Shown one piece after another: positions 1-64,000 of a stretch of 64,000 bases of DNA. The notes under the pieces are model-generated. The model had not been told where the DNA came from and did no database searches. It was given only the letters and a program-made list of their open reading frames with translations. Source of the stretch: Asterochloris sp. CNOR1 (lineage: Eukaryota; Chlorophyta; Trebouxiophyceae; Trebouxiales; Trebouxiaceae); assembly GCA_963969365.1 (NCBI GenBank), contig OZ017760.1, forward strand, positions 1,426,001 through 1,490,000. Direction: 5' to 3'. The stretch's first letter is position 1; each line of letters starts with the position of its first letter. The translations under genes and the position numbers were made by a program.

Positions 1-2868
1 GAGGAACCATTGGTCGTCCTGCAGTGAGCAAGAAGCTGCCTGACCAGGGCGCTGCCTCTGCATCGTCATGTGCCTGGCAATGAGCATGAATGCAGGGTGC
101 TGTGCATGACCCCCATGAAGGCTGCTACCTGCTGCTGAAGTGCCAGGACAAGCTGCCTGCACAGGACGCTGATGGAGAACCACCAGCAAGAGAGTGAGAA
201 GCAAGCTGCCATCCAGGCTCCAGTCAGGCAGGCAAGACTGGCGCATATGAGGACGGCCAGCGCAGAGAGGCGGAGCCCAGCATGAGCATCATCCAGGCTC
301 TGTGTGCAGCTGGCCTTGCCTGCACCGTCTCACTCACATCACACAAGCCATGAACTGCTGCTTGCTCTGGACAGCAGATTGCAGGTGTGCCCTGTGCACA
401 CAAGTCACAACCTCACTGACACCACACAAGGCATGAGCTGCTGCTTGCTGTGGACAGCAGACAGCAGGTGCAGCATGCAGCACTGAAAGCAAACCTTGGT
501 GAGCTTGAAGCCCAAGGTCCAGGCCAGGACAGCCAACGCCACCACATTAGTGATCCTCACACAGATTATGGTAGCCTGCAGAACACGGCAGTAGTCAGCA
601 TGGGCAACCCTTGCTCTTGTCACAGTGTGCATTGCTGACGTGCTGGTTCCATGACAAATAGAACTTGGAAGATGTTTTGACTGGTTTCAGAAGTACCTCC
701 AAAACGCAACAGCCTTAGCAGCAGGATTTAGTACTGAGGCAGCAGCGGCTCACCTTTGCTTGCCGCTCCCGCACAAACTCTGCTCTGAGTACGACATCCT
801 GCACAATGGGGGCAGCTGTTTCACACACAAGGCAAAACTGAGAAGCGTGTACTAGAATACTCCACTGTCAGCGGCCTCCTACGTAAGACAGACCTGCGCC
901 CCAGCAGCTGGCACAGGGCCACCCATTGAGGGGCGCAATGATATGCAGCAGCTGACAATGGTCCAGGCTGTACAGACGCTTAAGGATACAAGCACAGCCA
1001 GACCGGCCCACCTGCACAGGATCGTAGTGCCCTGTTCTGGTGAAGCCTGGTTGCTTCTGCTCCCCGCCTGCTGCTGAGGCACAGCTGTCCGTCCTTTGGT
1101 GCCCATCGATCTGGGCGGTGTGGTGATGATGGGGGTGGTGCGGAGTGTACCCTCCATCATCAAAAGCATACTCAGCATCGGCGTCGCCGCTGCTGCTGTC
1201 GGGATCGCCTGACTGTGACTGCAGGGGAAGTCAGGCGAGAAGGTCAGATACAACATTGTGTGGAGCCAGGCGCAGCAGCACGGGTGAGTCGCCCTCAGAA
1301 CGATACACAAGCAGACCCTCAGCCCAGGGTTGGATCAGCCCAGCCACTGTGGTGCCATCTGACAGAGGCCATCTGTCAGAGGTCGCTGCGAAGGGAAAGC
1401 ATGCGTTGCATCACGACGTCATTGCTTTTGGTGCAGCAGATGCCTGCACTTGCATGCCCTGTGCAATGTTGAGTTCCCCACTGCTCAAGGTGCGCAAATG
1501 GCCTGACAACTGGTCTCAAAGCCCAAGTGCTAAGCCCTGCTCCATGGTGAGCCTTGCAGGCTGTCTTTGGAGCCCAAATGGTACCATGGCACGCCTGCCA
1601 GATATCACAACCAGAGTGACCCTATGTCCCCTCAGCATGTCATGCTGCTGCTCCTCAGTGCCAAAGCAGCTCTGTTCGGCACACGCCATACCTTACAACG
1701 CCCATGTGTGCATAGCTTTGGTGAGCGCTCTAGTTGCTCAGGGCAAGACATCAAGCCTGGCGACCAGGTCACACTCTGCCACTGTGGCCCAGTGGCAAGG
1801 CCTTAACCTGCTGCTACTCCCTGACAAGTCAGGCAGAGGTGGTCTACTGGCTGCATAGCACTGCCAGGTCTGGCCCTTCTCTAGTGATCAGCGAATTATC
1901 CAGCTGCTGCCCATGGTCCCTGCCGCGCTGCTGGGTGAAAGTCTTACCTCCAAGTAGACACAGCAGGCCTGCTGCATCTGATGCCAAGGCGCCAAACTGT
2001 GATAGGTGTCTATTGTCAATGGGACGCAGCAAGACTGCCAGATACCTCCACCCTGAGAGCTTACCTCACTGCTTTGCCCAGTAGTGAGCACATCGTCCTG
2101 TTTCTCCTCGTCCTGGCGCTGTTCCCTGCGGCTGCTGCGCTGCTCTTCGTCGTCCGAGCGCCGCTCACCGGCTCTGCCTGCGCCTGAGGCGTCCGACGGT
2201 CCAGCCTGCTGCTGGCGCAGCCTCCTGGAGCCGCCTCGGAAGCCGTCCAGGGCGGCTGCAAGCCGCGAACTGCCGCCTGACAGCCCTGATGGCTCCCTGC
2301 GTGGCCTCCTGCTGCTCCTGGTGGTCCCTGAGGCGGCTGAGAGCCCCGACTGTCCCTTTCGCAACCCCGCCTCCAGCCCGCGAGCCACCAGCTCGGCCCG
2401 GGGATTGCCAAAGGTCAGCTGCTGCGGGTGCTGGATTGGGCCCTGCTGGTGACCTGTTCCATGAGCTCCCCCACAGCCATGCTCCTCAGCTGAGCTCTGC
2501 TCCTCCTCATCGACGGGATCTTGGCCTAGCCAGCCCTCATCAGTCTCAGAATCTCCATGCTCCCGGTCGAAGGTGGCCGGCTCTTTGTCAGTGCAGGCCT
2601 GCTCCCCATCAGGAGGCGTCTGCTGCCCTGCTGTGATGGAGCCGCCAGCAGTGCTGCTGCCGGCTGTGCCTGCCTCCAAGTCCCCGCCGGTGCCTGCACG
2701 GGCAAATACGTCAGAGTCAACCAATGGCCTGCAGAGGGAGCTGCCAGCACTGCTGCTACTGGCTGTGCCTGCCTCTGGGTCTCTATGACTGGCTGCGGAT
2801 GATGTCGTTTGCGCATACAGTGCTCCATGCCCCCACAAATCATGCCGTGCGACGATGGGGACAAGCAT
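1..2868 (-). CDS. Unidentified multi-pass membrane protein with long disordered N-terminus (3' end off window)
   Basis: I do not recognise this protein. Exons inferred by eye, all joined in phase 0, are 2868-2065 (ATG at 2868, 268 codons, Gly/Ser/Ala-rich with acidic and Arg-rich patches), 1218-1012 (acidic start, then a His-rich stretch), 798-754 (reads DVVLRAEFVRERQAK), 575-495 (a membrane segment containing VVALAVLAW), 299-129 (57 codons, two strongly hydrophobic stretches such as LSALAVLICASLACL) and a start at 18 that runs off the left edge. A possible 7-codon exon at 1969-1949 (ACCVYLE) also keeps phase. The layout is a cytosolic low-complexity region of about 350 residues followed by at least three membrane segments. 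The start codon is uncertain because no family alignment supports it; an upstream exon could exist. The unbroken phase-0 chain is the main evidence that this is one real gene. Confidence 0.45.
335..475. repeat. Two-copy direct repeat of about 75 bp in an intron of the membrane-protein gene
   Basis: The segment around 339-400 recurs at about 413-474. Both contain ACACAAG, then CATGA with CTGCTGCTTGCT, then TGGACAGCAGA and a final GCAGGTG. The copies differ at scattered positions. They lie between the exons at 495-575 and 129-299 and resemble the exon-edge copies seen in other introns here. Confidence 0.6.
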
Positions 2869-4367
2869 CGAGTGCTGCCAAGCACAGGGGCGCTTTCAGG
2901 GAACAGGCAAGCGTGTGTGGGCAGACTGTCTTCTAGACCTATCTCCCTAGCCTGACTGCCTATTGTGCCCTGTCCAAACATGCCCTACTGGTGCCTGGAC
3001 TGGAGCATGCTTTGTCAGCAGCCAACACAGCTGGCCACAACTGCTCATCCAGTGGCAGACAGCTCCAGCGGTGAAGCTGTACCACATGCATGTGAGGTCC
3101 AGCCATACTCTCCCTCACTGAGACCGCATACACCCAGCCACCCATATGCAGCGAACTCACACGGGCAAGGGCTGCTGTGACGCATGACCAGAGCATGACC
3201 AGAGCACTGGGCATCTGCAACTGCCCGTACAACCACCAGATAAGCTTTTGATGAGGCAAGCAGCGCAACGTACACACTGTTGATGGCACCCACCAACATT
3301 GCAGTCCTTCCTGCCAACAAGAGAAAGCGCAGCAGAGAAGAGCTTTCGCCACATTGTCATGCCCTCTTGCAGCTGATGCTGCCCGACAAGGCTGATCCGG
3401 CCATCCTCAGGACGTTATGAAACACTTGGGTCACATCATGCTGGTGCAATTTCTCTTTTTCCAAAAATCCTTCTCCTTCTTCCCAGCTCCCGCACGGGTC
3501 CCTGGCACCTTTGTCTGTGGTCCTTGAGGACCACCATGCTTGCGGCTGAACTGCACCTGTGCAGCAATCACTAGATCAGATCCATGCTGCTCAGGATCAG
3601 ATCTTTGAGACTTCAACATCTGAACCTTATCTAATGGTATCTAGAGTTGCCATTCATCTTCCCGCATGTTGTCTTTCAGCTACGTCTGGCAGAGGTGCAA
3701 TAAAGCCTCGTCTTGAGCAGCCGCCTCTAAGCAGTGACTGAATGTGCCAGGCCAAAATGTGAATGACTCCTTTCTTGTGCATGCAGAGCAGTGCTGCCTC
3801 AGCTGAGGAGGAGCTTCCCTTCGGGATGTCAGTGCCAGCATAAGTTGGATGCCTGCAGCAGCGCTGGTGTGGCAGCCAGAATGGAGCTGCCTGCCCAGCT
3901 CTGCAGCCCAATATTTCTTCGCAGAGCAGCTCTGGCCTCAGCTTAAAGAGCCGATGAGTTGCAGTTTTCAAGCACTGCTGCAACAAGTGTCAGCATGCAA
4001 ACAGGTGCTGGTATGCTGCCATGCAGTGCAAGCAGATCGTTAGCAAAGCCTCAAAGCGCAGAAAAGTGGCTGGCTCACCACGTGTACTTGGAAACGTGTC
4101 CTCGAGCACTGCATGTTGTGTGGACTCTTCAAATAGATAGCCCCCTGCATCGGGACTTTGCAGAGGGATGCTGGTGCCATCACTGTGCATGCAACACTGG
4201 CTAGTCGCCACTCAACTTGCAATTCATGAAATGTAGAAATATGGACTTGGTCCGCAACAGGATGAACAGAGCATACGCACAGCATGCCCTGAAGAGCATA
4301 GGCGTCCAGGCTGCAACTGACTGGCAAGCAGCAGTCTCAACGAAACTGACTTGAAGAGGGAAGGGGG
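2869..4367. other. Intergenic stretch between membrane-protein gene and FZR stop
   Basis: This 1.5 kb should hold the promoter of the leftward membrane-protein gene and the 3' untranslated region of FZR. Short open frames occur on both strands. A Cys-rich minus-strand candidate lies at about 3240-3330 between an acceptor-like and a donor-like site, but no frame resembles a known protein. A small direct repeat (GCATGACCAGA twice) lies near 3183-3204. I saw no TGTAA signal close behind the FZR stop. Confidence 0.5.
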
Positions 4368-7300
4368 TCAGCGAATCAGGCAACGCATCATGCTGCCCAC
4401 TGCAGAATCATTGACAGAGCTCTGCGACTTGGGCCCAGGGAATACATTCCAGAAGCGCAGGGTCTCATCTCCTGCAAGTGCCACACCTTGATGTCAATGG
4501 CAGTCATGCAGCAGCACAAAACGATTCCAGACGACAGAGCTGTGTAACGCCGAGCACCAGAACGTCACAGCACCATGAAAGCCAGCATCAAACCTGTCCA
4601 GCAATCAAGGTGAGTCAAACTCAGCATGCAGACTGTTGCTACCCCAATATGGCAGCTCAATGCAGGGCCCCTCAAAACAGCACCAGCTGCTGTCACAGTG
4701 GTCCCCCTGACACTGGCAGGTGTGGCACGTTGAAGGTGTGCACCGTCAACGTAGCTGTGCCCAGTCCAAGTGCCACAACCCAACTGCTCTCAGCACCCGG
4801 GCATAAGTACCAGCCCATGCCTAGCAGGTGCCTGGACCCCAGCATGATGCCCGCTTACCAGCCCCAGTCACAATGGTCTGTCCATCTGGCGACACCGCTA
4901 GGTACAGCACCCTGAAGGTGTGCCCTGTGAGGGTTGCCAGCTTGGTCATGGTGGGGTGCTTCCAGACAATGATCTGGTTTTGGCTGTACCCATGGGTGCT
5001 CACAATCTCATTTACGTTTTTTGACCAGGACAGGTTGCAGACCTGGCTGCCTGCAGGCAGCCAGAAGCAAATAGAGGTGCTGTGCGGTCAGCATACTGTA
5101 GGTGGCCATGGTCTGCTGGCCAAGGGCAGTGCAAAGCGACAGGTGAGTCATTCAAGCAGGAGAATTCTACTGAGGCCATGTGCAGAGCAGAATGCTGCAG
5201 GCAGCGAGGGCACAGGCTGTCACAGTCTAGGTTGTTACACGTCCTACATGCCATGATATAGCTCCCAGATCAGCTTCAGCTGCAAAAGGCATGCGCTGCA
5301 AGAGGTGTCAGGCAGTTTCTGCCTGCTTTCAGACAAAACTGTCATGGCAGCATCCCAGCAAAACGCGCTTGCCTCCAGGCTCCACACCCACGTCAATGCA
5401 GCCGGCAGACTCACCGGTGTCTATACAGCTGAGGGCAGTGTTGGTGGCAGTGTTCCAGAAGCGGATGCAGCGGTCGGCTGTGCCGCCGCCTGAGGCCAGG
5501 AGACCGTGCTGGTGGGGCGACCATGCAATGGCCTGCAACAGAGCACACCTTGCCATGTGGACACATGCGCAGCAGGCTGTTGGGTTCACAGCAGCACTAC
5601 GTCGATTCACAGACTGCTGCAGCCATGCAGCAGCAGCCAATGCTAATCACAAACAACCTTGGAAAAGGATGCAGGTGATGCAGCAAGCAGCTTGCACAGC
5701 AGGCCATGCATGCTGACCACCCACAGTAACAGGCAGCCTAGCCCACAGTTGACATCCATGTTCCAGCCTCGTTTCACCCAGCGGTAAGGTCCTCGACCTC
5801 AGCAAGTCAAAGGGTTCCAGGCATATAACCCCTGCTGTGGCCAACATAGTGCCTTGATTATCATCAGGCGCCGGACACTAGGCGCCATTCTGCCCCTGTC
5901 ACCTTAACATGCTCAATCACATTATTACAGCCAGAACTACCACCTTGACGGCTGCGCTGTGGTCGCTGAACTTGAGCAGGGGGGCCTGGCTGTTCAGGTT
6001 CCAGATGTACAGCTGGTTGTCGTTGCCACCGCTGGCCAGCTCCCGGTCATCAGGGGACCACTTGAGGCCACAAACCTGCAGGCACAGGAGGGGAGGTCTG
6101 TCTGCGTCTGATATGGTCAGTTTGCATCACCAGCCAGGTCGCCTGGGGACCACGTCGGCCGCAGACCTGCAGGGCCTGGAGGGTCAGACAGCAGGTGGTC
6201 TGCTCACCTGGCCAGTCCCAGTCAGCGTGGGAACACTTCAGCCACCAGGCCGGCAGGGCCGCAGCCACATCAGCATGCGGGCCCTGCTGCTGTGCTACAT
6301 GCCAGCAATGCAGAGCGCAGTGCCTGTGCACATGATGCCACCAGCTTGCTGGCGTGCACAGCGTCATGTCTCCATGAGGAGCCAAGCGTCAGAAGTCCAG
6401 CTTCTGTAGAGCTTGACAGGCAGAAAAAGCATATGCGGGGCACTCCGACTCACATGGCCATGCCTGAGGCAGACAGACATACATACAGCCACCGCCCATT
6501 GTGGACTGTGCATGCCACACGTTCAGACACACCAGCCCACCTCAGAGCGGTGCCCAGTGAACTTGTGCACATAATCCTCTCGCGCCCGCACATCGCGCTG
6601 CAGGATGCTCCGGTCCCGGCTACCGCTGGACAGGATGTGGCTGCTCCAAGACATGGTCCCCACGCGTGCCCGATGACCCTGAAGGAGGGAGCAGCTCTTT
6701 AGGGTTAGGTTCTTGCCATTCAGCTCGTTAGTTTGCACAGTGCTTGGCAGCAGCTCAGACCACACAGCGCAGAGGAGTCCTGAAGCCCTGACGCCTACTC
6801 CAGCACAGTGCACTACCCTGTACAAGAACACGTTTTCTAGAGTTGCAGACATGCGAGCCCAGCATCATGACAGGATGTGCTCCAGAACACAGTGCCCACC
6901 ATTGCACAGTGACCCTAAAGGAATGGGCTCAAAGCCTAGCAGTAGGCAACTTGTGCGAGGCACTGGATTGCAGCAGCACCAGCTGGGTGGCAGTCAGCAT
7001 TGACTCGGCAACGCTGCAGCAGCCCTGCTAGACCAAGCAAGCCTGTACAAGAAAGTGACCAGGAGTATTGAGTCAGGCTCCCTCATCCTGACACGTGCTG
7101 CTGCAAGTATCACATGGTAGGGCCCCCCAGGCATCAGCACCTGCATGATTGCGCCAGGGGTGTGACCATCTGTACTTGCGAATCACCCACAGCTGCGTGT
7201 CAGGCAGTTTGGCAGACACAACAGCAGGAGGGGCAGTCAACAGCTGCCAATATGCTATAGCACTGACTGCTTGATTGTCTGGTGATGATCACAGATGCTG

Positions 7301-10300
7301 CACCTAGTCCTGCTGCCTGCTCACCCCAAGCTTCCTCACCATCGGCATTTTGCATGTCCACAGCGCTGTTGTCTGACAGGCACCCTGAGCAGGCAGCTCC
7401 TGCACATCCTGCCCCCGCTGTAAATGCATCTGCCTGTGGCACTGCCCACCCATTGCAGGGTTCTTGACCATCAGCAGATGCACGTGCACAAAGCCCTTGC
7501 TGGATCCTGCACTCACCCCCAGGTTCCTGATCATCTTGACCTTGTGCGCATCCCATAGCTGCGTGTCCCCCTTGTTGGTGCCCACGCTGAGGTAGGTGCC
7601 TCGTTGACTCCACGACACGCTGCACACGGTGTCTGCAGGGTCCGTGCTGCTTAAGTCGCACAGCTTGGTCACCTGCAGCGCAGTGGGGCCATTGGTATCT
7701 CACAGTTGCATGCTGGCTGTGCACCAGCCAATAATGTTTGCCTCCAATAGGCCTGTGCAATTGAAACAGTACAGCTTGGTCGCCTGCAGTGCAGCGGGCC
7801 GGTAAGACACGTCACAGTATGCACTGCTGTCTCCACAACATGCTGTGTACCCTACTCTGCAGCTGTTCTGCTCAAGTTGCACTGCTGGGGTGCCCTGCCC
7901 TGCAGTGGGGCCACTTGGCATACAGTGCTCACTTCACTGACCATGCAGCACCAGTGAATGGTCTATGGCTGCACAGGGTTTGTGCTGCTCATTGAGGGCG
8001 CGGTTTTGAAGCTGGACGCAGGCAGACAGTGCAGTCGCAGGCCTCACAGCAGACTCCAGATCCCTGCAGCGCAGGGCAGCAGCAAGGGCGTGCAGTTGTG
8101 GTGGCCTCTGCCTATGCACCTGCTGCATTGCTCAGATTGATCATCTGCAGGGAAAGCTGCAAGTCTGCCAAGCTGCAGGGACTGCGAAAGCACGCCTTAC
8201 GACAATGCAATGTGCTGAAAGTCAATGGTGACCTGCTGTAGAGCTCCAAACCACATGGCAGACGCAGGAGTCATCCTTGCTGTCTGCACTAGCACTTGTA
8301 GTGCTGTCCCTCCTGGTGGAGGCTGCAGCAAGCAGGTCGGTGAACCCTGGATCAGTCCAGCCTTCTAACACATTCTCCTCACCTTGCTGGTGCAGGCTGA
8401 CCAGAGGTACACGCAGGGCCCCAGACCCACTGCCAGCATGTTCTGGCTGCTCCAATCCACCAAGTTAAGGTAGAAGTCGTCCTGTAGCGCTGGAGCATCC
8501 AGCACCTGCAGGAGGGCCGTCATCAGTGAAGCAGGAGTAACAGCACCAGCCATGGCCAGCATTGTATGCGAATTGCATATGGGCGCCCATGAGACCGCAG
8601 ATGCTCCCTACCTTACATAACTGCTTGGGGCCATCCAGACTCTTAGTTGGTCAAGTGTGAGAGTGCCGCTTGCTCATGAGCCCAGGCCCCCACTTAATTT
8701 ATCACACGCCCACTTAGCTCTGTCTAAGCTTTCTGCGCAAACCTCACCTTGGAGGGCGGGCGAGCAATGGCATCAGGTTCCCACTTGGTGTTGCACAGGC
8801 TCTTGTGCAGCATGCATGTTTAGCCAGCAACCCCACCTTGAACGGTGAGCGTGCAATGCGCATGGGGGCCCTTTTGGGGCTGCTCAGCGCCCCAGTCAAG
8901 GCGCTGTCGCGCCCCACAGGGGAGAGGCGGTAGGGAGAGTCTGTGCGGGGCCCAGCCCGTGGGCTCTCCTCGTCCCCCGTTGTGAAGCGAAACATCTTCT
9001 TGGTGCAAGGGCTGCAGGGGGCAGAAATGTCATTCTGGTCACATGTGTCTCAGGAGCCGAATGACAGGGGCGCCGCACAGAAAGCACCTGTCAGAGTACG
9101 TGTAAAGCGTTGAGTGTCAGTGCTGCCTGCTGCTGCATGTCTCGTGCACCAACAGGAGGCCCCAGGAACTGCACTCTCCTCAATCCCTGTCTTGAGCAAG
9201 ACGTCTACATGCTGCAATCTGCAGAGCAATGGTGCCTGACGTCTTGTGCTGCACGCCTTAGGTTCATGGCAGTAAAAATCAGACAGGCAGCCTGTGTGCA
9301 GCCTCATCAGTCTTGTTGCCAGCTCGTAACCTGATCGAATCACTCACAGAGTCATATGCACAGCATGGCTGGAATTCTGTATACAAGGCTGTCTCTTCCT
9401 GACCTGCCCGGCGACTTGAGGAGGTCGATGGCCCCGGTCCCATTGTTGGGTGGGCGGTCCATGGGGGATGTCATGGGGGAATTGGGGGCACTCGGCAGGC
9501 CCAGCAGCTCTGTGCGCAGCAGCTGCCCATAGGCAGCGCTGGCCTCCTCTTGACGCTCACGCCTGCACAAACAACCTGCAGCATGTGACAGGTGCAGCAC
9601 AGGGCAGGCGCAGCAGCTCTGTGCGCCGCAGGTGGCGATGACTGCGCTGGCCTCTCTGGGTAATCACAAGCTGCAGAACTCAGAACATGGAGCTGCCACT
9701 GCATGCCCGCTGCATGCCCACTGAAGCACTCTGCCGGACAAGTAAGGCTGCTGCTGTCGTATCCCACTGGTTACATATGGACTGCCGAGAGGATGCATTG
9801 CCGCCAGGCTGTGATGCTCATCAGCTGCACCCAGCAAAGCCTGGCAGAGCACCGCACAACCCTCGCAGCATGCAGCATCCTCAGCTAAGCCAAACATGCA
9901 GGAGTGCTCTACAAGGCCGGGCTGCTCATGCAGGTGTGTACGCCAGAAGCAGGCCAGGCTGCCATCAGCTGGCAGCTGCAGGATTATGGGATGCCGCCTG
10001 CCAGCTGCCAGCCAGGCTGTGGGGCACTGCTGGGCATCACAAGGGGACACTCACGGTTGCGCTGCAGCCTCCTCTGCTGCTGCATCCCGGTCCAGCACAG
10101 AGAAGTTGAGCCGTGCCGTGGCGCTCCGAGTGGGTATGAAGCGATCACTGTAGCTGATCTGCGCCTTGGGGCTCCTGCAGATGCACAGGCAACCAGTTTG
10201 AAGCACTTGAGCTGGGCATCAAGGTGCAAGAAGGGGCCTGCTGTGCTGTCCTGTCCTTGCATGGCAGGTAAACTCTCGCATTTACTGTGAGGCAAGGCCC

Positions 10301-11520
10301 TGGCAGCAGCACGACAAGGCAGGTTGGCAGCACAGGAACCCTGCAGCATTTTGCTTCTCAGCTGCGGCTGCACCTCATGAGGGCTTGCCAATGCCAATAA
10401 GCCTGTGCACACATGCAGAAGGCAGCCTATTGTTGGCGCGGCCTGCAGGCAAAGGCCTAGGGAATGGGCAGCCTGGTGGCCAGGCAGCTGCAGCATTGCA
10501 TCATGTTCACTCACAGAGCACGAGCCCCACCTGCAGCACATTCCATACTGGTGCAGGCCGCAGCGCTGCAAGCTGCGCCCTGCACCTCTCTTTGGCTGAG
10601 CCGCATGAGCTGCCATACCAACTTGGCATTATGGAGGCAGCCCACCTGTATGCCACATCTAGGAAGGGGCGGCCTGAAGGGGAGGCAGGACCAGCGCTGC
10701 GGTTTGCGCTGTCTGCACTGCTGTTGAGCAGTGAGGGAGTGGGAGGCTGCAGCATACCCGTCTTGCCTGCCCCTGTCAGCTGTGCCGCAGCCCCTCACCC
10801 CACAAGGGGTGGTGTGAAAAGCTGGGGAGTTTGTCCGCCAAGGCACGAGGCACTGCCTTGCACAGCCTTGGTGATCAGCCTGCATGGGGAAGCAGTTCTG
10901 CATCGTGCAAGCCTGCCGAGACGAGCAAGCTCTCTCTGAATTGAGTGCCAGAATGCAACTTTGTATCAGGTAGACAGGCATGTTGAACATGTTCCTTATT
11001 AACATAAGGCTTCAGAAGCCATCATACTGCACTGCACAAGCTTTACCCTGAGACCGAAATTGTTCAGCTCGGGCTGACACCTCGCTGCCAATGTTCCAAC
11101 AGTGCTTAAACGGAAGTCTAGCAGCAGAACGAGCGATGACTGCTGGAAGGACTGTCTGTCGAGGGGGCCTCAGTGTCACACTGAGTGCAACATGGGCAGT
11201 CAACCCTGCACCCCAAGAAGGATAGTGTGCTTCCAGCTGACCATATCAGCCCTCTGTTATTGCACGCCTGTGGTCCTTAGCAAGCTGCAGTCAGAGCATG
11301 ATCACTCCATGACAGCTTACGTCAGATTGTAACATCAGGAAAGTGGTTGTCTCTAAACTAAGGGTGAACCTGCATGAGCCAGCCGCTCGGGCACCTGTGG
11401 CGTACCACCTTGGCCTTGCCAAGTGAGCGCAAGCCCTTACCTGACTTCAGAGCAGGAGCGCCAGAGGGGAGATGGCGGCACTGCACTGCTGCTCTCATGG
11501 ATCTTGATGAGGTCAGCCAT
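4368..11520 (-). CDS. FZR: FZR/CCS52/Cdh1, WD40 activator of the anaphase-promoting complex
   Basis: This is the Cdh1-type co-activator that brings substrates to APC/C, drives exit from mitosis and, in plants, endoreduplication; it acts in the nucleus and cytoplasm. ATG at 11520 opens exon 1 (11520-11441), joined in matched phase to exon 2 (10174-10055) carrying the C-box DRFIPTR. Then come [15 protein letters not shown] (about 9570-9410), [12 protein letters not shown] (about 9010-8836), and WD40 exons reading [84 protein letters not shown] and [13 protein letters not shown]. The last exon gives [10 protein letters not shown] and ends in ...MMRCLIR before TGA at 4370-4368. The terminal Ile-Arg is the tail that docks on APC/C TPR subunits. 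Length looks normal, about 450 residues. The FRFTTGD and [10 protein letters not shown] blocks favour Cdh1 over Cdc20. Several introns carry copies of neighbouring exon edges. Confidence 0.94.
7176..7920. repeat. Exon-edge copies flanking a WD40 exon of FZR
   Basis: The exon lies between about 7675 and 7520 on the minus strand. Its donor side (7509-7566, containing CATAGCTGCGTGTC) is echoed at 7319-7375 and 7176-7212 (the latter with CACAGCTGCGTGTC). Its acceptor side (7659-7690, containing CAGCTTGGTCACCTGCAG) is echoed at 7769-7800 (CAGCTTGGTCGCCTGCAG) and more weakly at 7895-7920. Copies sit on the side of the exon they match. Confidence 0.7.
8741..8880. repeat. Donor-side exon-edge copy in an FZR intron
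   Basis: The end of the FRFTTGD exon with its donor (about 8830-8880, ACCTTGAACGGTGAGCG then TGCAATG on the plus strand) is echoed at about 8741-8795 (ACCTTGGAGGGCGGGCG then AGCAATG). The match spans roughly 45 bases with scattered differences. Confidence 0.65.
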
Positions 11521-11810
11521 GCTCTTTAGCAATGTGCCGGGTTGCCACGTCCAGGCTGAACCCTGATGGGGGACTGCAGGTCTGTCATGAGCCAAAGAAA
11601 GGCCTGCTGCCGTTTATGCTGTGTGCCTGGGTCAGCTGTGAGGCAGGGGTCTGCCAGGCCCATCATCCCTGTGCTGAGCCATCATGGCATAAGCCCAGGC
11701 AGTTGCAGCTCTGGCAGATGTTGCCAAGCCGCTTGCTGGCATGATGGTGTCTCCTGACTGGAGCAGTCATACTACAAATTACAAGCGTGACATCAGCATT
11801 TTCACCCACA

Positions 11811-12004
11811 GCACCCTGTATACAAGGGTTAAAATGCCACCTGGTTCCCAGCGGCACCCGGCCTTCAAGGGGTATTGGGATCCTGGCTCCTGATGACCAG
11901 ATTGCTCTGAGAAACTGGTCATCAGTACTTAGGATCCCCATACCCCCCCAGGCAGGGTGCCGCCCTGGAACCAGGTGGCATCACAGCCCTTGTACACAGG
12001 GTGC
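11811..12004. repeat. Near-perfect inverted repeat, arms about 90 bp, 14-base loop
   Basis: Arm 11811-11900 pairs with 11915-12004 around a loop at 11901-11914. Both arms, read inward, start GCACCCTGT, share ATGCCACCTGGTTCC and CGGCACCC, and end CTGATGACCAG. Mismatches are clustered in a few short patches. A piece of the right arm (CTGGTCATCAGTAC) recurs at about 12043-12057. It lies about 300 bp upstream of the FZR start. It could be a foldback (MITE-like) element or a hairpin RNA gene. I found no clear target-site duplication. Confidence 0.85.
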
Positions 12005-13484
12005 TGAGGCCATGTAAGGTGCGACCCCACGGGGCTTGAGGACTGGTCATCAGTACCCTTGATCCCTTGGCACAGGTGGACACCTGCAGGTCTTCATCTC
12101 CCCCGGCGGGCAGAAGAAGACCGTCAGCAATCATGAAAGTATTTTGCAGGCAGGTTCAAACCACCAGGTGGTGAGGTGATGGTTGGCAGCCATGCTGCCT
12201 GTGTGTGCTGTTCAGATAACGATGTGTACATTCAAGGCCCGGAGGAAAGGGCTCTTCGCACATCAAGCTGATTCAGCTGAGGTGGGCAGTGCGTCTAGCC
12301 CCCTGGCTGTCCCTCTGCCAAGCCTAGTCTTGCCAGGAGTGGTGGCTGCAATGCAGGCAGGCTTGAAGATGCCTAATGATGCTACAGCTGCATCCCTTTT
12401 GTGCCTGGACGCCCCCAAAACCACACACATGACAATGTCTGCTGCACAATGCCTGATCAGGCGTGCAGGTCGGGCACAGCCCACACTTTCAGAAGCTCAT
12501 GAAGCAATGCTACTGCCCAGTCCAAGACCAGGGCGCTAAGCAGCCGCGCATCAACATAGTGGGGCAGGTGAAAGGTCAGTATGTGCTGGCGGCATCTGGC
12601 GAGCACGTAGAGACCCTGCCTTGTGTACAAATTGCGATCTTTGATCATGCTTCCTGTCTTCCAATGGTGCTGGAACTGACGGTTCTGAGCTGCACCTGCA
12701 TGCAAAGTACCCGCCACCTACTACAGCAGCCAGCTGCAGCGACTGCAGTGCTGTGTCTTGACGCTGAACCCTTGCAGCTCAGTCTTGTTTGCTGCTGCTG
12801 CCGCTTGAGGCAAAGGTTGCGCCCCTCAATCAATCAAGCGGTCCATGCTGCGAAGCTATTGTGTGGCAGCCTGAACGACCAGAGCCGAGCAGCTGCAGCG
12901 ATGCAGACCTGGTAGTAAACAGCAGGCCTTTCCTGGAGGTGGGCACTGTTACCATATGGGCCGCCAGCTGGACCTCACCTGAAGCGCTATGCCTGGCGCC
13001 AGGCAGCCTGCTTCATGATGGAGTCTGGGAAGCCTGGTCATGCAGGGGTGCACAGCCCATCTCGGCTGATGTGTTCTGTCTCATATGTGCACCATGCCTG
13101 GCATAACATGGCCTGCTGCAGCTTTGCTGTAGAGAGATGGTGGGCTAGGGGCATTGCACTGCTTTGCCCCATCAGCACCCAGCATGTTGCCGGAGCAGCA
13201 AGGCTTTTTGCTTTGCTGGCTTCACACCCACAGGCTGATGACAAGATATTGAGCAGGCAGGTGTGTAGCCTCTTCAGCTTCTGTTTCTTCCCTACAGAAG
13301 TTCTGGCGAAGCATTCAGGCTATGTATGGCATGCTAGAGCAGCGACAATCCGCAGATGTGCAGCTTGGTAGCTTGCTGTGCTGTCGGACACTGTCTGAAT
13401 TCCAGGCAGCCATGCAGCACCTGCTTCTGTACTGCCTGCAGAAGACATGGCGATGGAAGGTGCCCCCCCAAGAGCTTCCCCTTC

Positions 13485-13650
13485 ACCATTGTCAACGGCA
13501 TGGCGCTCGAAGAAGCCGTCCCACTGGCACGCTGCTGGTACAGACTGCCTAAGTAGAGCCAGCTGGACTCAGCTGGCTGGACCTGGCTTTTCTGTATGAG
13601 CAGTGTGCCAGTGGGACGGCTCCAAGCGTACACCCACCATCAACTGGACA
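13485..13650. repeat. Imperfect foldback repeat with a perfect 17-bp core
   Basis: AGCCGTCCCACTGGCAC at 13514-13530 is the exact reverse complement of 13605-13621. Pairing continues outward with mismatches (CGCTCGAAG against CTCCAAGCG). A second paired block, GCCAGCTGG with CTGGCTGG, lies at the centre near 13558-13580. Arms total perhaps 65 bp with bulges. Confidence 0.7.
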
Positions 13651-15016
13651 GGACAGGCAAGTTCCTGCAGCCTTTTGTCATCCTCTTTTCATGCTGTTGG
13701 CTGCTGTCTGTCCCTGCAGAGCGTCTGTGTCAGTCCCCCAAGATTGTCTGTGTCAATTGCTGATGAGGGGCTTCAGCCTCAGACAGCATGTGTCTGCAGG
13801 TTCACCCATGTTTGAAAACCTACATAGCTGGCCCCAAGAGGTAACGCATGGTATTCTCCCTCAAACGACACTGCCAGCTGTGGCTGTGTGAGTAAGAGGA
13901 CGCGCACCTCAGGATGTGTCAGGTGGGGAAAATTCTGCTGCCGGCCATCAACACCAGCGAAACGGTGCACTGACAGTGTATGCTGCACTGTGGGCAGCCC
14001 AGTCAACCAAGTCCCGAGCGAGGCCACATCTCAGGTGCATCTTGTGAAGATGAACTACCAGTCTGGTGTGCCCAATTTGTGTTGCAACAATGGCGCACGT
14101 GGTAACAACCTTGTTCATTCAGCACATCAACTGTATTGCTGGTGCTAACCACGCTTTTCTCTTCAGTCGTCCCAGTGCATGGAGTCTATATCCTCATTTT
14201 CTGCTCTGCTTATGTAGCCTTCCCTCCCTTCCGAAGCCCCAGGATCGGCAAGGAGATGTAGTTGCCTTGCGTAGCACGCAGCAAGCTTCTATAGCAACAG
14301 AATAAGCTCTGCACGTGCCAGGGCTTGAGGCAAGTTCAGCATACTGGGTAGCACAGTAACTAAAATGTGTTGGCTGACCTTGGGACGACATGCAGTGTCT
14401 GCTGATGACAGTGGCCTGCAGTCATGTAAGCCCCTGCAGCAAAAACATGTCAGCACAGGCACTTTGGAAGCAGGGTGACATTCCCTGGTTCTCCAATGCG
14501 CGAGCAGAATCTAGCCAAGCTTTAGATCAAGAGATCATTAGCAGAAAGCTCTGGCTGCATCCTGTAAATGTGCACCAGGCCAGCACGATAATAGTACTCC
14601 TAAAAGGATCCCTCCCCCCTTGAGAGTGACCTGAGCCCATCTGATCACGACAGGAAAGCCCCGGTTGGCTCTGTTTGATTCTAGTGCCTGTTCAAGCCAC
14701 TTCCGACACCACTTACAAGCGTAAACATCTGACAGGCAGCTTAAGCCTGTCTGTGATACAAGCTCTCAGTGAATGCTCAATAGCTCCACAGGAAATCAAA
14801 GTTCTGTCGACATCCAGAACCAGCAACAGAACAGCAACTTATTGCACCATGGCACTGCGCATGGCAAAAAGCTCAATGCAGCTGCAATCGCATTTGTGCC
14901 AGGCACAGGCAAGTTGTGCAGCACTCATACATATCTTTCATATGCTGTGCTTCCTGCATGGCCACGGCACAGGTGATCACAACGGAAATGCATGAGCATG
15001 ATCTGCAGGCCGCCCA

Positions 15017-18000
15017 TTGCCAGAGGCCACACGCCAGCTTGCTGGGCAACAAGGCCGGACTGATGTGAGCCAACACGATGCGAGCCACCAGGCAGGCAGA
15101 GAAAGGGGCAGGGGCAAGGCAGCCAGGGTGAGAGTGCATGTCACTCAGGCTAAATTTCGACAGAGCCACACCTACTGTTGCATGCTTGCTGCACTGCTGA
15201 TTTCGCTGTGCAGAGGCTTGTGCAAATGCATTATGGCCCTCTACTCATGCCGTGGTCAATCGTCACCTTCTGTCAGCTCTGTTGTTAGCTGTTTATCAGC
15301 TGATCGCACAGGACAGCTTGAGCGAATTAAGCTGGCTTCCTGCAGGGCACTGGGCGTGGCAGGGGCCGCGGGGGCAGGCTGCCGGCTGCAGGGGGTCTCA
15401 GCCAGGCCCTCGGACAACACCAGGGGCCAGCCCAGCACGACCATGCCCCTACCCTAGATGGCAGACAGAATGGTGGTCAGAAACAGCCCCCAGGCACTGT
15501 CCAGCAGCCGCAGCAGCGCAGGCTTCCTGCAGCGGGTGGACGGCAGCAGCAACAGCAGCAGCAGCAGCACCAAAGAGGAGAGGAGGCGCTGTCAGGGGGC
15601 GGAACAGATGGAGGTGGCGGTGGGCAGTCTGTTCTGGGGCGCAGCCCTTCGGGCAGGGGTGGCTACCTGAGCGCCAACCACCTGCTCAACTTCCAGCCCT
15701 ATGATCGTCAGCAGGTGCGGTCTGGGAGGCATGGGGAACCCTGTGCTGGGCGGGCCTGTGTCATGCTTCTTGCTGTGCAAGTGGGTGCCTGCTTTTATGG
15801 AGACAGGCAAACACGAGCCAGGGCCACAAGCCAACTCCATGGGCGGCCTACAAATATAAAGTGAGCTGTCCGCCTACTGTGCATGGCCAACCGGTTGCAC
15901 TGGCCCCATCGTTGTAGCCTATCAAGCCCTGTACTGAGTGTGGCGCAATGTGCCAGAACGGCAGCTTCCAGGCAAGCACTCTCTGCACAACCCGGCAGCT
16001 GCATTTTGGGAAGCTCAGCCTGGCATGGGTTCTGCCCGTGCAGGTGGCGGGCAGAAAGTTCTCATTGCACAGGGCAGGGCGGTGGCCATGTCTGCATGGG
16101 GACCACCCTGAGGCTCTGCTTGCAGGTGCTTGGCAGGGTGTTGGCGAAGGCGACCGACAGTGCCACGCAGCTTCTGCCATGCACCTATCCTTTACCCCTA
16201 CTGCACCCCTGACAAGTAGCTGCTGTGCAGAAGGCTGGCAGGGATGGCCAATTGCACGGGGTAGGGCCTCTGCGCCCACCCCAAGAATCCTGAGGCATGT
16301 CACAGGGCACATTGTACTGTTGCACCTGCATTTGCTTGGCGGGCGAAATGATCAGGCCAGCACTCCTCAGAATGCAGCCAGTCTCTCACACTCCCTGTGC
16401 TGTACCTGCAGAAGCCTGAGAGCCAGTGACAGAGAGGGGGCCCCTGGCCCCCAGCGTTGCAAGCCAGAGGCATCTTGTGATGCTGCCGCTTAGAGGTGCC
16501 AGGCAGAGGCAGCCACAAGCGCTCTGGCACCCAGTACTGTTTTCTGCCATGTTGCCAGCACCCCCAGCACTTGACACGGCGTCATCTGCCGTGCAGGTTC
16601 CTGGCAGGGGAGGTCTGTTGGCAAGGGGCAGGGGTGGCCGCGGGCGCCGAGGGCGCCCCCGCTCCCTGCCCTACAACCGCAACAAGTTCCTGCAGGCCAA
16701 CTTCCGGTTCATGGTGTCAGACGCCAGTGACCTGCAACGCCACCAGACTGACGCTGACCTCATGCTGGACTGGGAGGATGTGCTGCAGGTGGGCTTTGCT
16801 TTCTTGGACAGCCCACTTGCCTGCGCTTGAGGTGAACCTCAGGGTGGCTGCCTTCAGGCTCTTCTGCTGCAGGCCTGCCCTGAAGCCATGCGGCAGGTAG
16901 GGTCTCAAAGTATGTTGCTCTGTAGCTGGAGCACACACAGGATCTGGACCAGTGCAGGCGCCAAAGCACCTGTGCTGGCCCTCATTTTCTAAGCAGGCTC
17001 AGTGGCAGAGTATGAGAAGGAGATCTTCAAACCATGCTTAAGCAGGAGGGTGAGCTGCACACAGAGATGTTGGCACACAGAGATGTTGGCCTAGGGTCAA
17101 ATGCAGTCTGCGCCTTGCGAAGCACGCAGCTGAATACCCAGCACACACTAAGCAGCCCGGGACACTCTGGTGCTTGCCCTGCAGGTTGAGGCAGCACAGT
17201 TAGGCAGCCTGCTGCCTCACAGCCCGTGGCTTCACAAAAATTCAAAGACCAGTTCTGCCCATGCAGGTGGAGATGCTCGCCCAGGGGGAGGTGCAATGCC
17301 CCATCAGCCTGGACACAGCCCCCCTGTGCCCCCAGATCACGCCTTGCGGCCACGTCTTTGCATTCCCCTCCATTATGCAGCACCTGATCACCCACGGCGG
17401 GGACCAGCTGCGCAAGACCAGCCCCTGCCCGCTGTGCTACTCCCAGATCGCGGCGCGGGAGCTGCGGATGGTGCGCGTGTACCACGTGGCGCGGCCTGAG
17501 GTGGGTTCAACAAGGGTGTGGGGCTGCAGCACACCTTGACGCGATGCATCATTTTCTTTCCAGGGCATCTGCTATCAGGGACCACATGCATGCTGCAGTG
17601 GAAACTTGAGGTGGGCATAGCAGCATGTGGGAGTACTCCCAGATCTTTGCATGGGAGCTGCGCATGATGCTTATACAGCGCCTGGGGCAGCCCAAGGTGG
17701 GTTGTGTGCTGCTGCAGCGGCATTGTTGGCTTGAGATCATGCTAATGTGCAACATTCCCACATGCACGTGTAGCCCCCAGCATTTGGCACACGTTACTGC
17801 CTGAACTTGACGCGGTGCTTGTTGAAACGTTGAGAGAGCAGCACTTCCAACCCTGCAGCAGGCCAAATGCCCTGCAATGATTATACACCTCTTGTGCTGG
17901 TCCAAGGCTACAGCTAGAGGGCACCAATGTCATGACGCCTGGTTGCTGAGGTCCATGCTGGACTTTGCTGCTTCATCGCTCAATATGGTAGGTTGGACCC

Positions 18001-21000
18001 TGCAGGTTGGCAGTACATTTACCTTCCAGCTGCTAAGGAGGCCGCGAGACAGCATCATTCCCAGCAGGGTCTACAGCAGCAGGGCAGAGGGCAGCCAAGA
18101 TGCCAAGGAAGGTGCTGCAGCAGGCTCTGACCCACCCCCCAGCACAGCCAGCTGTGGGGCCATGTCAGCAGCAGCTTCGTGGGCCTGCAGGCAAGGCATC
18201 GATGGCAAAGAGGGCGCTGGTGGCAAAGGGGGAACTGCGTCTCCAAGACGAGTGCCCGCCTCATTGTTTGCCAAGTACACGGTGGTCAGCAAGCCTGAGC
18301 CTCTGTGGCAGGTGGCAGCTGCTGAGCTGGCGGAGCATGCAGCACAGGTGGGCAGATGTGGGCTGCTGTCAGTTGTGGTCAGCATGTCCGTGCTCATGAG
18401 ACAGGCGGCAGCTACTGAGCTGGCAGAGCATGCAGCTCAGGGGGGCAGTGCTTGCCGTTGCAGTACAAGCTTGGGGCCGACAGGGCAGTGCTAAAACGGC
18501 TGTGCAATCAGCACAGCTGAGGAGAGCATGTGCAAGGTTCTCCCCGGCCTGAGCTCCTCCTGTGGCAGGCAGCGGGCGGCAGCTGGCAGTGGCGCACGTT
18601 GCACAGTGATACAATATGAAACCCTTCAGAAACTCCTGGAGTCTTGTAAGAGCCTCCAAGTGTCATGCTGTTGCGCTCAGGGACCAAGCTGCAACCTTGG
18701 GCAGGCTGGCATACTGTTGGGCTTGCTGCAGAGAATTGCTGCACGCCAGGCATCTGCAGCGGCCTTATTTGGCCTGCTCAAAAGTGTAAAAGGGCTGCAC
18801 GTGCAGGAGGCAGCTGTCATGCATCTTCATGGGGGCAGACACATGCTGCGCTGAGTCCACTGTGTGGCTTCAGGTCACCGCTGAGGGAGGCGTGGACGCC
18901 GCAATGGAGGCACCCTACATCTATGCAGCTCTGGATGCACTGGCCGCCAGGGCTGCTGCCTGGGCTGAGCACCGGCAGCGCAGCCTCATCAGCGCAGCTC
19001 CACAGGGCGCAGCTGCCAGCATGCTGCTGCCAGAGGCTGTTGGTCGGCAGGCTGCTGAGGTTGTAAGACAGGTGGGAACTTGTCTGTCAAGCCTAAAAGT
19101 CTGGCGCAAAGGCTGTGACTGCAATGTGTTGCACCATCAGCCAGGCCCAAACTGTGAGGCAAACGTGTGGCATGATGCAAGCAGCAATGCCACTGCATGA
19201 GTGATGCGAGCCCTGCACTGCACAGTCCAGCAGGGTGACCTGTGGCAGATTAAGCCCAACTTTCAGTGACAATAAGCAAGCTGATGTCAATCAGTGAGGA
19301 GCTAGGTGTGGCAGCCACATGCAGCATGCGTGCCTGCAATCACAATATGTCATGAGCTGCCACTTGCAGAGTGCCATCAACCCTCGGTGCTAGACAAGTC
19401 TCCATGGGGAAATAACATTGAGTTCCTGCACCTGCCCTGCAGTTCAGCACAGCTGCAGTGCAGACGTCCAGCCAGCAGATCACAGCGGCAGCTGAGCAGG
19501 CACACAGGATGGAGGAATTCCCCCTGCTGACTGGGATCTCGTCCCCTGAGGCACCTGCTGCCACCCATCCTGGTGCGCTGCATTTAGCACCAAAACAGTA
19601 GCAATGGAGAGGAGGGGGTGGATGTAAGACTGTCTGGAAGACTAGGGGCAACTAAGACCTGCTCCCATCGTCTGCATGTGGCGGCCTGTTGTCTGACCCC
19701 TTGAGTCCTGCCTGGGCAACATGCTGCAGCAACCAGTGCAGGTGCGCTTCAATAGGCAATTGAACATGGCCTTAGACTAAAGAGAACTGCAGGTTGCTAT
19801 GGAAGGCACTTGCACATGGCAACCCTGCAGCAAAATTGGTAGATTGAGCTGCAGATTTGCCTTTGAAGGCAGTTGCAGCTTGAGTTCTAAAGCTGGCAGG
19901 CTGAGTGCATTGAAATCCGCTTAGGGCCAAAGGTGGCGTCCCAGCTGCACTTAGCTGCAGCCAGACTGGTCACACTCTTGAGGCACGGCTGGAGCCCCTA
20001 CTGCTGCAGCTCCGGGGCGATCCACCTGATGCGATGCGGCATGGCTGCCTGTGCACGACAAGCAACCTCTCTGGCGCGGGGCTTTTGCTGCACCTGCCTT
20101 CTGGCTTCCGAGTGGCCAGCTACACAGCACTCACTGGCATGCTGCTCGTGCAGGCCTGAGGCCCAGACTGGAGCCCCTGCTGCGCTTAGCATCCTGCTCC
20201 CCTGATGCCCAGCTGCCAGCCAGTGCCACGTCTCAGAGGCAGGCTGGCTACCAGGCAGCCTTTACTGAATCTGAAGACGAAGCTGACCCGGCCGACATCC
20301 CAGCAAGTCCTGATGGTGAGCCCAGAGACGGTGACCTTTTGAAACCCAGGCATCCAGACTGCGCCAGTGAAGGTGCAGACCCTGCTTGGTGGCCCAGCAA
20401 GGCTGGAAGGTATCACGTGGGCTGGCGTGGCTGCTGCTTTGGGCTGTGCGTCTAGCTACTGACCACAATTCTGAAGAAAGCAAACTTGAAGAAAATTGTC
20501 CAGGCAGGTGCACCTGGGCTTTTGCCGTTGCGTGTGCTATATGAGCCAGTTTAGGAAAGACTTCCTGCTTCATCGCTCAGGAAGGACTGTCAGCTCCACC
20601 GTGAGCTCCTGAGACTCCTGTCTATTTCAGGTGTTGACCCTGCTGAGGTGGTGCCTGATGTCGGCGCTGATCAGTCAGGCCCAATTCCAGATCAGCCAGG
20701 AACAGCAGCTGTGTCCAAAGCTGTTCCAGTAAAATTACATACTGCAAAGCAGGATGGGCATTCAGACAGCCAGGCCGCTGCTGCTGGCTCGCTCACGTCT
20801 GATGGAGGCAGTGGAGCTGCTCCAGGTGGGACCCTGACCTTCCAGGTGGCCTACTGGCTCTTTGCACTCTGTGACCGTTCAAGTTACTGTGGTGATGCTT
20901 GGGCAAGCTGCTGTCCCTTGGGCCCCATTGTCAGTGCCAGATGTCGTCTGATAACCACCACCCCAACCAAATGACATGCTTCATCAAGCTGCACCGGGCC

Positions 21001-23950
21001 CCATCATGAAGGTGTCGTTCCAGTCCTTAGCTTCCACTGCAGGGAGTTCGCCAGTTGGGGGCTCATCTGCTCCTGGGGAGTTCTTCTTCTACCAGGCAGC
21101 AGATGGGCAGTGGCTCTTCCTGCATCCGATGAATGTGCGCATGCTGCTGGCCCACGCAGGCAGCTATGCCAGCTGTCCCCCACAGGTGTAGGAGAGAGCC
21201 TTTGGGATGTGCACTGCTCTGGTATATTATCTTGCAGCCTGAGAAGGGGGTTTTAATTTGATGTGCACCCTTGCTGATGTGATGACTGCTCCTTCTGGGG
21301 CGCCTGAAAGTGCTATACATCAGGAGCAGTAATGGTGCAGCAATTGTGGGCGCTGAGCTGCGTGGTCACTGCAGATCGAGGCCAAGGTGCTGGAACTTGA
21401 GGAAATGGTGCAGACTGAGGCGGTCCGCAAGAAGCTCAAGCACCTCGACCACCTCCCCGCCACAGGTGCGGGCTCATGGACGGCATCAGAAGCAGGCTAA
21501 GTTTGCTGGCCTACGTGGGAGCCGGAGGTGGTCTTGCTATACACGGCAGCTCTAGGCTACCCCTCATTACCAACACAAGCCTGCTGTGGCTGACAGCAGA
21601 TGTGCATGAGGGCGCTTTGATTTGTCTTTGCACTTGGACCAGGTATCGTGACATGCCTGCAGCAGCCACTCTGGCAATGCTGCTTGCGGCCTCTTGCTTG
21701 TCATACTAAGGGTCTTACTGGATGTGTGATGCCTGCACGTCTGTCTCCCCTGCTGCTGGCCCCATTGTTGTCTGGAGGAGTATTGTCAAGTGCAGGTTGA
21801 CAGTTTTGCAGGTATATTTGCTATTTGACTGTGTTCAGGTGCAGTACGGTCGTATCAGTGCAGCACCCTCCCATTTGCTGCATCCGCTGAAGTCCTTGGC
21901 CCACCTGACTCTGTTGCAAGCAGCCTCCTTTATCCTGGCCTCTGCCCTCAATGGCCATCGGCCCTCACCCAGCTGCATGCTCCACGCTACCTTGCTGCCT
22001 CCAGCCGCCAGTCTGCTGCCAAGGTGGCTCAGCTCAGTGTTGCTATATGCTCCTTTCCCAGCTGCACAATGACCTTATTCTGCTCTCTGCAGCCTCCTTC
22101 CTGCTGGCAGAAGTGGACCTCAGCTCGGTGCTGCCAACAGCGGCCCTGGAGCCCTTCACAGCCGAGGTTGCTACCAGGCACCAGCGGCGCGAGAAGAAGG
22201 TTGAGGCCGAGGCTGCACGTGAGCGTCGTGAGGCAGCAGCTGCGGTGGCTGCTGCAGCCAGGGCGGGTCAGAAGGCGCTGTCTGCGAGGGAGCTCAAGGT
22301 AGGGCACTGACTGACGCACCAGAGTCCAAGTTGTGATGTGCTTCTGGGCAGTGAGGGTTCGCAGCCAGGAGAGGGCTTGGAACACGGTCTTCTCAGTGAT
22401 GAAGCTGTGTCAATACAATCAGATGTTATCAGATGCAACTCGCCTGCGGACGGACCTGGACGCTGTGGCTGCTGCCAGGGACATGCAGAAGGCTCTGTCA
22501 ACAAGGATAGCTTGAGGCAGGCCATGCAGGCAGACATGAGCCACTCACTGCTGTGGCATGGGGCTTGCTGCCAGCTGTTGCCCTGGCTTGGTCGCCAGCT
22601 ACCATTCAGCAAATGAGATTACATATTGTACTGCTGCCACTGCACGGTGGCAGCATCAGGTGTGCAAGGCAGCTCGAAATCCACTGTGGCCCTTCCTCTG
22701 TTATGTCCTGCAAGGTCTGCCACAGATGGTGGCCTGCTGACTCAGAGACATAAAAGAATGCATGCCTTGGCTGATCCAGGCTGCAGCCTTGTTGTATTGC
22801 TTGCTTGACGTGATGCTCTGCTGTGCTGCAGGCCATGCCCAAGCCTTCCAGGGAGGCTGCTGTGGCCAGCCTGAGCGAGACAGAGGCCTTGAACGTGGCC
22901 ATTGCGGAGTCTCTGCGCCAGGGGCCTCAGTCAGAGACTGCCCAGGTGCGCTGCAAGTGGTACCCTGCAACAGTCTGCCGTGGTGCTCACTCGAGAGATG
23001 ACGCACCAGTCTTGGCCCATGGCTGCGTTCTGCGCCAGTAGTCACTGATAGAGGCTGAGCAGGTGTGCTGGGCCACATGGTCAATCTTGCCTGCTTCGCA
23101 CTCGAGGGATGTCGTGGACATGCTAGCCCGTGTCAGCTTGCTGCGCCATGTGCCTCCATCAGAGGCTGGCCAGGCGTGCTGGGCCTCTGCCTGACATTGT
23201 GCCTGAGCATGCTGGCACAACTTGCAATCTGTGTTTGCCTGGCTATGTGGCCAAGTTGTTGCACGCATAGTCCACCAGCATGGCACTGTGTCCGACACGT
23301 CTCATGTCTGTGACTCCCTGGTATCCTTGAGAACAGAGCTGCCATTGCTTTGTGGGAAGTACACCACTCAAGCTCCTTCAGGAGTCATCCTGTCCATGCT
23401 ACAGAGTGCTGATGGCGATGCCAGTGGGGAAGAGGGCCCCTATCGCCAGCCACCAGAGAGCGGAGTGTCCTTTGCTCGCATTGCCAGCATGGGTTTCGCT
23501 GCAACAGGCCCTTCTCTGGGGTTTGCTGCCACAGGGCCAGCAGGTGAGACAGCACTGCACTTCTGAGCCGTACCGGGGCTCTTGCCGTGTGCGCCATCAC
23601 GCGGGTCTTGCAACCTGTGCTCTGGCACCCTTGCTGGCAGACTTGAGAAGGCCAGTATGCAGAGCTGCAGCTTTCCAAGTGCACACTGTCTTGTGAGCTT
23701 GCTGTGCCTGCCTACAGCGCGCCACACAGGGGCCAGTGCATGGGGAGCAGGAGGGGCTGCAGCACAGAGTGCGGCCCCTCCAGGCAGCTCCCCAGGCGAG
23801 TCATCTGTCTGGGGCGCCAACCTGGCACAGCAGATCCAGGCTGCTGCTGAGCAGTCCAGGAGACAAGGCGCCGGCAGCGACAAGGACAAGAAGTCCAAGA
23901 AGGGGGGCAAGCAGATGGTGGTGCTAGGCGGCTCTCAACGGCGTTACTGA
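15017..23950 (+). CDS. RNF10: RNF10-like protein with degenerate RING domain
   Basis: Homology to RNF10 rests on ordered blocks. Exons chain in phase 0: 15017-15127 (starts MPEATRQL); 15346-15714 (RG-rich, Gln run, then LSANHLLNFQPY); 16597-16788 (YNRNKFLQANFRFMV ... LDWEDVLQ); 17267-17500 (RING region); 18006-18347 (STFTFQLLRR ... FAKYTVV). Later exons include FFFYQAADGQWLFLHPMNV near 21085, a Glu/Arg-rich helix near 22190-22295 and a Lys-rich tail ending GGSQRRY before TGA at 23948-23950. In animals RNF10 is a RING E3 ligase and nuclear regulator. Here three of the eight expected zinc ligands are Ser or Ala (CPIS, CGHVFA, FPS), so ubiquitin ligase activity is doubtful. A TGTAA signal follows the stop. 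The N-terminal exons are less certain than the core. Confidence 0.88.
15544..15570 (+). repeat. CAG/CAA run encoding polyglutamine in RNF10
   Basis: Eight consecutive CAG or CAA codons follow an Arg codon and lead into His-Gln in the frame of RNF10 exon 2. They lie in a low-complexity, RG- and Gln-rich N-terminal region. Confidence 0.8.
17631..17704 (+). repeat. Copy of the RING exon 3' end inside the next intron
   Basis: The last 64 bases of the RING exon plus its donor (17437-17507) are echoed here, about 70% identical by eye. Both contain TACTCCCAGATC, GGGAGCTGCG and the final AGGTGGGTT. The copy is open in the matching frame (YSQIFAWELRMM against YSQIAARELRMV). Confidence 0.8.
18400..18595 (+). 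repeat. Copies of an RNF10 exon end (AELAEHAAQ) in the following intron
   Basis: The exon end at 18310-18347 (GCTGAGCTGGCGGAGCATGC then AGCACAG) is echoed at 18400-18440 (ACTGAGCTGGCAGAGCATGC then AGCTCAG). A weaker copy lies near 18550-18590. The first copy lacks a usable GT after its CAG. Confidence 0.75.
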
Positions 23951-25337
23951 CTGCTGGGTAGCTACACATGTATTGAACTGACTGCTCCTTGTGTGGTGCC
24001 TGATGTTGCACGTTGATTTATTCAGTCTAGTGGGCCTGTAAGCGACTATATGTGTGCTGTCACTCACAAGTGGCTTGCGGCCCCAGGGGTTTGAAAAAAC
24101 CTTCTCCCACACAGTTCAATGGCTGCTAGAAGCTTAGGTGCAACAAGTCACAGAATGCTGAAACTTGCAGGCTTCACCCCTTAGCTAGTTGGTTGAGAGG
24201 CAGTCCTTGGTTTGCAAAACCAAGAGCATTGCTCAACTTGGCTGCCTGCTCAAAGTCTAAATGTGCAGCCAGCTGTCATGCAACTCAGAGTCAGATGTCT
24301 GAGCGCGCAGAAGACATCCACATGCTAGCAAAGAATGCTGGAATGCTGCCCCACCAGCTTGCATGCTGACATGCTAAGGAGAGCACTTGGCCGGTTGGGA
24401 CATGATCAACACTAAGTCAACCGTAAGCGATCTGCCATAATTGAGCATGACATGCTGTAGCAGCCCACATAGTGAGGCTGCTGTGCACATGCTGTCAGTC
24501 TGCCTTTCCTGGTGCAGCCCTCTGACAAGGAGATGGCCCGCACCTCCTGCTCCACAGTTGATATGTAGATTCCAACCCAGCCACGTTGACCAGCCCAGAT
24601 GTTGTGGTCGCTTGTGCCAGTGATGGCTGGTGGTGGCACAGTGTCTCGACAGCTGCAGTAAATGATCCTACTGTCCCTGTGTACAAGCTTGCGGCCGCTC
24701 AAAATACTGTGCAAGGCACTGCCGCACATGTGTTGCTGTTAGAGGACTTTGCCCTGGTCAGGTAGGAAGCAGCCCAAGGAAGCTGCATCAGACGTGCTTG
24801 GCTGCCTGACAAGCACTACCAGCAAAGCAGCTGCATGCATGCCCATAGTGCAACCTGCCGCAACCTTTGAGATGTCTCTGCAGCACATCTGCAGCACAAG
24901 TCAAGACAGACTCTTGATGCAGAGGCCTGCTGCACAGAAAGACACAACCTGAGCCGGGCCCCTTGAGTGTCTCAGGCAACCTCAAGGAGGTCAGCAAGCT
25001 CCCTCTGGATAGGCTCTGCAGGATATATTGCGAGGTGCTTCCATAATAAAGGCTTGGGGCAGGCATGGTGACTTCTGAAGCTCCCTCTGATGCTTCAGAC
25101 AGGAGGTTACCCTCGTCAAGTTGGCTGGTCAAACTGCACGCTGTCCATTCCAAAGGGCTGAGCTGAAGTGGCTTTCCTGAGCTGTTCAAGAGGTGCTTTC
25201 TGTTTGTAGGCCTAACCTACCATTCAAGAGCAGTGTGGTGTGTGGTCTGATCAAACTAGCTCGTATTTGTTGTGGGAAGGCTGTGATGTTGGGCCCAACC
25301 TAGCAGATGGCCACTTCTCTTCTTGGACACATGCTGA
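23951..25337. other. Intergenic stretch between RNF10 and RWDD2-like gene
   Basis: This contains the RNF10 3' end and the RWDD2-like promoter. A minus-strand open frame of 105 codons at 24412-24729 is the longest; it resembles nothing I know and shows no splice partners. I see no RNA gene or repeat family here. Confidence 0.5.
24037..24041 (+). terminator. TGTAA polyadenylation signal of RNF10
   Basis: TGTAA, the usual green-algal poly(A) signal, lies about 90 bases after the RNF10 stop at 23950. Confidence 0.7.
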
Positions 25338-26876
25338 ATGAGCTGTGAGCAATTGGAGCGGCAACTGCTCGAGATCGAAGCCTTGCAGGTAAGTTTCTGC
25401 TCTGTCTGAACCCTGGCATGCTTATCTCTCTCTCTCTCTCTAAATCTCTCGAATTTATAACTGTGCATGCATGCTGCAGGCCACCTACCCTGGGGAAGTG
25501 AGCTTTGAGCCTGTGGAGGAGGAGGCCCTCGTTTTGGCAAGAGATCTGGTCAGTTCTGCTGCTGGAGCAGGCGGTTCACAGCATGGCACTCCCCAGCTCG
25601 GGGGTGCTGTACAGCTGGGAGACAGGAGTCTCAATGGAGAGCCTGTGGGCCTGCACTTCACGCTGCCCAGGGGCTACCCAGATGCAGCACCTCGGCTGCA
25701 GGTGCAGAGCGGAGCCACAGGGTGAGCCAGGTTGGGACGCTGGCAAAATGGTGTTTGCAGCACTTGCTGCCACGAACAACAATTCAAGCGCAACAGCATG
25801 TCTGCATTGGCTGCAGGGAGCAACATGCTGCCCTCAGTGCGGCCGTTCAGAGCTGCATCTCAGAGTCAGTAGGAGCAGAGTGCCTTCTGCTGGCTGTCGA
25901 CGCACTGCAGACAGCCGCTCAGCAGCAGCAGCAGACAGCAGCGCATGCAGCTGCCACAGTTGCCGAGGCTACAGCCAGCCAGCATCAGGTAGCACAGGAG
26001 CAAGTCGGCAGGCGCCTCATCTGGTGAGTGCCCATGCAAAGGCAGCGCGTACATGAGCAGTGGCTACATTGCATGCTGAACTGAAGGTGGCACACTGAGT
26101 CCCATCCTGTCTCCCTGTGATTTTCTAATAATCAAGATTCTGTAGGTGGGCCTCTGCAGGTTCCACCACATAAAATCCCTGACCAAGCGCAAGCACATTG
26201 TGGGGTGGGGCAAAGATCTGCACCTTGCAGGCTGGTCCAAGCCAGGGTACCCAGGTCAGCTGCACTGGTGCAAAGCCTGCTGTGTCAGCCTGTTGTTGTT
26301 GCATGAACATCTTTGAGGCCTGGGGACAGCATCCTTTGGGGCAGCAATTCCTCAGAAGATGGTGCAACTGCTGCAGTGAATGGCCTGCGACAGCCTCGGG
26401 GCTGTGTGTGCTGTGACCTGTTACCTCAGCTATGCATGGGGCCACCGCCTTCCTATCTGTGCTGCAGGCATCCTGATCTGTGAGGTGAGCAGCAGTTGTC
26501 GGGCCTGCATGCTCATGCAGGCACATTTCTTGTTGGGGAGCATGCTCTTACTGCAGGGGGAGGAGCGGGACGTCGCAGAATTTGTGCAGCGCCTACGAGC
26601 GCTGCGTTGGAAGGCCATGGCTGTCAGGTTTGAATTGCTGCAGTCTGGACTCGATGCGCTTTCTGAAGGCTGAGGTGGGTCTACAATATTCGTGCTGCAT
26701 GCAGGTGTGAGCAGCAAGTTCCTGTTCCAAAGGGTGCCCAGCTGCATGACAGCCTGTGCATCAAGCACGAAGGCATCATTGAGCTTGACGAAGGCGGCAT
26801 GTCAGAGCTGTCAGCTGCCTGCTTTGAGGCTGGTCTGGAGGACATGTTCCTGACTGCCCTGAAGATCCAGAAGTGA
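25338..26876 (+). CDS. RWDD2-like protein: RWD domain plus C-terminal DUF1115
   Basis: The exon chain begins ATG at 25338 (MSCEQLERQLLEIEALQ, ends 25388) and joins in phase ATYPGEVSFEPVEEEALVLA, then GLHFTLPRGYPDAAP, the YP...P signature of an RWD fold. A helical Gln/Ala-rich exon follows (about 25828-26022), then FHHIKSLTKRKHIVGW with LAGWSKPGYPG (about 26146-26270), GILICEGEERDVAEFVQRL, LRALRWKAMAVR and a last exon ending FLTALKIQK before TGA at 26874-26876. The order RWD then FHHI..K...I..W and WSKPG matches the RWDD2 family as I know it. The cellular role of that family is poorly known; RWD domains generally bind proteins. A TGTAA signal lies 86 bases after the stop. It converges with eIF(iso)4G about 700 bp away. 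Confidence 0.85.
25425..25441. repeat. CT dinucleotide microsatellite
   Basis: A run of about eight TC units lies in the pyrimidine-rich part of the first intron of the RWDD2-like gene, some 40 bases before the next acceptor. It may serve as an extended pyrimidine tract. Confidence 0.9.
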
Positions 26877-26961
26877 TGCACATGTGAATGCAGCTGCATA
26901 AGCACAACAAAGTTGCAAACAATCCTAGCGTTGTTAGAACATGTCCAAATCCCAGGTAGTC

Positions 26962-26966
26962 TGTAA
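26962..26966 (+). terminator. TGTAA polyadenylation signal of RWDD2-like gene
   Basis: TGTAA occurs 86 bases after the TGA at 26874-26876, a spacing similar to that of RNF10. Confidence 0.7.
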
Positions 26967-27189
26967 CAGAATGCTTGAACCCATGCATTGAACACAGTAG
27001 CCATGACAGACCATGTTGTTGAAACTGCTCCAATTAACGCCACATGGTTCAGTTTGTATCATAGGCTGACAGGATTGCCTCAGCATCAAACGCTACTTTT
27101 GACTGGAGAGATGTGCTGCCAGCACGCCATATGCATACGTCAGCACTACAGCTGTCCAGCAGTTTGCAAATCACCCAGCTCATAGATTG

Positions 27190-27194
27190 TTACA
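27190..27194 (-). terminator. Possible TGTAA signal for eIF(iso)4G
   Basis: TTACA on the plus strand gives TGTAA on the minus strand, about 395 bases after the eIF(iso)4G stop. The distance is long, so this is tentative. Confidence 0.35.
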
Positions 27195-27589
27195 GCTCAA
27201 GCAGATTGCCTACACATTTATTACGACTGAAAGAGTCTCAGAATGCCATTTGCCAGACGCAGCCATGGTGATCCACTTGATCCCCCTGCCTGATGTAGAG
27301 GCTAGCAGAGAATGCAAGTCCACTTCAGTATGGTGCTGAAGCTAACACAGCACCAGAAAGAACTAATGTCATTGCTGCACTGCTGAGACGGCCCGCCACT
27401 GCTTTGTCTTGGGCCAGTCCAACCAGCCCGATAATGCCATTGGAGCAATGCCACCCATGAGGCACATATTGTTTGTTGTGTCTTCAACTTGACATCAAGC
27501 TCAAGCCCATTGCAGGCTTGGGTGGTTGACAGAAACGCTGAGCAAAATCAGACAGATTTCTCAATTCAGTGTAGAGCGGACAGAGCTCT

Positions 27590-30500
27590 TCAGGCACTCA
27601 AGACATCCTTGAGGCTCTCACTTGCAAAGTATTCTGTCACCGATGGCATCTCCCCGTCAAACTCTGGGTCGGCTGCTAGCAGCTTCTCCCAGTTCACCTT
27701 TGAGGAGCCACACAGCGCCTTAAGCTTGTCTATCCCCACTTTCTCCTGCACAGCAAAGCATCAGTGACGCTGGAATTGCAGTCACAAGGAGACAGCACCT
27801 AAATCAACTCAAATGAGCATTGCTGCAAGATCTACATGCTTGCATGCTTTGGCACTAAACAGAAAGCAATTCACCCATGTCTGCAACCACAAGGCCTTGG
27901 CAAATGGGACCAAAATCTGCGACGGTGAGCAGACAGACCTCAATCTGCACTCAGACTCAGCTGAGACGCAGCAGCTCAGGCACACCACCAACCTCAGAGT
28001 GCTCAGGCAAACATTGACTCGTGCCCAGCACTGCATGATGGCTCCAAGGTACAACATCTGTTCTTGCCTTCTTGTCAACGTCATCAATGTCATGCAAATT
28101 CACCTTTGCTGGGGCTTGGCGCCAGCAACCCATCTCAGGTTTCAAACCAGCCCAACCTCACCTTGATCTGCTTCAAGGCGGCACCCACGTACTTCCGCTT
28201 GGGGTCAGCACTCTCTACCGGCTCCATCATGGTAGGCAGCTGGCTCAACTCCACCACCTGCTCTGCCACTGCCAGCCCGCACAGCTCTCCCAACAATTTG
28301 GGGGCTGCAGGGATGTCCAGACTGCAGGAGCAGGTGCAAGGGCAGGTGTTTGTTCCCTCCATATTATGCCAGGTAGGCAGAGCTGCTAGGACATTGATTA
28401 TGCTGCATGAGCAGGCGGCACAATTTGGTCACATGGGGAAGGGAAGGCAGATGCTGAGGCATGACAGGCTGCACAGCTCTGATAGCAGCTTGAATGTTGC
28501 CATTTGAGTGGAGTCTGCAGGGCAGCATGATTTGCGTGAGCAGGAGGTCCCTGGCTGCACAGGCGTCCCAGCAGCTCCAGGAACTGCAGCTTTGTCAAGG
28601 CTGGCAAAGGGATGGCAGATGCGCGGGCCGCAGGAGTGACAAGCTGCACAGCACTCACAGCAACATCGAGAGTGCCAGACAGGTTGAGATTGCAGGGCAG
28701 TCCAGGGTGCGTGGCACCTTGTTCACCAGCTTGGGAGCTGCAAGAATATTGGGGCTGCTGGGTGCACTGCAGCTGCCACTTGCTGAGTAGCAATGACAAG
28801 GCTGCAAAGATAAGTGCAGCCGCGTGCAACTGCACCCTGCCCCAACAACCCCAAAAGATTTACCTCAGCAGGCTGACCTGCGTACCAACCAATTATGTTG
28901 CTGCCGTGCAAAGCAGATGGCCAATGTGCCTTCCAGGATGGGTGAGGGAGGTGCTATCGCGGACGCCTCCGTGAGACAACAGCTGCTGTATAAGCCCTTG
29001 CTGCAGTGCCCCACCAGACAGAGCATACATGAGGTGAAATGCAAACATCGAGCTCACCTCAAAACCTCCAGCTGTTGTCGTGCTTTCATAGCCCATGCTG
29101 CAGTAAACACACAGGAGCACAAAATGAGGTGTTCACGACCCACCTCAGATCCTCCAGCTGCTGTGTGTGCTCAGACAGCCCCTGCTGCAGCATGTCCGGC
29201 TTGTGTAGGACCTCCTGCTTCTGGAGGGCAACCAGCAGCGCCTGCACCATCTCCTGCTCCCGGGGCTTGATCACCTCGAAGAGCTGGTCAAAGGCCATCT
29301 TAAGCAGGTCAGGTGCAAACTCTGCACAGCAAGCAGGAGGAATACGGTCAACACTGCAGTCAGGATTGTTTGGTTGGAATCCTGCAAGGAGGGCAGAAAA
29401 ACAAGTGATGATGCTCTAAACTTGCACAGCACACAGCATGACAGGGGCCGCATCGACAGGCCACCATGAGGAAGTGAGATGCATGCTCTGCAGAGCAGTC
29501 GACATGGCAGCCATGGGCGCCCACAGCAGGGCGCTCCTGCGAAGGCCATTTCAGCTGCTGCAGGACAAACACAGCTCTGTGCACAGGCAGGCCAGACGCA
29601 GCCCCCTGCAATATTCCCATCTAAAGGGGTCACACCCCTGCCCTGCCCTTGGCGGGGAAGCCTGCTACCCACAGATGACATCAGCTTGCACATGCAGTCA
29701 CACACCCTCCTGCCTTGCCTACAATGCGGCTGCCTGCAGGTGCCTGCTGCCCAAGGCTCCACAAGGTTGCATCTGCAGTCAGGACTGTGTACTCCATCTG
29801 CCACGGGGCTACTGCACAGCCTAAGAGGTGGCAGCAGCCTGTCGAGCTTAGCCCACTCAATGCCTGCCTGAGCAACAAACTCCCACAAGACCAGGGTGGC
29901 AGCCTCTCAGCCAATCAGCTCTGGGAATGTCGCTGCATGGCCATCAGGGTAGGTGGGAGAGAGCCCCAGCAACAGTGCAGAATGCCTGGTGGCTGCATGG
30001 GCGGCCAGGCGCCAACCTCAGGTGTACACCTCAAGCGCATCTATGGGCATCCAGAAAACACCAGGCGCCAACCTCAGGCTGCACACCTCAAGCAGTGATG
30101 TCCTGGGCGTAAGCACATTGAGGAGCATCAATGCCGACTGTAGGAGCAGGTACACTTCAGAGTTCACCTGGGGTGGTGATCTCCTGTGCGCAGGCAACGG
30201 CCTCCTTCAGGTCTGCGGCTGACAGGTACTCGCTGAACAGGCCCTTGGCACGCTTGACGCGCTGCTCCTCTGACATGGGGCCAGCCTGGGGCCTGCAGGG
30301 GAGCACAGGACGAGTTGGGGCAGGTGTGAGGCCTCTTGACAGGCTGCCGTTCTACTGCTGGTCAGCCTGAGCCCACAAAGCAGACACCTGGCAAATCAGC
30401 CATGGGCCATGTCAGGCGAGCTGTTCACAAGCTACAATGACAAGCAGATGCAGAGATAGACGTGCACATACTGCGATGGCCTACTCTGATCACGCGCTTC

Positions 30501-33500
30501 CGAGCTGAGTTTTGACCAAAACAGCGCCAGCAGGTATCTTGGTGCCCTCCAGCCAACTCACTTGTGTGCACAGGTGCCCTGCTATTGCTCCTAGGACAAA
30601 CGCGGGCAGGCTCACAAGCAGATGACTCGTCTGCCTGGTCCTCTCTGGCAAGATGAGAGCAGCAACAGGCAAGCAGAACACAAGGCAATGTGTGTGCCAC
30701 AACCAGGCCCCAGAGCAGTTCATTTTGGCAGCCAGACTCACTTGGGTGCGGGTGCAGGCGCTGCTTCCGGGGCAGGAGTGGGCGCTGCTGCCGGGGCCGG
30801 GGCGGGGGCAGCTTTGGGCTTGGCCGTCTCAATGGGCCGGTACTCCCCCGTCAGCGCACTGTAGCCCGCGCCCCCTGTGCTGCTGCCACTCTTCATCAGG
30901 CTCTGCCAGTCCTCGCCTGCGTGAGGTGCAGGCAGCATGTCAGAATCAGGCTTTGGGAGGCATGCAGCTGCACCTTGCAAGAAATTGGGCAACCGGGGAG
31001 CGGACGCCATAAGTTGTGACAAGACTCTACATGAGCCGCCCCGCCACGCAGCGCCTCAGCCAGCAGCCCTCAGGTGTAAAACCCTGGAATTTGCATGGTC
31101 CTGAACTGCACTGCACACACTGGGAGCTGCAGCGCACCACACTGCCAAGGGCGGCCTCCTGGAGCCACGGTCCTGGCAGGCAGAGGTTGAAGCAGCAGGC
31201 AACAGGGCCCACCTCCTCTGTGTTCGTCCTTTTGGAAGCGCGATATGAGCTGCATGCCTTGTTGAGTGCACTGAGTGGCAGAGAAGGGCACCTAGCATGA
31301 ACAGGTGCTGCGCCCCTAGCCCATATGCCTGTCAGGGTGCCTGCCGGTAGACTCTGATGTGTGCACGGGCCTCCGTTCAGGGCAAGAATGTGGCGCGAGT
31401 CCTCGGCAGCACTGCCACCATGCCCTCCTATTGGCAGACTGCTGGACAGCTCACCGCCTCTTAGCGCTGGGAAGAGCTCTACCTCGTCCCGCTGTGAGCG
31501 TGGCAGGGGCTGCAGTGTCTCCAGCGTGGGCAGCAGCGTTGCAGGGACCATGCCCAGCTCCGCATGGGCCTCTGCATGAATCTCGTCCAGCTTCTTGGCC
31601 TGCAGGGTTTTCAGTAGAGGTTGGACACAGGAGGGTACCTGGGCATGGGCCTCTTTGTGCTTGTAGATTGTGGGGCATACTCTGCACACATCAGACTCAG
31701 CACTCAAAGCCCTGCATCCCATGCCAACAGCAGCACCCCGGAATTCATTTGTTGGCCCTGATGGACCTGTACGATGTCCTTGATTGTGAAGCGTATTGGG
31801 CTGCAGATCCTACAGAGACCCCAGCAAATAGCAAGCAGACTTTGCAACCCTGTTTCCGCACCAAGTCCCTGCGTGCACAGCATTTGGGCAGCGAGGGCAG
31901 GCCCCACCTGGAGCTGCTCCCTCCGTGGAATCCACTTGCTACGCCGCAGCTCCACAACATCCTTCACCATAAAGCGTATCCGTGAGGGCAGGGCCTTGCT
32001 CTTCTGCCACCGGTCCATCACGCCAAAGTAGGTGCCTACCCGCTCCCTGCTCTTCTGGGAGGCTGCCTCCAGTGACTGCCCTGCGATGGTCAGCAACTCA
32101 CACACCGCCTGCAGCAGCCCAGGGGGTCCAGGAGGTGATTGAGATCGTTGGTGAGGAAGGTCAAAGGATCAACAATTTACCTGTGGGAGATGAGTGGCAG
32201 TAGTTGCAGTCAAATTTGCAGTCAAGGAGATCCCTATGGTGAGAAGCTGCAGTCAGGGCGATGGCCTGCAGCAGCTACCTGGTCTGCACAATGCCAGCGT
32301 TCAAGCCTCTGAAGATCATTCATTCATTTCACTAACCTCTACATTGTCCTCCGCAGGGTCCTTTGTCGACTTGGGGTCCCCGACCAGCTCTGCAATGCAC
32401 AAGTGAGTGATGGCCTCAGGAACGACCCCCTTCTTGAACAGCTCTCCTATCAGCCTGATGTTGCCCAGCATGCGCTGCTTGGCGCGCCTATCTGCCGCTG
32501 CCCGCTCTGCCTCAGGAGCCTGGTTGGCTGCCTGCAGAGGGCAGGGAGGCGGTAAGATTCGTGAGCAGAAAGCGCACAAAGGAGCAGCGCGCTGCTTTGC
32601 TGGCTCCAGAATCTGGCTGGCTGCCTGCAGAGGCTAGATGTCACAACCTCTCACGGGTGCAAAGACAGCAGGACAAGCCCTGCATGTGCTGTTTGGTGTG
32701 GGACTGACAGTCTGGAGGAAAATGGCACAGTCCTGAAGGGAGGATCACGGTCGTGGTGCACAGGTGGTACAGGTCTTCAAATTGCCAATCAGAAGTCAAT
32801 GTGCAGGCCGACCTCAACCACCCGGTGTGCCCATACTCGGGAGTGGACGTGAAGCTGTTTTGCAGGTACAAGTTTTCTAAGTGTCAGACATGGGCAGCCT
32901 GTAGAAGGGCCTCAGAACAACTTTCAGCAGCGGGCAGCGCATGGGAGGCCCTGGAAGTGCCCCAGGTTTGGCAGAGGTCACACCATACACATACGCCTCT
33001 TCAGCACAGCAGCCTCACCTCGCGGGCAGCTGTTGCCCCCTCAAACTCCTCCTGGCAGGTGTTAAGCAGCACCTTTCGGAAGCTGATGGGCCGTGAGTTC
33101 CCTGCTGCTGGAGGAAACTGTGGGAGTGCCTGCAGCACACACCAAATCCCACTCAGCCAGAGTCACACATGGCACCCACAGAAAGGCCCGCACTCAGGGC
33201 TGTCGCTTAGTTGCCAGAAGTCCTGGCGGGTGGTCAAACATCTTGGCAGGCAGGCATGCCATGCAAAGACCAGCGAGAGCAGGAGCTTAAAGCCACAAAA
33301 TGTTGAGCTGCACCTGGCTGACAGGCATGAAGTGAGCTGTGAGCAAGACCACGCTTGCTGACTGGGCAGCCAAGATCATGCAGTGCTGGGCAGCATTCTG
33401 GTCCTTCGGTGTCTCAACCAGCATCGGGTCAGCAGCTACATCATGCTGCAGCTCACCCTGCCAGCTTGCACAGACGTCCCCCGGCGACTGGCATGCAGGC

Positions 33501-36500
33501 GACACCAGCTCTCAAAATGTGAGAGCTCCCCCTCACCTCGGACAGCCTGTTACACAACTCTGCGTACAGCGCCACAAAGGTGGGCTGCGCAACTGCGTTC
33601 TCAAAAGTCAGCTGGATGGTGCTGTGCAGGACCTCGGCGGAGTTGATGGCATCAATCAGCTGGACCAGGAGGCGGTCAAACTTCTCGGGGGTCAGCTTGT
33701 TGAGAATGCCTTTGACCACCTTTATTGCCTGCACAAGCACAGAGACGTGTGCTCAAAGTGAGCTGGAGGTGGGTAAAGGTGTTGTGGGGTCAGCTCGAGA
33801 AGCACTTGGAACATCTTTGCCGTCTGCAGGGGCATGACAAAGCCTGCTCAGCATGTGCTGGACTAGGAGGTGGTCAGACTTCTCAGGAGCCAGCTTGTTG
33901 AGTATGCCCTTGACCACTTTAAACGCCTGTAGGCACAAAGCACGTGTGCTGAGGATGAGACCCACTTGGACAGAGAAGATTTGCGATGAACGCTGCAGCC
34001 TGGGAAGATGGCTGTCTCGTGCAAGCCACACTGCAAGATTTCCTGTTTGCAGAATGCCCTTGACTGCTTGCATGACCGATTGAGTCACAGCTGGACTGCA
34101 CGGCCATGACTTGCAGCAGCAGGCAGCAGGGATTTGTGCCTGCTGGCTTCTTGTGCTGTGTGAACAATATGGGGGTGATACGCAGACAAGCTTCTTGGCG
34201 GTGCAGCAGAGCACCCTTGTGCCTGTAGCAGACAGCAGGGAGAGTAAACGCTGAGATGGGTATGAAGCCGGGGCTGGGCCACATGAATTGTCAGGCCTGC
34301 CATGCAAGTCGCACACCAGGCCTGCCATGCAAGTCGCACAACATGAAGGACCTGCCACACCGCAGGCCTGCTCTCCTGAGCGCCTGCTGCCAGGAGCTGC
34401 GGCTGAACCTCAGGCAAAAAAGTCATATGGCATAAGCAGCGGCACCCTGGCTTGCCTGTCTGCAGATGCCAGCCTTCAGCACCTCAGCCAGCAGACTTAA
34501 TGAGACAGACTGCCAGGCGGTAAGCCTGCAATCTTTGGGATATCATACAGCATCATGCAACAGACCTCTTGATGTCCTCATCTCTGGAGGCCTCCCCTCC
34601 CCAACTCTCCTGATGCAGTGTTTGGGCACTGGGCCTGAGGCCCATAGGCAGGCTTGTCATACAGCACGATGCCACTAAAAACCTCTGCTCACCCTCCTGC
34701 GAATGCACCTGGGCTGACAGACTCATATTGCCAGGCATGTTTCCTTGGGTCTTCAGGCAGGTAGGCCAGACATCATGAAGCAGCAGCCAACCAGCTCAAC
34801 AGCCCTGTTGGGGGCCACCCTTTCAGACAGGAATGTCAGGCAGCAGAACGCTACCTTGTCCGTGGATGCCTGCCCTCCTGCACCCACACTCGCAGGTGTC
34901 CACGCTTGCCGCCCGATATCTGCTGCCCTCTGTATCTGTGGCGTAGGGCCAGCCTGCAGGCGATATTTGGGTCAACGGCAAGACTCTCTATTGCAGCGGG
35001 GTGTCTGACAACGTAGGCAATGTACTGCCCTCAAGCATCAATCTGCAGGCCCCCTTCAACTAGCACCTGCACACAACCTGTCCCCGATGCAACAGGGCAG
35101 CATCTGGCCTGCACTGCCACTGCACCTCACCTTGCAATAGCACACAGAGGCCAAGAGCGGCAATGGCCGGGAAAAGCAGTCATGCCCAGGGGCCCCACAG
35201 AGGAGCTGGGTTGCTAGGGTGTGGATGGGCAGCACCAGCATTGCAACTCACATTTGCAGGCTGGACGCCTGCAGCAACTGCTGCGGCTGTGGGTGCAGCC
35301 GTCCTGGCAGGCTGCTCTTTCTTGGGAGCTGCCGCCTGCTGCTGCTGCTGGGGCTGTGCAGGTGCGCTGGCCTGAGGTCGGGCCGCCTGCAACAAAACAG
35401 AAAAGGAGTTTGCATATGTGGACTTTGCCAGAACTGCCAGCGGGGTGCTGGTGCGCTGGCCTGGGAACATGCCTTCTGCAGCTTCTAGAGGAGTCGACAA
35501 TCTGTGATCATGGCAGCGCTGCAGCACTTAGCGGGCGTACTGGCACCGCCAGCAGTGGTGCATAGCATGGAATAGGCCAACAGCACAGCAGGGTTCTGGG
35601 CTAGGGCAATGCCGGACTGTTGAGGCTGATCTTAGAGCTGGCGCCAGGCCCCTGCTGTGCCTTTGCCCCCAAGCTTCCTGCTTGCTTGGATGCTGGGTGA
35701 TGTATTGGCGCAGCACCGTGTAAAAATGCTATGCCTCCTCAATGAGGCCCACCACGCTCTCTATCAGGACCTCCCAGATGCCCGCAGACCTGAAGAGTAG
35801 CGCCTCGCTGTGGTGGGTCGCGAGCAGAGGCGGGCTTGCACAGTGCCCCTCGTGGCCACAGACGCCAGCTCGACGTATGAGCAATGCAGGAAGCTTGGCC
35901 AGACTATCACCCGACAATGGGGTGGCACCTGTGCAGGAGCAGCATGTGGTGCTCATCCCCTTTGGCCTCCAGGTGGTCGGCCCACACCACTGCCAGTGCA
36001 TGCCAGATCTCAAACGCCACTGACTCCGGCCTGCTGCAACCAGATAGCAGTTGCAGTCCCCTTTGTTGCCCTCCGTGTGGTCCCGTAAGTGCACACCACT
36101 GGCTCATGTGCACCTGTTCATCAAGGTCACCAAAGCAAGGCCCACCAGTTCCAGCCAAACGGCATGGTTGGAGCCTCACCTGCTGCTGGGTTTGTGCCTG
36201 TGGAGCAGGGGGAGCAGGTGCTGCTCCTCCATTGGCCATGCCCTCGGCATGGTCCCCGCCAGTGCGCGCCCGCCAGTCGCGCGTGTCTACCTCCACCTCC
36301 TCGGCAGCAGCCTGCAGCCAGCTATGCACCGTCAACAGATTGTTGTGGCACAGCAGGTAAGGGCACCCGTAACCAAATTTGCCACATTGCCTACACAACA
36401 GCCTGCAGTCCTGCAGCGCTGGCTTTCTGAAAGCTTTTATAGGGCGGGTGGCATCCAGACCTGTGGCACTGCATGGAGGGCTTGCTAGATCCCCTGGCAA

Positions 36501-38182
36501 CACGTAGGCGCAGCCAGCATGCAGGGCAGCGCACTGGCGGTTTGGCAACTGAGGAACCAGAATACATGGGGGAGCACGGCGTCAGCCTCGCAGCAAAGAT
36601 TGACCTGGGCGCCCTGCAGCAGCCTGCAAGCCAGGCTGACTCCACTGTTGGGGCTCGGAGAGATCAGCTGACCAGCTGCCCTGGTCGAGCTGATGTAGCC
36701 AGGCCTGAGGTGTGCTTGTGTGTAACCCAGCTTATTGGCGCGCACAGTGCCAGTTGTCAGCCTGCCAGGCATCAGTGGTGACTGCACTGTGTTGTGGTGG
36801 CAAGTTGGTGGCAGTGCTCTTCTCCCCTCAATCTGGAGGCAACTTTGGCAGGCCAGAGTCACGGGACAACTTGTGGGAGACATCTGCCTGTCCAGACCCA
36901 CAATGCCTGTCTACACGCCTGTCAAGGGCTGCCCTGCATCCTGCTGTTGCAGCGCCCTTTCACCTGCAGCCTTCTCATGGGTGGGAGTGACAAATATGGC
37001 AGCAAAGAAGACTGCCTGCACCAGCCCACAGTGCCTGCATGTGCAAGCTTAGCAGCTGACCCGCATAACTGCTGTCAGAGCCTTGTTGCCCTGCCAGCAG
37101 TGAGCACCCTGCCTGTGACTGCTGCTACACCCACAACACGTGTGCAGCTAAACCCCAGCACTCACCTGCAGCACCTTCCGCTGCTGCTCCATTTGAGAGG
37201 GCTCCCGTGTGTCTAGCACGATGTCCTGGTGCGCTTGCAGCGCAGCAGGCATCTTTGTGTACCTCTGCAGCGCAGGGCAGGCATTAGTGAGCAGCAGTCA
37301 TGGTATTGAGCGGTGTTGTGGAGCTGTACGCCGCCATCTCTCCCCATGCTGTGAAGCCACTGCTCAGGGTACCATGATTACCCTGAACATTGCTGCAGGC
37401 AAGTCAGCTCACTGCGGGCAGCAGGATGGACACATCAGGAAGCAGCAGGTATCTGTGCTTTCTTTGCAGCACAGGGCAAGGACCAGTGAACAGGCAAGCC
37501 ACATGGCAGGCACTAGCATGCACAGGGCAGACACAGCACTGTGATGTGCAGCAACAGCCGACATGGAAGCTTCAACAGAGCAGCAGACAGCTTCATGAGT
37601 TGGCCTTGTAAACAAGGTAGGTGCAGACCTCGCTGAACTTGAGCAGGAACTCATTGGCATACGTCACGATCTCGCTGGCCGGCTTCTTGGGCTTGGCCTC
37701 ATAGGGAGGCAGCTCCCGTACCTGCACACAGACCATGCCAGTGTGAACCGCTGAGCCCTGTTGCAGAGGGCCGGAGCGCGTCGAGCACGAGAAGCCAGCC
37801 TGGCGAGGGGTGGGCGCGCCTGCAGAAGGGTCAGGCACATTGCAGCGCAAGAAGCGCTTTACTAGTCCCGTACGTGCATCCAGGACATATTGCAGGAAAG
37901 GTAGACAGGGTGTCCCCGTTCAACAGGAATGCTGCTGGCATGAATCAGCCACCGCAAAGCCTGTGCAGAGTTACATCGTGGGGACTGCAACACAACTCTC
38001 TGAGCATGCAGCAGACGAGCCGCCCCTGCAGGACGGCCCTGAAGCCGGTCTGTGGCTACGTCAGGGCTGGTCACCTGCTTCTTGATGCCTGCCCCTGCAC
38101 CCTTCCCGAAGCCAGCGAATGGGTTGGCCTTGCCGCCTCCAGGCTTAAGGGAGAGAGGCCTCAGGGAAACCTCAGAATCCAT
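27590..38182 (-). CDS. EIFISO4G: Eukaryotic initiation factor eIF(iso)4G
   Basis: This is the cytoplasmic scaffold that links cap-binding eIF(iso)4E to eIF4A and eIF3. ATG at 38182 starts exon 1 (38182-38075, [16 protein letters not shown], like the N-terminal SLRPGGG of plant iso4G). Exon 2 (37721-37629) contains YANEFLL, the Y-x4-L-hydrophobic eIF4E-binding motif. Further on are [23 protein letters not shown] (matching the plant NRDWRGRSG block), an Ala/Gln/Pro linker, and the MIF4G domain: [54 protein letters not shown]. The MA3 region has [18 protein letters not shown]. The tail reads [29 protein letters not shown] and ends LKDVLSA before TGA at 27592-27590. Early junctions match in phase 0. 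An upstream open frame (38676-38488) does not join in frame and is not used here. Confidence 0.92.
28135..28720. repeat. Degenerate copy of a C-terminal eIF(iso)4G exon in the upstream intron
   Basis: The exon near 28345-28160 reads [15 protein letters not shown] on the minus strand. A diverged stretch near 28550-28680 reads in part LVTPAARA and [16 protein letters not shown]. Similarity is visible at protein level and patchy at base level. Confidence 0.4.
29052..29192. repeat. Donor-side exon copy in eIF(iso)4G
   Basis: The exon end at about 29137-29192 (CACCTCAGATCCTCCAGCTG on the plus strand) is echoed at 29055-29103 (CACCTCAAAACCTCCAGCTG) about 83 bases away, on the intron side of the donor. 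Both run on to a CATGCTGCAG or GCTGCAGCATG block. Confidence 0.65.
29998..30095. repeat. Direct repeat in an eIF(iso)4G intron
   Basis: GGCGCCAACCTCAGG followed by CACACCTCAAGC-type sequence occurs at about 30008-30038 and again at about 30065-30093. The copies are spaced 57 bases apart and nearly identical in the core. Confidence 0.75.
31742..31985. repeat. Exon-edge copy in the MIF4G part of eIF(iso)4G
   Basis: The exon segment at 31923-31985 (plus strand ACATCCTTCACCATAAAGCG) is echoed at about 31742-31810 (ATGTCCTTGATTGTGAAGCG), giving [10 protein letters not shown] against [10 protein letters not shown] in the minus-strand frame. Confidence 0.65.
32515..32638. repeat. Acceptor-side exon copy in eIF(iso)4G
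   Basis: CTGGTTGGCTGCCTGCAGAG at about 32520-32539 spans an acceptor on the minus strand. A near-identical CTGGCTGGCTGCCTGCAGAG lies at about 32614-32633, further upstream in the intron. Confidence 0.75.
33660..34085. repeat. Three diverging copies of the VKGILNKL exon start in eIF(iso)4G
   Basis: The MIF4G exon at about 33728-33530 starts [20 protein letters not shown]. The upstream intron carries a copy at about 33931-33843 reading [19 protein letters not shown], and a shorter one at about 34075-34040 reading [13 protein letters not shown]. All three have a preceding acceptor-like TGCAG or similar. Confidence 0.8.
34291..34343. repeat. 26-bp tandem direct repeat
   Basis: AGGCCTGCCATGCAAGTCGC plus ACACC or ACAAC occurs twice in a row in an eIF(iso)4G intron. 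Only the last bases differ. Confidence 0.9.
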
Positions 38183-38715
38183 GCTGGTCCTCAGCTGTCC
38201 TGCAGCAAAGTGGAGGAGGTCAAAGGCATGCTGACAAAAGGCAGGCATCACTGCGGATCCCAGACAGCTGATGCATGTGGCATCAGGGAGCAACAGCATC
38301 ACATCATCTGCATGCGCAGCTGCATTATCACAGGTCCTGCAGCAGAGGTGCCAGACCCACCTTGATCGCCAAGCTGTTTGCCTGTGCTCACTGAGAGCGC
38401 ACGATCTGCCTTCGAAACTGACAGCAACAAGGCGCCTCTCTGTGCTGCTGTAACGGACTGCCTTGACTGAAGCCGCTTGCAAATTGACCTAAGCTCGAGG
38501 CCTATGCGACAGAATTGCCTTCTTTCAGGGCACTGTGCCTCTCTGACTCTTGAAGTCTCTTGTTGCTGATGCTGTTGGAGACTTTGACGGCGTTCAGCAT
38601 AGGACTGCCATTCCCGGACCAGATTTGCTGGTTCTGATTTTATGATGCTGGCCCCGTGAACATCAGAAGAGGCCATGTGTTCTTGGGACGAGTGAGTGCC
38701 GGGCTAGGCAATTGC
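38183..38715. other. Upstream region of eIF(iso)4G with an unassigned open frame
   Basis: This separates the eIF(iso)4G start from the ankyrin-like array on the other strand. A minus-strand open frame from ATG at 38676 (MASSDVHGAS...) runs to a donor-like site near 38488. Joining it to the first eIF(iso)4G exon breaks the frame. It could be a 5' leader exon or a chance frame. Confidence 0.45.
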
Positions 38716-39880
38716 ATGAATATCCTCGATGGCTCAAGAATGGGACCCCAGCCTCATGTCTGCCATGAGTGTCTTTGCAGGTGCTCAGAAGCTGCCAAAG
38801 CCGGGAATCTGCACTTTCTGCAGTCAAAGGCTCACAACCTCGAGGGATTTTGGCTGGAGCAGATCAGCCTCTGCGCCGCCAGCGGAGGCCGTGTGGAAGT
38901 GCTACGGTGGGCACGGGAGCAGGGTTGCCACTTGGATGCAGGCACCTGTGCAGCCGCCGCAGGCAATGGCCACTTGACGGTTTTGCGATGGGCTCGGCAC
39001 AACGGCTGTGCCTGGAGCTCAAGCACGTGCGAGGCTGCAGCCAGAGGGGGCCACCTGGCAGTGCTAAAGTTTGCCCGCCGAAATGGCTGTGCCTGGAGCT
39101 CAAGAACGTGCGAGGCTGCAGCAAGAGGTGGCCACCTGGCAGTGCTGCAGTTTGCCCACTAGAGCGGCTGTGCCTGGGACTCGAGCACGTGTGAGGCTGC
39201 AGCCAGAGGAGGCCACCTGGCAGTGCTGCAGTATGCCCACCAGAACGGCTGTGCCTGGAGCGCAAGCACATGCGAGGCTGCAGCGGAAGGGGGCCACCTG
39301 GCATTGCTGCAGTATGCGCACCAGTCCGGCTGTGCCTGGAGCCCAAGCACGTGCGCAGCTGCAGCCAGGGGAGGCCACTTGGCAGTGCTGCAGTATGCTC
39401 ACCAGAACGGTTGTGCCTGGAGCCCGTGCACTTGCGAGACTGCAGCCAGAGGGGGCCACCTGGCAGTGCTGCAGTATGCCCACCAGAACAGCTGTGCCTG
39501 GGACTCGTGCACGTGTGAGGCTGCAGCCTTAGGAGGCCACCTGGCAGTGCTGCAGTATGCCCACCAGAATGGCTGTGCCTGGGCTCCCAAGTGTTTGCAG
39601 AGCAGCCGCGCAGCGTGGCAACCTCAGCGTTCTGAAGTGGCTGCGCCAACATGGTTGCCCATGGGATAGCCCCACGAGTCACGATGCAGCTGCTGGAAGT
39701 CATCTTGAGCTTTTGAAGTGGGCTCGCCTACAGCAACCTGCCTGCCTATTATGGTCCCGCCGGGAGTGCTATGAGCTGTTTGTTCACAAATTCACCCCTG
39801 TATGCTTGTGTACCTTGTACAACAGCAAGCGCACTTGCCTGCCAGACACCTTGCCCGTGCGCGTGTCGCTGCAGAGATGA
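38716..39880 (+). pseudogene. Ankyrin-like tandem-repeat gene (NGCAW type), apparently broken
   Basis: The frame carries 27-residue repeats of the form HLAVLQYAHQNGCAW followed by S.STCEAAARGG, a divergent ankyrin-like family common in large multigene sets of protists and algae. At least eight repeats are visible at 81-bp spacing. The first in-frame ATG is 38716; an acceptor-like TCTTTGCAG at about 38772-38780 suggests an upstream exon is possible. Within the fourth full repeat the codon after CAC is TAG at 39160-39162 where sister repeats have CAG. Near 39585-39590 one extra base shifts the frame; the rest, including LSVLKWLRQHGCPWDS, continues to TGA at 39878-39880. Two breaks in an otherwise well-kept frame suggest a recent pseudogene or an assembly error. 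Function of intact relatives is unknown beyond likely protein binding. Confidence 0.6.
38968..39615 (+). repeat. 81-bp tandem array within the ankyrin-like gene
   Basis: GGCCACCTGGCAGTGCTGCA or close variants recur at 39049, 39130, 39211, 39292, 39373, 39454 and 39535, exactly 81 bases apart. A diverged member precedes them (about 38968) and another follows (about 39616). The inner units are far more alike at base level than the outer ones, as expected for recent unequal exchange. Confidence 0.9.
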
Positions 39881-41590
39881 CTTATGCAGTTCTCTCACTC
39901 AGAGCAGCTCTACCTGACAGGACTCCTCATGAAGTTGTGCTCAAAATTGTGAGCTTGGCTTTTGCATAAGCTGCTGTTGATTGCGCATACTTGCATCTGA
40001 CTCAAGCAACGCTCTTGCTTTGTCAGCCTGTTTCAGTGTGCCGTAGAAACAGTGAAGTGCATACCATTGAGAACAAAGCCTGCTGTCAAGAGAATACTTC
40101 GAATAATCATAAGAGTCTTGGGACCTGGACAGCAAGTGAGGCGTATGGTGCTACATTGACAGGTCTGGCAATCTGTTTGGCAAGCAGGACTGTGACCAAA
40201 AGTCTGCCACTATACAGCATATATGGCTGAGTATGAGTTCGGGGTTCTCAGAGTTATTTTTTGCTATGCTCTGCAGAACTTGCAGCGTCGATCGCTTCAT
40301 CAAGACAGGCTGCAGCACAGACAAGGAGGCACGGAAGGTTGCTGTTTGTGTCATGACTCTGAGGGCACAGCTGGTGCACGGTATGCAGAGGGCAGCGCCA
40401 GTTGATTGCCTCAGCCATGCCTGAATGCTTGGCAAGCTCATAGTACGAAGCGCTGTCTCACCAGGCGCTGAGGTTGTACCTGTACCTGCCACCTCTGCCA
40501 GCATTGCCAGGAGGCTCCTGCTATTGGCATGCTGCTGAGGGACCTCTGCAATCTCAGTTGGAGACCCTCCAGATTTTGACAAGCTCCCCAGATGCCTGCA
40601 CCCATAGCAGCTGCCAGACATGTGCCATGAATGTCCTTAAGCATGTCCCTCATGCATATCACCACCAGACAAAATGGGCACAGAGTGCTTGCCTCACAGT
40701 CTGGCACCGTGCAGCTGGCTGCAGCATGTGTATGCTGCAAGGGGTGCAAAAGCGCAAGCCTGCCTCAACTGAACACATTCATGGCCTCACCAAACAGCCA
40801 TTAGGACCAGAAAAGCAGCATGCTCTGTGTCATTGGGTGTGAACACGGCTGACCCTGTCAAGGCTGCTGTCGTGCAGACATGTCGTTGCAACATGCAATG
40901 CAACGCACCTATGTAATGGCAGCTGGGCCCTAGAGCAGGCTGAGCAACTGGGTCCCTTACGATGCTTGCCTGCGCTCATCGTACAAGCAGCTAGCAGGCA
41001 GGTCCCCTGCTATGTCCTGTCGACCACCTGCCAGGCTGCTGCTCCAGTGTCCTGATATCTGCAGCCTGCTCTCAGCCCTTCTAGCTGTGCTAGTCTGATT
41101 GGCCCAGACAGCCTGCCAGTCCTGTCCAGAGGAGCACATGATGTCCTTGGCAGCCTTGGCAGCCTTGGCACAGGTCAGCAAGGCTGTGTGGGCGTGTCCC
41201 TCTAGGGGCTCAGCTGCTCCCATGTTGCCTTGCCACTGTCTTTAACTCTCTAGGAGCGAGGTCACATCGGTCAAAAGGTAGTTTCTGGATGTGAGGAACA
41301 CCACACTTGCCTCCATGGGACGCCCCTTACAAGCCAGTTCTGCTCCCCTGCCCTCCTCATATACATGGGCCCGCCCAACCCTGATGCACATGCGTTACCT
41401 GGCAGTGCGCCGCTGCTATGCCTTCAGGCGTGGCCCTCCTCTGTTTCTCATACTGTCAAGATGCAAGCCACCCAAAGCCAGTGGCGCTTGTAACAGAATC
41501 CTCCTCCCCTTCCCTGTCTCCTCCCCTTCCCTGTCAAACACATAGCAAAATCAACACGATCATTTCGATATGGGGACACGTTTTCTTTGT
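39881..41590. other. Gene-poor stretch before tRNA-Pro
   Basis: I find no recognisable protein here. Candidates with no known domain are minus-strand frames at 40151-40621 and 40957-41223 (the latter starts MGAAEPLEGHAH), and a short plus-strand frame near 40233. A 9-bp unit CCTTGGCAG repeats about 2.5 times near 41150-41172. Confidence 0.45.
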
Positions 41591-41685
41591 AAAGACAACG
41601 AGAATCGAACTCGCGACCTCCTCTAAGTTCGCAAAGTTCGATTCAACTACCCGAAAGAGGAATCATACCACTAGACCATGTTCCC
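41591..41685 (-). tRNA. tRNA-Pro (anticodon CGG) with intron
   Basis: Read on the minus strand it has the D-arm TGGTCTAGTGGTATGA typical of eukaryotic tRNA-Pro, an anticodon stem CCTCT/AGAGG with loop TTCGGGT, and a T-arm GCGAGTTCGATTCTCGT. About 24 bases are inserted after position 37, the standard site of nuclear tRNA introns. The acceptor stem (GGGAACA with TGTCTTT) is weak: one A-C mismatch and three G-T pairs at its outer end. The gene may be functional or slightly decayed. A run of T follows the gene on its own strand only weakly. Confidence 0.7.
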
Positions 41686-41945
41686 TTAGATCACACAATG
41701 TGTTTTTGCGTATCTGAAACCTGGGCAAACCTTGATCTCCTCCTTCACCACCATGAGGATCGGCAGGTCAGCCAACAACAACGCAGCTGTCAGGCTAAGT
41801 TCAGACCGGCATGGTCAGTAGGTGTCCACAAAGCATCAATCGCTCTAGCCTTGCAAGGCACAGAGCCAGCATGAATGGCATTCAGCCTGTGTTGGCCTCG
41901 GCGAAGAAAGCACTCCTTTAGGAAGTCTCAGAGTCACAGGCAAAC

Positions 41946-44061
41946 TCAAAGAGGTGCAAGCTGTAAAGTGCCCTTGAAGGCCAGCTGGGCAGGCCCAGTC
42001 ATGTAGATATGATTGTCGGAAGCCCGCCACTCAATCTGCAAGGGCCCGCCTGGCAGGTCCACCTGGCAATTGCGCTCTGCTCGGCCCTCCAGCACCGCGG
42101 CGACCACCACCGCGCAAGCCCCTGTGCCGCAAGCCAGCGTCCTGCCTGCTCCCCGCTCCCAGACGGTCATGCGCAAGTGCTCTCGGCTGAGGGCCTCCAC
42201 AAAGTGCGTGTTGATGCGGGCTGGAAAGGCATCATGCTTCTCGAACTGAGGACCCAAAGTGTCCAGCTGGCCATTGATGGTGTCAACCTGCACCAGGGAT
42301 CGAGCATTGCCCAGACTGCCCTGTGTTGTGAGGGTGCAGCATATCCTCCTGGAAAGCAACGTCACAGCGATCATATTCTACCACTGGCTGATCAACAGCT
42401 TTTGTGCAGGCTCAACTCTAAACATCTGGAACGCATTATCCTGGCTTGTCAGCCGGCATCCACCTGCATACGCTGACAGCGCACCTCAAACTGCTTGCCA
42501 TCACGGGTGGCAAATACAACGGCATGGGGGTTGCCCATGCTGACACAAGTGACAGTCCAGGCGCTCCTATCCTGTAGGAGAAGCTCAGCAGCCACCACTG
42601 TCTGGCCCTGCAACAGAGAGATTACAGTTAGCCAGCCCTGGCTATCTTAGGGCATCTTGCTGTGGGGGGCAACATGCTCGGGTGCTCTGTGCACATGCAG
42701 ATGTGGTCTGTTGGGCTAGCTCCTCCCAATTCAAGTCTGCCAGCTGCCAGTTCACCAATGTGCTCCCAAAACACCCCCACACACAGGCCTCAAAGATGCA
42801 AAACAAGCTAATAGGCTGCAGCCTGGCCACCAAGTTGGGCTCCATAAAAAGGGCCTCAGCTCATCAGAACCTAATTCGCTATGCATGGCCTTGCCTGCGT
42901 GGGCGCCAATGTAGTGGGGATACGCTCAGCCTCTAGAACGGGCTCCCCCATATCTACACAGACCTGGCCATCGTCCAGCAGGCTGGGTTGAATGAGCCCT
43001 GCAGCCAGGCAGCTGCGGGTGAACCAAGTGCACTGATTGCTCCCATTAAACCTGGAATGTCAGGCCTTGCCCCATTGACCAGCAATCCTGGATGCAAGCT
43101 GCACTTTGTGCATCACATGCGCTGGAAGGCACCAAGGCTGCCTCCATCAGCGAGCTAGCCCAAGGAGAGAGGAGGTCACAGAGGAAAACACCCACACACT
43201 GCTGGCCGTCCACTGACAGAGCTGCAAGATTCACACTGACCTGCGCCCGTGTGCACTTTGTGCTGCTTAGAGCCGGAGCCGTCCTGGTCTGCCACAAACC
43301 TGGCAAGGCAGCGTATGCCATTGCCACACATCTCCGGCTCGCTGCCATCTGAATTGAAGATGCGCATGACGTAGTCAATGTCCTGGTGCTCATCAGAGGG
43401 CAGAGCAAAAATCACCTGCGAGCAGGTTAGCTTGTTCAGCAGTAATGCAGGGTGCCAGCCCTGTTGCTGAACTGCATTACGTTGCTGCTATACAGTGGGC
43501 TTTCTGCTTGAGGGTCGTGCCGGACTTTGCAAATCCCAGAAAGGTATGCATGCACAGCGGCAGGGCGAGCTCTTCTTGCTGCTGGCTAAATAGCACTTGC
43601 TTGCGGCGCCTGGACTGAGATTGACAGCAGACCAGGCTGCACAAACACACAGCTGAACATAGGTGAAACTGTCTGGGCAGCTCAGTGGCACGTTGGGCCT
43701 TAGAGTATATTGGCTACCTCACCCCATCAGCGCCGACGCCAAAGTGCCTGTCGCACAGCTGCACCGCCTGAGTGCTGTCTATAAGAGGTTCAGCATGCTG
43801 CCTGTTATCCACCTGCAGTTGCAGAAGCATGGGGTCATCTTGAGCTACGGCGGCTTCACATGAGCTGACACGCAGGGAACACACCAGGATGAAGTCGTTG
43901 CCCAGCCCCTGATACTTGCTGAACTCCACACATTTGCCAGCAGCCATTATACATGCACGCTTGGCACCATTCCCAGTGCACTTCTTTAGCAGTCTGGGTG
44001 GGGAGTGTCCCAGACAGTGCGGCAGGGCTGAACTGCGGGCTGAGCCGACAACAGATTGCAT
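41946..44061 (-). CDS. dapF: Diaminopimelate epimerase, plastid-targeted
   Basis: It interconverts LL- and meso-diaminopimelate, the penultimate step of lysine synthesis in plastids. ATG at 44061 begins exon 1 (44061-43885): a Ser/Ala/Arg-rich stretch of about 40 residues that looks like a transit peptide, then [11 protein letters not shown]. Further exons give HFGVGADG, then [18 protein letters not shown] with the first catalytic Cys, [20 protein letters not shown] (42998-42895), [25 protein letters not shown] and [14 protein letters not shown] with the second catalytic Cys. It ends LQLAPL before TGA at 41948-41946. All matched junctions keep phase. Exon 4 is followed by AG|GCAAGG, so the intron appears to be GC-AG. 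The start lies 237 bp from the divergent SMP-C2-PH gene. No key residue is missing. Confidence 0.95.
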
Positions 44062-44298
44062 GCTGCAGGTGTATGCAGATCTGACCCACATAGGTTCTGG
44101 AAGTCTGCGACCTGAGGAGCGCAAAGTCGCTCTCAGAAAGATGCAAGCCAAGCCAGCTCCTGATTCACTTTGCAACATCATCAGAGCACCTGAAAGTCCC
44201 AGCAGCACCAACGCAACTCCAGGATGACTTCTGCTCCATTCCAACTGAGCTGAGTGGAGGCTGAGTTGGCTGCCACAAGTGTCCCAACATCCAAGCTC
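44062..44298. promoter_or_regulatory. Putative bidirectional promoter of dapF and the SMP-C2-PH gene
   Basis: Only 237 bp separate the two inferred start codons, which face away from each other. It must include both 5' leaders unless they overlap. I see no clear TATA box. Confidence 0.5.
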
Positions 44299-47200
44299 AT
44301 GGAAATCAGACCCAGCCCTGTCGAGGCTGCACATGCCAGGTGGACAAACTTGGCGCCCGTGACGCCAGCGTGGATGCAATGGCCTGACCGCCAGACGCCG
44401 GGCAACACCCTGCTGCTGCTGCTGCACCTGGCGCAGAGCATCAGCTGGACCCAGATATCGGTGTTGCTGGCAGTGATCTGGTGGATGCGCAGCGTGCATA
44501 GTAACAGGTGAACATATGCTGCATAACAGTTCAGGTGTGCTGCACCTGAGTCCGGCAGGGACGGCCCTGAGTGACAGTACTGAGCTGCTGCTGCTGCCCC
44601 GTCATGCAGCTGATGTGCTGGCCCCAACTTGCCGCACAGCTGACATTTCAGGCTGCAGCGCAGCTCAAGAAGATGCCACGTGCTTGCCCGCCTGCATGAG
44701 GCAGCCTGCTGCACAATGTGTAAGCTTGCATGCATCATGTTTCGTTTCCTGCCAGACATGTCCTTGCTGGCGCACATTGCAATCAAGGCGCGGCGTCCAT
44801 GTCTAAAGCTGAAGAGCCTGCAGTAAGCCACTTGCACACCTCCCTTGCCGGCCATCCTGCTGTGCAGGCTCAAGGCTCTCTGCAGAAACAAGGCTACAGC
44901 ATTCATTAGATTTGCTGCGGCTGACGCTCTCGTGCTTTCCCTGCACATGCTCAGCAGCAGCAACAGTTGTCTGGCCAAATGCACACATTGTACTGCAGGC
45001 ACATGGCGCCCACCAGAAGCAGGGGCCATGCTGTGCGCAACAGCTGGGCTGCCCTGCCAGCATTTTGCCCTCTACGTCTGCTCTTGCATCAGTAGCAGCA
45101 CTCATATTGCAGTTTCAAGTCAGCTTTGCAGGAGCAGGGGCTGCTGCACAGGACCCCTGCAGTGCCAGCTGTGCTGTCCCCACACATCTGCTCCAAGCTG
45201 AAGAGAGACACTCACATTGCAGATTGAAGACGGCTCTGCGGGAGCAGAGGTCGCGCTGGGACCTGCTGGCCCAGGCTGAGCAGAACTTCACAGTGGCTGA
45301 GAGCTTCACGCTGGGGTGGTTCAATGTGCTTCTGCGCCACCTGTGGCCCACTCTGATTGAAAAGGAGGTCTCAGACTCCGTCACCAAGGAGCTCAGGGTA
45401 AGAGCACCCTGCCATGGTGGTTTGCCTGCTGGCAGCTATGACCAGCCGCTTTGCAGGTGGTGGTTCAACATGCTGCCGCGCCATCTGTGGCTCACTCTGA
45501 TTGAGAAGAAGGCCTCAGACCATGTCAACAGGGAGCTCAGGTGAAGGGCATTGGTGGCAACCTGGGCGCTGTGCCTGTCCACCATCACTTCCCCCTGGCA
45601 CGCTCTGGTTCCTGCCTAATGCAAACCTGGTGGGCTTGTGCTTCACCTGTGACTGATACTTATGGATGGAGGCACTGCTTACAATGTTTTGCCAAGCTGC
45701 TGTCTCACCTGTGGCCAACCTGAAATGAGAGGAAGGCTTACAGACCTGAAAAGCACTGGGGCAGCCAACTGTCATAAGAAGCAACACAAGATCCCAAATC
45801 TTGTATGCAGCCACTATGGTCTAGCCAAGAGGTGGTCTGTGCAAAGGAGCTATGTGATTGACATGTGCAGGTGACCTGCAGCATACATGCACCGCAAGGC
45901 AAATCCAGCAAGGCAGCCGAGCTTGCCTATTGCAGCACGGCCTGCCAGACTGGCTGAGAAGCTGGCTGCTTCTCAGCCAGTCTGGCAGGCCGTGCTTGTG
46001 GCTTATAGCAGCAGATTGCAGGAGTCTCCTGCACGCACCACGGGCTGGCGGAGGCGCAGCTCTGTTGGCTGCACACAGAAGCATACTGCGGCACCCCATC
46101 AGCTCACTCCAATGATGCACAGCATGCCAAGATGGCTAAGGCGCAGCGCTGTGGCACACAGCAGCCAGCTGCAGCACCCTTTCAGCCCACACCAATGACT
46201 GCTCCACACCAGCCAGTGTGCTGCAGGACGTTATTGGTAAGATTCTGAAAAGCCAGGGAGAGAAAATTCCCCTATCCTACGTGGAAGCGATCGAGGTGGA
46301 GGAGCTCACTCTGGGCATGGTCCCCCCTCGCTTCCACTTCTGCCATGCGCGCTACAACCCCACCAAGAATCTGCTGCAGCTGGAGGCTGACATGGCTTTC
46401 CAGAGCACAGGCTTCCAGTGTGTGGTGAGCCTTGTGAGCTTCAGGAATTTGGATGGCTGTTGGCTGCTGAGATCTGCTGCAGGCTGACATGGCATTGCAC
46501 AACATCAGAGTCCAGTGCATAGTGAGTGTTGTCAGGCTATGACAGGTTGTTAGCAGCCAAATCTGCTGCAGCCGCAGGCTGAATTGACATCTCAGAACAC
46601 AGGTTCACAGTGCATGGGAAGGCTTGTTCATTGCAGGGCGGTGGGGGCGCACAGAGAGCATGCATGCTTTCGGACTGTAGCTGTGCCCTGTGCTGGCAAG
46701 CTTCAGGAAGGATGGCACCTGTGCCAAGAAGCTGATGTGGTCTTGTCTCGCCAAGCACTGCATAGACACCTGTGCCCCACTTGTGCAGTGACTGCTGGTC
46801 ATCTTGCCACAGCACCTTTTACCCAGCAGGCCCAGAGGAGCACCTCCAGAAGTAGCTTGTACAGCACTGTGGGCCCATACCCCTGCACAGCCGCCCTGCT
46901 ACACTGCATGCTGCACCGGCCGGTGTGCCTTCCCTGCCTGCACTACTGCCCTTTGTTTTCCTGCTGCCCACCTGATGCTCAACAGCTGCAACCTGCTGGG
47001 GATGCACCTCCTCAGCCTGGCCCTGGCAATATTTTGTCACAAGACAGGCTGTCCCTGTCTGCAGATTGCCCCACGCATGCGCGCCCACGCCCTGCTGCCA
47101 ACCCTCTCAGGGCGTGTGGCTGTGACCCACCTCAACCTCACCGGTCGCATACTTATCGGGCTGCATCTCTTCAGCAGGGCGCCTGGCATCAAGGGCTTGG

Positions 47201-50200
47201 AGGTGTCCTTCATCGCCCCACCTGAGCTGGATGTCAAGTTCTCGCCCTTTGGGGTCACCGTGACTGAGATCCCTGGGGTCCTGAGCGCTCTCAAGGTGCG
47301 TGTCGCATGCCTTGGCAGTTGGCCACACCATGGCTGTGGAGCATTCTTGACAGAAAGGCAGCCTGAATGACTTGGAGGCTAAGTGTGTGTGTGGACCATG
47401 CCTGACATGAGATGTCAACTTCTGCCTGCTATGGACCTAGATACACCAGAATGTGGCTCCTGATGTGGGCCATCCCTGCTGCAGAATTGCAGAGACGTGT
47501 CAGCACTGGAATGAGTTGTGTCTGCTGTCCACAGCACTATGATCACTGCATTGGTGCAGTTCATACATGGTCTCTGCTGCCAGCCCTTTGTCCCTCTACT
47601 GCTGCAGTCCCAGATCCAGAAGAAGATGACCACTGAAATGGTGGAGCCCAAGCGTAAGTATGTGGACATTGAGGCTGTCTGGAAGAAGCAGCGCCTCAAA
47701 AAGAAAGCGGGGCCGGGGGGGCTCCTGTCTGTGACCATCGTGCAGGCGCGGGACCTCAGGTCAGCTCATGAGGGATGCGAGAGAGCTCAAGTGCTTGCTG
47801 CAGCAGCCATGTCGGCGAGATACCTGTGGCATGTGCAGTCTCTGGAACCAAGTGAGCAGGTACTGCCACAGCATAGCCACACCTTTGGTGGTGGTGCCAG
47901 CTGGCACAGCATCCAGCAATGCCATGCATGCACTCTGCTGACCCCTTGCAGCCCTGCCTGGTGTTTGCTGCTGTGACAGTGCGCCCTCCTTTCACATCTT
48001 CACTGCAGAGCTGTGGGGCCATACAAGCCTGACTGTTCTACCTGTTCAGGTGAGCTCCCCATGATCCCTTGCATGCTGCAGGTACAAAGGCATGCAGCCC
48101 GCCAAGGTCAAAGAGATCGACGCTTACTGTGAGCTGCGCTTTGAGGCTCAGGTGTTTCGCACCCCCTGTGTGCGAGGCAGTGGGCGCCCAAGTTGGAATT
48201 GGCAGTTTGACATTCAGCTGCCAGAGCCCACAGAGGGGCGGGGACCTTGCAGCGAGGGGGAGTTGAGGCGAGGCCTTGTGTCCCCTGACTGGTACTGGCG
48301 TTGGAAGCTCAACGTCTAGCTGCCTAAGCCCACATTGAGTGGGGCCTGGCAGCAGTCTTTGCTGTGATCTGATCGTGGCTGCTGGGGTCAGCATGAGATT
48401 GCAAAGCTGGCATGGAGATGGATCAAGCTGCATTGGAGCTTTCTGCAGGTGACACAGACACAAGAAGTTCCAAAGGTCTTTGCGCAGGCTGAGCGCACGG
48501 ACCCGTGCACTTGTTGTACGCATGAGGCGTGTGTGTATGATGCCCAGCACCAGGCTGCTCCAACAACACACGCGCCTGCAGGCTGAAGGTGCTGGATGCC
48601 AAGGCGCTGGGCGACCCCGGGGTGCTGGGCACTGCCAAGGTGGCACTTGGCATGCTGGGGCTGCAAGCAAACGCTGGACCCCGCGATGTGTGGCTGCCTC
48701 TCAAGGTAAGCGACCTGCCAACATGACTTTGGGGGTGGCACAGGTGCTCTGGGATTGCCTGACAGGGGTCTGCAACATTGAGCTTTGGCTGATGCCCATT
48801 GGTCAGGCGAACGCAGCAGGGCTGTTGAAGCACATCAGGCCCATCACACACCAGAGCCGAACCACACACCAGCCTGCCCAAGCGCATTCTGTGCCCTGCA
48901 GGGTTCCCCTGAAGGCTCCATCCAGCTCCAGTTGAGCCTGCTGGCTCATGAGGTCAAGGGGCAACCTGAGCTGGCAGCCAGCTCAGAGGCAAGGCTGCAG
49001 GTAGCACTGGGTGAGGCTGCACAAGGCCAGATATACCAGACAGGTGGGTCTGGTGGGCTGCAGTGCTACAACGTCACGGCCACTTTTGGTGTTGGAAGCT
49101 CAGCAAGAGGCAGGCATTTACAAGGAATGCTGTGCCAAGCATGACCACAACCTCCTTGCGCTGCGCGCAGAACAGCTTGCAGTCACAATGCTCAGGCTTC
49201 AGGGCAAGAGGGAGCTGGTCAGCATGCGTGCTTGGCCCGGCACGTCCCGACCTTCCTGGCTGCCTGTGCAGGCAAGCCTGCAGTCACAATGGATGTCATT
49301 GAGGGCAAGGGGGAGCTCGTCAGTCTGCTGGAGGCCGAGAAGAGCCGCCGCCGCCTCCTGGAGCAGCGCTTCAGCAATGCGCAGCAGGAGGCCGACAAAC
49401 TCAGGTGAGCAGTTGTGTGTCTGCACAGGCGCTTTCTGCTGAGGCGCCCGCTTGCTGAAGCAAAGAGCAGGGGACTGCATGTGTCCTGCTTTGCAGCAGA
49501 CCGCTTGACTTTTCTTCCTGAGCTATGCAGGAGCAAGCTGAGCACCCTGCAGCGCAGCGGGCGGCAGGGCAGCGTTGCGGGCTCTGGCAGCCACCCCCGA
49601 GAGCACCGCACCCCCCACAAAAACTTCACAGTCTCTGGAGGCCTCGGCAGCCTGCACTCCATGGACAGCCAGGAGGGGCCGCCCCAGCTCCCCACTGGCC
49701 AGGCAACACAAAGACGTTTTCAGTCAGAACCTGGAGGTGAGGGGATGTTCTGGTGATGGTCCAATTAGGATCTGAATGGGTTGTATGGTGTGGCCTCTGA
49801 GCAAATCCTGTGAGGCTTTGGGCGCAGGCGCATCCAGTCCACCCCCAAAAGTGAAGGCACACTGTGATAACCATCACGTTGTGAATGACCAGGGTATGTG
49901 GTGTGTGTCTTCTACACAGCATCTTTGGGCTCCAGCCCAGACGTACTCAGTCTGAGCCTGGAGTTGAGGTGCCTCAGGCATTACTGTCGTGACGATAATT
50001 GCTGGCATGGGGCTTGCAAGCCTGTCATGCGTGCCACAGGCGCATTTCGGCTGACCGTGAAGGCAGGGCATTTGTGCAGCGCTGGTACTGTAGCAGGTAT
50101 CAACATGCTAGAGAGTCACACCGAGATTCCCACACTGCGCATCCAGTCCGAGCCTGTGGCAGGGACTCCTACAGCCTTCACACCATCGCAATACCTGACA

Positions 50201-53200
50201 CGCTCATAACAGAGCTGGTGTCCAGCACTGGAGGCACAGGCACTCCAGGCAGAGGCACGTCCAGTCTGGAGGTTTTGGGCACTCTGTGGTGACGGCGTCA
50301 TCGTGCTGCTGGTGTGCCTTGTGTTGTGTCTTTCTGGCGCAGTGGGGAGTCTCTGCTGTCTCTGGCGTGTCAGCATCAACTAGCAGCACGTACCTCTCCT
50401 CAAGATCCTCTTGTGCCCGGATGGAACAGCGAAGCTGCTGCCCTGGGCCACAACGCTGGCCTGTGCAGTTCATCCTATACCTGCAGATCATGTGCAGCGG
50501 GGGCCTCAGCAGCTGCTGGAAGACAAGGGCCAGCAGGACCCCGGCCAGGCCAGTCAGCAGCAGCCAGACCTGGTCAGCAAGGGCATAGTAAGCCAGTCCT
50601 TTTCAGGCCCCTGTCTGCCCCTGGCAGAAGTTTAAAAGAATTTTGCGCATGTGTGAGTACCGTCTGAAGGCTAGGGGATGTCACTTGATGTGCGTCTCCA
50701 CGGCCACCATTCAGGTTCAGGTGCCTGCAGGGCTGCAGGCGTGCTTCTCTGCCAGCCCAGTGCAAGTTGTGCAAGGTCCCTGTATGGTTCCACACCTGAC
50801 CGCTACTTGCGCAGGATGCTGGCAAAGATCTCCTGCAGACAGATGAGCAGCAGCCAGGTGGCTCTCTGCAACATGACGCGCCTGCACCCAGCAGTGCTGA
50901 GCAGCAGCCGTCCTCTGCTGGCTCTCAAGGTGAGCGGACAGGGTTCCCTCATCTTCGGCAACGTGTTCAGTGATGAGGGCTGCATTGTTGCAAAATGCCT
51001 GCCAGCTGCTGTGTCCGCGCAGCAGATTGCTTCACCTGGCCAGAAGGACTCTGCTTCTGACAAGAGAGGGTGGATTTCAGCAATTGCAGTCATATTGACA
51101 GCCCCATCAGGACTCTGCAGCATGATGCTGTGCTAGATGTGAGGGCAGAGGCTACGGTGTCTGGCTGTTCATTACTTCATCTGAGGACATGAAGACCCAA
51201 TGACCTGCTGTCCAACTAGGAGCCAGACAAGACGCAACAGCTGCCTGGCTGCAGAACTGCACAATGCAGACATGGAGGCAGACTATGGGCGTCCTAAGGA
51301 TGCCATGGGCAGGGTACTCAGCAATGACTATGACACCCAGCGTATGGGTCGTATGGTGAGCCACCCAAAGGGCACTCTGTAGCTCAGCTGTCCACGCTGA
51401 GTGGCAGCAGCAGGTGTCGTGGCCCATTGATGCATACTGTTGAGCCACAATGGGGCAGAAACCATCCATGTGCAAGGATCGATAGGATGCTGTGCCCAGG
51501 TGGGGCAGGCCGGCAAGCAGTGGGGCCCACCAGCGTGGCAGCATCTTCCGAAAGCTTGCGCTGCAAAATAGAGTGCAGCAGCGCAAGCTTCAGTGCATCT
51601 CAGTGATTGCTTAAGCAGTTGCAGCATAAGCAGCCAGTGGTGCTCAGCATGCAGGCAGTGAGGTCCCCCTGCAAAGGTTTGCACAGTGCAGCCCCAGATC
51701 TGCTGAGGCCCCCGCTCACCTTGCCTCAATGCCTGGCTGCAGAGCACGATTCCTACTGAGCACAGTGCATGCCTCTTGGTGCTGCTTCATATGTGTTGCG
51801 GCCCTGCTCTCCACACGTGCTCCGGTGCCTGGTTGCAGAGCAAGACTCCAATGGTGCACAGTGCATGCCTCTTGGAGCTGCTCCAAACGTGTTGTGGCCC
51901 TGCTCTCTACACTCCAGTGCCTGGCTGCAGGCTGAGACCGATGCTGATGTGGCAATGGGCGACCCAGATGCTGGCCCAGGGGCCAGCATGGGCCTGCTTG
52001 TCAAGGTGAGGCTTGTCTGAACTGGAGGACAACACCCCAGATCACATCAAAGATCACCAATCAGCTGCGGTATGAAGGCCTGTATGCTTTGCATGTCATG
52101 CTTTGCACAACGTCACAGCGTCAAATCGTGTCCATGCTGTGGCTTGAGAGGACAGAGTTGGCACAATCTGTGGATGAGGTGGTGCAAACTCTTACAGCAA
52201 CGACCATAAGCATTTCTCAAGGTTTACGGGTGATGAGCTCAATTGCTAAGGTTGTGCTGAGGGACCCCATGCCGGCATTCAGGCCAGTGCAACAGTATGA
52301 GAGCTACATCTCCAGGGAGGCTGCTCTGCAGCCTGCCACAACCTGCTGCTGCATCACAGAACATGGTTGTCCATGCTTGGAGACCTCTTCATACCTAGGC
52401 CTGCAGGAGAATTGAGACTGCACAGAGTTGTGGCGCCCTGCAGGTGTCAAAGCTTGAGAGGCTACTGCGGGAGGAGCGCACAAGGCGCCAGGCACAGGTG
52501 GGCGCAGCCCTTTGACAGCCCCATTCTGCTCAGCTGTTGCTTGGCAATGCTAAGGCCAACCAGACCTTGTTCAGCTCACCCTGTCCGCCTCTGATGTGCT
52601 GTATCTTCAGAGGCAGAGAGTTGCCTTTGCTTTTGGCGTCGCTGTTGGCACAAGCATCTGTAGCCTCTCCTTCAGACCCTGGGGCTCTAGGCGGCAGCAT
52701 ATGTCAGCTAGCAGCCGCTGGGGCAGGACAGGTTATGAGATTCAGTGAAGCCCCTGTCCTACCTGGCAAAACAAGCGGCCCCTCAGAGAGGCCTTGTCCT
52801 CGACCTGCAGATGTGTAGGTTGCAAAGCCACATGGCCAGCTGCCACTTGAGCTGTACCCCTGGTCACTTCCACCCGCATAACAGTGGCTTTGGTGAGATC
52901 TGCAGGTGACAGACCTGGAGGGCTATGTGAGCCAGCTGGAGACTGAACTGTCTGCCGAGCAGAGACGGCGCCAGACAGAGCAGTTGCGGGCTCTCATAGA
53001 GGGCGCACGCTTTTTGCTGCACAAATCTACTGGTGCCAATGAGCGCCACGTCTGGTACAGGTGCGTCTGCAATGCGCTGCTCAGCCGGAGTTGCTGCATG
53101 CCAGGCATCTAGGTTGCCAGCATACTTAAAGGCAAGCCTGGCCGGGGGACGTATTGAGCATTCCTTTAGCTCATGCTGGTCTGCTGTTGGCAGTGTGTGC

Positions 53201-54515
53201 AGGCAAGCGGGATACCTGGCACTAAGTGCTTCCTGTCAGGCCTTGCAGCATGTCCACCTGGTGCAGCCGGGGGCAATGTGTTGCACGTGGTCACAGGTGT
53301 CAGCCAGGGTCATGTCTGGTAACATTGTGACATATAAAGCCCATCAGCAAAAGGTGCAGCAGCCCGATAGCATGTCATGCAGCGCAGCCTGGCTGCTGTC
53401 CTGACTCTGCAGCTTCTTCTTGCGCATGCTGTGCCCAGGCGTCCCAGTCATGCATGTTAATAGGGGCCACCATTGCAAGGCTCATACATGTGTGCATACA
53501 TGACCCATATGACAGCATCAGGTCCCCTGCAGCTCGTCCACGCGTACGCTGCGCTGGGCCACCATGCGTGTGGGGCCCCCAACAAAGCATGCACACGGAG
53601 GCCACCAGTCTCCGCCACTGGAGCAACGAAATGGGGAAGGGCAGGGCAAGCTCAAAGAGCGCAGCGTGGACACTAAAAAGCTGCGCAAGGCCACTGTGGG
53701 CTGCAGTGACTTTCCCTCGAGAGAAAGTGAAGGTGAGTTTTGACAGTCGTACGGTAACTTTGAGGGCTGGAGAAGTACAGGCTACCGGATGGACACAGTA
53801 GCTTGACCCGACACGCCAGTCTGAGTTCCCCCAAGCCATTAGTCTGTTGTATTGCATTGAGAGTGGTGCGGGTTGTGGTCATTGAGACCTGACTGAGCAT
53901 GCGCAGCCCTGTCCCTCTCCAGACATGCTGAGCAGTCTACATCGGCCTGCTAAGATCACGAGCACTTTGCACCTAAGATATGCCTTCACGTGCAAGCAAT
54001 AATCTGTGGCTGCCCGGTATGATGGCCGTGTCAGGAGGCAAGGTCGCCTTGAGTCATGTGCTTTCTGCTCCACCCACACATCAGCTCATAGCTGCATGCA
54101 GGCTGCAGCAATTTGCGCATCAAGGCTTTGGCATGGTGCGCAGGCTGTGCAACAGGCTGGCACTGCCAGCCTCCCAGGCTAGCTTGAGGGGTGTTGCTTC
54201 ATTGCCTTCATGACCCTTCCAGAGTCTCTTAGAGCGCCTTCTGACTGCGTGCATACACCTGCAGGTTGGAGTGGGCTGCGCAACATGATGACCCTGCCAG
54301 GCTTCAAAGCCTCCAAAGCCAAGGAGGAGGAGCGCCAACCTGAGGACTCCAAGAGCTTTAGCATCGTGCTAGGTGGGGGGTCAGCAATCCACTTGGAGGT
54401 GCCACCGGGCGGAAATGGCAGGAGTCGTGATGAATGGGTGGCAGCATTCCAGGACCTGACTGATGACAGCTACAGCACCATTCTGCAAACAAACACTAGC
54501 GAACTCAAGGCATAG
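44299..54515 (+). CDS. Membrane-anchored SMP-C2-coiled-coil-PH protein (synaptotagmin-like lipid transfer/tether)
   Basis: It is probably an ER-anchored lipid-transfer or tethering protein of the plant SYT/NTMC2 and extended-synaptotagmin class. ATG at 44299 (first in-frame; a stop precedes it) gives a short head, then a membrane segment ([13 protein letters not shown] ... VLLAVIWWM). The SMP domain follows: [20 protein letters not shown], then [57 protein letters not shown] and [16 protein letters not shown]. The C2 domain spans [40 protein letters not shown] and [13 protein letters not shown]; its calcium-binding Asp pattern is not obvious. Coiled coils follow ([54 protein letters not shown]). 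The C-terminus is PH-like: [18 protein letters not shown] ... SFSIVLGGG ... [11 protein letters not shown], ending ELKA before TAG at 54513-54515. Exons between 49,750 and 52,440 are uncertain. Confidence 0.84.
44866..45130 (+). repeat. Acceptor-side copies of SMP exon 2 in intron 1
   Basis: Exon 2 starts after TTGCAG near 45221 with ATTGAAGACGGCTCTGCGGG then AGCAGAG. Similar sequence occurs at about 45111-45135 (TTTCAAGTCAGCTTTGCAGG then AGCAGGG) and more weakly at about 44868-44895 (CTCAAGGCTCTCTGCAGAAA). Each follows a GCAG or GCA. Confidence 0.6.
45457..45540 (+). repeat. Duplicate of the SMP exon 2 end with its own AG and GT
   Basis: The last 81 bases of exon 2 (45314-45396) recur here about 83% identical by eye. 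The copy follows TTGCAG and precedes GTGAAG, so both splice dinucleotides are kept. Its open frame reads [18 protein letters not shown] against [19 protein letters not shown] much weaker third copy lies near 45655-45745. Confidence 0.8.
45934..45996. repeat. Perfect 29-bp hairpin in an SMP-gene intron
   Basis: 45934-45962 is the exact reverse complement of 45968-45996, with a 5-base loop TGGCT. The arm contains CACGGCCTGCCAGACTGGCT. Pairing weakens abruptly outside this stem. It could be a small-RNA precursor or a young inverted duplication. Confidence 0.9.
46384..46624 (+). repeat. Three copies of an SMP exon end plus donor
   Basis: The exon end at 46384-46425 with following donor bases (GAGGCTGACATGGCTTTCCA ... 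CCAGTGTGTGGTGAG) is echoed at 46481-46534 (CAGGCTGACATGGCATTGCA ... CCAGTGCATAGTGAG) and 46575-46624 (CAGGCTGAATTGACATCTCA ... ACAGTGCATGGGAAG). Spacing is about 95 bases and similarity falls with distance from the exon. Confidence 0.85.
49714..50160 (+). repeat. Dispersed copies of a donor-side exon edge in the SMP gene
   Basis: AGACGTTTTCAGTCAGAACC then TGGAGGTGAGG at 49713-49743 is echoed at about 49938-49970 (AGACGTACTCAGTCTGAGCC then TGGAGTTGAGGTG) and near 50139-50160 (GCGCATCCAGTCCGAGCCTG). The second copy keeps the whole motif including the GT region. Confidence 0.7.
51731..51935 (+). repeat. Tandem 92-96 bp units ending at an acceptor
   Basis: GCCTGGCTGCAG or GCCTGGTTGCAG occurs at 51731, about 51827 and about 51919. 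The spacers share AGTGCATGCCTCTTGG, GCTGCTTCA or GCTGCTCCA, and GGCCCTGCTCTC. The last TGCAG is the likely acceptor of the coding exon that starts near 51931 (GCTGAGACCGATGC). Confidence 0.8.
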
Positions 54516-54785
54516 CCCTGAAACGAGCAGTTGTCTTGGACATGCAACCAGAGCTGCCGCAAGATGCCTTCAACCAGAGGAGGTGATGTACTGCTCTCGT
54601 CATCTGCTACAGCAGCCTGTCTTGCTGTAGGTGACTTTCAGCCACTTGTTTGGGGCCTCAAGTAATGAATGGCATGTCAAGGTTGCTTCTCAAGTCTCAT
54701 GCATGTCAATGAAAAGAAGCCTGTGAGCTTCAGGTGTTGTGAATGAATTCAAGCTGCTTGTTCTTTGGCCCCCTCATGGCAATCA
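54516..54785. other. Short convergent gap between SMP-C2-PH and LPEAT genes
   Basis: The two stop codons face each other 270 bp apart, so the 3' untranslated regions are short or overlap. No TGTAA was seen on either strand at the usual distance. Confidence 0.6.
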
Positions 54786-57700
54786 CTATTTCGATGGCTT
54801 CTTTCCCTGCTGAAGTGCTCTAGTCAGGTCTGCAAAACCATTCTGGTCCACTACGCCTGGTGGTGCTGTCACACGGTATCCATCAAGCGAGACTCCAACC
54901 CCGCTCTTGGTCAGCGCAAGGAACTCTGGCTGGCCCTGCAAGCAGGCATCACCTTAGCTGGAGCATAAGTGGCCCCAGTTAAAGCGGTCTTATGAATAAG
55001 CCATTGCAGGCAGTGCTGCAATGGCCACTGTGAGGTTGGTTGCAAATCATGCATCCCTCCATGTTGACCATGCAGGTCAACAACCACACATTGTGCACTG
55101 ACCGCCTCTTTTCACAGCAGCATGTGAGTGTATGCTGGGCCTACGCTATGGGGCTGCAGCACACCTGTTCGACCAGGGGCAGCCCAAGGATCCTGCCATA
55201 GAGTTGGCGGACATTCTTGGCAAACAGTGCTGCATCTTGCTTCTCTGCTGTGCTGGGCATGTACGGCTCCAGAATCTCCACATTGGCGGCATTCTCGAAC
55301 TGGCAGCAGACCCTCAGCTGCAGCACAAGCAGTGCATGCCTGTCAGCAGGCTGCTTTGCCCGTACATTTGTGCAGCTGGCAGCATTGTCTCAGGTGCAGC
55401 AGGCAGTGGACATGTGACCCCAAGACCTGCAGGCTACTGCCCTCTGGCCAGTGGCAGGCAAATGCCATGGACTCAAAGCATAGATGGATGTCAGAGACCA
55501 TAATCTGAGCAGTGCCCAAGCACCCAGATGTGGCAGGCCCATGGCGGCTGAGATGCTCTGACATGCAGCCCCTCAGCCATGGCCCAACAGCAGAACATTG
55601 GCACAAACCAAATATGTGCTATCTCTTTTGTGCAATAGCTGCCAACACTTCACAAGTATGCTTGGTGAGGTATGCAAAAGTAAATGAAACAAGGGATGCT
55701 TGTTGTGGAACAAGCATCCCTTCTGCATTCCTCATCGCAGGGCGCTCATGGGCACCAGCCTTCGTTAGTCAGTAATGATCACAGCAAGGCAGAGCCAGCA
55801 CCTGCCCTCACCTCTGCCGTGTACAGGAACTTGCAAATTGGAAGATGGCCCAGCCAGCAGCGTGCCAAAAAATCCCACAAAATCTGCTCAAGCACAGGCA
55901 CTCACAAAATGCCAGCCCTCATTTATGATGGTCCAGGCAGGGTTGTGGTGGCGCTTGTTGTACGTCAGCAGCACGGGGAGGATGGGCTGCCCCGGCACAA
56001 AAGCCCCCGTCTTGAACTGCAGGAGGCAGCGCCCATCGCCACAGGTGCCCTCAGGAGCCATTGCCAGCATGGGGTACCTTGCATCCCTGGACCTGCGGCA
56101 GCGAGGGACAGGCCCTTGCAACGGCAGAACTGCACCACTCAAGCTCACAGTGACAATGGCAGCAAGTGCTGCCCCACGTTCATGTTTTGCCCGTGGCCAG
56201 CATTACTGATGTCTTCAACCTGCAGCTGGTTTGTGTCCCTGTGTGATGCACAATGTGGCGTAAGACTGGCTCTGTGCATGCCACAAGTGCTGTCAGTGCG
56301 TCACAACATGTGCAGCTAAACCCCACTGCAACCCAACTAAGGCCCCAATCACCAGCTGCAGGCCCTCATGCCTCACTGCTCCGCACTCACCCATGTGAGA
56401 CCCCTGACTGCTGTTTCTCTGAGGGCCATTGTCAGTGACTCTGTCTGCTTACAGCAGTGCACAGCCACCTGGACTGCCTTGTCGGCAATGCTGGGACACA
56501 ACTTAGCAGCTGCACAAAGATCCTACACATCACACTCTCAGCAGACTGACTGTCCTGTCACAACAGCCCCTGCAAGCATATATCTCCTAACCTCAGCAAT
56601 CCGCTGGGAGACACTCACCATCCTGGGCATGTTTCAGGGCCAGCCTCTCCCTGATTGTGGTAGCTGAGTCACCTCAGCAGCATATCGCACCACCCCTCAC
56701 CTTCTGGCAATGCAGTAAGCTGCACATCCCCTGTCAGCCACACTCTTCCTCACCTTGTGGCAAGTAGGTGAGCTGCACATCCCGTGTCAGCCACACTCTC
56801 CCCGACACACATTGGCGTCTCACCTGTCAGCAGTCATCTGGGACACAACTGTGACCACTGCCAGTCCACCACTCGCAGCGTGCTCAGGAGCAGCACAACT
56901 TCGGTAGCAACGCAGATGATAAAAGAGATTAATTTGAGTCACCTTCCAACCAACCAACACCGGCCGCACAGCAACCAGCTGGAGTCACCGTTTGTGTTGG
57001 CCCCACTTATGGCCCATCTCTGCCTGGAATTGGCAGTCCAGTTGTCTCAGTAGCATACCAGCCCATCAGCACTGGGTGATCAGCTGAGCTAAGCAGCCGC
57101 TGGCAATCATGAGCAGTGGGAACACAGGGCTCTCACCTCTCAGCAATCATCTGGGACACACCCTTTGTCTTGGCTCCATCTGTGACCAGCGTCTCCCCTG
57201 ACTTGAAGTCCTTGGCTGCCCTGTTGCGGTCGATGCTGCTGCGAGGGACGTAGATGTTTTGATAGGCCTTGATGCAGGTGCCCACCAGGGGGATGTCTGC
57301 ATTGTCGGCCTTGGACACACCTGAAGGGCAGCAAAACACATTGCAGAGGTACTGGTAAAAGAGCTAAGAAGCGGGGTGGCAGTGCCCAGAGAGCTGTCTA
57401 CACTGCTGTCCCTGGGGTGCAGCACAGGTCATGATAGTGTTCATAACAAACAACCTTTCCCCCTTGGTGCAGAATATGCCATGCCCTGCCTATCAGATGG
57501 GGTCCAGCGCACTGTGCAGTGCAGAGACTCGAGGCGGGGCTCACTGGCCCACCCACCAGGGGTCTATCTGAACTGTGCACTCTGCAGACACAGGCATTGC
57601 GCTTTGAAGCCAGTGAGAAAGTGGCGGTGGACGAGCTAGGAGACACCTGCAGGGTGACAGAGGTCATGCTGTAGCTTGTGCACCTGTGGCGGCAGGTAAT

Positions 57701-59582
57701 GAAGGCGACGATGGGTGAACCCAGCCTCTGCACAGGCTGTGGCAGCTGTGAAAAGCTGCAGAGCACGCAGGTACGGACAGGGCACATCGGCTGCATCTGT
57801 GGCCTGCATGAACGTCCATAGTTGCAGTAGCACCAGAGTGCTGCGGCATCTGGCAGCAAGAACAAAATGCTGACTTGGTGCTGAGATGGTGCTCTGCTGG
57901 CAGGGTCAGCTGCTGCAAGCCAGTTGCACATCTAAGTAGGTGAGATGGGTAGGGAGCAACAGTGCAAGGCTGCAGCGACATGTGGGGGTGTTAGTGCTGA
58001 GTTTGTGCCAGAGCAGGGGGCTGGTGCTGAGACCCACCTGAGGGGGCAAAGAGCCACATGATGAGCATTGCGTCGACCCAGGAGCTGTGGTTGAACGTGC
58101 AGATCTGCAGCCAGGGCACCAGGTTCAGCTCTGTTTGCTGGGCTGCGGAGCCAAGGGACCCATCAGAGGGGCCACTTGGCGCTGCCACAAGGGGCAACAG
58201 GCGCCACTTGGGTTGTACAGCAAGAAATAGGGATGTGCTGCTTGGCAGCACAGGCCCAGACTGTCTCGACAAGCTGCAGCAGTACATACAGACACAGGCC
58301 AGAAAAGTGAGACCGGTTAGCTGTACCAGCCATTGAATAGCACCAGCATGGTGGTCATTCACAAGGACCCATCCACTCAGAAAGTTGCCAGACCACAGTC
58401 TCAAAAACTGCCACTCCCAGCAGCTGCTCTGCAGGGGGTAGCAGGACAGCACTCACAGCTCCGAGCTTCTCTGCCCTGGCAAAGTTCTGGTACCCTCGGA
58501 CGCGAATCCTGAACCCCAGCAGCAACACCAAAAGGCCAGCACAGTGCCTGCAGGGGATGCACCAGAGTCGAGTGCAGAGCATATGAGCTCTGGCCAGCTG
58601 CCTCCCACCACTTGCCTTCTGGCAGGCAGGCAAAGGGCTTCGCACTGCCTGACAGCAGTACTGCCTACGACTGCTTGCTGCACTCCGTGCACAGTCGCCA
58701 CAGCAGGATTGGGTGGCGGTCCGAAGTCAGGTGGCAATGGCAGAAATGGCAGGTTGTGTATATTGCAGCTGGCAGCTACCTGCTTGCCTTCACAATAGCA
58801 CGGCGCTGCGGTGTCAGAGGCTTGTCCTTGGGCCTGCAGCTAGCATGCTTCATCAACACAAAGGCAGCCCGGTAGGCTCATTCATACAAGTCAGAAAGGC
58901 CACACCGCAGGATCAAAACAGTAGGTTGCTGGCGTGCTGCCTGTCCAAGTGCAGGAGACATGGCCAGCAGGCCCTGAAATGTACACCAGCGGAGTTGGCA
59001 GGCTGCTGCTGCGCTGCCAACTGGGTCCCGAAGAGGCAGCACAGTCAGGTGTCTTCAGGACCCATTTGGATGCAAAGCAATACTGTGTCTTGCAGCAAGT
59101 AATGGAGGTTGTGGCCGTCTGCCTGCGGGGACTCACCAATTGAAAGCCGCCATATAGTTCATGAGCGCCAGCACGATCAGCACAATCAGTGCCAGCAGGA
59201 GGCGGGGAGGCACAGTCCAGACGAGCAGCGCCATTTTGACCTTCTCCCTGCATCATTGGCGCCTTGCAGAAGACATCTTGGACTGCTAATGCACAGCACC
59301 AACCTTCATGCAAGCCATCGGTATTGCCACTACAGGCAAGTGATTGCAGCCCGCTATAGCCGTGATCAATAAGGCATCCCAGTCCCAAAACCATGCCACC
59401 AGCAATGTCTGCAGGTCTAAGCAGTAAGAACTGGACCTCCAATCAATCAGGCAGTGGCAAAGTGCATTGCACAGTGGCATCAAAGATCACCTGGTGGTGA
59501 ATGGGGTGCGCAACTCCAGGAACGGGGACTTGTTGGTGTCATATCGGGCCCAAGCAGCCTTGTCTGCCGCACTGATCTCCAT
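54786..59582 (-). CDS. LPEAT: Lysophosphatidylethanolamine-type acyltransferase (LPEAT/LPCAT family)
   Basis: It moves an acyl group from acyl-CoA to lysophospholipids, in plants mainly lysoPE, in the ER membrane. Exon 1 (59582-59491) starts MEISAADKAAWARYDTNKSP and joins in phase to exon 2 (59247-59137), REKVKMALLVWTVPPRLLL plus a membrane segment, then exon 3 (about 58549-58458), AGLLVLLLGFRIRVRGYQNF. The catalytic HX4D motif appears as FNHSSWVDAMLIMWL (about 58110-58035). Next come ADIPLVGTCIKAYQNIYVPR (about 57320-57135), and LAMAPEGTCGDGRCLLQFK with the PEGT motif and TGAFVPGQPILPVLLTYN (about 56095-55905). EILEPYMPSTAEKQD ... NVRQLYGRILGLPLVEQ matches the plant LPEAT end. A final exon starts GQPEFLALTKSGVGV and ends QQGKKPSK before TAG at 54788-54786. 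I saw no EF-hand. Whether it is LPEAT1- or LPEAT2-like cannot be told here. Confidence 0.9.
55691..55722. repeat. Perfect 14-bp hairpin in an LPEAT intron
   Basis: AAGGGATGCTTGTT and AACAAGCATCCCTT flank a 4-base loop GTGG. Confidence 0.9.
56584..57160. repeat. Exon-edge copies and a 53-bp tandem repeat in an LPEAT intron
   Basis: The donor side of the IPLVGT exon (plus strand 57131-57160, CACCTCTCAGCAATCATCTG then GGACAC) is echoed at 56820-56846 (CACCTGTCAGCAGTCATCTG then GGACAC) and about 56589-56618 (AACCTCAGCAATCCGCTGGG). Between them a 53-bp unit starting CACCTT.TGGCAA occurs twice, at 56698 and 56751, sharing AGCTGCACATCCC and TGTCAGCCACACTCT. Confidence 0.75.
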
Positions 59583-60389
59583 TTTGACAGTGGGGAAGGC
59601 CAGCTATCATATAGGGGCACCTGCTCTTCTTCGTAGAGCAGCAGCTTGTCGCCTCGACTGTTTGTGTCTTTGAAACCCAATCTCAATACGCACCTCCCTG
59701 CAAAGGAGGCGTACTTGCCCATGAGAGGCAAGACTCGTTCACATCCAAGCAGTAATTGCCAGCAACCCGTTTCCATTGCAAAAGCAAAGTTGTATGTTAC
59801 TGGGCCAATCCTTGGCCATTCAGGGGCTCAAAGGTTACCAGCGGCCTTTGCCTGCACTGCATGCCTCACAACAGCTATTTGGGGCATATGCAGCTGCACA
59901 GACATCTGCCCTTGAGTGAAAGACCAAGGCTGACTTTGCTGCTATAGAAAGGCTGCTCATGCTTCTTGGCCACAGACAGCTCACAAGCGCCCTCAGGGAA
60001 GTGACTGACCGGGGCTACCTGCGCTGCCATAAGTGCCAATGGCGGGTTCATTCAGAGGCCCAAGCTGCCAGCATTATTGGGTCTGGTACAAGGTGCAGTG
60101 ACCTGTTACTGGAACAGCTCTAGGGCTGTGTTTAGCTTGAGTGAACATGATTGTGCCACAGTTCTATTTGATGGGATTCACAAAGATTAGCAAGCATGCA
60201 CACTTCCCAGGTGATGGTGCCATTCAGAAAGCTGGCATGCTTATTGAAAATCAAACCAATCTGGCAGCCACATCTGCAGCATGATTTGAAGGCTGTCGTC
60301 TGCCAGAATCACTCTACCTGCCGTAGCTCTGGGTACAGCATCCATTCTTTTTGTCATCTCGCAATGCCAAACTGCTTTGTGTGGGCTTC
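59583..60389. other. Upstream region of LPEAT
   Basis: About 800 bp lie between the LPEAT start and the stop of the next minus-strand gene, so it should hold the LPEAT promoter and the 3' end of the coiled-coil gene. Short open frames are present, none recognisable. Confidence 0.5.
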
Positions 60390-63300
60390 CTATCTATTGT
60401 GGGGGCTCAATGGGCTGACAGTGTCTGTCAGAGGCAGCAACACCTGCAGACAACACATCAATTTTACAGAACTGAAGGCAGCAAAGGGCAGGAGTACAGT
60501 AGGGCTGCACATCAGGCAGCATGTCACACATGTCACAGTGCTGATGCTGCCCACCTGCAACCTGGGGGTCTTGCTGGGCTGGCTGCTGTTCTCAGACAGG
60601 TCCGCTGCAACTGTGTTGCCTGGCTCTGATGCTGCCAATCCGGCAGGCACATTGCCTGGGCTCAGCGAGTGGGCTGCGCCCACTGGCCTCTGCGCAGGTG
60701 GAGAGGGGCAGGCCTGGATGCTCTGACGCAGCCTGTACGGCATGAGAAAGGCTGAGTGGTTGCCAAGCAGCGACTGCACTGGCTGCAGTTGCAGAGCCTG
60801 AGTCATTCATATATGTCTACAGCAATGCCATGATGTTGCTCAGCTGCCGCAGCAAGGACCAGGGCCAGCCACGAGTCGATCCCCGCATCTGCCTGCTGGC
60901 ACAGGAAGGTAGATCCTGGCGGACTGCTGCCCCATCATACGGGGAGCAGCATACCATTTTGCATCAAGCAGCATCACTCTACAGCAGTGACCTGGCTCCA
61001 ACAGCAACATGCAACACAAACACTGCGGGCCCACCCTGCAGCAGTGGCCTGCCCTGGCGCCTTGCCCCTCGCACTTGTCGGCAGCGTTCGGGCCCAGCTG
61101 ACCAGGGAGTCAATCTCGCTGAATGCCCGCTTGTAGCGCATACTCTTGGCAGCCTCGTGTTGCAGATCTGTCCTGGCCTCCTCCAGCGCCACCTCCTTCT
61201 CTGCAACCACCTGCAGTGTGCATAAGAGCACTCCGCAACGATCGCAGCGCATGTGGGGTCAGAGCTGCAGCAAGCTAGGCCAGGGAGCAGGGCTGTGAGA
61301 GCCAGCTGCAGCACCCAATAAGAGTTCTAGACACTCCAGAAGACTGACACATATGGGGGGTCTCTGTGCAGCACGGGAGCAGATCTGCCATGGCCTCCTG
61401 CGACAGTTGTCCTCCTTGCAAAAATCAGCGAGGACACTCTGGTGCAGGTTTGCGGCACACTGCAGCGTTTGTCATGCCTCTTGGGCAGCCTAACTTTGTC
61501 CTCTGGTTTCCTGCAGCATCTGCTCTCTATTTGCAAACAGCACAATGCCACGACACCTTCATGGCATGCCCGTCACAGGCTTGATCAGCAAACCTTTCCT
61601 CTGTCGCCCTGCAGCACTCAATGCTTTGCCACCACCTGCAACACACAGTCTGCCACTAGCTGCAGCACATCTATTGGCAGTTGTGATAAGCAGGCCGTTC
61701 TGGCTGCTGTTCATGTGCCTCTACCTGCAGCATGTGCAGTGCAGCGGTGAGCAGGCCTGCCTGCAGTGCAGTGCAGCGGTGAGCAGGCCTGCCTGCAGTG
61801 CAGTGCAGCGGTGAGCAGGCCTGCCTGCAGTGCAGCGAGCAGGGCTTCATTGGTGGCTCCTGGCCGGCAGCCACAAGCATGCCTACAAGCAGTAAGCTGC
61901 CCTGCTCTCAACTCCTGCTGGGCCTTGTCAATCTTGAGTTACCAGCAGGGCTCCAGCAGCCAGCAAGCCAGCAGACTGCCTGTGCTGATTGTCTGTGCTG
62001 GCAGCTTGCTCTGGCTACCGATTGCTGGACTGTCTTTTGCCTGCGCCTGCGTCTGATCTCAGGTCAATGCATCAGGCAACAAGACTCACATCTTCAAGCT
62101 TCTGGGCAGTTGCGGCATGCCGCCTCGCTTGATGTGCAGCCTTGGCAGTAGCCTCTGCCAGGGCCTTGGTCAGCTGGCAAACCTCCAGTGCCTGCTGCCG
62201 GGAGCGCTGCTGCTCCCTTGTGAGAGCCTCTTGGGCGTGGCTTAACTTCTGCAGGCAGCAGTGTTGGCTTGTGCACACAGGTTAGCATGCCTGTGCTGCC
62301 CAATGGCTGCTGCTAGGAGCGCTGCTGCCACTCTGCAAGAGTGCGGCTCTCCTCTGCCTGCACTCCTCATTGCCTGGGGCCTGTTCCGCAGCATACATAA
62401 CACCCTTTGTCACGCACTTACTGCATTGACAGGCTGCTGTACTTGCGCTGCATACAGGCCCCCGAGTGCCAATTCTTGTTCGGCCAACATGCCTGACCAA
62501 GCATACACAGCACCACAGCCTAAAGGGCTGTCTATGTGCCACAGACGCCCTGTCAGGACTAGCATGCTGCATGTAACTGACCAGAACCCTGACTTCTGCC
62601 AGCTCAGCAGCACTGTCTGCCTCCTGGGCTTCCCTGAGGCTTTTTCAGCTGCATGGGGATTGCAGCACAAACAGCTGTCCTGCATCCAACATTGAGCTTG
62701 CAGAACCGGCTTCACCGCCCCCGGCCGCTGTCTCCTCCTGTGCTGTCCTGCGGCTTTGTGCATCAATCCCATCTGCAGCACTGCTCAGGCCTGAGGCCAT
62801 TGCCTGCTCCTGTGCTAGCCTGAGGCCTTTTGCAGCTACACAATTGGCAGCACTGCCTAAATCACATCCCAACCCCCTCACTGCCTCCTTTGCTGCCTTA
62901 AAGTCCTGCACCCACTATATCAGCAGCACTGCCCAGCCTCACCGCTCTAAGGCAGTCGCCTGCCTCCTGCGCTGCCTTGAGGCCCTTTGCAGCGTCCAAG
63001 CCGTCCTGCTGCGCCTGCACTTGGGCCTGCCGGAGGTCAACCTCCAGCTGGCGGCTACCAGCCTCCAGCTGCAGGCTGTGCTCCTTGCTGTGCAGGCACT
63101 CGCTACGGACCTGGTGCAGCTCCTGTAGGCACAAGCATGGGTGTGTCAGGACAGCCTGAGAGATGCACCGTCGTAGAAATTGCAACACCGCCAGCCTGCA
63201 GGGATGTGCGGATCTGCCTCCCACAGCACACTGTCCTTGCATTTGCTGGCTTCCTGGTCATTTACGCAAGCCGTACAGCTACAGACAAACTGTGTGGCTG

Positions 63301-64000
63301 CGGTAGCTGACCCTGTGCATACCCCACAATTCTCAGATTGCTGCTACAATTATGAATGTCTTGCCTCCTGAAGCGCCTTGATCCTGCACGTGCTGCTCGC
63401 CCTCTCACTTGCTGCCTCATTTCTGGCAGTTCTCAGCTGCTCCTGTACAGCTGCCAGGGCATCTTCTAACCGCTGCATCTCGGCAGCCAGGTGGCTGCTC
63501 CCCTCCTGGCTGGCTTCGAGCGCCTGCTGCAGCTGGTCAACTTGCTGCAGAGCAGAGCACACATACAGGGTCGAGGCATCTGTCAGGGTGCTGCGGGGCA
63601 TCAGACAAATGCTGGCAAACCTTGACTGTCTGCTGTGCAGGGCACAAATTAAGTGCCACTGCTTTGGTGCTACTAGGCGGCTGCCTTCCTCCTGGCTGGT
63701 CTCCTGCTGTGTCCAATGAGCTTGCAGCACAGGCTACCAGTTGTGAAGGCATTTGCCAATTTGCTTCAGGCCATGACCCAGGTTCTGAGAAGGGTGGTAA
63801 GTTCGTGCTTGTTCAACAAGAAACCCTGCTGTGTGATAACAATGCTGCCTTGCTGCAGGGCCGAGTGCACTTCTGCGTGCTGTTCTGTCACATAAGCAAT
63901 CTGAGGGTCTGGCCTGATGCCGGCTGCCAAGGACAGATGTGCGGCTGACACAAGCGCCTGCTCAGGGCAGCCAGCGGGCCAACCTGGGTTTCTGCTGGGC
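60390..64000 (-). CDS. Coiled-coil protein of unknown function (5' end off window)
   Basis: I do not recognise a family. Exons with matched phases are 63544-63365 (QVDQLQQALEASQEGSSHLA ..., 60 codons), about 63126-62945 (ELHQVRSECLHSKEHSLQLE ... AGDCLRA), about 62250-62088 (KLSHAQEALTREQQRSRQQA ...), 61210-61035 (VVAEKEVALEEARTDLQHEA ... RAFSEIDSLVSWARTLP), 60732-60554 (LRQSIQACPSPP ..., Ser/Pro/Ala-rich) and 60443-60390 (VLLPLTDTVSPLSPHNR, then TAG). The first four form long heptad-rich coils; the last two look disordered. A possible further exon lies near 63951-63790. The 63544-63365 exon ends GGAG|GCAAG, which looks like a GC-AG intron. Such proteins are often cytoskeletal or centrosomal, but nothing here proves it. 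Confidence 0.6.
61734..61846. repeat. 32-bp minisatellite in an intron of the coiled-coil gene
   Basis: Unit GCAGCGGTGAGCAGGCCTGC plus CTGCAGTGCAGT repeats about three and a half times and is almost perfect. Each unit holds a donor-like GGTGAG and an acceptor-like CTGCAG on the plus strand, although the host gene lies on the minus strand. Confidence 0.9.
62730..63000. repeat. Degenerate exon-edge copies in the coiled-coil gene
   Basis: The donor side of the ELHQVRSE exon (plus strand about 62945-62995, CTGCCTCCTGCGCTGCCTTG then AGGCCCTTTGCAG) is echoed at about 62878-62905 (CACTGCCTCCTTTGCTGCCT), about 62800-62835 (TGCTAGCCTGAGGCCTTTTG then CAGC) and more weakly near 62730-62790. Each is preceded by a GCAGCACTGC-type motif. 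Confidence 0.7.

Follow-up and report, generated by a model that had tools for sequence, protein, structure and literature searches.

Introduction

Tandemly duplicated exon sequence, with the protein unchanged and a copy placed inside an intron, is described for ATP2A1 in the relevant passages of PMC4974935 and PMC3443670, and the introns of the 64-kb window considered here (the whole stretch of DNA that was analysed) present a similar picture. In the ATP2A1 case, however, the duplication creates the intron, whereas the window lacks the signature of intron birth and its duplicated units for the most part extend across a junction that already existed. The potato RdRp gene, as outlined in PMC4974935, is also like the window in that the copied stretch runs over an intron-exon boundary and takes splice signals along. 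It is a single case with a new intron, of which the window gives no sign; in the window many introns are involved, and the copies are old and sometimes several. Fission yeast genes in the same account share with the window the presence of several tandem exon-segment copies within an intron, the intron there extending over a 24-bp exonic repeat that is present in several copies, but these are short exonic units in two genes with new introns (PMC4974935), whereas units in the window are ~80-117 bp, include intron flank and occur in 32 of 69 introns.

Intron length is itself conspicuous in core-Reinhardtinia green algae, whose introns are long, the usual length peak at 60-110 bp being missing, with an advantage that the authors regard as unknown (PMC8226300). 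That account covers intron length and conservation and, in the passages matched, makes no mention of exon-edge duplication. Among the matches listed from the openly licensed literature, no description of systematic exon-edge copies in introns was found. Here we report that over a third of the introns in the window, whose DNA has a green-algal appearance, carry decayed tandem copies of the neighbouring exon end.

Results

Gene models were built from the window itself by a small self-trained gene finder that used no RNA evidence. Raising the intron cost gave the run on which the analysis rests, an earlier over-predicting run (480 exons) being discarded, and models fused over gene boundaries were split manually ahead of testing. 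The nine resulting models contain 76 introns with AG|GT-like splice sites; families were named at a Pfam cut-off of E<0.001, which left three models without a match. Exon-only queries were applied to 71 of the 76 introns and an E-value scan to 69 (138 exon edges), the other five and seven, respectively, being left out for a short intron or a weak flanking exon. E-values were fitted on 7,980 wrong-gene comparisons.

In the scan, 40 of the 138 exon edges recurred as a copy within the intron they border at E<0.05, where 6.2 were expected, bearing out the proposal of an initial annotation that introns here hold diverged copies of the adjacent exon end. These edges carried one to four copies each (at most four were sought), 62 in total and spread over 32 of 69 introns; at the stricter E<0.005, 31 edges and 26 of 69 introns had a copy. 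The comparison of own exon with other genes' exons that the annotation had proposed as a check gave an own-exon excess in the window as well: with exon-only queries, 18/71 edges on the donor side and 14/71 on the acceptor side reached p<0.05 relative to other genes' exon edges (~3.6 expected on each side). Other exons, whether from different genes or from the same one, gave background, as did the wrong exon end and the reverse complement. The reverse complement had a mean z of 0.13 (donor) and 0.08 (acceptor) in the exon-only test; by E-value it yielded 0/129 at E<0.005 and 6/129 at E<0.05. At E<0.005, edges of neighbouring introns gave 1/218 and other edges of the same gene 2/1109, compared with 23/129 for the own edge in the same-gene control comparison.

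Models from a small self-trained finder that used no RNA evidence, three of them lacking a Pfam match, could be thought to generate such copies as an artefact of the models, of shared composition or of splice consensus. We regard this as most improbable, given that the wrong-gene, same-gene, wrong-end and reverse-complement controls remained at background with exon-only queries, that a self-comparison independent of gene models showed direct repeats exceeding expectation at short range only, and that the FZR model aligned over introns 4-9, with no inserted blocks, to a solved structure (a PDB chain named fizzy-related protein homolog). The exon-edge copies in their own introns are genuine and lie far above every control. 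Sequence shared among introns of different genes, as introner-type mobile introns would show, was not seen in the window, where the same self-comparison gave no direct repeats more than 1 kb apart at a score of at least 22 and one at a score of at least 20; inverted repeats at that distance numbered one and five, respectively. Copy-bearing introns were longer than those without (median 578 versus 308 bp, p = 3e-6). For the 37 of 69 introns with no detected copy, any residual signal was at most faint (mean z 0.16, se 0.11; reverse complement 0.20; truncated null -0.10).

All six genes named by the initial annotation had copies at E<0.05. In the FZR/CDH1-like WD40 model (4859..10755, minus strand; 10 exons, nine introns tested; Pfam WD40_CDC20-Fz, 1.8e-121), 8/9 introns had a copy. 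Intron 2 carries, at 9603..9693, a copy of the start of exon 9404-9562 together with its acceptor junction (lag 111, E = 1.2e-8), with 79% identity over 87 nt and the junction spanned. Intron 4 holds the end of exon 8837-9011 together with the donor GT at 8740..8794 (lag 89, E = 2.7e-4, 76%), and intron 6 a donor-side copy at 7294..7373 that reaches 40 nt into the intron flank (lag 194, E = 5.4e-4). Successive copies were found in intron 5 (7750..7926), where the start of exon 7517-7672 recurs at 7750-7823 and 7828-7926 (lags 113 and 220; E = 1.7e-4 and 4.8e-8) with AG retained in both, and in intron 7 (6130..6257), where the start of exon 5944-6075 recurs at 6130-6183 and 6188-6257 (lags 91 and 175; E = 5.6e-5 and 7.9e-6).

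The RNF10-like model (15346..23917, plus strand; 12 introns tested) takes its name from the initial annotation, has no Pfam family at E<0.001 and showed copies in 7/12 introns. Intron 1 (16031..16266) has acceptor-side copies of exon 16597-16788 at 16031-16087 and 16220-16266 (lags 554 and 366; E = 5.7e-4 and 4.0e-3), AG being retained in both. The end of exon 17267-17500 and 30 nt of intron are copied within intron 4 at 17634..17718 (lag 196, E = 4.6e-7) with the donor GT retained, and in the alignment a segment at lag 98 likewise keeps GAGGTGGG. In intron 5 (18393..18717) the end of exon 18006-18347 is copied four times on the donor side, at lags of 92, 170, 255 and 353 (E = 9.5e-9, 1.6e-2, 8.7e-4 and 1.6e-2), the alignment becoming patchy after the first. 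Exon 22093-22298 has an acceptor-side copy in intron 10 (21968..22043, lag 89, E = 5.6e-5) and a donor-side copy in intron 11 (22462..22524, lag 220, E = 1.2e-4), while intron 12 (23013..23181) has donor-side copies of exon 22832-22945 at 23013-23070 and 23141-23181 (lags 117 and 228; E = 2.0e-4 and 1.1e-4).

Copies were present in 7/14 tested introns of the eIF(iso)4G-like model (eIF4G; 27590..38199, minus strand; Pfam MIF4G 3e-47, MA3 1.2e-11). An acceptor-side copy of exon 33537-33728 in intron 5 (33857..33959, lag 197, E = 1.6e-13) covers 34 nt on the intron side of the junction and 70 nt on the exon side, and a copy in between, at lag ~98, is more decayed (63% for the 97-bp pair, 77% for the 198-bp pair). 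Intron 13 has a donor-side copy of exon 29144-29321 at 29015..29103 (lag 87, E = 3.9e-6) and three acceptor-side copies within 28452..28707 (lags 198, 285 and 366; E = 1.9e-2, 3.7e-2 and 3.7e-3). The SMP-domain model (45223..54515, plus strand; Pfam MMM1 1.4e-6), which also matched SMP_MUG190-like at 1.8e-8, slightly below that family's cut-off, had copies in 6/16 tested introns. These include a donor-side copy of exon 45223-45397 in intron 1 (45453..45550, lag 143, E = 6.3e-14; 81% over 97 nt, donor GT gone), donor-side copies of exon 46227-46424 in intron 2 (46476..46716; lags 97, 192 and 253; E = 2.1e-5, 4.3e-7 and 7.6e-3) and an acceptor-side copy of exon 49272-49404 in intron 8 (49134..49227, lag 101, E = 5.0e-8).

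In the LPEAT-like acyltransferase model (54786..58104, minus strand; Pfam Acyltransferase 2.6e-16), 2/3 tested introns had a copy, with donor-side copies of exon 57137-57320 in intron 2 (56592..57044; lags 182, 313 and 548; E = 6.9e-5, 3.6e-5 and 1.8e-3). The coiled-coil model (58457..63601, minus strand; from the gene finder, with no Pfam family at E<0.001) had copies in 2/8 tested introns, exon 62943-63195 being copied four times on the donor side of intron 2 (62610..62899), at lags of 79, 157, 229 and 344 (E = 6.0e-3, 4.6e-6, 2.3e-4 and 2.3e-3). The three other models had no copies at E<0.05 (DapF 0/4, RWD 0/2 and UP1 0/1 introns). Protein searches among viral contigs with the models of FZR and eIF4G, and among prokaryote genome contigs with LPEAT, found no relative.

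The copies are in direct orientation and close by their exon edge. The assertion that donor-side copies follow the donor and acceptor-side copies precede the acceptor held, 58/62 lying in the intron half nearest their own exon; in introns of at least 600 bp, at E<0.005, the near half had a copy in 13/38 comparisons and the far half in 0/38. Both sides of the junction are present within the copies, as expected of intron growth: 46/62 span the splice junction, and 26/62 extend at least 15 nt into the intron flank. Mismatch rates by codon position were 0.230, 0.214 and 0.280 in copies with E<0.01, and this codon-position test found no protein-level constraint on the copies. Splice dinucleotides were retained in the same set at GT 11/20 and AG 17/25, about the expectation from 76-79% per-base identity. 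Intact donors and acceptors in some copies might indicate function, with selection keeping them as splice-site decoys, as alternative splice sites or as alternative ends of exons, and an intron-side flank that is more similar than the exon side (mismatch 0.182) points the same way. This lower mismatch also counts against a neutral view, since neutral decay on both flanks should leave them less alike; alignment-end effects and the splice consensus may be its cause. With dinucleotide retention close to general identity, mismatches at every codon position and lags indifferent to reading frame (11, 13 and 17 copies at lag mod 3 = 0, 1 and 2), we consider selected function very unlikely.

If an intron is born when an exon segment bearing AGGT is tandemly duplicated, its start should resemble the start of the downstream exon and its end the end of the upstream exon. 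In the introns of the window this signature was absent, with 2/138 at p<0.01 (1.4 expected), three at p<0.05 and a mean score of 14.49 versus 14.46 in the control. The copies therefore suggest growth of existing introns and not gain: 46 of 62 span an existing junction, so the intron was already present before the duplication. The initial annotation was thus right about the kind of event, tandem duplication of exon edges, which is widespread in the window, and its connection with AGGT intron gain fell away. Birth by this route is established elsewhere, as the passages of PMC4974935 and PMC3443670 that treat it relate, and the splice sites of the window are of the fitting type, but with heads and tails that do not resemble the opposite exon edges we hold it to be exceedingly improbable here.

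Divergence of the copies was uniform. Identity was measured on the 38 of 41 strong copies with at least 25 exonic columns and came to 0.761 (sd 0.054 versus 0.060 from sampling alone), with a maximum of 0.872; three copies were dropped, including an LPEAT copy at 0.92 over 39 nt, and the two short copies at 0.92 (39 and 26 nt) stand outside the 38. Identity did not correlate with lag (rho -0.15, p = 0.38, n = 38), and in 27 pairs of copies on one edge the nearer was more exon-like in 13, the farther in 12, with two ties. The contention that similarity falls with distance from the exon accordingly did not hold. It had belonged to a stepwise account in which lengthening continues, each new copy is laid down beside the exon and age rises with distance. 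Although the placement of 58/62 copies on the expected side and series of up to four would suit such an account, identity that does not fall with lag speaks against it, as does the scarcity of high-identity copies, since a steady process should leave young ones. We find copies ageing with distance improbable and this version disfavoured. Collapse of near-identical repeats during assembly could be a reason for the absence of young copies. The uniform divergence of ~24% suggests that most copies stem from one past period and not from a steady process.

The lags of the strong copies (n = 41) numbered 14 at 87-117, one at 118-156, 17 at 157-236 and nine above; a coding repeat near 38800-39760 was left out of lag and pair counts. 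The two-cluster pattern of lags was noticed post hoc. Constant spacing between successive copies would point to a head-to-tail, minisatellite-like array. At the eight edges with a first lag below 130, the first lag was close to the next spacing (median difference 6.5 bp, permutation p = 0.0045); the rank correlation between the two did not reach significance (0.45, p = 0.27). No significant global period emerged from the lags (p = 0.34), and a harmonic test in which the unit was left free was marginal (p = 0.044). Middle copies expected within double-length pairs were weakly present (mean z 0.69, se 0.39), reaching p<0.05 against the exon in 2/18, so some of these pairs may be direct ~190-bp duplications.

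Copies appeared to be concentrated on exon edges. At E<0.005, local matches were seen for 31/124 junction windows, 17/359 interior tiles, 10/124 of the first or last 100 nt of introns and 1/97 tiles outside gene models. Self-comparison pairs within gene models (score of at least 18, ankyrin array set aside) comprised 30 that involve an exon and four independent intron-intron pairs. Both the junction-to-interior ratio and the excess of exon-involving pairs would fit amplification targeted to junctions, in which duplications favour exon-intron boundaries, for example through chromatin or through breakage coupled to transcription or splicing, leaving introns as dead arrays that began at exon edges. 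However, a simulation of equal-age duplications placed evenly over introns, with an exon rate assumed to be one quarter of the intron rate, gave junction detection of 0.49-0.92 and interior detection of 0.03-0.29 at divergences matching the observed identity, and conservation of the exon half alone thus yields such a ratio. Because the exon half remains legible for longer, the concentration need not imply targeting. Intron-intron pairs in which both members are exon-edge copies numbered six, versus 27 copy pairs compared, which suggests that such pairs rarely stay visible. We therefore judge targeting unlikely, and distinctly unlikely the fuller proposal of one past wave of splice-junction-targeting amplification in ~80-117 bp units, with each such intron keeping a datable fossil of its own edge.

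Discussion

From the copies observed in the window, with their side, structure, lags and identity, we infer that existing introns were probably lengthened by local tandem duplication within one past period and that the products were retained neutrally, a process that may extend beyond the window. The duplicated segments would have been ~80-117 bp, or about twice that, and non-coding DNA as a whole was probably subject to the process. Where a unit covered a splice junction, splicing would have kept the outermost site, and the protein would be unchanged because that site is still used. The inner copy or copies would then have become intron sequence and decayed. Duplications across a junction should be readable longest since selection holds the exon half of the original constant; in those lying wholly within an intron both sides would decay.

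Long introns are often ascribed to transposons or left open. In this one window, 26 of 69 introns hold a strong (E<0.005) record of local duplication. Exon edges provide a preserved reference for recognising old duplications in neutral DNA and for assigning them an approximate age, and the question of how introns lengthen thereby becomes testable in any genome with annotated introns.

Results

The window DNA is eukaryotic and rich in introns. Gene models were produced with a simple exon-chain gene finder trained on the window itself, and joined models were split by hand, giving nine genes with 76 introns (median length 408 bp). When the products were checked against Pfam, the FZR model matched as a CDC20/Fizzy WD40 protein (1.8e-121), and a MIF4G plus MA3 protein, a diaminopimelate epimerase, an SMP-domain protein, an acyltransferase and an RWD/Prp3_C protein were also identified; the RNF10-like, coiled-coil and UP1 models were without any Pfam family at E<0.001. 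RNF10, LPEAT, eIF(iso)4G and coiled-coil are names taken from the initial annotation. Over introns 4-9, the FZR protein could be aligned to a solved fizzy-related protein with no inserted blocks (7.2e-142), and the solved chain nearest to the epimerase model is named a chloroplastic epimerase.

The initial annotation held that introns here are built stepwise from degenerate copies of the neighbouring exon edges. Using exonic sequence only, and other genes' exon edges for comparison, 18/71 donor-side and 14/71 acceptor-side edges resembled their own intron at p<0.05, with reverse-complement scores at background level. E-values fitted on 7,980 wrong-gene comparisons gave 62 copies on 40 of 138 edges (69 introns tested) against an expectation of 6.2 edges, with 31 edges passing at E<0.005 and 15 at 1e-4. 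At E<0.005, an edge matched its own intron in 23/129 cases compared to 1/645 for introns of other genes, bearing out the claimed excess of own-exon similarity; the remaining controls gave 1/218 (edges of neighbouring introns), 2/1109 (other edges within the same gene), 0/129 (reverse complement) and 0/56 (the intron at the opposite end of the same exon). The claimed side preference also held, as 58/62 copies lay in the half of the intron nearest their own edge, and in introns of at least 600 bp matches at E<0.005 fell in 13/38 near halves and 0/38 far halves. A gene-model-free self-comparison of the window showed a direct-repeat excess at short range only, with no direct repeats more than 1 kb apart at score >=22 and one at >=20. 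Judged from the sequence, the exon-edge copy pattern is real and widespread within this 64-kb window.

Both sides of the splice junction were contained in 46/62 copies, and the intron flank was covered for at least 15 nt in 26/62. The lags, or distances between copy and original edge, of the 41 strong copies were 87-117 bp (14 copies), 143 bp (1), 157-236 bp (17) and 255-554 bp (9). Fifteen edges carried two to four copies; multiple copies were found in RNF10 intron 5 (lags 92, 170, 255 and 353) and in the coiled-coil gene (79, 157, 229 and 344). For the eight edges with a first lag below 130, this lag was close to the next spacing (median difference 6.5 bp, permutation p 0.0045), as expected of a tandem array; the rank correlation of the two across these eight edges was not significant (p 0.27). 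Counting against an array were the non-significant global lag period (p 0.34), a marginal harmonic test (p 0.044) and the weakness of hidden middle copies (mean z 0.69, se 0.39, 18 cases). We conclude, with only moderate confidence, that copies within one intron share a duplication unit of roughly constant length, which varies from one intron to the next.

Junction windows were matched at E<0.005 in 31/124 cases, compared to 10/124 for the 100 nt at either intron end, 17/359 intron-interior tiles and 1/97 tiles outside gene models. The excess of junctions over interiors could indicate duplication targeted to splice junctions, but simulated untargeted duplications of equal age were also seen mainly at junctions. 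With divergences reproducing the observed identity and an exon rate assumed to be a quarter of the intron rate, the detected fraction was 0.49-0.92 for junctions and 0.03-0.29 for interiors, where pairs decay on both sides. A general duplication process is thus sufficient; targeting, a less likely possibility, is not needed.

Exonic identity of the copies was 0.761 (sd 0.054; sampling alone would give 0.060), the low end of the distribution being truncated by the detection limit. The top identity was 0.872 among the 38 copies with at least 25 exonic columns, and two shorter copies reached 0.92. That so few copies are young suggests either a past period of duplication or the collapse of near-identical repeats during assembly. 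Young duplications with short units do exist in the window, as seen from perfect tandem repeats at 61734-61835 (32-bp unit), 34292-34340 (25 bp) and 17057-17090 (16 bp). The proposed fall of similarity with distance from the exon was not borne out: identity was not significantly correlated with lag (rho -0.15, p 0.38), and among 27 partly non-independent same-edge pairs the nearer copy was closer to the exon in 13 and the farther one in 12, the other 2 being ties. In 22/27 of these pairs the two copies were less alike mutually than either was to the exon, as expected with the exon as a slow-changing hub.

Mismatches affected all codon positions (0.230, 0.214 and 0.280), donor GT was retained in 11/20 and acceptor AG in 17/25 copies, and lags had no reading-frame preference; by sequence, the copies look like dead DNA. 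Mismatch was lower on the intron-side flank (0.182) than on the exon side, which misfits this simple picture and is perhaps caused by splice consensus and alignment-end effects. CpG observed/expected was 0.30 in introns and 0.50 in exons, a stronger depletion in introns. Across the whole window it was 0.36 and TpG and CpA were over-represented, a pattern suggestive of cytosine methylation and deamination.

Other repeats were also observed. At 38874-39728 the plus strand carries a coding array built of 81-bp units (27 residues), which we take to be ankyrin-like by motif; TRF gave 84% matches for 39001-39586, an in-frame stop falls within the array, and period and divergence are near those of the intron copies. 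A large imperfect palindrome at 11806-12009 (~204 bp, 79% match to its own reverse complement) is perhaps a small mobile element. Further candidate palindromes lie at 13514-13621 (108 bp, 76%) and, inside SMP intron 1, at 45934-45996 (63 bp, 95%).

Discussion

Intron gain from a duplicated AGGT-bearing exon segment, the idea invoked in the initial annotation, predicts that an intron start resembles the downstream exon start and an intron end the upstream exon end. In 138 comparisons, such resemblance reached p<0.01 twice and p<0.05 three times, and this part of the proposal is not upheld. Introns with copies were longer than those without (578 vs 308 bp, p 3e-6), and the fraction with a copy rose from 1/13 below 250 bp to 4/17 (250-399 bp), 13/20 (400-599 bp) and 14/19 (at least 600 bp), a trend to be read with the caveat that longer introns give copy detection more room. 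With copies counted at E<0.01, the span between the junction and the most distant copy made up 22% of tested intron sequence, and recognisable copies alone 9%. The most fitting reading of the copies is that introns already present grew, not that new ones were born. Existing introns would have been lengthened by old local tandem duplication that is visible through conserved exon edges, an explanation we favour as probable, slightly weakened by the lower mismatch of the intron-side flank and by the two short copies of high identity.

That tandem duplication can give rise to introns is well established: passages of a review (PMC3443670) list 188 such events and describe a demonstration in vivo, and sections of two further papers work out single cases (PMC4974935, PMC2891723). 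As described in those passages, these cases concern intron birth, whereas the window introns would represent growth. The passages on hand from the Coccomyxa genome paper (PMC3446292) make no mention of such copies, and in the literature searched, of incomplete coverage, we found no earlier account of introns that systematically carry copies of their junctions. Some green algae have long introns of unknown cause, according to part of another paper (PMC8226300). Growth of introns by old local duplication, as seen in one 64-kb window, would be a variant on the known tandem-duplication theme.
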